Positions 1-64,000 of a stretch of 64,000 nucleotides of DNA are shown here, in pieces. Position numbers and translations under genes: made by a program. This DNA is from Brachyhypopomus gauderio (taxonomy: Eukaryota > Chordata > Actinopteri > Gymnotiformes > Hypopomidae). Below the pieces are notes generated by a model. That model was not told the DNA's origin and did not search any database. It saw only the letters and a program-made list of their open reading frames with translations. The stretch covers positions 248,001 through 312,000 of the forward strand of contig NW_027506876.1 of assembly GCF_052324685.1 (NCBI RefSeq). The letters are read 5' to 3'. Position 1 is the first letter of the stretch, and each line of letters begins with the position of its first letter.

Positions 1-65
1 TGACTTCCATGCTCTGATTGTATGAGGAAACGCCCACGAGAGATGTGCCCATTCAGACAAGCAAG

Positions 66-138
66 GTTTCTGTAGTGTAGTGGTCATTACGTTCGCCGAA
101 CACGCGAAAGTTCCCTGGTTCGATACCAGGCAGAAACA
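66..138 (+). tRNA. tRNA-Val(AAC), variant G33
   Basis: The cloverleaf is present, but loop position 33 is G, the D arm reads cattac (C23U) and the variable loop is gttc instead of ggtc. It is probably not a working tRNA gene. Confidence 0.75.
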
Positions 139-163
139 TGCTTCTTGATAGAATTACAAACAC

Positions 164-182
164 ACCACTGATGTTTAGTGGT
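164..182 (+). other. Hairpin downstream of tRNA (example copy)
   Basis: ACCACT, a 7-nt loop and AGTGGT form a perfect 6-bp stem 26 nt after the tRNA. The same hairpin follows nearly every copy. The loop is gatgttt or gatgatt after most G33 copies and gctgttt after the U33 copies and the G41U-type G33 copies. Copies with the G53A tRNA change have agtagt instead, which weakens the stem. It may be part of a read-through transcript; no function is known to me. Confidence 0.6.
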
Positions 183-308
183 TTGTTGCCAGTGTAAAGG
201 CTATCAGGGAGCTCTTCCCTTTAGATCCTCAAAGTGAGCTCTCAGTCTCATGTGATCGATACAGGAATGTTCTAAATCGCCATGTACCTTGATAGCAGTA
301 CTAATGCA

Positions 309-902
309 ATCGGTTCAATCAAAATGAAACTCAGTGGAAACGTACCTAGTGCTTTGTCATGTTGTCTCCCAACGTAGAAAACTCATGCTACTCAGTTGAT
401 TTGTAGACGTTTGTGTTATAAAGGGATCGAATGATGTCAACATTTGGTGTTTGGATGTGAATGTTTTGTCTTAAAGCAGAGTAGACCTACTGCTTAGCAA
501 GTGTTGATCGGTTCAATCCAAATGAAACTCAGTGGAAATGTACCTAGTGCTTTGTCATGTTGTCTCCCAACGTAGAAAACTCATGCTACTCGGTTGATTT
601 GTAGACGTTTGTGTTATAAAGGGATCGAATGATGTCAACATTTGGTGTTTGGATGTGAATGTTTTGTCTTAAAGCAGAGTAGACCTACTGCTTAGCCAGT
701 GTTGATCGGTTCAATCAAAATGAAACTCAGTGGAAACGTACCTAGTGCTTTGTCATGTTGTCTCCCAACGTAGAAAACTCATGCTACTCGGTTGATTTGT
801 AGACGTTTGTGTTATAAAGGTATCGAATGAAGTCAACATTTGGTGTTTGGATGTGAATGTTTTGTCTTAAAGCAGAGTAGACCTACCGCTTAGCCATTGT
901 TC
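309..902 (+). repeat. Example run of three 198-bp spacer modules
   Basis: Module starts (atcggttcaatc) fall at 309, 507 and 705, exactly 198 bp apart. Every 512-bp unit ends with one such module; 710-bp and 908-bp units carry one or two more. The junctions share the short word atcggtt, consistent with unequal exchange at microhomology. Each module contains ataaagg, and gttttgtc near its end, which is the first T4 run after the tRNA in units whose spacer reads gttctaaa. Confidence 0.9.
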
Positions 903-973
903 ACATGATGACTTCCATGCTCTGATTGTATGAGGAAACGCCCACGAGAGATGTGCCCATTCAGACAAGCAAG

Positions 974-1046
974 GTTTCTGTAGTGTAGTGGTCATCACGT
1001 TCGCCTAACATGCGAAAGGTCCCTGGTTCGATACCAGGCAGAAACA
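974..1046 (+). tRNA. tRNA-Val(AAC), C38U
   Basis: U33, AAC and all stems are intact; loop position 38 is U. Confidence 0.88.
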
Positions 1047-1485
1047 TGCTTCTTGATAGAATTACAAACACACCACTGCTGTTTAGTGGTTTGTTGCCAG
1101 TGTAAAGGCTATCGGGGAGCTCTTCCCTTTAGATCCTCAAAGTGAGCTCTCAGTCTCATGTGATCGATACAAGAATGTTCTAAATCGCCATGTACCTTGA
1201 TAGCAGTACTAATGCAATCGGTTCAATCAAAATGAAACTCAGTGGAAACGTACCTAGTGCTTTGTCATGTTGTCTCCCAACGTAGAAAACTCATGCTACT
1301 CGGTTGATTTGTAGACGTTTGTGTTATAAAGGGATCGAATGATGTCAACATTTGGTGTTTGGATGTGAATGTTTTGTCTTAAAGCAGAGTAGACCTACCG
1401 CTTAGCCATTGTTGACATGATGACTTCCATGCTCTGATTGTATGAGGAAACGCCCACGAGAGATGTACCCATTCAGACAAGCAAG

Positions 1486-1558
1486 GTTTCTGTAGTGTAG
1501 TGGTCATCACGTTCGCCTAACACGCGAAAGGTCCCTGGTTCGATACCAGGCAGAAACA
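1486..1558 (+). tRNA. tRNA-Val(AAC), consensus copy
   Basis: This is the reference copy for the window. The acceptor stem GTTTCTG/CAGAAAC has 7 pairs, the anticodon stem TTCGC/GCGAA closes the loop CTAACAC (U33, anticodon AAC, read as IAC after editing), and the T stem CCTGG/CCAGG carries loop TTCGATA. The discriminator base is A. The D arm and T arm contain the internal Pol III promoter: A box in tagtgtagtgg and B box ggttcgatacc, which fits GGTTCGANNCC. Length is 73 nt, as in vertebrate tRNA-Val, with no intron; CCA is not encoded, as usual in eukaryotes. It would read valine codons GUU, GUC and GUA. The nearest T4 run lies about 130 nt downstream (ttttaaatc), so normal termination is doubtful. 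Confidence 0.93.
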
Positions 1559-1997
1559 TGCTTCTTGATAGAATTACAAACACACCACTGCTGTTTAGTG
1601 GTTTGTTGCCAGTGTAAAGGCTATCAGGGAGCTCTTCCCTTTAGATCCTCAAAGTGAGCTGTCAGTCTCATGTGATCGATACAGGAATGTTTTAAATCGC
1701 CATGTACCTTGATAGCAGTACTAATGCATCCGGTTCAATCAAAATGAAACTCAGTGGAAACGTACGTAGTGCTTTGTCATGTTGTCTCCCAACGTAGAAA
1801 ACTCATGCTACTTGGTTGATTTGTAGACGTTTGTGTTATAAAGGGATCGAATGATGTCAACATTTGGTGTTTGGATGTGAATGTTTTGTCTTAAAGCAGA
1901 GTAGACCTACTGCTTAGCCATTGTTGACATGATGACTTCCATGCTCTGATTGTATGAGGAAACGCCCACGAGAGATGTGCCCATTCAGACAAGCAAG

Positions 1998-2070
1998 GTT
2001 TCTGTAGTGTAGTGGTCATCACGTTCGCCGAACACGCGAAAGGTCCCTGGTTCGATACCAGGCAGAAACA
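1998..2070 (+). tRNA. tRNA-Val(AAC), variant G33
   Basis: The anticodon loop is CGAACAC, with G at 33; the rest matches the consensus. Confidence 0.8.
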
Positions 2071-2707
2071 TGCTTCTTGATAGAATTACAAACACACCAC
2101 TGATGTTTAGTGGTTTGTTGCCAGTGTAAAGGCTATCAGGGAGCTCTTCCCTTTAGATCCTCAAAGTGAGCTCTCAGTCTCATGTGATCGATACAGGAAT
2201 GTTCTAAATCGCCATGTACCTTGATAGCAGTACTAATGCAATCGGTTCAATCAAAATGAAACTCAGTGGAAACGTACCTAGTGCTTTGTCATGTTGTCTC
2301 CCAACGTAGAAAACTCATGCTACTTGGTTGATTTGTAGATGTTTGTGTTATAAAGGGATCGAATGATGTCAACATTTGGTGTTTGGATGTGAATGTTTTG
2401 TCTTAAAGCAGAGTAGACCTACTGCTTAGCCAGTGTTGATCGGTTAAATCAAAATGAAACTCAGTGGAAACGTACCTAGTGCTTTGTCATGTTGTCTCCC
2501 AACGTAGAAAACTCATGCTACTCGGTTGATTTGTAGACGTTTGTGTTATAAAGGTATCGAATGAAGTCAACATTTGGTGTTTGGATGTGAATGTTTTGTC
2601 TTAAAGCAGAGTAGACCTACCGCTTAGCCATTGTTGACATGATGACTTCCATGCTCTGATTGTATGAGGAAACGCCCACGAGAGATGTGCCCATTCAGAC
2701 AAGCAAG

Positions 2708-2780
2708 GTTTCTGTAGTGTAGTGGTCATCACGTTCGCCTAACACGCGAAAGGTCCCTGGTTCGATACCAGGCAGAAACA
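2708..2780 (+). tRNA. tRNA-Val(AAC), consensus
   Basis: U33, AAC, all stems paired, discriminator A. Confidence 0.92.
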
Positions 2781-3219
2781 TGCTTCTTGATAGAATTACA
2801 AACACACCACTGCTGTTTAGTGGTTTGTTGCCAGTGTAAAGGCTATCGGGGAGCTCTTCCCTTTAGATCCTCAAAGTGAGCTGTCAGTCTCATGTGATCG
2901 ATACAGGAATGTTTTAAATCGCCATGTACCTTGATAGCAGTACTAATGCAGCCGGTTCAATCAAAATGAAACTCAGTGGAAACGTACGTAGTGCTTTGTC
3001 ATGTTGTCTCCCAACGTAGAAAACTCATGCTACTTGGTTGATTTGTAGACGTTTGTGTTATAAAGGGATCGAATGATGTCAACATTTGGTGTTTGGATGT
3101 GAATGTTTTGTCTTAAAGCAGAGTAGACCTACTGCTTAGCCATTGTTGACATGATGACTTCCATGCTCTGATTGTATGAGGAAACGCCCACGAGAGATGT
3201 GCCCAGTCAGACAAGCAAG

Positions 3220-3292
3220 GTTTCTGTAGTGTAGTGGTCATCACGTTCGCCGAACACGCGAAAGGTCCCTGGTTCGATACCAGGCAGAAACA
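3220..3292 (+). tRNA. tRNA-Val(AAC), variant G33
   Basis: Only loop position 33 departs from consensus (G). Confidence 0.8.
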
Positions 3293-3929
3293 TGCTTCTT
3301 GATAGAATTACAAACACACCACTGATGTTTAGTGGTTTGTTGCCAGTGTAAAGGCTATCAGGGAGCTCTTCCCTTTAGATCCTCAAAGTGAGCTCTCAGT
3401 CTCATGTGATCGATACAGGAATGTTCTAAATCGCCATGTACCTTGATAGCAGTACTAATGCAATCGGTTCAATCAAAATGAAACTCAGTGGAAACGTACC
3501 TAGTGCTTTGTCATGTTGTCTCCCAACGTAGAAAACTCATGCTACTTGGTTGATTTGTAGACGTTTGTGTTATAAAGGGATCGAATGATGTCAACATTTG
3601 GTGTTTGGATGTGAATGTTTTGTCTTAAAGCAGAGTAGACCTACTGCTTAGCCAGTGTTGATCGGTTAAATCAAAATGAAACTCAGTGGAAACGTACCTA
3701 GTGCTTTGTCATGTTGTCTCCCAACGTAGAAAACTCATGCTACTCGGTTGATTTGTAGACGTTTGTGTTATAAAGGGATCGAATGATGTCAACATTTGGT
3801 GTTTGGATGTGAATGTTTTGTCTTAAAGCAGAGTAGACCTACCGCTTAGCCATTGTTGACATGATGACTTCCATGCTCTGATTGTATGAGGAAACGCCCA
3901 CGAGAGATGTGCCCATTCAGACAAGCAAG

Positions 3930-4002
3930 GTTTCTGTAGTGTAGTGGTCATCACGTTCGCCTAACACGCGAAAGGTCCCTGGTTCGATACCAGGCAGAAA
4001 CA
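3930..4002 (+). tRNA. tRNA-Val(AAC), consensus
   Basis: Full consensus cloverleaf; first half of the second 1222-bp dimer. Confidence 0.92.
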
Positions 4003-4441
4003 TGCTTCTTGATAGAATTACAAACACACCACTGCTGTTTAGTGGTTTGTTGCCAGTGTAAAGGCTATCGGGGAGCTCTTCCCTTTAGATCCTCAAAGTG
4101 AGCTGTCAGTCTCATGTGATCGATACAGGAATGTTTTAAATCGCCATGTACCTTGATAGCAGTACTAATGCAGCCGGTTCAATCAAAATGAAACTCAGTG
4201 GAAACGTACGTAGTGCTTTGTCATGTTGTCTCCCAACGTAGAAAACTCATGCTACTTGGTTGATTTGTAGACGTTTGTGTTATAAAGGGATCGAATGATG
4301 TCAACATTTGGTGTTTGGATGTGAATGTTTTGTCTTAAAGCAGAGTAGACCTACTGTTTAGCCATTGTTGACATGATGACTTCCATGCTCTGATTGTATG
4401 AGGAAACGCCCACGAGAGATGTGCCCAGTCAGACAAGCAAG

Positions 4442-4514
4442 GTTTCTGTAGTGTAGTGGTCATCACGTTCGCCGAACACGCGAAAGGTCCCTGGTTCGAT
4501 ACCAGGCAGAAACA
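4442..4514 (+). tRNA. tRNA-Val(AAC), variant G33
   Basis: G33; preceded by gcccagtcag like the copy at 3220, its dimer partner. Confidence 0.8.
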
Positions 4515-5151
4515 TGCTTCTTGATAGAATTACAAACACACCACTGATGTTTAGTGGTTTGTTGCCAGTGTAAAGGCTATCAGGGAGCTCTTCCCTTTAG
4601 ATCCTCAAAGTGAGCTCTCAGTCTCATGTGATCGATACAGGAATGTTCTAAATCGCCATGTACCTTGATAGCAGTACTAATGCAATCGGTTCAATCAAAA
4701 TGAAACTCAGTGGAAACGTACCTAGTGCTTTGTCATGTTGTCTCCCAACGTAGAAAACTCATGCTACTTGGTTGATTTGTAGACGTTTGTGTTATAAAGG
4801 GATCGAATGATGTCAACATTTGGTGTTTGGATGTGAATGTTTTGTCTTAAAGCAGAGTAGACCTACTGCTTAGCCAGTGTTGATCGGTTAAATCAAAATG
4901 AAACTCAGTGGAAACGTACCTAGTGCTTTGTCATGTTGTCTCCCAACGTAGAAAACTCATGCTACTCGGTTGATTTGTAGACGTTTGTGTTATAAAGGGA
5001 TCGAATGATGTCAACATTTGGTGTTTGGATGTGAATGTTTTGTCTTAAAGCAGAGTAGACCTACCGCTTAGCCATTGTTGACATGATGACTTCCATGCTC
5101 TGATTGTATGAGGAAACGCCCACGAGAGATGTGCCCATTCAGACAAGCAAG

Positions 5152-5224
5152 GTTTCTGTAGTGTAGTGGTCATCACGTTCGCCTAACACGCGAAAGGTCC
5201 CTGGTTCGATACCAGGCAGAAACA
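5152..5224 (+). tRNA. tRNA-Val(AAC), consensus
   Basis: Full consensus cloverleaf with U33. Confidence 0.92.
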
Positions 5225-5663
5225 TGCTTCTTGATAGAATTACAAACACACCACTGCTGTTTAGTGGTTTGTTGCCAGTGTAAAGGCTATCAGGGAGCTC
5301 TTCCCTTTAGATCCTCAAAGTGAGCTGTCAGTCTCATGTGATCGATACAGGAATGTTTTAAATCGCCATGTACCTTGATAGCAGTACTAATGCAGCCGGT
5401 TCAATCAAAATGAAACTCAGTGGAAACGTACGTAGTGCTTTGTCATGTTGTCTCCCAACGTAGAAAACTCATGCTACTTGGTTGATTTGTAGACGTTTGT
5501 GTTATAAAGGGATCGAATGATGTCAACATTTGGTGTTTGGATGTGAATGTTTTGTCTTAAAGCAGAGTAGACCTACTGCTTAGCCATTGTTGACATGATG
5601 ACTTCCATGCTCTGATTGTATGAGGAAACGCCCACGAGAGATGTGCCCATTCAGACAAGCAAG

Positions 5664-5736
5664 GTTTCTGTAGTGTAGTGGTCATCACGTTCGCCGAACA
5701 CGCGAAAGGTCCCTGGTTCGATACCAGGCAGAAACA
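5664..5736 (+). tRNA. tRNA-Val(AAC), variant G33
   Basis: G33, discriminator A kept. Confidence 0.8.
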
Positions 5737-6175
5737 TGCTTCTTGATAGAATTACAAACACACCACTGATGTTTAGTGGTTTGTTGCCAGTGTAAAGGCT
5801 ATCATGGAGCTCTTCCCTTTAGATCCTCAAAGTGAGCTGTCAGTCTCATGTGATCGATACAGGAATGTTTTAAATCGCCATGTACCTTGATAGCAGTACT
5901 AATGCAGCCGGTTCAATCAAAATGAAACTCAGTGGAAACGTACGTAGTGCTTTGTCATGTTGTCTCCCAACGTAGAAAACTCATGCTACTCGGTTGATTT
6001 GTAGACGTTTGTGTTATAAAGGGATCGAATGATGTCAACATTTGGTGTTTGGATGTGAATGTTTTGTCTTAAAGCAGAGTAGACCTACTGCTTAGCCATT
6101 GTTGACATGATGACTTCCATGCTCTGATTGTATGAGGAAACGCCCACGAGAGATGTGCCCATTCAGACAAGCAAG

Positions 6176-6248
6176 GTTTCTGTAGTGTAGTGGTCATCAC
6201 GTTCGCCGAACACGCGAAAGGTCCCTGGTTCGATACCAGGCAGAAACT
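6176..6248 (+). tRNA. tRNA-Val(AAC), G33 and discriminator U
   Basis: G33 plus base 73 changed from A to T (cagaaac then t). Confidence 0.75.
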
Positions 6249-6885
6249 TGCTTCTTGATAGAATTACAAACACACCACTGATGTTTAGTGGTTTGTTGCC
6301 AGTGTAAAGGCTATCAGGGAGCTCTTCCCTTTAGATCCTCAAAGTGAGCTCTCAGTCTCATGTGATCGATACAGGAATGTTCTAAATCGCCATGTACCTT
6401 GATAGCAGTACTAATGCAATCGGTTCAATCAAAATGAAACTCAGTGGAAACGTACCTAGTGCTTTGTCATGTTGTCTCCCAACGTAGAAAACTCATGCTA
6501 CTTGGTTGATTTGTAGACGTTTGTGTTATAAAGGGATCGAATGATGTCAACATTTGGTGTTTGGATGTGAATGTTTTGTCTTAAAGCAGAGTAGACCTAC
6601 TGCTTAGCCAGTGTTGATCGGTTAAATCAAAATGAAACTCAGTGGAAACGTACCTAGTGCTTTGTCATGTTGTCTCCCAACGTAGAAAACTCATGCTACT
6701 CGGTTGATTTGTAGACGTTTGTGTTATAAAGGTATCGAATGAAGTCAACATTTGGTGTTTGGATGTGAATGTTTTGTCTTAAAGCAGAGTAGACCTACCG
6801 CTTAGCCATTGTTGACATGATGACTTCCATGCTCTGATTGTATGAGGAAACGCCCACGAGAGATGTGCCCATTCAGACAAGCAAG

Positions 6886-6958
6886 GTTTCTGTAGTGTAG
6901 TGGTCATCACGTTCGCCTAACACGCGAAAGGTCCCTGGTTCGATACCAGGCAGAAACA
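6886..6958 (+). tRNA. tRNA-Val(AAC), consensus
   Basis: Full consensus cloverleaf with U33. Confidence 0.92.
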
Positions 6959-7397
6959 TGCTTCTTGATAGAATTACAAACACACCACTGCTGTTTAGTG
7001 GTTTGTTGCCAGTGTAAAGGCTATCATGGAGCTCTTCCCTTTAGATCCTCAAAGTGAGCTGTCAGTCTCATGTGATCGATACAGGAATGTTTTAAATCGC
7101 CATGTACCTTGATAGCAGTACTAATGCAGCCGGTTCAATCAAAATGAAACTCAGTGGAAACGTACGTAGTGCTTTGTCATGTTGTCTCCCAACGTAGAAA
7201 ACTCATGCTACTCGGTTGATTTGTAGACGTTTGTGTTATAAAGGGATCGAATGATGTCAACATTTGGTGTTTGGATGTGAATGTTTTGTCTTAAAGCAGA
7301 GTAGACCTACTGCTTAGCCATTGTTGACATGATGACTTCCATGCTCTGATTGTATGAGGAAACGCCCACGAGAGATGTGCCCATTCAGACAAGCAAG

Positions 7398-7470
7398 GTT
7401 TCTGTAGTGTAGTGGTCATCACGTTCGCCGAACACGCGAAAGGTCCCTGGTTCGATACCAGGCAGAAACT
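7398..7470 (+). tRNA. tRNA-Val(AAC), G33 and discriminator U
   Basis: G33 and base 73 T; downstream hairpin loop reads gatgatt. Confidence 0.75.
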
Positions 7471-7909
7471 TGCTTCTTGATAGAATTACAAACACACCAC
7501 TGATGATTAGTGGTTTGTTGCCAGTGTAAAGGCTATCAGGGAGCTCTTCCCTTTAGATCCTCAAAGTGAGCTCTCAGTCTCATGTGATCGATACAGGAAT
7601 GTTCTAAATCGCCATGTACCTTGATAGCAGTACTAATGCAATCGGTTCAATCAAAATGAAACTCAGTGGAAACGTACCTAGTGCTTTGTCATGTTGTCTC
7701 CCAACGTAGAAAACTCATGCTACTTGGTTGATTTGTAGACGTTTGTGTTATAAAGGGATCGAATGATGTCAACATTTGGTGTTTGGATGTGAATGTTTTG
7801 TCTTAAAGCAGAGTAGACCTACCGCTTAGCCATTGTTGACATGATGACTTCCATGCTCTGATTGTATGAGGAAACGCCCACGAGAGATGTGCCCATTCAG
7901 ACAAGCAAG

Positions 7910-7982
7910 GTTTCTGTAGTGTAGTGGTCATCACGTTCGCCTAACACGCGAAAGGTCCCTGGTTCGATACCAGGCAGAAACA
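7910..7982 (+). tRNA. tRNA-Val(AAC), consensus
   Basis: Full consensus; first tRNA of the second 5202-bp block. Confidence 0.92.
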
Positions 7983-8421
7983 TGCTTCTTGATAGAATTA
8001 CAAACACACCACTGCTGTTTAGTGGTTTGTTGCCAGTGTAAAGGCTATCGGGGAGCTCTTCCCTTTAGATCCTCAAAGTGAGCTGTCAGTCTCATGTGAT
8101 CGATACAGGAATGTTTTAAATCGCCATGTACCTTGATAGCAGTACTAATGCAGCCGGTTCAATCAAAATGAAACTCAGTGGAAACGTACGTAGTGCTTTG
8201 TCATGTTGTCTCCCAACGTAGAAAACTCATGCTACTTGGTTGATTTGTAGACGTTTGTGTTATAAAGGGATCGAATGATGTCAACATTTGGTGTTTGGAT
8301 GTGAATGTTTTGTCTTAAAGCAGAGTAGACCTACTGCTTAGCCATTGTTGACATGATGACTTCCATGCTCTGATTGTATGAGGAAACGCCCACGAGAGAT
8401 GTGCCCAGTCAGACAAGCAAG

Positions 8422-8494
8422 GTTTCTGTAGTGTAGTGGTCATCACGTTCGCCGAACACGCGAAAGGTCCCTGGTTCGATACCAGGCAGAAACA
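8422..8494 (+). tRNA. tRNA-Val(AAC), variant G33
   Basis: Counterpart of the copy at 3220; only G33 differs from consensus. Confidence 0.8.
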
Positions 8495-9131
8495 TGCTTC
8501 TTGATAGAATTACAAACACACCACTGATGTTTAGTGGTTTGTTGCCAGTGTAAAGGCTATCAGGGAGCTCTTCCCTTTAGATCCTCAAAGTGAGCTCTCA
8601 GTCTCATGTGATCGATACAGGAATGTTCTAAATCGCCATGTACCTTGATAGCAGTACTAATGCAATCGGTTCAATCAAAATGAAACTCAGTGGAAACGTA
8701 CCTAGTGCTTTGTCATGTTGTCTCCCAACGTAGAAAACTCATGCTACTTGGTTGATTTGTAGACGTTTGTGTTATAAAGGGATCGAATGATGTCAACATT
8801 TGGTGTTTGGATGTGAATGTTTTGTCTTAAAGCAGAGTAGACCTACTGCTTAGCCAGTGTTGATCGGTTAAATCAAAATGAAACTCAGTGGAAACGTACC
8901 TAGTGCTTTGTCATGTTGTCTCCCAACGTAGAAAACTCATGCTACTCGGTTGATTTGTAGACGTTTGTGTTATAAAGGGATCGAATGATGTCAACATTTG
9001 GTGTTTGGATGTGAATGTTTTGTCTTAAAGCAGAGTAGACCTACCGCTTAGCCATTGTTGACATGATGACTTCCATGCTCTGATTGTATGAGGAAACGCC
9101 CACGAGAGATGTGCCCATTCAGACAAGCAAG

Positions 9132-9204
9132 GTTTCTGTAGTGTAGTGGTCATCACGTTCGCCTAACACGCGAAAGGTCCCTGGTTCGATACCAGGCAGA
9201 AACA
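9132..9204 (+). tRNA. tRNA-Val(AAC), consensus
   Basis: Counterpart of the copy at 3930; full consensus. Confidence 0.92.
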
Positions 9205-9643
9205 TGCTTCTTGATAGAATTACAAACACACCACTGCTGTTTAGTGGTTTGTTGCCAGTGTAAAGGCTATCGGGGAGCTCTTCCCTTTAGATCCTCAAAG
9301 TGAGCTGTCAGTCTCATGTGATCGATACAGGAATGTTTTAAATCGCCATGTACCTTGATAGCAGTACTAATGCAGCCGGTTCAATCAAAATGAAACTCAG
9401 TGGAAACGTACGTAGTGCTTTGTCATGTTGTCTCCCAACGTAGAAAACTCATGCTACTTGGTTGATTTGTAGACGTTTGTGTTATAAAGGGATCGAATGA
9501 TGTCAACATTTGGTGTTTGGATGTGAATGTTTTGTCTTAAAGCAGAGTAGACCTACTGCTTAGCCATTGTTGACATGATGACTTCCATGCTCTGATTGTA
9601 TGAGGAAACGCCCACGAGAGATGTGCCCAGTCAGACAAGCAAG

Positions 9644-9716
9644 GTTTCTGTAGTGTAGTGGTCATCACGTTCGCCGAACACGCGAAAGGTCCCTGGTTCG
9701 ATACCAGGCAGAAACA
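9644..9716 (+). tRNA. tRNA-Val(AAC), variant G33
   Basis: Counterpart of the copy at 4442; G33. Confidence 0.8.
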
Positions 9717-10353
9717 TGCTTCTTGATAGAATTACAAACACACCACTGATGTTTAGTGGTTTGTTGCCAGTGTAAAGGCTATCAGGGAGCTCTTCCCTTT
9801 AGATCCTCAAAGTGAGCTCTCAGTCTCATGTGATCGATACAGGAATGTTCTAAATCGCCATGTACCTTGATAGCAGTACTAATGCAATCGGTTCAATCAA
9901 AATGAAACTCAGTGGAAACGTACCTAGTGCTTTGTCATGTTGTCTCCCAACGTAGAAAACTCATGCTACTTGGTTGATTTGTAGACGTTTGTGTTATAAA
10001 GGGATCGAATGATGTCAACATTTGGTGTTTGGATGTGAATGTTTTGTCTTAAAGCAGAGTAGACCTACTGCTTAGCCAGTGTTGATCGGTTAAATCAAAA
10101 TGAAACTCAGTGGAAACGTACCTAGTGCTTTGTCATGTTGTCTCCCAACGTAGAAAACTCATGCTACTCGGTTGATTTGTAGACGTTTGTGTTATAAAGG
10201 GATCGAATGATGTCAACATTTGGTGTTTGGATGTGAATGTTTTGTCTTAAAGCAGAGTAGACCTACCGCTTAGCCATTGTTGACATGATGACTTCCATGC
10301 TCTGATTGTATGAGGAAACGCCCACGAGAGATGTGCCCATTCAGACAAGCAAG

Positions 10354-10426
10354 GTTTCTGTAGTGTAGTGGTCATCACGTTCGCCTAACACGCGAAAGGT
10401 CCCTGGTTCGATACCAGGCAGAAACA
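10354..10426 (+). tRNA. tRNA-Val(AAC), consensus
   Basis: Counterpart of the copy at 5152; full consensus. Confidence 0.92.
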
Positions 10427-10865
10427 TGCTTCTTGATAGAATTACAAACACACCACTGCTGTTTAGTGGTTTGTTGCCAGTGTAAAGGCTATCAGGGAGC
10501 TCTTCCCTTTAGATCCTCAAAGTGAGCTGTCAGTCTCATGTGATCGATACAGGAATGTTTTAAATCGCCATGTACCTTGATAGCAGTACTAATGCAGCCG
10601 GTTCAATCAAAATGAAACTCAGTGGAAACGTACGTAGTGCTTTGTCATGTTGTCTCCCAACGTAGAAAACTCATGCTACTTGGTTGATTTGTAGACGTTT
10701 GTGTTATAAAGGGATCGAATGATGTCAACATTTGGTGTTTGGATGTGAATGTTTTGTCTTAAAGCAGAGTAGACCTACTGCTTAGCCATTGTTGACATGA
10801 TGACTTCCATGCTCTGATTGTATGAGGAAACGCCCACGAGAGATGTGCCCATTCAGACAAGCAAG

Positions 10866-10938
10866 GTTTCTGTAGTGTAGTGGTCATCACGTTCGCCGAA
10901 CACGCGAAAGGTCCCTGGTTCGATACCAGGCAGAAACA
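10866..10938 (+). tRNA. tRNA-Val(AAC), variant G33
   Basis: Counterpart of the copy at 5664; G33, discriminator A. Confidence 0.8.
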
Positions 10939-11377
10939 TGCTTCTTGATAGAATTACAAACACACCACTGATGTTTAGTGGTTTGTTGCCAGTGTAAAGG
11001 CTATCATGGAGCTCTTCCCTTTAGATCCTCAAAGTGAGCTGTCAGTCTCATGTGATCGATACAGGAATGTTTTAAATCGCCATGTACCTTGATAGCAGTA
11101 CTAATGCAGCCGGTTCAATCAAAATGAAACTCAGTGGAAACGTACGTAGTGCTTTGTCATGTTGTCTCCCAACGTAGAAAACTCATGCTACTCGGTTGAT
11201 TTGTAGACGTTTGTGTTATAAAGGGATCGAATGATGTCAACATTTGGTGTTTGGATGTGAATGTTTTGTCTTAAAGCAGAGTAGACCTACTGCTTAGCCA
11301 TTGTTGACATGATGACTTCCATGCTCTGATTGTATGAGGAAACGCCCACGAGAGATGTGCCCATTCAGACAAGCAAG

Positions 11378-11450
11378 GTTTCTGTAGTGTAGTGGTCATC
11401 ACGTTCGCCGAACACGCGAAAGGTCCCTGGTTCGATACCAGGCAGAAACT
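11378..11450 (+). tRNA. tRNA-Val(AAC), G33 and discriminator U
   Basis: Counterpart of the copy at 6176; shares both changes. Confidence 0.75.
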
Positions 11451-12087
11451 TGCTTCTTGATAGAATTACAAACACACCACTGATGTTTAGTGGTTTGTTG
11501 CCAGTGTAAAGGCTATCAGGGAGCTCTTCCCTTTAGATCCTCAAAGTGAGCTCTCAGTCTCATGTGATCGATACAGGAATGTTCTAAATCGCCATGTACC
11601 TTGATAGCAGTACTAATGCAATCGGTTCAATCAAAATGAAACTCAGTGGAAACGTACCTAGTGCTTTGTCATGTTGTCTCCCAACGTAGAAAACTCATGC
11701 TACTTGGTTGATTTGTAGACGTTTGTGTTATAAAGGGATCGAATGATGTCAACATTTGGTGTTTGGATGTGAATGTTTTGTCTTAAAGCAGAGTAGACCT
11801 ACTGCTTAGCCAGTGTTGATCGGTTAAATCAAAATGAAACTCAGTGGAAACGTACCTAGTGCTTTGTCATGTTGTCTCCCAACGTAGAAAACTCATGCTA
11901 CTCGGTTGATTTGTAGACGTTTGTGTTATAAAGGTATCGAATGAAGTCAACATTTGGTGTTTGGATGTGAATGTTTTGTCTTAAAGCAGAGTAGACCTAC
12001 CGCTTAGCCATTGTTGACATGATGACTTCCATGCTCTGATTGTATGAGGAAACGCCCACGAGAGATGTGCCCATTCAGACAAGCAAG

Positions 12088-12160
12088 GTTTCTGTAGTGT
12101 AGTGGTCATCACGTTCGCCTAACACGCGAAAGGTCCCTGGTTCGATACCAGGCAGAAACA
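12088..12160 (+). tRNA. tRNA-Val(AAC), consensus
   Basis: Counterpart of the copy at 6886; full consensus. Confidence 0.92.
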
Positions 12161-12599
12161 TGCTTCTTGATAGAATTACAAACACACCACTGCTGTTTAG
12201 TGGTTTGTTGCCAGTGTAAAGGCTATCATGGAGCTCTTCCCTTTAGATCCTCAAAGTGAGCTGTCAGTCTCATGTGATCGATACAGGAATGTTTTAAATC
12301 GCCATGTACCTTGATAGCAGTACTAATGCAGCCGGTTCAATCAAAATGAAACTCAGTGGAAACGTACGTAGTGCTTTGTCATGTTGTCTCCCAACGTAGA
12401 AAACTCATGCTACTCGGTTGATTTGTAGACGTTTGTGTTATAAAGGGATCGAATGATGTCAACATTTGGTGTTTGGATGTGAATGTTTTGTCTTAAAGCA
12501 GAGTAGACCTACTGCTTAGCCATTGTTGACATGATGACTTCCATGCTCTGATTGTATGAGGAAACGCCCACGAGAGATGTGCCCATTCAGACAAGCAAG

Positions 12600-12672
12600 G
12601 TTTCTGTAGTGTAGTGGTCATCACGTTCGCCGAACACGCGAAAGGTCCCTGGTTCGATACCAGGCAGAAACT
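12600..12672 (+). tRNA. tRNA-Val(AAC), G33 and discriminator U
   Basis: Counterpart of the copy at 7398; shares G33, T73 and the gatgatt hairpin loop. Confidence 0.75.
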
Positions 12673-13309
12673 TGCTTCTTGATAGAATTACAAACACACC
12701 ACTGATGATTAGTGGTTTGTTGCCAGTGTAAAGGCTATCAGGGAGCTCTTCCCTTTAGATCCTCAAAGTGAGCTCTCAGTCTCATGTGATCGATACAGGA
12801 ATGTTCTAAATCGCCATGTACCTTGATAGCAGTACTAATGCAATCGGTTCAATCAAAATGAAACTCAGTGGAAACGTACCTAGTGCTTTGTCATGTTGTC
12901 TCCCAACGTAGAAAACTCATGCTACTTGGTTGATTTGTAGACGTTTGTGTTATAAAGGGATCGAATGATGTCAACATTTGGTGTTTGGATGTGAATGTTT
13001 TGTCTTAAAGCAGAGTAGACCTACTGCTTAGCAAGTGTTGATTGGTTCAATCAAAATGAAACTCAGTGGAAATGTACCTAGTGCTTTGTCATGTTGTCTC
13101 CCAACGTAGAAAACTCATGCTACTCGGTTGATTTGTAGAGGTTTGTGTTATAAAGGTATCGAATGAAGTCAACATTTGGTGTTTGGATGTGAATGTTTTG
13201 TCTTAAAGCAGAGTAGACCTACCGCTTAGCCATTGTTGACATGATGACTTCCATGCTCTGATTGTATGAGGAAACGCCCACGAGAGATGTGCCCATTCAG
13301 ACAAGCAAG

Positions 13310-13382
13310 GTTTCTGTAGTGTAGTGGTCATCACGTTCGGCTAACACGCGAAAGGTCCCTGGTTCGATACCAGGCAGAAACA
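13310..13382 (+). tRNA. tRNA-Val(AAC), C31G
   Basis: U33 and AAC are present, but the anticodon stem reads TTCGG/GCGAA, which loses its last pair. Confidence 0.8.
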
Positions 13383-13821
13383 TGCTTCTTGATAGAATTA
13401 CAAACACACCACTGCTGTTTAGTGGTTTGTTGCCAGTGTAAAGGCTATCGGGGAGCTCTTCCCTTTAGATCCTCAAAGTGAGCTCTCAGTCTCATGTGAT
13501 CGATACAAGAATGTTCTAAATCGCCATGTACCTTGATAGCAGTACTAATGCAATCGGTTCAATCAAAATGAAACTCAGTGGAAACGTACCTAGTGCTTTG
13601 TCATGTTGTCTCCCAACGTAGAAAACTCATGCTACTCGGTTGATTTGTAGACGTTTGTGTTATAAAGGTATCGAATGAAGTCAACATTTGGTGTTTGGAT
13701 GTGAATGTTTTGTCTTAAAGCAGAGTAGACCTACCGCTTAGCCATTGTTGACATGATGACTTCCATGCTCTGATTGTATGAGGAAACGCCCACGAGAGAT
13801 GTGCCCATTCAGACAAGCAAG

Positions 13822-13894
13822 GTTTCTGTAGTGTAGTGGTCATCACGTTCGCCTAACACGCGAAAGGTCCCTGGTTCGATACCAGGCAGAAACA
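13822..13894 (+). tRNA. tRNA-Val(AAC), consensus
   Basis: Full consensus cloverleaf with U33. Confidence 0.92.
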
Positions 13895-14333
13895 TGCTTC
13901 TTGATAGAATTACAAACACACCACTGCTGTTTAGTGGTTTGTTGCCAGTGTAAAGGCTATCGGGGAGCTCTTCCCTTTAGATCCTCAAAGTGAGCTCTCA
14001 GTCCCATGTGATCGATACAAGAATGTTCTAAATCGCCATGTACCTTGATAGCAGTACTAATGCAATCGGTTCAATCAAAATGAAACTCAGTGGAAACGTA
14101 CCTAGTGCTTTGTCATGTTGTCTCCCAACGTAGAAAACTCATGCTACTCGGTTGATTTGTAGACGTTTGTGTTATAAAGGGATCGAATGATGTCAACATT
14201 TGGTGTTTGGATGTGAATGTTTTGTCTTAAAGCAGAGTAGACCTACTGCTTAGCCATTGTTGACATGATGACTTCCATGCTCTGATTGTATGAGGAAACG
14301 CCCACGAGAGATGTGCCCATTCAGACAAGCAAG

Positions 14334-14406
14334 GTTTCTGTAGTGTAGTGGTCATCACATTCGCCTAACACGCGAAAGGTCCCTGGTTCGATACCAGGCA
14401 GAAACA
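14334..14406 (+). tRNA. tRNA-Val(AAC), G26A
   Basis: The base between D and anticodon stems is A; all else is consensus. Confidence 0.88.
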
Positions 14407-15241
14407 TGCTTCTTGATAGAATTACAAACACACCACTGCTGTTTAGTGGTTTGTTGCCAGTGTAAAGGCTATCGGGGAGCTCTTCCCTTTAGATCCTCAA
14501 AGTGAGCTCTCAGTCTCATGTGATCGATACAGGAATGTTCTAAATCGCCATGTACCTTGATAGCAGTACTAATGCAATCGGTTCAATCAAAATGAAACTC
14601 AGTGGAAACGTACCTAGTGCTTTGTCATGTTGTCTCCCAACGTAGAAAACTCATGCTACTCAGTTGATTTGTAGACGTTTGTGTTATAAAGGGATCGAAT
14701 GATGTCAACATTTGGTGTTTGGATGTGAATGTTTTGTCTTAAAGCAGAGTAGACCTACTGCTTAGCAAGTGTTGATCGGTTCAATCCAAATGAAACTCAG
14801 TGGAAATGTACCTAGTGCTTTGTCATGTTGTCTCCCAACGTAGAAAACTCATGCTACTCGGTTGATTTGTAGACGTTTGTGTTATAAAGGGATCGAATGA
14901 TGTCAACATTTGGTGTTTGGATGTGAATGTTTTGTCTTAAAGCAGAGTAGACCTACTGCTTAGCCAGTGTTGATCGGTTCAATCAAAATGAAACTCAGTG
15001 GAAACGTACCTAGTGCTTTGTCATGTTGTCTCCCAACGTAGAAAACTCATGCTACTCGGTTGATTTGTAGACGTTTGTGTTATAAAGGTATCGAATGAAG
15101 TCAACATTTGGTGTTTGGATGTGAATGTTTTGTCTTAAAGCAGAGTAGACCTACCGCTTAGCCATTGTTCACATGATGACTTCCATGCTCTGATTGTATG
15201 AGGAAACGCCCACGAGAGATGTGCCCATTCAGACAAGCAAG

Positions 15242-15314
15242 GTTTCTGTAGTGTAGTGGTCATCACGTTCGCCTAACATGCGAAAGGTCCCTGGTTCGAT
15301 ACCAGGCAGAAACA
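15242..15314 (+). tRNA. tRNA-Val(AAC), C38U
   Basis: Same variant as the copy at 974, its long-range duplicate. Confidence 0.88.
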
Positions 15315-15753
15315 TGCTTCTTGATAGAATTACAAACACACCACTGCTGTTTAGTGGTTTGTTGCCAGTGTAAAGGCTATCGGGGAGCTCTTCCCTTTAG
15401 ATCCTCAAAGTGAGCTCTCAGTCTCATGTGATCGATACAAGAATGTTCTAAATCGCCATGTACCTTGATAGCAGTACTAATGCAATCGGTTCAATCAAAA
15501 TGAAACTCAGTGGAAACGTACCTAGTGCTTTGTCATGTTGTCTCCCAACGTAGAAAACTCATGCTACTCGGTTGATTTGTAGACGTTTGTGTTATAAAGG
15601 GATCGAATGATGTCAACATTTGGTGTTTGGATGTGAATGTTTTGTCTTAAAGCAGAGTAGACCTACCGCTTAGCCATTGTTGACATGATGACTTCCATGC
15701 TCTGATTGTATGAGGAAACGCCCACGAGAGATGTACCCATTCAGACAAGCAAG

Positions 15754-15826
15754 GTTTCTGTAGTGTAGTGGTCATCACGTTCGCCTAACACGCGAAAGGT
15801 CCCTGGTTCGATACCAGGCAGAAACA
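15754..15826 (+). tRNA. tRNA-Val(AAC), consensus
   Basis: Duplicate of the copy at 1486, including the upstream gatgtaccc. Confidence 0.92.
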
Positions 15827-16463
15827 TGCTTCTTGATAGAATTACAAACACACCACTGCTGTTTAGTGGTTTGTTGCCAGTGTAAAGGCTATCAGGGAGC
15901 TCTTCCCTTTAGATCCTCAAAGTGAGCTGTCAGTCTCATGTGATCGATACAGGAATGTTTTAAATCGCCATGTACCTTGATAGCAGTACTAATGCATCCG
16001 GTTCAATCAAAATGAAACTCAGTGGAAACGTACGTAGTGCTTTGTCATGTTGTCTCCCAACGTAGAAAACTCATGCTACTTGGTTGATTTGTAGACGTTT
16101 GTGTTATAAAGGGATCGAATGATGTCAACATTTGGTGTTTGGATGTGAATGTTTTGTCTTAAAGCAGAGTAGACCTACTGCTTAGCCAGTGTTGATCGGT
16201 TAAATCAAAATGAAACTCAGTGGAAACGTACCTAGTGCTTTGTCATGTTGTCTCCCAACGTAGAAAACTCATGCTACTTGGTTGATTTGTAGACGTTTGT
16301 GTTATAAAGGGATCGAATGATGTCAACATTTGGTGTTTGGATGTGAATGTTTTGTCTTAAAGCAGAGTAGACCTACTGCTTAGCCATTGTTGACATGATG
16401 ACTTCCATGCTCTGATTGTATGAGGAAACGCCCACGAGAGATGTGCCCATTCAGACAAGCAAG

Positions 16464-16536
16464 GTTTCTGTAGTGTAGTGGTCATCACGTTCGCCGAACA
16501 CGCGAAAGGTCCCTGGTTCGATACCAGGCAGAAACA
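16464..16536 (+). tRNA. tRNA-Val(AAC), variant G33
   Basis: Duplicate of the copy at 1998; G33. Confidence 0.8.
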
Positions 16537-17173
16537 TGCTTCTTGATAGAATTACAAACACACCACTGATGTTTAGTGGTTTGTTGCCAGTGTAAAGGCT
16601 ATCAGGGAGCTCTTCCCTTTAGATCCTCAAAGTGAGCTCTCAGTCTCATGTGATCGATACAGGAATGTTCTAAATCGCCATGTACCTTGATAGCAGTACT
16701 AATGCAATCGGTTCAATCAAAATGAAACTCAGTGGAAACGTACCTAGTGCTTTGTCATGTTGTCTCCCAACGTAGAAAACTCATGCTACTTGGTTGATTT
16801 GTAGATGTTTGTGTTATAAAGGGATCGAATGATGTCAACATTTGGTGTTTGGATGTGAATGTTTTGTCTTAAAGCAGAGTAGACCTACTGCTTAGCCAGT
16901 GTTGATCGGTTAAATCAAAATGAAACTCAGTGGAAACGTACCTAGTGCTTTGTCATGTTGTCTCCCAACGTAGAAAACTCATGCTACTCGGTTGATTTGT
17001 AGACGTTTGTGTTATAAAGGTATCGAATGAAGTCAACATTTGGTGTTTGGATGTGAATGTTTTGTCTTAAAGCAGAGTAGACCTACCGCTTAGCCATTGT
17101 TGACATGATGACTTCCATGCTCTGATTGTATGAGGAAACGCCCACGAGAGATGTGCCCATTCAGACAAGCAAG

Positions 17174-17246
17174 GTTTCTGTAGTGTAGTGGTCATCACGT
17201 TCGCCTAACACGCGAAAGGTCCCTGGTTCGATACCAGGCAGAAACA
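17174..17246 (+). tRNA. tRNA-Val(AAC), consensus
   Basis: Duplicate of the copy at 2708; full consensus. Confidence 0.92.
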
Positions 17247-17685
17247 TGCTTCTTGATAGAATTACAAACACACCACTGCTGTTTAGTGGTTTGTTGCCAG
17301 TGTAAAGGCTATCGGGGAGCTCTTCCCTTTAGATCCTCAAAGTGAGCTGTCAGTCTCATGTGATCGATACAGGAATGTTTTAAATCGCCATGTACCTTGA
17401 TAGCAGTACTAATGCAGCCGGTTCAATCAAAATGAAACTCAGTGGAAACGTACGTAGTGCTTTGTCATGTTGTCTCCCAACGTAGAAAACTCATGCTACT
17501 TGGTTGATTTGTAGACGTTTGTGTTATAAAGGGATCGAATGATGTCAACATTTGGTGTTTGGATGTGAATGTTTTGTCTTAAAGCAGAGTAGACCTACTG
17601 CTTAGCCATTGTTGACATGATGACTTCCATGCTCTGATTGTATGAGGAAACGCCCACGAGAGATGTGCCCAGTCAGACAAGCAAG

Positions 17686-17758
17686 GTTTCTGTAGTGTAG
17701 TGGTCATCACGTTCGCCGAACACGCGAAAGGTCCCTGGTTCGATACCAGGCAGAAACA
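17686..17758 (+). tRNA. tRNA-Val(AAC), variant G33
   Basis: Duplicate of the copy at 3220; G33. Confidence 0.8.
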
Positions 17759-18395
17759 TGCTTCTTGATAGAATTACAAACACACCACTGATGTTTAGTG
17801 GTTTGTTGCCAGTGTAAAGGCTATCAGGGAGCTCTTCCCTTTAGATCCTCAAAGTGAGCTCTCAGTCTCATGTGATCGATACAGGAATGTTCTAAATCGC
17901 CATGTACCTTGATAGCAGTACTAATGCAATCGGTTCAATCAAAATGAAACTCAGTGGAAACGTACCTAGTGCTTTGTCATGTTGTCTCCCAACGTAGAAA
18001 ACTCATGCTACTTGGTTGATTTGTAGACGTTTGTGTTATAAAGGGATCGAATGATGTCAACATTTGGTGTTTGGATGTGAATGTTTTGTCTTAAAGCAGA
18101 GTAGACCTACTGCTTAGCCAGTGTTGATCGGTTAAATCAAAATGAAACTCAGTGGAAACGTACCTAGTGCTTTGTCATGTTGTCTCCCAACGTAGAAAAC
18201 TCATGCTACTCGGTTGATTTGTAGACGTTTGTGTTATAAAGGGATCGAATGATGTCAACATTTGGTGTTTGGATGTGAATGTTTTGTCTTAAAGCAGAGT
18301 AGACCTACTGCTTAGCCATTGTTGACATGATGACTTCCATGCTCTGATTGTATGAGGAAACGCCCACGAGAGATGTGCCCATTCAGACAAGCAAG

Positions 18396-18468
18396 GTTTC
18401 TGTAGTGTAGTGGTCATCACGTTCGCCGAACACGCGAAAGGTCCCTGGTTCGATACCAGGCAGAAACT
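18396..18468 (+). tRNA. tRNA-Val(AAC), G33 and discriminator U
   Basis: G33 and T73, with the gatgatt downstream loop. It is followed by a spacer of the other class (gttttaaatc), so the unit looks recombinant. Confidence 0.75.
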
Positions 18469-18907
18469 TGCTTCTTGATAGAATTACAAACACACCACTG
18501 ATGATTAGTGGTTTGTTGCCAGTGTAAAGGCTATCAGGGAGCTCTTCCCTTTAGATCCTCAAAGTGAGCTGTCAGTCTCATGTGATCGATACAGGAATGT
18601 TTTAAATCGCCATGTACCTTGATAGCAGTACTAATGCAGCCGGTTCAATCAAAATGAAACTCAGTGGAAACGTACGTAGTGCTTTGTCATGTTGTCTCCC
18701 AACGTAGAAAACTCATGCTACTTGGTTGATTTGTAGACGTTTGTGTTATAAAGGGATCGAATGATGTCAACATTTGGTGTTTGGATGTGAATGTTTTGTC
18801 TTAAAGCAGAGTAGACCTACTGCTTAGCCATTGTTGACATGATGACTTCCATGCTCTGATTGTATGAGGAAACGCCCACGAGAGATGTGCCCATTCAGAC
18901 AAGCAAG

Positions 18908-18980
18908 GTTTCTGTAGTGTAGTGGTCATCACGTTCGCCGAACACGCGAAAGGTCCCTGGTTCGATACCAGGCAGAAACA
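18908..18980 (+). tRNA. tRNA-Val(AAC), variant G33
   Basis: G33; discriminator A. Confidence 0.8.
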
Positions 18981-19617
18981 TGCTTCTTGATAGAATTACA
19001 AACACACCACTGATGTTTAGTGGTTTGTTGCCAGTGTAAAGGCTATCAGGGAGCTCTTCCCTTTAGATCCTCAAAGTGAGCTCTCAGTCTCATGTGATCG
19101 ATACAGGAATGTTCTAAATCGCCATGTACCTTGATAGCAGTACTAATGCAATCGGTTCAATCAAAATGAAACTCAGTGGAAACGTACCTAGTGCTTTGTC
19201 ATGTTGTCTCCCAACGTAGAAAACTCATGCTACTTGGTTGATTTGTAGACGTTTGTGTTATAAAGGGATCGAATGATGTCAACATTTGGTGTTTGGATGT
19301 GAATGTTTTGTCTTAAAGCAGAGTAGACCTACTGCTTAGCCAGTGTTGATCGGTTAAATCAAAATGAAACTCAGTGGAAACGTACCTAGTGCTTTGTCAT
19401 GTTGTCTCCCAACGTAGAAAACTCATGCTACTCGGTTGATTTGTAGACGTTTGTGTTATAAAGGTATCGAATGAAGTCAACATTTGGTGTTTGGATGTGA
19501 ATGTTTTGTCTTAAAGCAGAGTAGACCTACCGCTTAGCCATTGTTGACATGATGACTTCCATGCTCTGATTGTATGAGGAAACGCCCACGAGAGATGTGC
19601 CCATTCAGACAAGCAAG

Positions 19618-19690
19618 GTTTCTGTAGTGTAGTGGTCATCACGTTCGCCTAACACGCGAAAGGTCCCTGGTTCGATACCAGGCAGAAACA
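19618..19690 (+). tRNA. tRNA-Val(AAC), consensus
   Basis: Full consensus cloverleaf with U33. Confidence 0.92.
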
Positions 19691-20129
19691 TGCTTCTTGA
19701 TAGAATTACAAACACACCACTGCTGTTTAGTGGTTTGTTGCCAGTGTAAAGGCTATCATGGAGCTCTTCCCTTTAGATCCTCAAAGTGAGCTGTCAGTCT
19801 CATGTGATCGATACAGGAATGTTTTAAATCGCCATGTACCTTGATAGCAGTACTAATGCAGCCGGTTCAATCAAAATGAAACTCAGTGGAAACGTACGTA
19901 GTGCTTTGTCATGTTGTCTCCCAACGTAGAAAACTCATGCTACTCGGTTGATTTGTAGACGTTTGTGTTATAAAGGGATCGAATGATGTCAACATTTGGT
20001 GTTTGGACGTGAATGTTTTGTCTTAAAGCAGAGTAGACCTACTGCTTAGCCATTGTTGACATGATGACTTCCATGCTCTGATTGTATGAGGAAACGCCCA
20101 CGAGAGATGTGCCCATTCAGACAAGCAAG

Positions 20130-20202
20130 GTTTCTGTAGTGTAGTGGTCATCACGTTCGCCGAACACGCGAAAGGTCCCTGGTTCGATACCAGACAGAAA
20201 CT
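20130..20202 (+). tRNA. tRNA-Val(AAC), G33, G65A, discriminator U
   Basis: G33 and T73, plus a T-stem change (ccaga) that breaks the 49-65 pair. Confidence 0.7.
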
Positions 20203-20839
20203 TGCTTCTTGATAGAATTACAAACACACCACTGATGTTTAGTGGTTTGTTGCCAGTGTAAAGGCTATCAGGGAGCTCTTCCCTTTAGATCCTCAAAGTG
20301 AGCTCTCAGTCTCATGTGATCGATACAGGAATGTTCTAAATCGCCATGTACCTTGATAGCAGTACTAATGCAATCGGTTCAATCAAAATGAAACTCAGTG
20401 GAAACGTACCTAGTGCTTTGTCATGTTGTCTCCCAACGTAGAAAACTCATGCTACTTGGTTGATTTGTAGACGTTTGTGTTATAAAGGGATCGAATGATG
20501 TCAACATTTGGTGTTTGGATGTGAATGTTTTGTCTTAAAGCAGAGTAGACCTACTGCTTAGCAAGTGTTGATTGGTTCAATCAAAATGAAACTCAGTGGA
20601 AATGTACCTAGTGCTTTGTCATGTTGTCTCCCAACGTAGAAAACTCATGCTACTCGGTTGATTTGTAGAGGTTTGTGTTATAAAGGTATCGAATGAAGTC
20701 AACATTTGGTGTTTGGATGTGAATGTTTTGTCTTAAAGCAGAGTAGACCTACCGCTTAGCCATTGTTGACATGATGACTTCCATGCTCTGATTGTATGAG
20801 GAAACGCCCACGAGAGATGTGCCCATTCAGACAAGCAAG

Positions 20840-20912
20840 GTTTCTGTAGTGTAGTGGTCATCACGTTCGCCTAACACGCGAAAGGTCCCTGATTCGATAC
20901 CAGGCAGAAACA
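20840..20912 (+). tRNA. tRNA-Val(AAC), G53A in B box
   Basis: U33 is kept, but the B box reads gattcgatacc. G53 pairs with C61 and is nearly invariant, so TFIIIC binding is probably weakened. Confidence 0.78.
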
Positions 20913-21351
20913 TGCTTCTTGATAGAATTACAAACACACCACTGCTGTTTAGTGGTTTGTTGCCAGTGTAAAGGCTATCGGGGAGCTCTTCCCTTTAGAT
21001 CCTCAAAGTGAGCTCTCAGTCTCATGTGATCGATACAAGAATGTTCTAAATCGCCATGTACCTTGATAGCAGTACTAATGCAATCGGTTCAATCAAAATG
21101 AAACTCAGTGGAAACGTGCCTAGTGCTTTGTCATGTTGTCTCCCAACGTAGAAAACTCATGCTACTTGGTTGATTTGTAGACGTTTGTGTTATAAAGGGA
21201 TCGAATGATGTCAACATTTGGTGTTTGGATGTAAATGTTTTGTCTTAAAGCAGAGTAGACCTACTGCTTAGCCATTGTTGACATGATGACTTCCATGCTC
21301 TGATTGTATGAGGAAACGCCCACGAGAGATGTGCCCATTCAGACAAGCAAG

Positions 21352-21424
21352 GTTTCTGTAGTGTAGTGGTCATCACGTTCGCCGAACACGCTAAAGGTCC
21401 CTGGTTCGATACCAGGCAGAAACA
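21352..21424 (+). tRNA. tRNA-Val(AAC), G33 and G41U
   Basis: G33, plus a mismatch in the anticodon stem (TTCGC/GCTAA). Confidence 0.72.
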
Positions 21425-21863
21425 TGCTTCTTGATAGAATTACAAACACACCACTGCTGTTTAGTGGTTTGTTGCCAGTGTAAAGGCTATCAGGGAGCTC
21501 TTCCCTTTAGATCCTCAAAGTGAGCTCTCAGTCTCATGTGATCGATACAAGAATGTTCTAAATCGCCATGTACCTTGATAGCAGTACTAATGCAATCGGT
21601 TCAATCAAAATGAAACTCAGTGGAAACGTGCCTAGTGCTTTGTCATGTTGTCTCCCAACGTAGAAAACTCATGCTACTTGGTTGATTTGTAGACGTTTGT
21701 GTTATAAAGGGATCGAATGATGTCAACATTTGGTGTTTGGATGTGAATGTTTTGTCTTAAAGCAGAGTAGACCTACTGCTTAGCCATTGTTGACATGATG
21801 ACTTCCATGCTCTGATTGTATGAGGAAACGCCCACGAGAGATGTGCCCATTCAGACAAGCAAG

Positions 21864-21936
21864 GTTTCTGTAGTGTAGTGGTCATCACGTTCGCCGAACA
21901 CGCTAAAGGTCCCTGGTTCGATACCAGGCAGAAACA
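21864..21936 (+). tRNA. tRNA-Val(AAC), G33 and G41U
   Basis: Same tRNA changes as the preceding unit, 512 bp upstream. Confidence 0.72.
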
Positions 21937-22573
21937 TGCTTCTTGATAGAATTACAAACACACCACTGCTGTTTAGTGGTTTGTTGCCAGTGTAAAGGCT
22001 ATCAGGGAGCTCTTCCCTTTAGATCCTCAAAGTGAGCTGTCAGTCTCATGTGATCGATACAGGAATGTTTTAAATCGCCATGTACCTTGATAGCAGTACT
22101 AATGCAGCCGGTTCAATCAAAATGAAACTCAGTGGAAACGGACCTAGTGCTTTGTCATGTTGTCTCCCAACGTAGAAAACTCATGCCACTTGGTTGATTT
22201 GTAGACGTTTGTGTTATAAAGGGATCGAATGATGTCAACATTTGGTGTTTGGATGTGAATGTTTTGTCTTAAAGCAGAGTAGACCTACTGCTTAGCAAGT
22301 GTTGATCGGTTCAATCAAAATGAAACTCAGTGGAAATGTACCTAGTGCTTTGTCATGTTGTCTCCCAACGTAGAAAACTCATGCTACTCGGTTGATTTGT
22401 AGACGTTTGTGTTATAAAGGTATCGAATGAAGTCAACATTTGGTGTTTGGATGTGAATGTTTTGTCTTAAAGCAGAGTAGACCTACCGCTTAGCCATTGT
22501 TGACATGATGACTTCCATGCTCTGATTGTATGAGGAAACGCCCACGAGAGATGTGCCCATTCAGACAAGCAAG

Positions 22574-22646
22574 GTTTCTGTAGTGTAGTGGTCATCACGT
22601 TCGCCTAACACGCGAAAGGTCCCTGATTCGATACCAGGCAGAAACA
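22574..22646 (+). tRNA. tRNA-Val(AAC), G53A in B box
   Basis: U33; B box gattcgatacc; downstream hairpin arm altered to agtagt. Confidence 0.78.
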
Positions 22647-23085
22647 TGCTTCTTGATAGAATTACAAACACACCACTGCTGTTTAGTAGTTTGTTGCCAG
22701 TGTAAAGGCTATCAGGGAGCTCTTCCCTTTAGATCCTCAAAGTGAGCTGTCAGTCTCATGTGATCGATACAGGAATGTTTTAAATCGCCATGTACCTTGA
22801 TAGCAGTACTAATGCAGCCGGTTCAATCAAAATGAAACTCAGTGGAAACGTACGTAGTGCTTTGTCATGTTGTCTCCCAACGTAGAAAACTCATGCTACT
22901 CGGTTGATTTGTAGACGTTTGTGTTATAAAGGGATCGAATGATGTCAACATTTGGTGTTTGGATGTGAATGTTTTGTCTTAAAGCAGAGTAGACCTACTG
23001 CTTAGCCATTGTTGACATGATGACTTCCATGCTCTGATTGTATGAGGAAACGCCCACGAGAGATGTGCCCATTCAGACAAGCAAG

Positions 23086-23158
23086 GTTTCTGTAGTGTAG
23101 TGGTCATCACGTTCGCCTAACACGCAAAAGGTCCCTGGTTCGATACCAGGCAGAAACA
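23086..23158 (+). tRNA. tRNA-Val(AAC), G41A
   Basis: U33; anticodon stem TTCGC/GCAAA has a C-A mismatch at 29-41. Confidence 0.78.
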
Positions 23159-23597
23159 AGCTTCTTGATAGAATTACAAACACACCACTGCTGTTTAGTG
23201 GTTTGTTGCCAGTGTAAAGGCTATCAGGGAGCTCTTCCCTTTAGATCCTCAAATTGAGCTGTCAGTCTCATGTGATCGATACAGGAATGTTTTAAATCGC
23301 CATGTACCTTGATAGCAGTACTAATGCAGCCGGTTCAATCAAAATGAAACTCAGTGGAAACGTACGTAGTGCTTTGTCATGTTGTCTCCCAACGTAGAAA
23401 ACTCATGCTACTCGGTTGATTTGTAGACGTTTGTGTTATAAAGGGATCGAATGATGTCAACATTTGGTGTTTGGATGTGAATGTTTTGTCTTAAAGCAGA
23501 GTAGACCTACTGCTTAGCCATTGTTGACATGATGACTTCCATGCTCTGATTGTATGAGGAAACGCCCACGAGAGATGTGCCCATTCAGACAAGCAAG

Positions 23598-23670
23598 GTT
23601 TCTGTAGTGTAGTGGTCATCAAGTTCGCCGGACACGCTAAAGGTCCCTGGTTCGATACCAGGCAGAAACA
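23598..23670 (+). tRNA. tRNA-Val-like, anticodon GAC, G33
   Basis: Loop CGGACAC gives anticodon GAC, with C25A and G41U as well. Eukaryotic genomes normally lack tRNA-Val(GAC), so this is most likely a decayed AAC copy. Confidence 0.65.
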
Positions 23671-24109
23671 TGCTTCTTGATAGAATTACAAACACACCAC
23701 TGCTGTTTAGTGGTTTGTTGCCAGTGTAAAGGCTATCAGGGAGCTCTTCCCTTTAGATCCTCAAAGTGAGCTCTCAGTCTCATGTGATCGATACAAGAAT
23801 GTTCTAAATCGCCATGTACCTTGATAGCAGTACTAATGCAATCGGTTCAATCAAAATGAAACTCAGTGGAAACGTGCCTAGTGCTTTGTCATGTTGTCTC
23901 CCAACGTAAAAAACTCATGCTACTTGGTTGATTTGTAGACGTTTGTGTTATAAAGGGATCGAATGATGTCAACATTTGGTGTTTGGATGTGAATGTTTTG
24001 TCTTAAAGCAGAGTAGACCTACTGCTTAGCCATTGTTGACATGATGACTTCCATGCTCTGATTGTATGAGGAAACGCCCACGAGAGATGTGCCCATTCAG
24101 ACAAGCAAG

Positions 24110-24182
24110 GTTTCTGTAGTGTAGTGGTCATCACGTTCGCCGAACACGCTAAACGTCCCTGGTTCGATACCAGGCAGAAACA
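24110..24182 (+). tRNA. tRNA-Val(AAC), G33, G41U, G45C
   Basis: Three changes in the anticodon arm and variable loop (gctaaacgtcc). Confidence 0.68.
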
Positions 24183-24819
24183 TGCTTCTTGATAGAATTA
24201 CAAACACACCACTGCTGTTTAGTGGTTTGTTGCCAGTGTAAAGGCTATCAGGGAGCTCTTCCCTTTAGATCCTCAAAGTGAGCTGTCAGTCTCATGTGAT
24301 CGATACAGGAATGTTTTAAATCGCCATGTACCTTGATAGCAGTACTAATGCAGCCGGTTCAATCAAAATGAAACTCAGTGGAAACGGACATAGTGCTTTG
24401 TCATGTTGTCTCCCAACGTAGAAAACTCATGCCACTTGGTTGATTTGTAGACGTTTGTGTTATAAAGGGATCGAATGATGTCAACATTTGGTGTTTGGAT
24501 GTGAATGTTTTGTCTTAAAGCAGAGTAGACCTACTGCTTAGCAAGTGTTGATCGGTTCAATCAAAATGAAACTCAGTGGAAATGTACCTAGTGCTTTGTC
24601 ATGTTGTCTCCCAACGTAGAAAACTCATGCTACTCGGTTGATTTGTAGACGTTTGTGTTATAAAGGTATCGAATGAAGTCAACATTTGGTGTTTGGATGT
24701 GAATGTTTTGTCTTAAAGCAGAGTAGACCTACCGCTTAGCCATTGTTGACATGATGACTTCCATGCTCTGATTGTATGAGGAAACGCCCACGAGAGATGT
24801 GCCCATTCAGACAAGCAAG

Positions 24820-24892
24820 GTTTCTGTAGTGTAGTGGTCATCACGTTCGCCTAACACGCGAAAGGTCCCTGATTCGATACCAGGCAGAAACA
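24820..24892 (+). tRNA. tRNA-Val(AAC), G53A in B box
   Basis: Same B-box change as the copy at 22574. Confidence 0.78.
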
Positions 24893-25331
24893 TGCTTCTT
24901 GATAGAATTACAAACACACCACTGCTGTTTAGTAGTTTGTTGCCAGTGTAAAGGCTATCAGGGAGCTCTTCCCTTTAGATCCTCAAAGTGAGCTGTCAGT
25001 CTCATGTGATCGATACAGGAATGTTTTAAATCGCCATGTACCTTGATAGCAGTACTAATGCAGCCGGTTCAATCAAAATGAAACTCAGTGGAAACGTACG
25101 TAGTGCTTTGTCATGTTGTCTCCCAACGTAGAAAACTCATGCTACTCGGTTGATTTGTAGACGTTTGTGTTATAAAGGGATCGAATGATGTCAACATTTG
25201 GTGTTTGGATGTGAATGTTTTGTCTTAAAGCAGAGTAGACCTACTGCTTAGCCATTGTTGACATGATGACTTCCATGCTCTGATTGTATGAGGAAACGCC
25301 CACGAGAGATGTGCCCATTCAGACAAGCAAG

Positions 25332-25404
25332 GTTTCTGTAGTGTAGTGGTCATCACGTTCGCCTAACACGCAAAAGGTCCCTGGTTCGATACCAGGCAGA
25401 AACA
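25332..25404 (+). tRNA. tRNA-Val(AAC), G41A
   Basis: Same anticodon-stem mismatch as the copy at 23086; followed by aagctt. Confidence 0.78.
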
Positions 25405-25843
25405 AGCTTCTTGATAGAATTACAAACACACCACTGCTGTTTAGTGGTTTGTTGCCAGTGTAAAGGCTATCAGGGAGCTCTTCCCTTTAGATCCTCAAAT
25501 TGAGCTGTCAGTCTCATGTGATCGATACAGGAATGTTTTAAATCGCCATGTACCTTGATAGCAGTACTAATGCAGCCGGTTCAATCAAAATGAAACTCAG
25601 TGGAAACGTACGTAGTGCTTTGTCATGTTGTCTCCCAACGTAGAAAACTCATGCTACTCGGTTGATTTGTAGACGTTTGTGTTATAAAGGGATCGAATGA
25701 TGTCAACATTTGGTGTTTGGATGTGAATGTTTTGTCTTAAAGCAGAGTAGACCTACTGCTTAGCCATTGTTGACATGATGACTTCCATGCTCTGATTGTA
25801 TGAGGAAACGCCCACGAGAGATGTGCCCATTCAGACAAGCAAG

Positions 25844-25916
25844 GTTTCTGTAGTGTAGTGGTCATCAAGTTCGCCGGACACGCTAAAGGTCCCTGGTTCG
25901 ATACCAGGCAGAAACA
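25844..25916 (+). tRNA. tRNA-Val-like, anticodon GAC, G33
   Basis: Same four changes as the copy at 23598. Confidence 0.65.
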
Positions 25917-26553
25917 TGCTTCTTGATAGAATTACAAACACACCACTGCTGTTTAGTGGTTTGTTGCCAGTGTAAAGGCTATCGGGGAGCTCTTCCCTTT
26001 AGATCCTCAAAGTGAGCTCTCAGTCTCATGTGATCGATACAGGAATGTTCTAAATCGCCATGTACCTTGATAGCAGTACTAATGCAATCGGTTCAATCAA
26101 AATGAAACTCAGTGGAAACGTGCCTAGTGCTTTGTCATGTTGTCTCCCAACGTAGAAAACTCATGCTACTTGGTTGATTTGTAGACGTTTGTGTTATAAA
26201 GGGATCGAATGATGTCAACATTTGGTGTTTGGATGTGAATGTTTTGTCTTAAAGCAGAGTAGACCTACTGCTTAGCAAGTGTTGATCGGTTCAATCAAAA
26301 TGAAACTCAGTGGAAATGTACCTAGTGCTTTGTCATGTTGTCTCCCAACGTAGAAAACTCATGCTACTCGGTTGATTTGTAGACGTTTGTGTTATAAAGG
26401 TATCGAATGAAGTCAACATTTGGTGTTTGGATGTGAATGTTTTGTCTTAAAGCAGAGTAGACCTACCGCTTAGCCATTGTTGACATGATGACTTCCATGC
26501 TCTGATTGTATGAGGAAACGCCCACGAGAGATGTGCCCATTCAGACAAGCAAG

Positions 26554-26626
26554 GTTTCTGTAGTGTAGTGGTCATCACGTTCGCCTAACACGCGAAAGGT
26601 CCCTGATTCGATACCAGGCAGAAACA
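26554..26626 (+). tRNA. tRNA-Val(AAC), G53A in B box
   Basis: First tRNA of the second 3980-bp block; counterpart of 22574. Confidence 0.78.
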
Positions 26627-27065
26627 TGCTTCTTGATAGAATTACAAACACACCACTGCTGTTTAGTAGTTTGTTGCCAGTGTAAAGGCTATCAGGGAGC
26701 TCTTCCCTTTAGATCCTCAAAGTGAGCTGTCAGTCTCATGTGATCGATACAGGAATGTTTTAAATCGCCATGTACCTTGATAGCAGTACTAATGCAGCCG
26801 GTTCAATCAAAATGAAACTCAGTGGAAACGTACGTAGTGCTTTGTCATGTTGTCTCCCAACGTAGAAAACTCATGCTACTCGGTTGATTTGTAGACGTTT
26901 GTGTTATAAAGGGATCGAATGATGTCAACATTTGGTGTTTGGATGTGAATGTTTTGTCTTAAAGCAGAGTAGACCTACTGCTTAGCCATTGTTGACATGA
27001 TGACTTCCATGCTCTGATTGTATGAGGAAACGCCCACGAGAGATGTGCCCATTCAGACAAGCAAG

Positions 27066-27138
27066 GTTTCTGTAGTGTAGTGGTCATCATGTTCGCCTAA
27101 CACGCAAAAGGTCCCTGGTTCGATACCAGGCAGAAACA
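27066..27138 (+). tRNA. tRNA-Val(AAC), G41A and C25U
   Basis: Counterpart of 23086, with an extra D-stem change (catcatg). Confidence 0.75.
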
Positions 27139-27577
27139 AGCTTCTTGATAGAATTACAAACACACCACTGCTGTTTAGTGGTTTGTTGCCAGTGTAAAGG
27201 CTATCAGGGAGCTCTTCCCTTTAGATCCTCAAATTGAGCTGTCAGTCTCATGTGATCGATACAGGAATGTTTTAAATCGCCATGTACCTTGATAGCAGTA
27301 CTAATGCAGCCGGTTCAATCAAAATGAAACTCAGTGGAAACGTACGTAGTGCTTTGTCATGTTGTCTCCCAACGTAGAAAACTCATGCTACTCGGTTGAT
27401 TTGTAGACGTTTGTGTTATAAAGGGATCGAATGATGTCAACATTTGGTGTTTGGATGTGAATGTTTTGTCTTAAAGCAGAGTAGACCTACTGCTTAGCCA
27501 TTGTTGACATGATGACTTCCATGCTCTGATTGTATGAGGAAACGCCCACGAGAGATGTGCCCATTCAGACAAGCAAG

Positions 27578-27650
27578 GTTTCTGTAGTGTAGTGGTCATC
27601 AAGTTCGCCGGACACGCTAAAGGTCCCTGGTTCGATACCAGGCAGAAACA
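27578..27650 (+). tRNA. tRNA-Val-like, anticodon GAC, G33
   Basis: Counterpart of 23598. Confidence 0.65.
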
Positions 27651-28089
27651 TGCTTCTTGATAGAATTACAAACACACCACTGCTGTTTAGTGGTTTGTTG
27701 CCAGTGTAAAGGCTATCAGGGAGCTCTTCCCTTTAGATCCTCAAAGTGAGCTCTCAGTCTCATGTGATCGATACAAGAATGTTCTAAATCGCCATGTACC
27801 TTGATAGCAGTACTAATGCAATCGGTTCAATCAAAATGAAACTCAGTGGAAACGTGCCTAGTGCTTTGTCATGTTGTCTCCCAACGTAAAAAACTCATGC
27901 TACTTGGTTGATTTGTAGACGTTTGTGTTATAAAGGGATCGAATGATGTCAACATTTGGTGTTTGGATGTGAATGTTTTGTCTTAAAGCAGAGTAGACCT
28001 ACTGCTTAGCCATTGTTGACATGATGACTTCCATGCTCTGATTGTATGAGGAAACGCCCACGAGAGATGTGCCCATTCAGACAAGCAAG

Positions 28090-28162
28090 GTTTCTGTAGT
28101 GTAGTGGTCATCACGTTCGCCGAACACGCTAAACGTCCCTGGTTCGATACCAGGCAGAAACA
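28090..28162 (+). tRNA. tRNA-Val(AAC), G33, G41U, G45C
   Basis: Counterpart of 24110. Confidence 0.68.
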
Positions 28163-28799
28163 TGCTTCTTGATAGAATTACAAACACACCACTGCTGTTT
28201 AGTGGTTTGTTGCCAGTGTAAAGGCTATCAGGGAGCTCTTCCCTTTAGATCCTCAAAGTGAGCTGTCAGTCTCATGTGATCGATACAGGAATGTTTTAAA
28301 TCGCCATGTACCTTGATAGCAGTACTAATGCAGCCGGTTCAATCAAAATGAAACTCAGTGGAAACGGACATAGTGCTTTGTCATGTTGTCTCCCAACGTA
28401 GAAAACTCATGCCACTTGGTTGATTTGTAGACGTTTGTGTTATAAAGGGATCGAATGATGTCAACATTTGGTGTTTGGATGTGAATGTTTTGTCTTAAAG
28501 CAGAGTAGACCTACTGCTTAGCAAGTGTTGATCGGTTCAATCAAAATGAAACTCAGTGGAAATGTACCTAGTGCTTTGTCATGTTGTCTCCCAACGTAGA
28601 AAACTCATGCTACTCGGTTGATTTGTAGACGTTTGTGTTATAAAGGTATCGAATGAAGTCAACATTTGGTGTTTGGATGTGAATGTTTTGTCTTAAAGCA
28701 GAGTAGACCTACCGCTTAGCCATTGTTGACATGATGACTTCCATGCTCTGATTGTATGAGGAAACGCCCACGAGAGATGTGCCCATTCAGACAAGCAAG

Positions 28800-28872
28800 G
28801 TTTCTGTAGTGTAGTGGTCATCACGTTCGCCTAACACGCGAAAGGTCCCTGATTCGATACCAGGCAGAAACA
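28800..28872 (+). tRNA. tRNA-Val(AAC), G53A in B box
   Basis: Counterpart of 24820. Confidence 0.78.
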
Positions 28873-29311
28873 TGCTTCTTGATAGAATTACAAACACACC
28901 ACTGCTGTTTAGTAGTTTGTTGCCAGTGTAAAGGCTATCAGGGAGCTCTTCCCTTTAGATCCTCAAAGTGAGCTGTCAGTCTCATGTGATCGATACAGGA
29001 ATGTTTTAAATCGCCATGTACCTTGATAGCAGTACTAATGCAGCCGGTTCAATCAAAATGAAACTCAGTGGAAACGTACGTAGTGCTTTGTCATGTTGTC
29101 TCCCAACGTAGAAAACTCATGCTACTCGGTTGATTTGTAGACGTTTGTGTTATAAAGGGATCGAATGATGTCAACATTTGGTGTTTGGATGTGAATGTTT
29201 TGTCTTAAAGCAGAGTAGACCTACTGCTTAGCCATTGTTGACATGATGACTTCCATGCTCTGATTGTATGAGGAAACGCCCACGAGAGATGTGCCCATTC
29301 AGACAAGCAAG

Positions 29312-29384
29312 GTTTCTGTAGTGTAGTGGTCATCACGTTCGCCTAACACGCAAAAGGTCCCTGGTTCGATACCAGGCAGAAACA
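29312..29384 (+). tRNA. tRNA-Val(AAC), G41A
   Basis: Counterpart of 25332. Confidence 0.78.
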
Positions 29385-29823
29385 AGCTTCTTGATAGAAT
29401 TACAAACACACCACTGCTGTTTAGTGGTTTGTTGCCAGTGTAAAGGCTATCAGGGAGCTCTTCCCTTTAGATCCTCAAATTGAGCTGTCAGTCTCATGTG
29501 ATCGATACAGGAATGTTTTAAATCGCCATGTACCTTGATAGCAGTACTAATGCAGCCGGTTCAATCAAAATGAAACTCAGTGGAAACGTACGTAGTGCTT
29601 TGTCATGTTGTCTCCCAACGTAGAAAACTCATGCTACTCGGTTGATTTGTAGACGTTTGTGTTATAAAGGGATCGAATGATGTCAACATTTGGTGTTTGG
29701 ATGTGAATGTTTTGTCTTAAAGCAGAGTAGACCTACTGCTTAGCCATTGTTGACATGATGACTTCCATGCTCTGATTGTATGAGGAAACGCCCACGAGAG
29801 ATGTGCCCATTCAGACAAGCAAG

Positions 29824-29896
29824 GTTTCTGTAGTGTAGTGGTCATCAAGTTCGCCGGACACGCTAAAGGTCCCTGGTTCGATACCAGGCAGAAACA
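29824..29896 (+). tRNA. tRNA-Val-like, anticodon GAC, G33
   Basis: Last tRNA before the LINE; counterpart of 25844. Confidence 0.65.
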
Positions 29897-30242
29897 TGCT
29901 TCTTGATAGAATTACAAACACACCACTGCTGTTTAGTGGTTTGTTGCCAGTGTAAAGGCTATCGGGGAGCTCTTCCCTTTAGATCCTCAAAGTGAGCTCT
30001 CAGTCTCATGTGATCGATACAGGAATGTTCTAAATCGCCATGTACCTTGATAGCAGTACTAATGCAATCGGTTCAATCAAAATGAAACTCAGTGGAAACG
30101 TGCCTAGTGCTTTGTCATGTTGTCTCCCAACGTAGAAAACTCATGCTACTTGGTTGATTTGTAGACGTTTGTGTTATAAAGGGATCGAATGATGTCAACA
30201 TTTGGTGTTTGGATGTGAATGTTTTGTCTTAAAGCAGAGTAG

Positions 30243-30247
30243 ACCTA
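30243..30247. repeat. LINE target-site duplication, left
   Basis: ACCTA; pairs with 56261-56265. Removing the LINE and one copy restores the array word gtagacctactgcttagcc. Confidence 0.8.
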
Positions 30248-30935
30248 TCAATCAATCAATCAAATTTTATTTATATAGCGCTTTTTACAACAGTTGTTGT
30301 CACAAAGCAGCTTTACAAGTGCCGAGTCCAAGCCCCCAGTGAGCAAGCCAAGGGCGACAGTGGCAAGGAAAAACTCCCTAGTTTTTTGCATGAGGAAGAA
30401 ACCTTGAGAGGAACCAAGACTCAGGGGGGGAACCCATCCTCCTCTGGCCGACACCGGTCACCATGACAACAACAACAACAATTTAGACAGAAAGAAGAGA
30501 AAGAAAATGAAAAATATGTAATAATGTCCATCATGATGTATGCATCCGGTTAGGCAGGAGGTGGCTGGCTCAGGATGGATCGCTGGTCTCCTCATCTCAT
30601 TATTCCTCAAACAGGCGGGCAGCCATGTGGAGAAATGAAACAGGGAAAATTAGCTCTGTATGAGGACATATACAGGACAGGTAAAATTATAAACATTTCC
30701 GGAGTGTGGCAGCAACTCCGGCATTTAGTTAAATTATTACAGCCTAGCTAAAAAGGCAGAACCAGAAGGTAACATAGGCTTGGGGGCATTCTGAGACAAT
30801 GGCATCCGTCCACTGCACTGTCAACAAACTTGAGTGACCACGAGCAGTGACAGGACGACAGCACCAGCGCCCCAGTCTACCATAAAACCCTTTGTCTATG
30901 AACCCCTGGATCTGTACTTTTATCTAAGGGGGATA
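30248..30935 (-). other. LINE 3' UTR and tail
   Basis: The 3' UTR carries features often seen at the end of fish LINEs: an AT-rich ttttatttatatagcgctt block at the end, an agcaagccaagggcgacagt block and a poor-C tract near 30425. The tail is four TCAA copies on the + strand (30248-30263). No open frame of note is present. Confidence 0.75.
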
Positions 30936-31086
30936 TTAATTATCAAACGCTAAACTAAATAAGTGGGTTTTCAACCTAGACTTAAAGATTGTGACTGTGT
31001 CGGAGTCCCGGACACATTTAGGAAGATTATTCCAAAGCTGGGGGGCCTTACAAGAAAAGGCTCTTCCCCCTGCTGTTACCTTATTA
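30936..31086 (-). pseudogene. C-terminal piece of the LINE ORF2
   Basis: On the - strand this piece reads VTAGGRAFSCKAPQLWNNLP, then a stretch ending KTHLFSLAFDN before a stop at 30936-30938. This is the usual end of L2/CR1-like ORF2 proteins. It continues the RT fragment in phase: LVPKI ends at the far side of the insertion and KVTAGG begins here. The intact LINE target therefore contained the insertion's TTA site inside its ORF. Confidence 0.82.
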
Positions 31087-31116
31087 GGGTTCACACACAT
31101 AGTGTGGGAAACCTAT
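31087..31116 (+). other. Head hairpin of nested element (type A example)
   Basis: gggttcacaca is followed within a few bases by its near-complement tgtgggaaacc, so the head can fold on itself. The other heads (gagcaccaaaggtgct; aagcactgaaggtgctgg) keep the fold with different bases. Confidence 0.6.
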
Positions 31117-31914
31117 TGTTATTGCTCGGATTTTTCTTTCTTATTATTAGGGCTCCGAGCACCAAAGGTGCTGGAGGCCTATTGTAATTGTTAGGATTTT
31201 TCTCCTTATTAGGGTTCACACACGTAGTGTGGGAAACCTATTGTTATTGTTAGGTTTTTTCTTCTTTCTTATTAGGGTTCACACACGTAGTGTGGGAAAC
31301 CTATTGTTATTGTTAGGTTTTTTCTTCTTTCTTATTATTATTATTATTTTTCTCCGCATAAAACGCATACTGCAGCCTAAACCGTAAGGCCCAGGAAGAC
31401 CAAACTTGGCAGACTGGTGTAGTCTGTTTGCGGGACCGTGCTAAAGTACAGAGACCCACATTGGCCTGATGGTGGCGCTATAGCGCAGCATTTTGCGTTT
31501 TGGTCCATATCTCCCACCCCGTAGGTCGTAGAAACAAAATTCCACTTCAGGTGCATTCCTTGGCTCCAGACAAACAAAAAAGCCTCAAGAACCATTAAGC
31601 TCCGCCTACTTAGATTTTTGCTAATTTGCACAATATGCAAAACCTACTTTTTCATACTAGTCCCTGGTTTTTCATCTGATCACCACAATCTTGGTGTCAA
31701 AATATTCACAAGAATCTCATTATCAAGGAACATCAACAAAACTGTGACATTGGTATACAGTCTGGTTGTCACATGTCAATCAATAGCTCTGAGGCGTGGC
31801 CAAATTGACTTCAGCAGCTATATCTCAGCAATGCTTTGACCTATCTTTATGAAAATTTATCAGTTGTTAGGGCACATGACTCAGAGGTCACAGGTCAAAG
31901 CTGGCCACGATTGT

Positions 31915-31928
31915 CCAATAGGGGGCGC
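31915..31928 (+). promoter_or_regulatory. Second CTCF-like motif class (example)
   Basis: CCAATAGGGGGCGC (one base off the 14-mer consensus) followed by tata. Further copies start at 33817, 37795, 39896, 42841, 45027, 46880 and 49860. Confidence 0.5.
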
Positions 31929-32065
31929 TATAACATGGGGAAATTTGTTTCTCAGAAACCATTAGTCACATCAAGCCCAAACTTTACAGGCATCATCAGG
32001 GGCCCAAGTGGTATCAAGGCACACAATGATGACCTCATCACTCAAAAAACATGGCCGCCATGAGC

Positions 32066-32093
32066 CAATTAATTTTTATTTGAATTAATTGGC
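32066..32093 (+). repeat. AATTAATT inverted repeat next to ATGGCCGCCAT
   Basis: ccaattaatt and aattaattgg form a 10-bp inverted repeat, directly after atggccgccatgag. Present in all type A bodies, with small changes in elements 5, 7, 8 and 10. Confidence 0.6.
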
Positions 32094-32190
32094 CATTTGA
32101 CAGACTTACCATGGGCCAATCAACATGAAACCTCATCACTGTGCATATCCCAGGACTATGTGTCATACTGTGCAGTGTTGAAACATTTGG

Positions 32191-32204
32191 CCACTAGGTG
32201 GCGC
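32191..32204 (+). promoter_or_regulatory. CTCF-like motif, element 4
   Basis: CCACTAGGTGGCGC fits CCASYAGRKGGCRS at all 14 positions. With flanks (TGG before, TA after) it matches 17 of 19 bases of the vertebrate consensus TGGCCACCAGGGGGCGCTA as I recall it. Confidence 0.6.
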
Positions 32205-32871
32205 TATTTGTGAAAATCATGCATAACTCCTCCAAATTTTCACTTAGGAACATGCAACTTGTTTCTTTTTATACCTTGCAGTAGACCTGACAACTTTGCA
32301 ATTACAAGTCCTATTAAAAAATGCATACTTTTGTCACATTCATCAATTGTTTGAAAATAGCTCTTTAAGAACTAGTCCTAGGAATTTGATCCAATGATGG
32401 CAAAAATGGCATAGGCATAATCTGTAGACACTGTAGTTAACTAAATATGGAAAAAATGTTGCATTTTTATTTGTCTGATTGGTCAATTTTTCCATTATAT
32501 CCTTCTGGCCATGCCATAAATGACCTTTATTGCTATAACTCATAAACCATGTAAGTGATCAACTCCCAATTTGAAAGGCTTTTATACACTGAGGTCCTTG
32601 TGAGGTAGGCCAAGTTTGGTTCAAATTGGCCTGTCGGAGGCGCTACAGTACCCAAAAACCTGAGAAATCATAAAAACTCACGCAGCAATCTTGTTATGCA
32701 GAATACAGACAAGTAATGGGGCTTGTATGATTCAGATCAATGAGGTCTATAACATTGCAATTACATCTCATAACAAAAAGTGCACTGCCTGACCAGAAAT
32801 GAACCTTTTAATTCACCAAAATGTCATTGCATTACTGAGATTAATGAGATATCAGTATGATAGTACTTGGG

Positions 32872-32884
32872 CTCCATCTAGTGG
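32872..32884 (-). promoter_or_regulatory. Reverse-strand CTCF-like motif class (example)
   Basis: On the - strand this reads CCACTAGATGGAG, one base off the consensus over 13. Further copies start at 34774, 38752, 43800, 44083, 45986 and 47831. Each body thus holds forward and reverse sites. Confidence 0.45.
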
Positions 32885-33217
32885 CCAAACACCGAAACTG
32901 ACTGAAAACAATTGCTCACATGAAACACCACACAAACGCACACAAAGCTGATCTCAGCATGTGATTTAGTTCTGTGATCTGAATCATTTTGCCAATACAC
33001 ATTATTTTGATCCTTTTGGGCCTTTAGTGCCTCAATTGAATTGAATGTTTTGTCACATTGATTTACTTATGCATTTTTTCCACTCAAACAGCTTCTATTC
33101 ACTTTTGGGTCTAAAGGACCTATTGGGCTTCTTTTTGCCTGTTGAGGCCAAGAGGCCAATTTGTTAGTCTAAAAGACCTTTTGGGCTTTTTTGCCTTTTT
33201 TTGTGTGAACCCGCCAA

Positions 33218-33236
33218 TCGCCGCTTGCGGCTATAT
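33218..33236 (+). other. Tail hairpin of nested element (example)
   Basis: gccgc-tt-gcggc followed by tatat is the 3' end of every complete tail here, for example before 33236, 35138, 37213, 39116, 42256, 46301, 48152, 49275, 51818 and 54385. A GC-rich hairpin a few bases from the 3' end is a Helitron/Helentron hallmark. Confidence 0.65.
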
Positions 33237-33526
33237 TTATTATTATTATTTTTCTCCGCATAAAACGCATACTGCAGCCTAAACCGTAAGGCCCAGGGAG
33301 ACCAAACTTGGCAGACTGGTGTAGTCTGTTTGCGGGACCGTGCTTAAGTACAGACATCCAAATTGGCCTGATGGTGGCGCTATAGCACAGCATTTTGCGT
33401 TTGGGTTCATATCTCCCACCCCGTAGGTCGTAGAAACAAAATTCCACTTCAGGTGCATTCCTTGGCTCCAGACAAACAAAAAAGCCTCAAGAACCATTAA
33501 GCTCCGCCTACTTAGATTTTTGCTAA

Positions 33527-33543
33527 TTTGCATAATATGCAAA
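33527..33543 (+). promoter_or_regulatory. Octamer-type palindrome (example)
   Basis: TTTGCATAATATGCAAA contains ATTTGCAT-like half sites in both directions, as bound by POU/Oct factors. It recurs in every body, about 20 bp after ctccgcctac or ctccgccc; element 4 and element 11 have a changed base. Confidence 0.45.
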
Positions 33544-34092
33544 ACCTACTTTTTCATACTAGTCCCTGGTTTTTCATCTGATCACCACAATCTTGGTGTC
33601 AAAATATTCACAAGAATCTCATTATCAAGGAACATCAACAAAACTGTGACATTGGTATACAGTCTGGTTGTCACATGTCAATCAATAGCTCTGAGGCGTG
33701 GCCAAATTGACTTCAGCAGCTATATCTCAGCAATGCTTTGACCTATCTTTATGAAAATTTATCAGTTGTTAGGGCACATGACTCAGAGGTCACAGGTCAA
33801 AGCTGGCCACGATTGTCCAATAGGGGGCGCTATAACATGGGGAAATTTGTTTCTCAGAAACCATTAGTCACATCAAGCCCAAACTTTACAGGCATCATCA
33901 GGGGCCCAAGTGGTATCAAGGCACACAATGATGACCTCATCACTCAAAAAACATGGCCGCCATGAGCCAATTAATTTTTATTTGAATTAATTGGCCATTT
34001 GACAGACTTACCATTGGCCAATCAACATGAAACCTCATCACTGTGCATATCCCAGGACTATGTGTCATACTGTGCAGTGTTGAAACATTTGG

Positions 34093-34106
34093 CCACTAGG
34101 TGGCGC
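34093..34106 (+). promoter_or_regulatory. CTCF-like motif, element 3
   Basis: Same 14-mer and flanks as the site at 32191. Confidence 0.6.
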
Positions 34107-36015
34107 TATTTGTGAAAATCATGCATAACTCCTCCAAATTTTCACTTAGGAACATGCAACTTGTTTCTTTTTATACCTTGCAGTAGACGTGACAACTTTG
34201 CAATTACAAGTCCTATTAAAAAATGCATACTTTTGTCACATTCATCAATTGTTTGAAAATAGCTCTTTAAGAACTAGTCCTAGGAATTTGATCCAATGAT
34301 GGCAAAAATGGCATAGGCATAATCTGTAGACACTGTAGTTAACTAAATATGGAAAAAATGTTGCATTTTTATTTGTCTGATTGGTCAATTTTTCCATTAT
34401 ATCCTTCTGGCCATGCCATAAATGACCTTTATTGCTATAACTCATAAACCATTTAAGTGATCAACTCCCAATTTGAAAGGCTTTTATACACTGAGGTCCT
34501 TGTGAGGTAGGCCAAGTTTGGTTCAAATTGGCCTGTCGGAGGCGCTACAGTACCCAAAAACCTGAGAAATCATAAAAACTCACGCAGCAATCTTGTTATG
34601 CAGAATGCAGACAAGTAATGGGGCTTGTATGATTCAGATCAATGAGGTCTATAACATTGCAATTACATCTCATAACAAAAAGTGCACTGCCTGACCAGAA
34701 ATGAACCTTTTAATTCACCAAAATGTCATTGCATTACTGAGATTAATTAGATATCAGTATGATAGTACTTGGGCTCCATCTAGTGGCCAAACACCGAAAC
34801 TGACTGAAAACAATTGCTCACATGAAACACCACACAAACGCACACAAAGCTGATCTCAGCATGTGATTTAGTTCTGTGATCTGAATCATTTTGCCAATAC
34901 ACATTATTTTGATCCTTTTGGGCCTTTAGTGCCTCAGTTGAATTGAATGTTTTGTCACATTGATTTACTTATGCATTTTTTCCACTCAAACAGCTTCTAT
35001 TCACTTTTGGGTCTAAAGGACCTATTGGGCTTCTTTTTGCCTATTGAGGCCAAGAGGCCAATTTGTTGGTCTAAAAGACCCTTTGGGCTTTTTTGCCTTT
35101 TTTTGTGTGAACCCGCCAATCGCCGCTTGCGGCTATATTTATTATTATTATTCTTTTTCTGCCTTAAAACGGATCGCACAGCCCAAACCGTAAGGCCTAC
35201 AGACTTGAAACTTGGTCAATAGGTAGTAGTCCCTCCCGCTACTCAGGCGCAAGACGCCAGCCAAATCCGCCCATAGGTGGCGCTACAGCGCACGCAAACG
35301 CATTCAAGTAAATTGCCAGTACCACGTATGTCCTAAATTAAAAATTTTTTCATATACATGTTCCTTGTCTCCAAACCTACCAAAAAGCCTCAAGAACCCA
35401 TAAGCTCCGCCTACTTCGTTTTCGAGCTAATTTGCATAATATGCAAAATCGCACACATTTTTGAGAGCTAACTAGTCCCTGGATTTTTCACATACATGCA
35501 CATATGTGGTATCAAAACGTTCAGAAGAGTCTGAACTTTAATAATCTTTAACAAAAAATGCACATTTCTGCACATGGGCGTGGCCACATGCCACACAAGT
35601 CAAGGGGCAAAAATTTCACAGCCAAAAATGCACATTTTCTGCTGTATCTCATGCATACTTTTACATATTCACACCAAATTTCATATACATGTACCTGTTG
35701 GGCGTCTACACCTGCCCATACATTTTGGCACACATTCACACCTAGGGGGCGCTATAACTGCCAAAAAACTCTCCTGCACACACCGATTGGCCAAATAACA
35801 CGAAACTTGGTATGCATCATCTACATGCACCTCTGAGACAGGTCCTAGGTCTGCACCATCATATGTCCAATATGGCCGCCACCATCGACCAATTAGCTGT
35901 CAGTATACAATTTCACAAGCTTTACAAGCTTTACATATGTCAATTGACCTGAAACTCACATGGCATGTTCAGGTGCACACCCTCTAAGACATACTGGGGT
36001 ATGATGGCAATTGCA

Positions 36016-36029
36016 CCACTAGGTGGCGC
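36016..36029 (+). promoter_or_regulatory. CTCF-like motif, element 2
   Basis: Same 14-mer in a type B body; left flank is gca instead of tgg. Confidence 0.55.
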
Positions 36030-36553
36030 TATACTAGAAACTCCTGAATTACGCCCACATAGTATGACATAAAACAACAAACTTGGACTCATATGATTCT
36101 ACGTAGAATCCTTAACAACTTTGTAATTGCAAGTGCTTTACAAAAATGTACGGATTTTCACATATTATCAAATATGTATAATTTCCACTTTCCATACTAC
36201 GCCTAGGATTTTCACTCCATCACCTCAAATCACACCTTGATATACTTAGCAGACTATGCAATGCAAATGTTGTGCAAAAAATCCTAAGATTTCCACAAAT
36301 TTTTATTTTTCATATGCATCACAATGGTACCATCATAACACATCAAATTCATATTTTAATAACTCCGCTATAGTATGTCCTATGTTTATGAAAATTGACA
36401 TGCACATTCACATGACCATTGAGGTGATATGTGCCAAGTTTGAGCTAAATCCGTCCACAAATGACTCTACAGTGAATATTTTCAATTTCCATACTCAGCA
36501 GTGCAAGGAGCGGTAGAGAGCCTTTTGCAGGCACGCACGCTCTCATTCTCGCA

Positions 36554-36784
36554 GACGCAGAGTGCCCCTCTCATCCACTCCCCCCACACTCCCCCAACCT
36601 TCTAACACTTAACAACCCATGTCTCTGTCTCCCCCTCCCTCTCTCTATTTCACATGCACTCACTTCTCACACACGCAGAGTGCCCCTCTCATCCACTCCC
36701 CCCCACACTCCCCCAACCTTCTAACACTTAACAACCCATGGTCTCTGTCTCCCCCTCCCTCTCTCTATTTCACATGCACTCACA
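36554..36784 (+). repeat. Tandem duplication of about 119 bp, CT-rich
   Basis: cgcagagtgcccctctcatcc and the following CT-rich stretch occur twice (near 36555 and 36674). Open frames here only reflect low-complexity sequence. Confidence 0.75.
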
Positions 36785-38070
36785 GAAAAAACAGGCCTCC
36801 CTATAAGCTTCACATACACACTGCCTTAGCCATGCCTACTCATACATTAGAGTAACACATATAAACACCTAATTCACACACACACACACACACACATACA
36901 CCTACTTATGTGTATGCATCACAAATTGAGCACATACACTGTCATGTCAGACATGTGAGTTCACTGTGACAACTAAGACTGCCCATTATATGCAATCACT
37001 CACACACATACACAGCTCTAACTGATGAAAACAAACATTATCACACCAAACCCCTCTCTCTCTCTATTACACATGCACACACATGCACTGGCCTACCAAT
37101 AGGTTTCACATACACACTGGCCTAGCCATATCTACTATGCCTTCGCCGCAGGCATGCAAGTCGGTACCTATGCCACTTGCGAGGAGCCCGCTCATTGCCG
37201 CTTGCGGCTATATTTATTATTATTATTTTTCTCCGCATAAAACGCATACTGCAGCCTAGACCGTAAGGCCCAGGGAGACCAAACTTGGCAGACTGGTGTA
37301 GTCTGTTTGCGGGACCGTGCTAAAGTACAGAGACCCACATTGGCCTGATGGTGGCGCTATAGCGCAGCATTTTGCGTTTTGGTCCATATCTCCCACCCCG
37401 TAGGTCCTAGAAACAAAATTCCACTTCAGGTGCATTCCTTGGCTCCAGACAAACAAAAAAGCCTCAAGAACCATTAAGCTCCGCCTACTTAGATTTTTTG
37501 CTAATTTGCATAATATGCAAAACCTACTTTTTTATACTAGTCCCTGGTTTTTCATCGGATTTGTTCAATCTTGGTGTCAAAATATTCAGAAGAATCTCAT
37601 TATCAATAAATTTGAACAAAATTGTTACATTTGCATACAGTGTCGTTGTGACATGTCAATCAATAGCTCTGAGGCGTGGCCAAATTCACTTCAGCAGCTA
37701 TATCTCAGCAATGCTTTGACCTATCTTTATGAAAATTTATCAGTTGTTAGGGCACATGACTCAGAGGTCACAGGTCAAAGCTGGCCACGATTGTCCAATA
37801 GGGGGCGCTATAACATGGGGAAATTTGTTTCTCAGAAACCATTAGTCACATCAAGCCCAAACTTTACAGGCATCATCAGGGGCCCAAGTAGTATCAAGGC
37901 ACACAATGATGACCTCATCACTCAAAAAACATGGCCGCCATGAGCCAATTAATTTTTATTTGAATTAATTGGCCATTTGACAGACTTACCATTGGCCAAT
38001 CAACATGAAACCTCATCACTGTGCATATCCCAGGACTATGTGTCATACTGTGCAGTGTTGAAACATTTGG

Positions 38071-38084
38071 CCACTAGGTGGCGC
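38071..38084 (+). promoter_or_regulatory. CTCF-like motif, element 1
   Basis: Same 14-mer with the tgg left flank. Confidence 0.6.
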
Positions 38085-40172
38085 TATTTGTGAAAATCAT
38101 GCATAACTCCTCCAAATTTTCACTTAGGAACATGCAACTTGTTTCTTTTTATACCTTGCAGTAGACCTGACAACTTTGCAATTACAAGTCCTATTAAAAA
38201 ATGCATACTTTTGTCACATTCATCAATTGTTTGAAAATAGCTCTTTAAGAACTAGTCCTAGGAATTTGATCCAATGATGGCAAAAATGGCATAGGCATAA
38301 TCTGTAGACACTGTAGTTAACTAAATAAGGAAAAAATGTTGCATTTTTATTTGTCTGATTGGTCAATTTTTCCATTATATCCTTCTGGCCATGCCATAAA
38401 TGACCTTTATTGCTATAACTCATAAACCATGTAAGTGATCAACTCCCAATTTGAAAGGCTTTTATACACTGAGGTCCTTGTGAGGTAGGCCAAGTTTGGT
38501 TCAAATTGGCCTGTCGGAGGCGCTACAGTACCCAAAAACCTGAGAAATCATAAAAACTCACGCAGCAATCTTGTTATGCAGAATACAGACAAGTAATGGG
38601 GCTTGTATGATTCAGATCAATGAGATCTATAACATTGCAATTACATCTCATAACAAAAAGTGCACTGCCTGACCAGAAATGAACCTTTTAATTCACCAAA
38701 ATGTCATTGCATTACTGAGATTAATGAGATATCAGTATCATAGTACTTGGGCTCCATCTAGTGGCCAAACACCGAAACTGACTGAAAACAATTGCTCACA
38801 TGAAACACCACACAAACGCACACAAAGCTGATCTCAGCATGTGATTTAGTTCTGTGATCTGAATCATTTTGCCAATACACATTATTTTGATCCTTTTGGG
38901 CCTTTAGTGCCTCAGTTGAATTGAATGTTTTGTCACATTGATTTACTTATGCATTTTTTCCACTCAAACAGCTTCTATTCACTTTTGGGTCTAAAGGACC
39001 TATTGGGCTTCTTTTTGCCTATTGAGGCCAAGAGGCCAATTTGTTGGTCTAAAAGACCCTTTGGGCTTTTTTGCCTTTTTTTGTGTGAACCCGCCAATCG
39101 CCGCTTGCGGCTATATTTAGGGTTCACACACGTAGTGTGGGAAACCTATTGTAATTGCTGAGATTTTTCTTATTAGGGTTCACACACGTAGTGTGGGAAA
39201 CCTATTGTAATTGTCGGGTTTTCTTTCTTATTATTAGGGTTCACACACACATAGTGTGGGAACCCTATTGTAATTGTTAGCGTTTTTCTTATTATTATTA
39301 TTATTATTATTATTATTCTTTTTCCCATTTTGCTGTCTATAAATGATACTGCAGCCTAAACCGTAAGGCCTAGACACACCAAACTTGCCAAACTTGTTCT
39401 CTAGGTCAAAAGGACCACACACACTTATAGGGACCCACATCGGCCTGATGGTGGCGCTATAGCACACTATGTGACTTTTTGGCCCATATCTCCCATACCA
39501 TAAGTCATAGAAACAAAATTCCACTTCCTGTGCATTCCTTGGCTCAATTCAATAGGACATTTCATATACAACTATGAAGCTCCGCCTACTTAGATTTTTT
39601 GCTAATTTGCATAATATGCAAAACCTACTTTTGCCTACTACTCCTTGGTTTTTCGTCTGATCACCACAGTCTTGGTATCAAACTACTCAGAAGAATCTCA
39701 TTATCAAAACCCATCGCCAACATTGTGACATTGCCATACAGCCTGGCTGTCACATGTCAATCAATAGCTCTGAGGCGTGGCCAAATTTACTTCAGCAGCT
39801 ATATCTCAACAATGCTTTGACCAATCTTCATGAAAATTTATCAGTTGTTAGGACACATGACACAGAGGTCACAGGTCAAAGCTGGCCACGATTGTCCAAT
39901 AGGGGGCGCTATAACATGGGAAAAACTGTTTCTCAGAAACCATTAGTCACATCAAGCCAAAACTTTACAGGCATCATCATGGGGTCAAGTGGTATCAAGA
40001 CACACAATGATGACCTCATCACTCAAAAAACATGGCCGCCATAAGCCAATTAATTTTAATTTTAATTAATTGGCCATTTGACAGACTTACCATAGGTATA
40101 TACACATGAAACTGACATGGTATGTTCATGTACACACCCTCTAAGACATACTCATGTTAGAAGGGAATTGCA

Positions 40173-40186
40173 CCACTAGGTGGCGC
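40173..40186 (+). promoter_or_regulatory. CTCF-like motif, element 7
   Basis: Same 14-mer with the type B gca flank. Confidence 0.55.
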
Positions 40187-40934
40187 TATACTAGAAAATC
40201 CTGAATTTCTCCTACATATTTTCACTTATCAAGAAATGCTTGCACTCATATGATTGTATGCAGAATTCCTAACAACTTTGTAATTACATGTGCTTTGCAA
40301 AAATGTACCACTTTTTCACTATTATCAAATATATATAACTTGCCATTTTCATACTAGTCCTAGCATTTTAACTCCATCACCTTAAATCACACCTTGTAAT
40401 ACTCAGCAGACTCTGAAATGCTAAGATTAGCGAAAAAATCCTAAGTTTTTGACAAATTAATATTTTTCATATGCATCACAATGCTACCATCATAACACAT
40501 CAAATTCCCAGTTCAATAACTACGCCATAGTATGTCTGATTGTTATGGAAATTGAAATCCACATTCACATGACCATTGTGGTGCGATGTGCCAATTTTGA
40601 GCCAAATCCGTCCACAAACAGCTCTACAGTGAATATTTTCGTTTTCCATACAAAGCAGTGGAGGGAGGCATACACAGCTGCTAAGCCACACACGCACGTG
40701 CCTTTCTCACACACTCTGCCCCCCCCTCCTCCACTCCCCTCACACTCCCCCTTGCTTCCAACACTTTACAACCCATGGGCTCTACCTCCCCCCCCCTCTC
40801 TTTCACATGCACTTACAAAAACACAGGCCTCTGTAGCTTTCACACTGCCCTTGCCATACCTACCCATTTCTCTATGAGTAACCCAGATACAAACACACAA
40901 ACTGACGTTTAGCTTCTGTTTTTGAAAACACACA

Positions 40935-40972
<38 letters not shown>
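40935..40972 (+). repeat. (CT)n-(CA)n microsatellite
   Basis: A CT run passes directly into a CA run within element 7. Confidence 0.9.
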
Positions 40973-40975
<3 letters not shown>

Positions 40976-41032
40976 ACTTATAGGTTTAACATACACACTG
41001 CCCTAGCCATGTATACCCATTACTCTTTGACT

Positions 41033-41036
<4 letters not shown>

Positions 41037-41078
<42 letters not shown>
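41037..41078 (+). repeat. (CA)n microsatellite
   Basis: About 21 CA units within element 7. Confidence 0.92.
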
Positions 41079-41080
<2 letters not shown>

Positions 41081-41490
41081 TATTTAACTTTTTTCTCCAT
41101 ACACATTCACACACAGGACTACAATTATGCTTCATATACACAGTTCTCTAGCCATTTCCAACACACTAACTGATGTTTAGCTTATTTTTGTCATCCAAAG
41201 ACACACTAAGATAATCTCAGCAAGTGATTTAGATCTATTATCTGAATTGTTTTGCCATTACAATGTTTTGTGACCTTTTGGGCCTTGGTGACTCATAAGC
41301 CAGTTAAATGGACACTGATACTTCAGAGCACGCTACATGTATTCAAATCCAAGGTTAATTATTTACTCTAAACAATGCTTATACAGGCCCAATTATGTAT
41401 AGACACATGCAGGCCTTCCTATACTGTTCACATAGATGCAGCCCTAGCCAGATGTGCTATTTCTGTGTCTCCTTTTCTGACACAAGCAGA

Positions 41491-41727
41491 TGTCAGTCAT
41501 GTCAGTCCAGTCATGTCAGACATAAGTCGTGTCAGTCATATCAGTCATGTCATGCCAGTCATGTCACTCATATCAGTCATGTCATTACAGTCATGCTAGT
41601 CATGTCACTCATTCCAGTCATGCCAGTTGTCAGTCATATCAGTCATGTTATTTTTGTTCATCATGCCAGTGAAGTCATTCCAGTCATATCAGTTATGTCA
41701 GTCATACCAGTCATGTCAGTCATGTTA
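41491..41727 (+). repeat. cagtcatgt minisatellite in element 7
   Basis: Degenerate 9-10-bp units (cagtcatgt, cagtcatat) in tandem. Open frames across it are repeat artefacts. Confidence 0.85.
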
Positions 41728-43116
41728 TGGCAGGCTTTGCAGACTACGTTCATACTTTGAATACACGGACAGTCATGTTAGGCGTGCAAGGTGTGCAAGG
41801 AGTGAATTAACAAAGCATAGTCTCTGGCTCCCTGAATCTCTCTCTGTCGGTAATATACAGTCCCAATCATGTATAGACACATGCAGGCCTTCCTATACTG
41901 TTCACATAGATGCAGCCCTAGCCAGATGTGCTATTTTTGTGTCTCCCTTTCTGACACACGCAGATGTCATCACACACTATCTGTAGAGCACACACTGGCC
42001 AAACCCAAACAGCTTCTTTTCACTTTTATTTTCCAATATCTTTCACACTGTAGGGCCTAGAAACAAAATTCTACTTCTGTTGCATTCCTTGGATCAAGCC
42101 AAGATGTACTGCTTAAATAAAAAAACACACAAACACACATACACACAAAGCTAATCACAGCATGTGATTTACTTCTGATCTGAATCATTTTGCCAATTTT
42201 TTGGGCTTTTTTGCCTTTTTCGTGTGTGAACCCGCAATTGCCGCTTGCGGCTATATTTATTATTATTATTATTTTTCTCCGCATAAAACGCATACTGCAG
42301 CCTAGACCGTAAGGCCCAGAGACACCAAACTTGGCAGAATGGTGTAGTCTCTTTGCGAGACCGTGCCAAAGCACAGAGACCCACATTGGCCTGATGGTGG
42401 CGCTATAGCGCACCATTTTGCGTTTTGGTCCATATCTTCCAAACCGTATGGCCTAGAAACAAAATTCCACTTCAGGTGCATTCCTTGGCTTCAGACAAAC
42501 AAAAAAGCCTCAAGAACCATTAAGCTCCGCCTACTTAGATTTTTTGCTAATTTGCATAATATGCAAAACCTACTTTTTTGTACTAGTCCCTGGTTTTTCA
42601 TCGGATCACCACAACCTTGGTGTCAAAATATTCAGGAGAATCTCATTATCAACGTTGCTTAAAAACATTTTGAGATTTGCATACAGTCTGGTTGTCACAT
42701 GTCAATCAATAGCTCCAAGGCGTGGCCAAATTTACTTAAACAGCCATATCTCAGCAACGCTTTGACGGATCTTCATAAAACTTTAACAGTTGTTAGGGCA
42801 CATGACTCCGAGGTCATAGGTCAAAGCTGGCCACGATTGTCCAATAGGGGGCGCTATAACATGGGAAAAACTGTATCTCAGAAACCATTAGTCACATCAA
42901 GCCAAAACTTTACAGGCATCATCAGGGGCCCAAGTGATATAAAGACACACAATGATGACATCATCACTAAAAAAACATGGCCGCCATGAGCCAATTAATT
43001 TTTATTTGAATTAATTGGCCATTTGACAGACTTACCATTGGCCAAACAACATGAAACCTCACCACTGTGCATATCTCAGGACTATGTGTCATGCTGTGCA
43101 GTTTTAAAACATTTGG

Positions 43117-43130
43117 CCACTAGGTGGCGC
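43117..43130 (+). promoter_or_regulatory. CTCF-like motif, element 6
   Basis: Same 14-mer with the tgg left flank, kept although the surrounding body has diverged. Confidence 0.6.
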
Positions 43131-44390
43131 TATTTGTGAAAATCATGCATAACTCCTCCAAATTTTCACTTAGGAACATGCAACTTGTTTCTTTTTATTC
43201 CTTGCAGTAGACCTGACAACTTTGCAATTACAAGTCTTTTTAAAAAATGCATAGTTTTGTCACATTCATCTATTGTTTGAAAATAGCTATTTACAAACTA
43301 GTCATAGGAATTTGATCCAATTATGGAAAAATTGCTATGAGCATAATCAGTAGACTCTGTAGGTAAAAACTGAGTAAAAAAATGTTGGATTTTTATTTAT
43401 CTGATTGGTCCATTTTCCCATTATATCATTGTGGCCATGCCATATATGACCTATATTGCTATAACTCATAAACCAGGTATGCAATCAATTCCCAATTTGA
43501 AAGGCTTTTATATCCTGAAGTCCTTGTGAGGTATGCCAAGTTTGGTTCAAATAGGCCGGTCGAGGGCGCTACAGTACCCAAAAACCTAAGAAAACATAAA
43601 AACTCATGCTGCAATCTTGTTATGCAGAATACAGACAAGTAATTGGTCTTGTATGATCCAGATCAATAAGTTCTATAACATTGCAATTGCATCTTATAAC
43701 AAAAAGTGCACTGCCTGACCAGAAATGAACCTTTTATTTCACCAAAATGTCATATTGCATTACTGAGATTAATGAGATATCAGTATGATGGTACTTGGGC
43801 TCCATCTAGTGGCCAAACACCGAAACTGACTGAAAACTATTGCTCACATGAAACACCACACAAACACACACTAAGCTGATCTCAGCATGTGATTTAGTTC
43901 TGTGATCTGAATCATTTTGCCAATACACATTATTTTGATCCTTTTCGGTCTTTAGTGCCTCAACTGAATCTTTTTTTTTTTACATAAAGTACACAGCCTG
44001 ACCAGAAACTAACCTTTTAATTCACCAAAATGTCCTATTTCATTACTGACATTAATGAGATATCAGTATGGTAGTACTTGGCCTCCATCTAGTGGCCATA
44101 TTCTGACTGAAAACTTGCTCACATGAAATACCACACAAACACACACAAAGCTGATCTCAGCATGTGATTTAGTTCTGTGATCTGAATTATTTTGCCAATA
44201 CTCATTATTTTTATCCTTTTGGCCCTTTAGTGCCCCAATTGAACCTTATTTTGCACATTGATTTATTTGTGCATTTTTTCCACTCAAACAGCTTCATTTT
44301 CACATTTAGGGTCTAAAGGACCTTTTGGGCCTCTGCCTATTGAGGCCAAGAAGCCTATTCGTGTGTGAACCCGCCAATTGCCGCTTGTTA

Positions 44391-46301
44391 GGGTTCACAC
44401 ACACAGTGTGGGAAACCTATTGTTATTGTCAGGTTTTTTCTTTCTTTCTTATTATTATTTTTCTACTGATAAAACGCATACTGCAGCCTAGACCGTAAGG
44501 CCCAGGGAGACCAAACTTGGCAGGATGGTGTAGTCTCTTTGCGAGACCGTGCTAAAGCACAGAGACCCACATTGGCCTGATGGTGGCGCTATAGCGCACC
44601 ATTTTGCGTTTTGGTCCATATCTCCCAAACCGTAGGGCCTAGAAACAAAATTCCACTTCTGATGGATTCCTTGGCTCAAGCCAAACAAAAAAGCCTCAAG
44701 AACCATTAAGCTCCGCCTACTTAGATTTTTTGCTAATTTGCATAATATGCAAAACCTACTTTTTTATACTAGTCCCTGGTTTTTTATCGGATCACCACAA
44801 CCTTGGTGTCAAAATATTCAGGAGAATCTCATTATCAAAGTTGCTTAAAAACATTTTGAGATTTGCATATAGTCAGGCTGTCACATGTCAATCAATAGCT
44901 CCGAGGCGTGGCCAAATTTACTTAAACAGCCATATCTCAGCAACGCTTTGACCGATCTTCATAAAATTTTAACAGTTGTTAGGGCACATGACTCCGAGGT
45001 CACAGGTCAAAGCTGGCCATGATTGTCCAATAGGGGGCGCTATAACATGGGAAAAACTGTTTCTCAGAAACCATTAGTCACATCAAGCCAAAACTTTACA
45101 GGCATCATCAGGGGCCCAAGTGATATCAAGACACACAATGATGACATCATCACTCAAAAAACATGGCCGCCATGAGCCAATTAATTTTTATTTGAAATAA
45201 TTGGCCATTTGACAGACTTACCATTGGCCAAACAACATGAAACCTCACCACTGTGCATATCTCAGGACTATGTGTCATGCTGTGCAGTTTTGAAACATTT
45301 GGCCACTAGGTGGCGCTATTTGTGAAAATCATGCATAACTCCTCCAAATTTTCACTTAGGAACATGCAACTTGTTTCTTTTTATTCCTTGCAGTAGACCT
45401 GATAACTTTGCAATTACAAGTCCTATTTAAAAATGCATACTTTTGTCATATTCATCAATTGTTTGAAAATAGCTCTTTAAGAACTAGTCATAGGAATTTG
45501 ATCCAATTATGGCAAAATTGCTATGAGCATAATCAGTAGACTCTGTAGGTAAAAAGTGATTAAAAAAATTTTGGATTTTTATTTTTCTGATTGGTCCATT
45601 TTCCCATTATATCATTGTGGCCATGCCATATATGACCTATATTGCTATAACTCATAAACCATGTATGCAATCAACTCCCAATTTGAAAGGCTTTTATATC
45701 CTGAAGTCCTTGTGAGGCATGCCAAGTTTGGTTCAAATTGGCCTGTCGGGGGCGCTACAGTACCCAAAAACCTAAGAAAACATAAAAACTCATGCTGCAA
45801 TCTTGTTATGCAGAATACAGACAAGTAATTGGTCTTGTATGATCCAGATCAATAAGTTCTATAACATTGCAATTGCATCTTATAACAAAAAGTGCACTGC
45901 CTGACCAGAAATGAACCTTTTATTTCACCAAAATGTCATATTGCATTACTGAGATTAATGAGATATCAGTATGATGGTACTTGGGCTCCATCTAGTGGCC
46001 AAACACCGAAACTGACTGAAAACTATTGCTCACATGAAACACCACACAAAAACACACACAAAGCTGATCTCAGCATGTGATTTAGTTCTGTGATTTGAAT
46101 CATTTTGCCAATACACATTATTTTGATCCTTTTGGGCCTTTAGTGCCCCAATTGAACATTTTTTTGCACATTGATTTATTTGTGCATTTTTTCCACTCAA
46201 ACAGCTTCTTTTGGGTCTAAAGGACCTATTGGGTCTATTGCCTATTGAAGCCAAGTGGCCTATTCGTGTGTGAACCCGCCAATTGCCGCTTGCGGCTATA
46301 T
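44391..46301 (+). mobile_element. Nested element 8 (type A)
   Basis: This 1911-bp copy runs from gggttcacacacacagtg to gcggctatat and lies inside element 5. Its body is close to that of element 5, diverged from the set formed by elements 1, 3 and 4. Confidence 0.7.
45303..45316 (+). promoter_or_regulatory. CTCF-like motif, element 8
   Basis: Same 14-mer with the tgg left flank. Confidence 0.6.
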
Positions 46302-47155
46302 TTATTATTATTTTTCCCCCTGTAAAACGCATACTGCAGCCTAGACCGTAAGGCCCAGAAAGACCAAACTTGCCAGCAAGGTGCAGCAGGTGTGCAATGA
46401 GAGAAATAGAGACAGGGACCCACATTGGCCTGATGGTGGCGCTATAGCGCACCATTTTGCGTTTTGGTCCATATCTCCCAAACCGTAGGGCCTAGAAACA
46501 AAATTCCACTTCTGATGGATTCCTTGGGTCAAGGCAAATAAAAAATAAATTTGAACCATTAAGCTCCGCCTACTTAGATTTTTTGCTAATTTGCATAATA
46601 TGCAAAACCTACTTTTTTATACTAGTCCCTGGTTTTTTATCGGATCACCACAACCTTGGTGTCAAAATATTCAGGAGAATCTCATTATCAAAGTTGCTTA
46701 AAAACATTTTGAGATTTGCATATAGTCTGGCTGTCACATGTCAATCAATAGCTCCGAGGCGTGGCCAAATTTACTTAAACAGCCATATCTCAGCAACGCT
46801 TTGACCGATCTTCATAAAATTTTAACAGTTGTTAGGGCACATGACTCCGAGGTCACAGGTCAAAGCTGGCCACGATTGTCCAATAGGGGGCGCTATAACA
46901 TGGGAAAAACTGTTTCTCAGAAACCATTAGTCACATCAAGCCAAAACTTTACAGGCATCATCAGGGGCCCAAGTGATATCAAGACACACAATGATGACAT
47001 CATCACTCAAAAAACATGGCCGCCATGAGCCAATAATTTTTTTTTTGAATTAATTGGCCATTTGACAGACTTACCATTGGCCAAACAACATGAAACCTCA
47101 CCAGTGTGCATATCTCAGGACTATGTGTCTTGCTGTGCAGTTTTGAAACATTTGG

Positions 47156-47169
47156 CCACTAGGTGGCGC
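47156..47169 (+). promoter_or_regulatory. CTCF-like motif, element 5
   Basis: Same 14-mer with the tgg left flank. Confidence 0.6.
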
Positions 47170-48155
47170 TATTTGTGAAAATCATGCATAACTCCTCCAA
47201 ATTTTCACTTAGGAACATGCAACTTGTTTCATTTTATTCCTTGCAGTAGACCTGACAACTTTGCAATTACAAGTCTTATTAAAAAATGCATAGTTTTGTC
47301 GCATTCATCTATTGTTTGAAAATAGCTATTTACAAACTTGTCATAGGAATTTGATCCAATTATGGAAAAATTGCTATGAGCATAATCAGTAGACTCTGTA
47401 GGTAAAAACTGAGTAAAAAAATGTTGGATTTTTATTTATCTGATTGGTCCATTTACCCATTATATCATTGTGGCCATGCCATTTATGACCTATATTGCTA
47501 TAACTCATAAACCATGTATGCAATCAACTCCCAATTTGAATGGCTTTTATAACCTGATGTCCTTGTGAGGTATGCCAAGTTTGGTTCAAATTGGCCTGTC
47601 GGGGGCGCTACAGTACCCAAAAACCTAAGAAAACATAAAAACTCATGCTGCAATCTTGTTATGCAGAATACAGACAATTAATTGGTCTTGTATGATCCAG
47701 ATCAATAAGTTCTATAACATTGCAATTACATCTTATAACAAAAAGTGCACTGCCTGACCGGAAATGAACCTTTTAATTCACCAAAATGTCATTGCATTAC
47801 TGAGATTAATGAGATATCAGTATGGTAGTACTCCATCTAGTGGCCAAACACCGAAACTGACTGAAAACTATTGCTCACATGAAATACCACACAAACACAC
47901 ACAAAGCTGATCTCAGCATGTGATTTAGTTCTGTGATCTGACTCAATTTCCCAATACACATTATTTTGATCCTTTTGGGCCTTTAGTGCCCCAATTGAAC
48001 CTTTTTTTGCACATTAATTTATTTGTGCATTTTTTTCCACTCAAACAGCTTCTTTTCACATTTAGGGTCTAAAGGACCTTTTGGGCCTCTGCCTATTGAG
48101 GCCAAGAGGCCTATTCGTGTGTGAACCCGCCAATTGCCGCTTGCGGCTATATTTA

Positions 48156-49275
48156 GGGGTCCAAGCACTGAAGGTGCTGGAACCCTATTGTAATTGTTCC
48201 GATTATTATTATTATTCTTCTTTTTCTGCCCTAAAACGCGTTGTGCAGACCAAACCGTAACACCTACAGACTTCTCCTTTGGCCAACTTGTAGTACTCCT
48301 CTCCGCTACTCAGGCGCAACACGCCGGCCCGATCCGACCATAGGTGGCGCTATAGAGCGCAAAAAATTGTCACGCCTACACCGTATGTCATAAACAAAAA
48401 ATTCCAATTGCATCTGATCAGTCTTCTTCCATTCTACAAAAAATACATTTGAACCCATAAGCTCCGCCCCTTACATGTCGAGCTAATTTGCATAATATGC
48501 AAATTTGCACACATTTTTGAGCGCGTACTAGTCCCTGGATTTTTCACATACATGCACATATGTGGTATCAAAACGTTCAGAAGAGTCTGAACTTTAATTA
48601 TTATGGAGCCAAAGTGCACATTTCTGCACATGGGCGTGGCCACATGCATCACAAGTCAAGCGTAGAAAATTCCTTCGCCAAAAATGCACATATTCTGCTA
48701 TATCTCAGGCATTCTTTCACGTATTCATACCAAATTTCACATACATGTACCTATTGGGTGTCTAGACCTGCACATGCATTTTGGCAGACATGCACACCTA
48801 GGTGGCGCTATAACGGCCAAAAAACTCTCCTGCCCACACCGATTGGCCAAATAACTCCAAACTTGGTACGCATCATCTATATGCACCTATGACACAGGTC
48901 CTTGACCTGCACCATCATATGTCCAATATGGCCGCCGCTATCGACCAATCAGCTTTCAGTTCACATTTCACAAGCTTATCATAAGCCAATCAACATGAAA
49001 CTCACATATTATGTTCATCTACACACCCTCTAAGACATACTCAAGTATGATGGGAATTGCACCACTAGGTGGCGCTATACTAGAATTTCCTGAATTACCC
49101 CTACATCTTTCTTACACATGCACACACATGCAATGGCCTACCTATAGGTTTCATATACACATTGCTTCACCCATACCTACCCAGTGATTACAAACACATG
49201 CTTACGCATCTCAGGCGTGCCAGATGGTGCCCATACCCTGTGCTTGGACCCCGTAATTGCCGCTTGCGGCTATAT
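48156..49275 (+). mobile_element. Nested element 9 (type B)
   Basis: This short 1120-bp copy has the clearest paired ends: head ggggtccaagcac and tail gtgcttggacccc are perfect inverted 13-mers, followed by the usual gccgcttgcggctatat. The body start is type B. The right flank is ttcttc rather than a clean TTA. Confidence 0.75.
49062..49075 (+). promoter_or_regulatory. CTCF-like motif, element 9
   Basis: Same 14-mer with the type B gca flank. Confidence 0.55.
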
Positions 49276-51818
49276 TTCTTCTTATTATTATTTTTCTCCG
49301 GATAAAACGCATACTGCAGCCTAGACCGTAAGGCCCAGGGAGACCAAACTTGGCAGTATGGTGTAGTCTGTTTGCGGGACCATGCTAAAGTACAGACACC
49401 CACATTGGCCTGATGGTGGCGCTATAGCGCAGCATTTTGCGTTTTGGTCCATATCTCTCACCCCGTAGGTCCTAGAAACAAAATTCCACTTCAGGTGCAT
49501 TCCTTGGCTCCAGACAAACAAAAAAGCCTCAAGAACCATTAAGCTCCGCCTACTTAGATTTTTTGCTAATTTGCATAATATGCAAAACGTATTTTTTTAT
49601 ACTTGTCCCTGGTTTTTCATCTGATCACCACAATCTTGGTGTCAAAATATTCACAAGAATCTCATTATCAAGGAATATTAACAAAACTGTGACATTGGTA
49701 TACAGTCTGGTTGTCACATGTCAATCAATAGCTCTGAGGCGTGGCCAAATTTACTTCAGCAGCTATATCTCAGCAATGCTTTGACCAATCTTCATGCAAA
49801 TTTATCAGTTGTTAGGACACATGACTCAGAGGTCACAGGTCAAAGCTGGCCACGATGGTCCAATAGGGGGCGCTATAACATGAGAAAAACTGTTTCTCAG
49901 AAACCATTAGTCACATCAAGCCAAAACTTTACACGCATCATCATGGGGTCAAGTGGTATCAAGACACACAATAATGACCTCATCACTCAAAAAACATGGC
50001 CGCCATAAGCCAATTAATTTTAATTTGAATTAATTGGCCATTTGACAGACTTACCATGGGTACATACACATGAAACTGACATGGTATGTTCATGTACACA
50101 CACTTTAAGACATACTTTTGTTAGAAGGCAATTGCACCACTAGGTGGCGCTATACTAGAAAATCCAGAATTTCTCCTACATATTTTCACTTATCAAGAAA
50201 TGCTTGCACTCATATGATTGTATGCAGAATTCCTAGCAACTTTGTAATTACATGTGCTTTGCAAAAATGTACCACTTTTTCACTATTATCAAATATATAT
50301 AACTTGTCATTTTCATGCTAGTCCTAGCATTTTAACTCCATCACCTTAAATCACACCTTGTAATACTCAGCAGACTCTGAAATGCTAAGATTAGTGAGAA
50401 AATCCTAAGGTTTTGACAAATTAATATTTTTCATATGCATCACAATGCTACCATCATAACACATCAAATTCACAGTTCAATAACTACGCCATAGTATGTC
50501 TGATTGTTAAGAAAATTGACAACCACATTCTCATGACCATTGTGGTGCTATGTGCCAATTTTGAGCCAAATCCGTCCACAAACAGCTCTACAGTGAATAT
50601 TTTCATTTTCCATACTGAGCTGTGCAGGGAGAAGACGAGAACTGCTCAGCCCACACGCACGTGCCATTCTCGCACACGCTGCCCCCCTCCTCCACTCCCC
50701 CATCCTTCTAACATTTTACAACCCTTGGGCTCTCCCTCCTCCCTCTCTCTCTTTCACATGCACTCACAAAAACAAAGACCTCTCTGGCCTATAGGTTTTA
50801 CATACACACTAATTCTAGCCATTACTACCAATTACCCAGTGAATAATATACAGATATTTAGCTTCTTTTTTTCCACACACCCTCACACATGACTTCCTAT
50901 ATGCTTCATATATACATTTCTCTAGCCATTTCCAACACACTAACTGATATTTAGCTTCATTTTTCCATCCACACTCTCAACTCATGCCCTCTATACATCC
51001 TGAAATGACATAAGAGAGGACAGAGATATGTAATTCACATTTCACACACAACCTCTATATAACTGCATGCTTTACTTATCATCAAAGTCTTGTTAGATAC
51101 ACATTCCTAGTGGCCTCCCTACTATGGGCACAACAGTGATAACATGTCAGAGTAGGGATGAGAACATCATGAACAGGCAAAGATAAGAATATTTGTGTTA
51201 TTTTATTGTATACTAAGCCATCACTCTTTGGTTTGTTTGAGATTCACATGTGACAGATTTTGTCAGCTAAATGAAAAGGGTTAAAGAGTGGGGTTTACAT
51301 GTGGGGCATTAACAAGAGCTCTCCTGCTGCTATGTTCACAACTTCTGACAAATTCAGCCAAAGGTATATTTATTTGACTAGGCCCCTGGGTCAGTGTATC
51401 AGTGCTTTTAACCTAATCTCAGCATTTGATTTAGTTGTATGGTCTGAATCATTTTGCTAATATCTTCCACACTGTATGGCCTAGAAACAAATTTCTACTT
51501 CAGCTGTATTCCTTTGCTCAAGCCAACCAAAAAAGCCTCAAGAAGCCCTTACTGCATACATGAAAAAACACACAAACACACACATACAAAGCTAATCACA
51601 GCATTTGATTAACTTCTATGATCTGAATCATTTTGCCATTACATTTTGTTTTGATCTTTTGGGCCTTTATTGCCCCAGTTGAATAATTTTTTGCAAATTA
51701 CTTTATCTGTCCATTTTTTGGACTGAAGTAGCTTCATATCACTTGTTGGTCTAAAAGACCCTTTGGGCTTTTGTGCCTTTTTTTGTGTGAACCCGCCAAT
51801 CGCCGCTTGCGGCTATAT
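49276..51818 (+). mobile_element. Nested element 10 (body and tail without a head)
   Basis: It begins in the T-rich tract (ttcttcttattatta) and carries a type A start, a type B middle like element 7, and a tail gtgtgaacccgcc...gcggctatat. No unpaired head is left for it: the nest has 10 heads and 11 tails. The region 50880-51450 resembles nothing else here apart from short AT-rich sequence. Confidence 0.62.
50137..50150 (+). promoter_or_regulatory. CTCF-like motif, element 10
   Basis: Same 14-mer with the type B gca flank. Confidence 0.55.
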
Positions 51819-52736
51819 TTAGGGTTCACACACATAGTGTGGGAACCCTATTGTAATTGCTCGAGTTTTTCTTATTATTATTATTTTTCAGGCTGTAAAA
51901 CGCATACTGCAGCCTAGACCGTAAGGCCCAGAAACACCAAACTTGGCAGACAGTTGCACCAGAGGTGCAATGAGGGAAACCCAGACAATGACCCACATTG
52001 GCCTGATGGTGGCGCTATAGCGCAGCATTTTGTGTTTTGGTCCATATCTCCTACACCGTAGGTCATAGAAACGAAATTCCACTTCTGATGGATTCCTTGG
52101 CTCAAACCAAACAAAAAAGCCTCAAGGACCCTTTAGCTCCGCCCACTTAGATTTCGAGTTAATTTGCATAATGTGCAAAATCGCACACATCTTTGAGCCC
52201 AAACTTGTCCCTGGATTTTTCACATACATGCACATATGTGGTATCAAAACGTTCAGAAGAGTCTGAACTTTAAAATCTATCCAGCAAAAATGCTAATTTC
52301 ATCACTACCTAGTCAGTATAAGCCAATCAAATGAGAGGGTGTAAACTCAATAGTAAATTTTGCGCATATGAAGCTCTAACTGCAGAAAACTTGCATGCAA
52401 TGAGATGACACTTCACAGACAGCTTCCCTCTGAGGGTCTGGGGCAGCTCGCAGAGGTTGCCATACCTCACCTGCTAGGGGGCGCTATAACATGCAAAAAT
52501 TTGCCCCATGCACTCAGATTGGCCGATCCACATGAAACTTGGCAGACATCATCTATGGGCCTCTGGGAACCAGGTCCTAAAACAGACATGCCATACTTCC
52601 AAAATGGCTGACGTAATCGGCCAATCAGTGATCGGCACGCGTTTGACAGGCTTACCATTGGTCGATCTGCACGAAACCTCTTGGGTGTGGAAAAGTGCAC
52701 ACCCCCTATGACATAATCCAGCCAGGTGTCGATTGG

Positions 52737-52750
52737 CCACTGGGGGGCGC
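52737..52750 (+). promoter_or_regulatory. CTCF-like motif, element 11
   Basis: CCACTGGGGGGCGC preceded by tgg and followed by ta; 17 of 19 bases of the recalled consensus. Confidence 0.55.
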
Positions 52751-53635
52751 TATTGCAAATAAAGCAAGTATATCCCCTACATAATTCCACTTGGGAACAT
52801 GCAATTAGACTCTTTTGATTCCTTGCAGTAGTGCGAACAACTTTCCCATTACATGTCCTATTAAAAAATGCACAGTTTATTTACAGTTAATAATAGTTTG
52901 AAATCATCACTTTTCATACTCCTCCTAGGATTTTCATACTATCATGTCAAGCAAAGTCTTATAATACTCTACAGAGTGTGAAATCAAAAAACAATCCAAA
53001 GATTTTGGATTTGAGGACACTTATACCTGCTAAATATTTTTTTAATGGACAGCATCGATACATATAATATTCATATTCTTAAAGCTCTTTCATATTTTAC
53101 CCAATTCTGACCAAAATGCACAAGCCCATTCAGAATCCCATCCTGAACAAATTTGTCAAGTTTCATCTAAATCGGTTATCGTATGGCTCTACAGTGCAGT
53201 ATTATATACAATGCATAAAAATGCATGTAAAGTCCCTCTGTCACCTTCTCCTTCTCACACGCACGCAAGCTGAAACTCACACTCTCAGTCTCTCTCACAC
53301 TCTCACCCACATTCCCCCTCCCATCTCTGTGCCCTAAGTAAACATTGCTCTGGCTACCTAGATCTCTCTGTGTCTATTAACCAGGCACACACACATACAG
53401 GCGCAAGCAGGCCTTCCTATAGCATTCACAATGACACTTCCCTAGCCATACCCACCCATATCTCAGTGACTAACACATGCTCATACAAACTGATATTTGG
53501 CTTCTTTTTTGTCTCTCTCTCTCACACAAACACACAGACACACACACCTTTATACCTATATGTATGTATAGTTTCTATGTAAACTTATGTATGTATGTAT
53601 TAGTATATGTTGTCATAGTTTGAGTACATACACTA

Positions 53636-53636
<1 letters not shown>

Positions 53637-53679
<43 letters not shown>
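53637..53679 (+). repeat. (CA)n microsatellite
   Basis: About 21 CA units within element 11. Confidence 0.92.
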
Positions 53680-53681
<2 letters not shown>

Positions 53682-53736
53682 CTACCTAAATGTATGTAGT
53701 TTGTATGCATATCTATAGTATATGTATAGTATATGT

Positions 53737-54012
53737 AAGTCATGCCAGTGATGTCAGTCATATCAGACATGCCAGTCCAGTCATGTCAGTCATATCAGTC
53801 ATGTCAGTGATGCCAGTCATGTAAGTCATGTCATGCCAATCATTTCAGTCCAGTCATATCAGTCATTTCAGTCCAGTCATATCAGTCATTTCAGTCAAAT
53901 CATCAAATCATTACAGTCATGCCAGTTATGTCAGTCATATCAGTCATGTTAATTTTGTTCGCCATGGCAGTGATGTCATTCCAGTCATGCCAGTCATGTC
54001 AGTCATGTAATG
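53737..54012 (+). repeat. cagtcatgt minisatellite in element 11
   Basis: Same minisatellite as in element 7, followed by the same flank (ggctttgcagactac). Confidence 0.85.
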
Positions 54013-54363
54013 CCAGGCTTTGCAGACTACATTCATACTTTGAATACATGGGCAGTCATGTTAGGCATGCTAGGTGTGTAAAGAGTGAATTAACAAAGCA
54101 TAGTCTCTGGCTCCCTCAATCTCTCTCTGTCGGTGATATACAGGCCCAATCATGTATAGACACATGCAGGCCTTCCTATATTGTTCACATAGATGCAGCC
54201 CTAGCCAGATGTGCTGTTTCTGTGTCTCCCTTTCTGACACATGCAGATGTCATTACACACTATCTGTAGAGCACACACTGGCCAAACCCAAACAGCTTCT
54301 TTTCACTTTTAGGTCTAAAGGACCTTTTGGGCTTCCTTTTGCTTATTGTGTGTGTGAACCCGC

Positions 54364-56260
54364 CTATCGCCGCTTGCGGCTATATTTAATTTTTGGAACT
54401 AATAAAAGACCAGCACCCTGTGATCTTAGTGGGCGTGGGGGTTCGTAATAGGAAATAAGTTCCTGAAGGTACTCAGGAGCAAGCCCGTGCAATGCTTTAT
54501 AAGTTAATAAAAGAATTTTAAAGTCAATACGGAATTTAACTGGGAGCCAATGCAGGGCTGATAGGACTGGACTGATATGCTGAAATTTTCTAGTTCTGGT
54601 CAGAACCCTGGCTGCGGCATTTTGAACTATTTGAAGTTTATTTAGATTCCTATTTGAACATCCTGACAGTAGTGCATTGCAGTAGTCTAATCTAGAGCTA
54701 ACAAAGGCGTGCACCAATTTTTCCGCATCATCCTGTGATAATGCATTTCTTAATTTAGCAATGTTACGGAGATGTAGAAAAGCTATCCTAGTAGTATTAT
54801 CTATGTATTTATCAAATGATAGGTCAGAGTCGAGTATGACGCCTAGGTTTTTGGCTACTGTGCCAGGTGTAATGGGGTAGCCTGCGAGATTAAGCATTAG
54901 ATCTGGAATTTTCTGTTTTGAGGCCTTAGGGCCCAGAAGAAGAACTTCTGTTTTGTCCTCATTAAGTTGGAGGAAGTTTAGAGACATCCAGCATTTAATA
55001 TCTTTTACACAGGCCTCAATTTTTCTTAAAATGAGTTTGTCATCAGGTTTGGCTGATATGTAAAGTTGAGTGTCATCTGCATAGCAGTGAAAATTGACAC
55101 CATGTTTGTTTATAACTGTGCCCAATGGTAGCATATATAGTGTAAATAATAGTGGTCCTAGAATGGAGCCTTGCGGGATCCCATATTTAACTTTTGTACG
55201 TTTGGATGGAATATTATTGAGCTCTACAAACTGATAGCGATTTGTTAAGTAAGAATGAAACCATGAAAGGGCTGTGCCAGAGACTCCAACCCAGCGTTCT
55301 AACCTTTCTAGCAAGATCCTATGATCAATTGTGTCGAAAGCTGCACTAAGATCAAGAAGCACTAACAGCGATACATAACCTTGATCTGAAGCAAGGAGGA
55401 GGTCATTTGTTACTTTAACTAATGCTGTTTCAGTACTGTGATGGGGCCTAAAACCAGATTGGAACTTTTCAAATATGTGATGCCTATGCAGATATAGGCA
55501 TAATTGCTGGGCAACAGCTTTTTCTATGATCTTAGATATAAATGATGTGTTTGAAATGGGTCTATAATTAGATAGTACAGTAGGATCAAGATTTGGTTTC
55601 TTAATCAGAGGTTTAATAACTGCTAATTTACATGATTTGGGCATGTGACCTATTGTAATGGATGAGTTAACTATAGTTAGAAGAGGTTCAGTTACCGCTG
55701 GTAATACCTCTTTTAATAACTTTGATGGAACAGAGTCTAGTGTGCAGGTAGCACAATTTAAGGAAGAAATTATTTTCTCTAATTCTGATTGTGGGAGTGG
55801 ATGAAAAGCATCAAGTTTTTCTCCCAGTATGCGATTTAAATCGATGTCAACCAAACCAGATGACATACCAGTTGTATTGCTAATAAAAGGTTTTATATTT
55901 TGTCTAATATTCTCTATTTTATTATCAAAAAAATCTATAAATACATTACTAGTGAGGTTTACTGGAATCTGAGGTTCTGCGCCTGCTTGATTTTTTGTAA
56001 GTTTGGAAATAGTATTAAAAAGAAATCTAGGATTGTTTTTATTTTTCTCTATCAGTGAGGCTAGGTATGCTGAGCGTGCTTTAGCGAGTGCCCGTTTGTA
56101 GTCAATGATGCTATCCTTCCAGGCACAGTAGAATACTTCCAACTTAGTAGATCGCCATTTACGCTCTAATTTACGTGCTATTTGTTTTAAGTTTCTAGTT
56201 TGGTCAGTGTACCACGGAGCGAGTTTTTTAGATCTAGTCTTTTTATATTTGAGTGGAGCT
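54364..56260 (-). CDS. LINE ORF2 fragment: reverse transcriptase
   Basis: The frame is open from the truncated 5' edge of the LINE, with no ATG at its beginning; the first TTG is at 56142. Counting from that TTG, RT motifs appear in order: NYRPIS (192-197), FQSGFRP (227-232), motif A DLSAAFD (264-270), motif [11 protein letters not shown] (321-330), motif C YADD (354-357) with both aspartates, and LNEDKTE (393-399). A C-terminal connection region follows, with LHWLPV and LAPEYL, then YEPPRPLR, as in L2-like elements. The upstream part ([10 protein letters not shown]) matches the linker after the endonuclease, which is missing. The last residues IKYSRKRR come mostly from the inserted element's 3' hairpin, not from the LINE. 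It is not a host gene. Without the 5' half this copy cannot be autonomous. Confidence 0.88.
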
Positions 56261-56265
56261 ACCTA
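56261..56265. repeat. LINE target-site duplication, right
   Basis: ACCTA; array sequence continues directly after it. Confidence 0.8.
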
Positions 56266-56353
56266 CTGCTTAGCCATTGTTGACATGATGACTTCCATGC
56301 TCTGATTGTATGAGGAAACGCCCACGAGAGATGTGCCCATTCAGACAAGCAAG

Positions 56354-56426
56354 GTTTCTGTAGTGTAGTGGTCATCACGTTTGCCTAACATGCGAAAGGT
56401 CCCTGGTTCGGTACCAGGCAGAAACA
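56354..56426 (+). tRNA. tRNA-Val(AAC), C29U, C38U, A58G
   Basis: First tRNA after the LINE. The B box reads ggttcggtacc: A58, one of the most conserved tRNA and B-box bases, is G. Confidence 0.75.
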
Positions 56427-56865
56427 TGCTTCTTGATAGAATTACAAACACACCACTGCTGTTTAGTGGTTTGTTGCCAGTGTAAAGGCTATCGGGGAGC
56501 TCTTCCCTTTAGATCCTCAAAGTGAGCTCTCAGTCTCATGTGATCGATACAGGAATGTTCTAAATCGCCATGTACCTTCATAGCAGTACTAATGCAATCA
56601 GTTCAAACTAAATGAAACTCAGTGGAAACGTACGTAGTGCTTTGTCATGTTGTCTCCCAACGTAGAAAACTCATGCTACTCGGTTGATTTGTAGACGTTT
56701 GTGTTATAAAGGGATCGAATGATGTCAACATTTGGTGTTTGGATGTGAATGTTTTGTCTTAAAGCAGAGTAGACCTACTGCTTAGCCATTGTTGACATGA
56801 TGACTTCCATGCTCTGATTGTATGAGGAAACGCCCACGAGAGATGTGCCCATTCAGACAAGCAAG

Positions 56866-56938
56866 GTTTCTGTAGTGTAGTGGTCATCACGTTCGCCTAA
56901 CACGCGAAAGGTCCCTGGTTCGATACCAGGCAGAAACA
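56866..56938 (+). tRNA. tRNA-Val(AAC), consensus
   Basis: Full consensus cloverleaf; followed by aagctt. Confidence 0.92.
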
Positions 56939-57773
56939 AGCTTCTTGATAGAAGTACAAACACACCACTGCTGTTTAGTGGTTTGTTGCCAGTGTAAAGG
57001 CTATCGGGGAGCTCTTCCCTTTAGATCCTCAAAGTGAGCTCTCAGTCTCATGTGATCGATACAGGAATGTTCTAAATCGCCATGTACCTTGATAGCAGTA
57101 CTAATGCAATCAGTTCAAACAAAATGAAACTCAGTGGAAACGTACCTAGTGCTTTGTCATGTTGTCTCCCAACGTAGAAAACTCATGCTACTCGGTTGAT
57201 TTGTAGACGTTTGTGTTATAAAGGGATCGAATGATGTCAACATTTGGTGTTTGGATGTGAATGTTTTGTCTTAAAGCAGAGTAGACCTACTGCTTAGCCA
57301 GTGTTGATCGGTTCAATCAAAATGAAACTCAGTGGAAACGTACCTAGTGCTTTGTCATGTTGTCTCCCAACGTAGAAAACTCATGCTACTTGGTTGATTT
57401 GTAGACGTTTGTGTTATAAAGGTATCGAATGAAGTCAACATTTGGTGTTTGGATGTGAATGTTTTGTCTTAAAGCAGAGTAGACCTACTGCTTAGCAAGT
57501 GTTGATCGGTTCAATCAAAATGAAACTCAGTGGAAATGTACCTAGTGCTTTGTCATGTTGTCTCCAAACGTAGAAAACTCATGCTACTCGGTTGATTTGT
57601 AGACGTTTGTGTTATAAAGGTATCGAATGAAGTCAACATTTGGTGTTTGGATGTGAATGTTTTGTCTTAAAGCAGAGTAGACCTACCGCTTAGCCATTGT
57701 TGACATGATGACTTCCATGCTCTGATTGTATGAGGAAACGCCAACGAGAGATGTGCCCATTCAGACAAGCAAG

Positions 57774-57846
57774 GTTTCTGTAGTGTAGTGGTCATCACGT
57801 TTGCCTAACATGCGAAAGGTCCCTGGTTCAATACCAGGCAGAAACA
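57774..57846 (+). tRNA. tRNA-Val(AAC), C29U, C38U, G57A
   Basis: U-G wobble at 29-41 and T loop ttcaata; U33 kept. Confidence 0.8.
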
Positions 57847-58285
57847 TGCTTCTTGATAGAATTACAAACACACCACTGCTGTTTAGTGGTTTGTTGCCAG
57901 TGTAAAGGCTATCAGGGAGCTCTTCCCTTTAGATCCTCAAAGTGAGCTGTCAGTCTCATGTGATCGATACAGGAATGTTTTAAATCGCCATGTACCTTGA
58001 TAGCAGTACTAATGCAGCCGGTTCAATCAAAATGAAACTCAGTGGAAACGTACGTAGTGCTTTGTCATGTTGTCTCCCAACGTAGAAAACTCATGCTACT
58101 CGGTTGATTTGTAGACGTTTGTGTTATAAAGGGATCGAATGATGTCAACATTTGGTGTTTGGATGTGAATGTTTTGTCTTAAAGCAGAGTAGACCTACTG
58201 CTTAGCCATTGTTGACATGATGACTTCCATGCTCTGATTGTATGAGGAAACGCCCACGAGAGATGTGCCCATTCAGACAAGCAAG

Positions 58286-58358
58286 GTTTCTGTAGTGTAG
58301 TGGTCATCACGTTCGCCTAACACGCGAAAGGTCCCTGGTTCGATACCAGGCAGAAACA
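58286..58358 (+). tRNA. tRNA-Val(AAC), consensus
   Basis: Full consensus cloverleaf. Confidence 0.92.
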
Positions 58359-59193
58359 AGCTTCTTGATAGAAGTACAAACACACCACTGCTGTTTAGTG
58401 GTTTGTTGCCAGTGTAAAGGCTATCGGGGAGCTCTTCCCTTTAGATCCTCAAAGTGAGCTCTCAGTCTCATGTGATCGATACAGGAATGTTCTAAATCGC
58501 CATGTACCTTGATAGCAGTACTAATGCAATCAGTTCAAACAAAATGAAACTCAGTGGAAACGTACCTAGTGCTTTGTCATGTTGTCTCCCAACGTAGAAA
58601 ACTCATGCTACTCGGTTGATTTGTAGACGTTTGTGTTATAAAGGGATCGAATGATGTCAACATTTGGTGTTTGGATGTGAATGTTTTGTCTTAAAGCAGA
58701 GTAGACCTACTGCTTAGCCAGTGTTGATCGGTTCAATCAAAATGAAACTCAGTGGAAACGTACCTAGTGCTTTGTCATGTTGTCTCCCAACGTAGAAAAC
58801 TCATGCTACTTGGTTGATTTGTAGACGTTTGTGTTATAAAGGTATCGAATGAAGTCAACATTTGGTGTTTGGATGTGAATGTTTTGTCTTAAAGCAGAGT
58901 AGACCTACTGCTTAGCAAGTGTTGATCGGTTCAATCAAAATGAAACTCAGTGGAAATGTACCTAGTGCTTTGTCATGTTGTCTCCAAACGTAGAAAACTC
59001 ATGCTACTCGGTTGATTTGTAGACGTTTGTGTTATAAAGGTATCGAATGAAGTCAACATTTGGTGTTTGGATGTGAATGTTTTGTCTTAAAGCAGAGTAG
59101 ACCTACCGCTTAGCCATTGTTGACATGATGACTTCCATGCTCTGATTGTATGAGGAAACGCCCACGAGAGATGTGCCCATTCAGACAAGCAAG

Positions 59194-59266
59194 GTTTCTG
59201 TAGTGTAGTGGTCATCACGTTTGCCTAACATGCGAAAGCTCACTGGTTCAATACCAGGCAGAAACA
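59194..59266 (+). tRNA. tRNA-Val(AAC), C29U, C38U, G46C, C49A, G57A
   Basis: Counterpart of 57774 with two more changes (agctcactgg); the first T-stem pair is lost. Confidence 0.72.
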
Positions 59267-59705
59267 TGCTTCTTGATAGAATTACAAACACACCACTGCT
59301 GTTTAGTGGTTTGTTGCCAGTGTAAAGGCTATCAGGGAGCTCTTCCCTTTAGATCCTCAAAGTGAGCTGTCAGTCTCATGTGATCGATACAGTTATGTTT
59401 TAAATCGCCATGTACCTTGATAGCAGTACTAATGCAGCCGGTTCAATCAAAATGAAACTCAGTGGAAACGTACGTAGTGCTTTGTCATGTTGTCTCCCAA
59501 CGTAGAAAACTCATGCTACTCGGTTGATTTGTAGACGTTTGTGTTATAAAGGGATCGAATGATGTCAACATTTGGTGTTTGGATGTGAATGTTTTGTCTT
59601 AAAGCAGAGTAGACCTACTGCTTAGCCATTGTTGACATGATGACTTCCATGCTCTGATTGTATGAGGAAACGCCCACGAGAGATGTGCCCATTCAGACAA
59701 GCAAG

Positions 59706-59778
59706 GTTTCTGTAGTGTAGTGGTCATCACGTTCGCCTAACACGCGAAAGGTCCCTGGTTCGATACCAGGCAGAAACA
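59706..59778 (+). tRNA. tRNA-Val(AAC), consensus
   Basis: Full consensus cloverleaf. Confidence 0.92.
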
Positions 59779-60613
59779 AGCTTCTTGATAGAAGTACAAA
59801 CACACCACTGCTGTTTAGTGGTTTGTTGCCAGTGTAAAGGCTATCGGGGAGCTCTTCCCTTTAGATCCTCAAAGTGAGCTCTCAGTCTCATGTGATCGAT
59901 ACAGGAATGTTCTAAATCGCCATGTACCTTGATAGCAGTACTAATGCAATCAGTTCAAACAAAATGAAACTCAGTGGAAACGTACCTAGTGCTTTGTCAT
60001 GTTGTCTCCCAACGTAGAAAACTCATGCTACTCAGTTGATTTGTAGACGTTTGTGTTATAAAGGGATCGAATGATGTCAACATTTGGTGTTTGGATGTGA
60101 ATGTTTTGTCTTAAAGCAGAGTAGACCTACTGCTTAGCCAGTGTTGATCGGTTCAATCAAAATGAAACTCAGTGGAAACGTACCTAGTGCTTTGTCATGT
60201 TGTCTCCCAACGTAGAAAACTCATGCTACTTGGTTGATTTGTAGACGTTTGTGTTATAAAGGTATCGAATGAAGTCAACATTTGGTGTTTGGATGTGAAT
60301 GTTTTGTCTTAAAGCAGAGTAGACCTACTGCTTAGCAAGTGTTGATCGGTTCAATCAAAATGAAACTCAGTGGAAATGTACCTAGTGCTTTGTCATGTTG
60401 TCTCCAAACGTAGAAAACTCATGCTACTCGGTTGATTTGTAGACGTTTGTGTTATAAAGGTATCGAATGAAGTCAACATTTGGTGTTTGGATGTGAATGT
60501 TTTGTCTTAAAGCAGAGTAGACCTACCGCTTAGCCATTGTTGACATGATGACTTCCATGCTCTGATTGTATGAGGAAACGCCCACGAGAGATGTGCCCAT
60601 TCAGACAAGCAAG

Positions 60614-60686
60614 GTTTCTGTAGTGTAGTGGTCATCACATTCGCCTAACACGCGAAAGGTCCCTGGTTCGATACCAGGCAGAAACA
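60614..60686 (+). tRNA. tRNA-Val(AAC), G26A
   Basis: Consensus except base 26; same variant as at 14334. Confidence 0.88.
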
Positions 60687-61125
60687 TGCTTCTTGATAGA
60701 ATTACAAACACACCACTGCTGTTTAGTGGTTGGTTGCCAGTGTAAAGGCTATCGGGGAGCTCTTCCCTTTAGATCCTCAAAGTGAGCTCTCAGTCTCATG
60801 TGATCGATACAAGAATGTTCTAAATCGCCATGTACCTTGATAGCAGTACTAATGCAATCGGTTCAATCAAAATGAAACTCAGTGGAAACGTACCTAGTGC
60901 TTTGTCATGTTGTCTCCCAACGTAGAAAACTCATGCTACTCGGTTGATTTGTAGACGTTTGTGTTATAAAGGTATCGAATGAAGTCAACATTTGGTGTTT
61001 GGATGTGAATGTTTTGTCTTAAAGCAGAGTAGACCTACCGCTTAGCCATTGTTGACATGATGACTTCCATGCTCTGATTGTATGAGGAAACGCCCACGAG
61101 AGATGTGCCCATTCAGACCAGCAAG

Positions 61126-61198
61126 GTTTCTGTAGTGTAGTGGTCATCACGTTCGCCTAACACGCGAAAGGTCCCTGGTTCGATACCAGGCAGAAACA
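61126..61198 (+). tRNA. tRNA-Val(AAC), consensus
   Basis: Full consensus; upstream flank cagaccagcaag. Confidence 0.92.
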
Positions 61199-61835
61199 TG
61201 CTTCTTGATAGAATTACAAACACACCACTGCTGTTTAGTGGTTTGTTGCCAGTGTAAAGGCTATCGGGGAGCTCTTCCCTTTAGATCCTCAAAGTGAGCT
61301 CTCAGTCTCATGTGATCGATACAGGAATGTTCTAAATCGCCATGTACCTTGATAGCAGTACTAATGCAATCAGTTCAAACAAAATGAAACTCAGTGGAAA
61401 CGTACCTAGTGCTTTGTCATGTTGTCTCCCAACGTATAAAACTCATGCTACTCGGTTGATTTGTAGACGTTTGTGTTATAAAGGGATCGAATGATGTCAA
61501 CATTTGGTGTTTGGATGTGAATGTTTTGTCTTAAAGCAGAGTAGACCTACTGCTTAGCCAGTGTTGATCGGTTCAATCAAAATGAAACTCAGTGGAAACG
61601 TACCTAGTGCTTTGTCATGTTGTCTCCCAACGTAGAAAACTCATGCTACTTGGTTGATTTGTAGACGTTTGTGTTATAAAGGTATCGAATGAAGTCAACA
61701 TTTGGTGTTTGGATGTGAATGTTTTGTCTTAAAGCAGAGTAGACCTACCGCTTAGCCATTGTTGACATGATGACTTCCATGCTCTGATTGTATGACGAAA
61801 CGCCCATGAGAGATGTGCCCATTCAGACAAGCAAG

Positions 61836-61908
61836 GTTTCTGTAGTGTAGTGGTCATCACGTTCGCCTAACACGCGAAAGGTCCCTGGTTCGATACCAGG
61901 CAGAAACA
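61836..61908 (+). tRNA. tRNA-Val(AAC), consensus
   Basis: Full consensus; upstream flank cgcccatgag. Confidence 0.92.
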
Positions 61909-62743
61909 TGCTTCTTGATAGAATTACAAACACACCACTGCTGTTTAGTGGTTTGTTGCCAGTGTAAAGGCTATCAGGGAGCTCTTCCCTTTAGATCCTC
62001 AAAGTGAGCTGTCAGTCTCATGTGATCGATACAGGAATGTTTTAAATTGCCATGTACCTTGATAGCAGTACTAATGCAGCCGGTTCAATCAAAATGAAAC
62101 TCAGTGGAAACGTACCTAGTGCTTTGTCATGTTGTCTCCCAACGTAGAAAATTCATGCCACTTGGTTGATTTGTAGACGTTTGTGTTATAAAGGGATCGA
62201 ATGATGTCAACATTTGGTGTTTGGATGTGAATGTTTTGTCTTAAAGCAGAGTAGACCTACTGCTTAGCCAGTGTTGATCGGTTCAATCAAAATGAAACTC
62301 AGTGGAAACGTACCTAGTGCTTTGTCATGTTGTCTCCCAACGTAGAAAACTCATGCTACTTGGTTGATTTGTAGACGTTTGTGTTATAAAGGTATCGAAT
62401 GAAGTCAACATTTGGTGTTTGGATGTGAATGTTTTGTCTTAAAGCAGAGTAGACAGACTGCTTAGCAAGTGTTGATCGGTTCAATCAAAATGAAACTCAG
62501 TGGAAATGTACCTAGTGCTTTGTCATGTTGTCTCCAAACGTAGAAAACTCATGCTACTCGGTTGATTTGTAGACGTTTGTGTTATAAAGGTATCGAATGA
62601 AGTCAACATTTGGTGTTTGGATGTGAATGTTTTGTCTTAAAGCAGAGTAGACCTACCGCTTAGCCATTGTTGACATGATGACTTCCATGCTCTGATTGTA
62701 TGAGGAAACGCCCACGAGAGATGTGCCCATTCAGACAAGCAAG

Positions 62744-62816
62744 GTTTCTGTAGTGTAGTGGTCATCACATTCGCCTAACACGCGAAAGGTCTCTGGTTCG
62801 ATACCAGGCAGAAACA
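62744..62816 (+). tRNA. tRNA-Val(AAC), G26A and C49U
   Basis: Counterpart of 60614; C49U turns the 49-65 pair into a wobble. Confidence 0.85.
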
Positions 62817-63255
62817 TGCTTCTTGATAGAATTACAAACACACCACTGCTGTTTAGTGGTTTGTTGCCAGTGTAAAGGCTATCGGGGAGCTCTTCCCTTT
62901 AGATCCTCAAAGTGAGCTCTCAGTCTCATGTGATCGATACAAGAATGTTCTAAATCGCCATGTACCTTGATAGCAGTACTAATGCAATCGGTTCAATCAA
63001 AATGAAACTCAGTGGAAACGTACCTAGTGCTTTGTCATGTTGTCTCCCAACGTAGAAAACTCATGCTACTCGGTTGATTTGTAGACGTTTGTGTTATAAA
63101 GGTATCGAATGAAGTCAACATTTGGTGTTTGGATGTGAATGTTTTGTCTTAAAGCAGAGTAGACCTACCGCTTAGCCATTGTTGACATGATGACTTCCAT
63201 GCTCTGATTGTATGAGGAAACGCCCACGAGAGATGTGCCCATTCAGACCAGCAAG

Positions 63256-63328
63256 GTTTCTGTAGTGTAGTGGTCATCACGTTCGCCTAACACGCGAAAG
63301 GTCCCTGGTTCGATACCAGGCAGAAACA
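63256..63328 (+). tRNA. tRNA-Val(AAC), consensus
   Basis: Full consensus; counterpart of 61126. Confidence 0.92.
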
Positions 63329-63965
63329 TGCTTCTTGATAGAATTACAAACACACCACTGCTGTTTAGTGGTTTGTTGCCAGTGTAAAGGCTATCGGGGA
63401 GCTCTTCCCTTTAGATCCTCAAAGTGAGCTCTCAGTCTCATGTGATCGATACAGGAATGTTCTAAATCGCCATGTACCTTGATAGCAGTACTAATGCAAT
63501 CAGTTCAAACAAAATGAAACTCAGTGGAAACGTACCTAGTGCTTTGTCATGTTGTCTCCCAACGTAGAAAACTCATGCTACTCGGTTGATTTGTAGACGT
63601 TTGTGTTATAAAGGGATCGAATGATGTCAACATTTGGTGTTTGGATGTGAATGTTTTGTCTTAAAGCAGAGTAGACCTACTGCTTAGCCAGTGTTGATCG
63701 GTTCAATCAAAATGAAACTCAGTGGAAACGTACCTAGTGCTTTGTCATGTTGTCTCCCAACGTAGAAAACTCATGCTACTTGGTTGATTTGTAGACGTTT
63801 GTGTTATAAAGGTATCGAATGAAGTCAACATTTGGTGTTTGGATGTGAATGTTTTGTCTTAAAGCAGAGTAGACCTACCGCTTAGCCATTGTTGACATGA
63901 TGACTTCCATGCTCTGATTGTATGACGAAACGCCCATGAGAGATGTGCCCATTCAGACAAGCAAG

Positions 63966-64000
63966 GTTTCTGTAGTGTAGTGGTCATCACGTTCGCCTAA
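63966..64000 (+). tRNA. tRNA-Val(AAC), cut by window end
   Basis: The first 35 bases match the consensus copy as far as the second anticodon base. Confidence 0.85.

Follow-up and report, generated by a model that had tools for sequence, protein, structure and literature searches.

Layout of the array and the ends of its copies

The window (the whole 64-kb stretch of DNA that was analysed) contains an array at 31087..54385, flanked on both sides by satellite blocks. Its sequence features show it to comprise about eleven copies of a rolling-circle transposon that is non-autonomous and has ends of the Helitron2 type. All copies follow the same plan, in which a head, a TTA run, a non-coding body of ~1-3 kb and a tail succeed one another. 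There are 10 heads and 11 tails in the window and, read from its head and tail signatures, the 23 kb is made of copies nested inside one another.

The heads, bodies and tails listed next all lie on the forward strand. Array 1 starts with four stacked 5' heads (31087..31340; starts 31087, 31150, 31212 and 31275, with arms A, B, A and A) of four nested copies. Body 1 (type 1, 31353..33235) and its tail represent the innermost copy. Body 2 (type 1, 33255..35137) with its tail and body 3 (type 2, 35159..37210) with a B-type-arm tail come next, and the tail of body 4 (type 1, 37232..39115) closes the outermost copy. The B arm complements its head at 31150 over 7 bases only (GGAGCCC). Array 2 has three stacked heads (39120..39300; starts 39120, 39176 and 39237), followed by body 5, a long mosaic with a tail (39325..42262), and body 6 (type 1, 42278..44386), the tail of which is truncated. 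A head at 44391..44417 belongs to a further copy; bodies 7 (44463..46300) and 8 (46318..48155), both of type 1 and with tails, follow it. Next is a short complete copy with C-type arms (48156..49265), in which the head GGGGTCCAAGCAC exactly complements the tail GTGCTTGGACCCC. For body 10 (mosaic, 49297..51820) no head was found, its tail being the sole unmatched one in the window. The last copy (51822..54385) has a head, the most diverged body (body 11) and a tail.

Arrays and units start with a 5' asymmetric terminal repeat, (T)A followed by GGGTTCACAC or GGGGTCCAAGC. As in Helitron2, this repeat is 8-15 bp long, lies 0-2 bp from the 5' end and is contained in a 5' hairpin (z -3.1, -4.8 and -3.7 when three types of head were folded as DNA). 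The complementary 3' repeat, GTGTGAACCC or GCTTGGACCCC, is followed by 22-23 bp with GCCGCTTGCGGC; it is thus positioned 20-30 bp from the 3' end, immediately before the 3' hairpin, which is likewise a Helitron2 feature. The short 3' stem folded alone was no better than shuffles (z 0.05 and -0.59). Flanks are T-rich at the array ends that were read, and no empty site for the window array was recovered in the fetched loci. A coding element was rejected: of the 11 overlapping ORFs that reach 100 aa, ten measure 107-145 aa and the eleventh is the neighbouring reverse-transcriptase frame of 592 aa. A known RNA family was rejected as well, none being matched at the gathering score.

According to the available text of two sources (PMC3627910, PMC4067079), non-autonomous Helitron2/Helentron elements (HINE, DINE-1) share with the present family the 5' repeat inside a 5' hairpin, the 3' repeat that complements it 20-30 bp from the end, the 3' hairpin, compensating changes in the arms, an apparently T-rich target and the lack of coding capacity. 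The family described here differs in carrying its own TTA target, through which copies nest deeply and in order, and in its CTCF-type motifs.

CTCF-type motifs and their conservation

The preliminary description listed ten exact copies of CCACTAGGTGGCGC, eight of CCAATAGGGGGCGC, seven reverse-strand sites and one near-consensus long site, and all of these were recovered. The ten start at 32191, 34093, 36016, 38071, 40173, 43117, 45303, 47156, 49062 and 50137, eight copies of CCAATAGGGGGCGC occur in the window, and the reverse sites are at 32869, 34771, 38749, 43797, 44080, 45983 and 47828. The long site, at 52734 in the last copy (24.1 bits), departs from the long consensus at 2 of its 19 bases. 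The motif scan that gave the first two classes yielded 26 sites with up to two mismatches against 0.13 expected. A matrix scan against shuffled sequence had been proposed as a check; with MA0139.1 it produced 24 matches of at least 20 bits (18 forward, 6 reverse), whereas 200 dinucleotide shuffles averaged 0.025 and none had more than 1, and a chance origin of the motifs was therefore rejected. The mean was 0.005 with 200 column-permuted matrices, and the flanking satellite had no match of at least 20 bits.

Site s3 (TGGCCACTAGGTGGCGCTA, 32188..32206, forward) scores 27.1 of 29.5 bits, and its exact 14-base core occurs once per body in 10 of 11 bodies. Site s2 (TGTCCAATAGGGGGCGCTA, 31912..31930, forward) scores 21.6 bits and has eight copies in the window, of which that at 49857 scores 19.6 bits; s1 (TGGCCTGATGGTGGCGCTA, 31462..31480, forward) is weaker (16.3 bits). 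The reverse site (TGGCCACTAGATGGAGCCC, 32869..32887, reverse strand) scores 22.1 bits, and its seven occurrences in the window are located in type-1 bodies. Bodies carry several CTCF-type motifs each, mostly on one strand and one or two of top quality, to which type-1 bodies add a reverse one. The concentration of motifs in 23 kb is due to the nesting of copies within copies.

That the motifs stay intact in otherwise diverged bodies holds for some of them. Across six representative bodies the conservation percentile is 99.6 for s3, 93.9 for s1 and 90.1 for s2. It does not hold for s4 (32nd percentile; score -6.9 in body 3) or the reverse site (9th), which other types of body have lost or lack. 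Body segments other than the CTCF-type motifs are conserved as strongly, and conservation of an inverted octamer equals that of the motifs. In s1 and s2 the 5' half varies from one body type to another, but TAGG-GGCGCTATA, a stretch that extends past the CTCF core, is kept, and a different constraint might thus be acting. The matrix score is retained better than random substitution predicts at 10 of 10 hand-picked changed sites (fractions 0.008-0.17, the lineages not being independent); an eleventh hand-picked site is unchanged. The flanks of s1-s4 have little similarity outside the motif, two of the 12 comparisons being exceptions (0 and 2 of 200 shuffles), and the GCTATA extension is absent from the reverse site. 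Among the first 100 places each, the CpG is decayed in 2 for s3, 3 for s2 and 6 for a neighbouring CpG 4 bp before s2; decay at the motif is thus not significantly lower than beside it. Equal conservation elsewhere, the 5' drift of s1 and s2 and the lack of significant CpG protection argue against strong selection for CTCF.

It might be argued that AGGKGGCGCTATA, the core that is repeated, works for the element itself or for another zinc-finger or regulatory protein, the CTCF match being partly coincidental. The conserved part does reach past the CTCF core to CTATA, CCA is lost in s1 and s2 of type-2 bodies, and segments such as the inverted octamer are equally conserved. However, the near-complete score of s3, the fact that the reverse site has only the CTCF consensus in common and the retention of scores under substitution make this explanation unlikely.

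Nesting, relatives and motif supply across the genome

Genome-wide, the exact tail occurs 3,719 times. A bracket parse of nine stretches gave 45 head-tail pairs, the arms matching in 44 of them. Heads stack without bodies, tails come after in the mirror order of arm type, and all 15 tail clusters are of uniform strand. The T-rich (TTA) run directly inside the head appears from the sequence to be a preferred target for new copies, and copies consequently lie inside copies like brackets, in the same direction. The bracket structure is also a record of insertion order.

Units of ~1.9 kb all in one direction could also be expected of a tandem macrosatellite formed by local duplication without nested insertion. 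The nearest relative lies in the same array for 14 of 61 core segments (11 of the 14 at >=99%), and some local copying or conversion is therefore possible. Nevertheless, for the other 47 (9 at >=99%) it lies in another array, and heads are stacked without bodies, with tails in mirror arm-type order. On the bracket order of arms and these 47 relatives we rejected tandem duplication as the main origin and consider a pure macrosatellite highly improbable. Self-inserted Helitrons of Fusarium, in the available text of PMC5148889, similarly have multiple 5' ends with one 3' end, ascribed there to self-insertion near the 5' end. Those cases are few, whereas here bodies are kept whole and brackets are balanced in several arrays.

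Searches for an autonomous relative gave 85 Helitron_like_N matches. At all three group-2 RepHel loci read, the side past the Rep domain holds family body on the other strand, with site s2 at a near-constant distance of about 8.8-9.2 kb from that domain, and at two of the three a family head is also present. The RepHel gene is opposite in direction to the element and runs into family bodies at three loci. Group 1 had no link to the family within the piece read. Judging by this arrangement, the group-2 RepHel element is likely an autonomous relative of the nested family; RepHel in the opposite direction is described for some Helitron2/Helentron elements (PMC3627910, PMC4067079, in part). This link leaves the odds of the readings considered here unchanged, because they hang on CTCF binding.

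Three motif classes number 3,157, 2,434 (decayed CpG permitted) and 2,195 genome-wide, with 0 for reversed controls. CCACTAGGTGGCGC alone represents 23.7% of strict-consensus CTCF sites (3,157/13,313), and 32 of 35 sampled sites on contig C1 are inside the nested Helitron family. One transposon family thus appears to supply about one-fifth of the genome's strict-consensus CTCF motifs, pre-grouped and oriented. In 20 fetched regions, each selected for the exact s3 core, 102.6 kb of family DNA had 103 matches of at least 20 bits (79 forward, 24 reverse) and 95.4 kb of other DNA had 6, three of which are the anchors themselves. In a tail-anchored sample blind to CTCF, the units of 64 of the first 100 tails contain the exact s3 core. 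By the window, the fetched regions and the genome counts, agreement of the family with the CTCF matrix goes far beyond chance; together with the head-tail pairs, the same data bear out the description of a mobile element with several sites in both orientations. The exact 17-mer CCACTAGGTGGCGCTAT was found in 5 viral and 3 prokaryote contig stretches, none resembling bodies, and the phage collection gave no match.

Possible roles of the arrays

Overall, the best explanation, which we regard as probable, is that of nested self-targeting Helitron2-type copies, with host CTCF likely bound at the best sites and the arrays forming mostly one-way banks. In many copies CTCF would most likely occupy the best site, if not others too, provided that the DNA there is accessible and unmethylated. 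ACTAGGTGGCGC is part of the guide with which dCas9 was made to block a CTCF site of human EGR1 (PMC6344568, in part). Arrays could then stall cohesin as banks of sites that mostly point one way, and the element might benefit from open chromatin or from insulation against silencing.

Alternatively, the sites may be able to bind CTCF in principle and yet be passengers, with the arrays mostly methylated or heterochromatic and chromosome folding unaffected. The window array is placed between satellite blocks, a setting that may amount to silent chromatin, there is a CpG inside the motif, and the arrays are repetitive. Against this, only 2-6 of the first 100 places are decayed at three CpGs genome-wide, which the youth of the copies explains equally well. 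We see this as a reasonable possibility, though not the favoured one.

Returning to bound sites, a bolder and rather doubtful version has the Helitron, by targeting itself, assemble directional super-anchors. Its scattered arrays, which would number in the hundreds if contig C1 is representative, would each hold as many as tens of CTCF sites, most of them pointing one way, and act like small Dxz4 loci, stalling cohesin and laying or shifting domain borders genome-wide; the element would be selected for this effect because it leaves the copies open or insulated. Inverted POU octamers of these bodies may cooperate in this role. In the Dxz4 macrosatellite, according to the available text of PMC5899087, tandem units form a long bank of CTCF motifs that mostly point one way, and the same was found here (79 forward to 24 reverse in fetched regions, 18 to 6 in the window). 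Dxz4, however, is a single locus with Hi-C evidence, whereas the present arrays are dispersed, transposon-made and described from sequence.

The parallel with the spread of CTCF sites by transposable elements, drawn in the preliminary description, is a fair one at the motif level. hAT DNA elements with CTCF sites have already been published for zebrafish (PMC9341505) and lamprey (PMC5504073). In the available text of these sources, zebrafish SINE3-1a and HATN9_DR and lamprey hAT-Tip100 supply CTCF sites, so that transposable element families, DNA elements included, do so as here. The sites in those elements are bound, by ATAC footprint or ChIP, whereas ours are motifs read from DNA; the present family differs also in having several sites per copy and nested arrays. 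The available zebrafish text names no Helitron among CTCF-bearing elements. The Helitron ISX of Drosophila miranda (PMC6598467, in part) has also spread motifs to which a chromatin complex binds, but its motif is that of dosage compensation on the neo-X, while CTCF-type motifs in arrays over many contigs are seen here. Neither a CTCF-bearing Helitron nor a self-nesting fish Helitron was among the literature matches listed, a scope outside which most subscription journals lie. Transposon-borne CTCF sites and Helitron self-insertion are already known; their combination, its scale and the one-way arrays look new.

The arrays represent a natural experiment on how domain borders depend on the number and orientation of CTCF sites, and on whether a mobile element can exploit a host architectural protein.

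CTCF-type motifs in the array and across the genome

The array (window 31087-54385) had been described as a mobile element carrying many near-consensus CTCF motifs, and the reported site positions proved correct when checked against the window sequence. We scanned this 23.3 kb region with the CTCF matrix MA0139.1. The scan returned 46 matches at ≥10 bits and 24 at ≥20 bits, far above controls: dinucleotide shuffles (n = 200) gave means of 2.0 and 0.025, and column-permuted matrices (n = 200) 1.36 and 0.005, respectively. The top-scoring site, TGGCCACTAGGTGGCGCTA, reaches 27.1 of a possible 29.5 bits. In body 6 a tandemly copied 275-bp module (window 43977-44252) brings a second reverse CTCF-type site. 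The satellite on both sides of the array (window 1-30,000 and 55,000-64,000), made of 198-bp units recurring in longer blocks, has no MA0139.1 match at ≥10 bits.

The genome (796.5 Mb, 840 contigs) contains 3,719 exact tails (GCCGCTTGCGGCTATATTT), 3,157 occurrences of CCACTAGGTGGCGC, 2,434 of CCAATAGGGGGYRCTATAAC and 2,195 of GGCCACTAGATGGAGSCC; reversed controls of these three motif sequences gave 0. The strict CTCF consensus CCASYAGRKGGCRS occurs 13,313 times (control, 84), and a single one of its 64 variants, CCACTAGGTGGCGC, makes up 23.7% of these. We fetched DNA around exact sites on contig C1 as 20 regions: family DNA accounts for 32 of their 35 exact sites and exceeds 1 kb in 17 of the regions. 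Clustering was judged from the first 100 exact tails, which all lie within the first 43.5 Mb of C1; 86 form 15 clusters, each uniform in strand, and 14 are solitary. The clusters run to as many as 12 exact tails in 25 kb. For 64 of these 100 tails, their own unit includes an exact core of s3, the best of the four forward sites (s1-s4).

Element ends, nesting and the likely autonomous relative

As read from the sequence, each complete copy begins with a head (e.g. AGGGTTCACACACGTAGTGTGGGAAACCTATTGTTATTG), followed by a TTA run and a non-coding body, and closes with a tail (e.g. GTGTGAACCC-GCCAATC-GCCGCTTGCGGC-TATA) whose arm is the reverse complement of the head start. The head start also folds back on the sequence downstream of it to form a hairpin (z −3.1 to −4.8, three head types); the short 3′ stem shows no folding advantage over shuffles (z 0.05 and −0.59). 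Two further arm types occur besides the first (A). In type C the complementarity of head GGGGTCCAAGCAC and tail GTGCTTGGACCCC is exact over 13 bases (copy 48156-49265); in type B the match is limited to 7 bases (GGGCTCC/GGAGCCC). These ends fit the published Helitron2 definition (PMC3627910) and are close to HINE/Helentron ends (PMC4067079). Exact end points were inferred from junctions, and the fetched loci yielded no empty insertion site for the window array. Two long bodies contain a ATGTCAGTC minisatellite with CA runs nearby (window 41490-41725 and 53733-54008). A 592-aa reverse transcriptase frame (RVT_1, E 2.5e-35) lies on the minus strand at window 54364-56142, and the array may lie within or next to the corresponding LINE.

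Within arrays, heads are stacked ~50-75 bp apart and are followed by headless body-tails. We parsed 12 stretches, comprising the window plus 17 of the 20 fetched regions after neighbours had been merged; L019, L030 and L033 were left out because they lack a family body. Nine stretches gave 45 head-tail pairs and three gave none; 7 heads and 4 tails, some at stretch ends, stayed unpaired. Both members have the same arm type in 44 pairs, the remaining one joining A with C. As 40 of the 45 are A with A, the weight of the arm test falls on pairs with B or C arms. In bracket form the window's first array is (A(B(A(A A)A)B)A), and fetched arrays L021-22 (5 pairs) and L025-23 (8 pairs) balance fully. 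In L017-18, A copies lie between two C heads and the C tails that close them; a further C head has no partner, and a C tail is matched instead with an A head. Loss of one A tail would explain both oddities. In Fusarium, Helitrons inserting into themselves close to the 5′ end are described as the source of multiple 5′ ends (PMC5148889).

For 47 of the 61 aligned core segments the closest relative belongs to a different array, with identity between arrays of up to 100% over about 1.1 kb; most copies have therefore come in by transposition, some of them recently. Eleven segments have a same-array neighbour at ≥99% identity, which leaves room for some local copying.

Helitron_like_N matches 85 genomic places in two main groups, many within open frames exceeding 2,000 aa. 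In group 2 a single frame (L049:2624-9999) combines RepHel with an OTU domain and a herpes-tegument-like protease domain. At each of the three group-2 loci read (C1:38769341, C8:688656 and C1:49934568) the family body follows beyond the RepHel frame on the opposite strand, with s2 8.8-9.2 kb past the Rep domain start; at two of them a family head follows at 9.5-9.9 kb. Downstream, the two C1 loci share 95% identity as far as the family body and into it. Among the matches listed, at least three of five group-2 copies on C1 have s2 at 8.80-8.86 kb, and at least three have a reverse site at 11.44-11.45 kb on the other side; the exact tail closest to five C1 Rep matches of several groups, again among those listed, is 18-379 kb away. 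Group-2 copies are a likely autonomous relative. A RepHel running against the direction of its element is also described for zebrafish Helitron-1_DR (PMC3627910). Contig C2 has a dense group of eleven group-1 matches within its first 660 kb (G000:C2:48892-657404), their open frames measuring 1,575-2,378 aa.

CTCF as the probable bound factor

The case for CTCF draws on motif score, the reverse site, flank divergence, score retention and a match to a human site. The reverse site shares with the forward sites only the CTCF consensus. Flanks of the four forward sites show little likeness outside the motif relative to shuffles, the exceptions being 2 of 12 comparisons (at 0 and 2 of 200 shuffles). 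All 10 changed sites, chosen by hand and not independent, retain more matrix score than random substitution predicts (fractions 0.008-0.17). According to PMC6344568, the guide by which dCas9 blocks a human EGR1 CTCF site contains ACTAGGTGGCGC; the C preceding it in the EGR1 oligo is part of the cloning overhang.

Against this reading, the CCA half of s1 and s2 drifts from one body type to another, whereas TAGG-GGCGCTATA is kept, s4 and the reverse site are absent from other body types, and several non-CTCF body segments are equally conserved, chiefly an inverted octamer, TTTGCATAAT(A/G)TGCAAA, found in 58 of 60 copies. CpG decay over the first 100 places each (2 at s3, 3 at s2, 6 at a neighbouring CpG 4 bp before s2) does not differ significantly between motifs and neighbour (Fisher p 0.19 to 0.50). 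In 61 aligned segments, fetched through s3, the CpGs within the motifs survive in 59/59, 55/56 and 56/56 cases, and two non-motif CpGs do so equally (59/59 and 56/56). Taken together, we predict that CTCF probably binds s3 and the reverse site and may bind s1 and s2; selection for such binding is unproven.

The inverted octamer TTTGCATAATATGCAAA (window 31621-31640 and equivalents), of POU type, ranks with the best-conserved parts of the body. Near window 32050 there is a GCCGCCAT palindrome.

Relation to known systems and proposed working

Zebrafish and lamprey provide published cases in which transposable elements, including hAT DNA elements, spread CTCF sites (PMC9341505 and PMC5504073), and in Drosophila miranda a Helitron spreads chromatin-complex sites (PMC6598467). 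Among the matches listed for CTCF-with-Helitron literature since 2012, no title concerns a CTCF-bearing Helitron.

The ends, the nesting and the number and direction of the motifs are shown by the sequence. We propose that accessible copies would be bound by CTCF, and that such a one-way bank of sites would stall cohesin from one side, as has likewise been proposed for the Dxz4 bank (PMC5899087). The element itself may profit through open or insulated chromatin.
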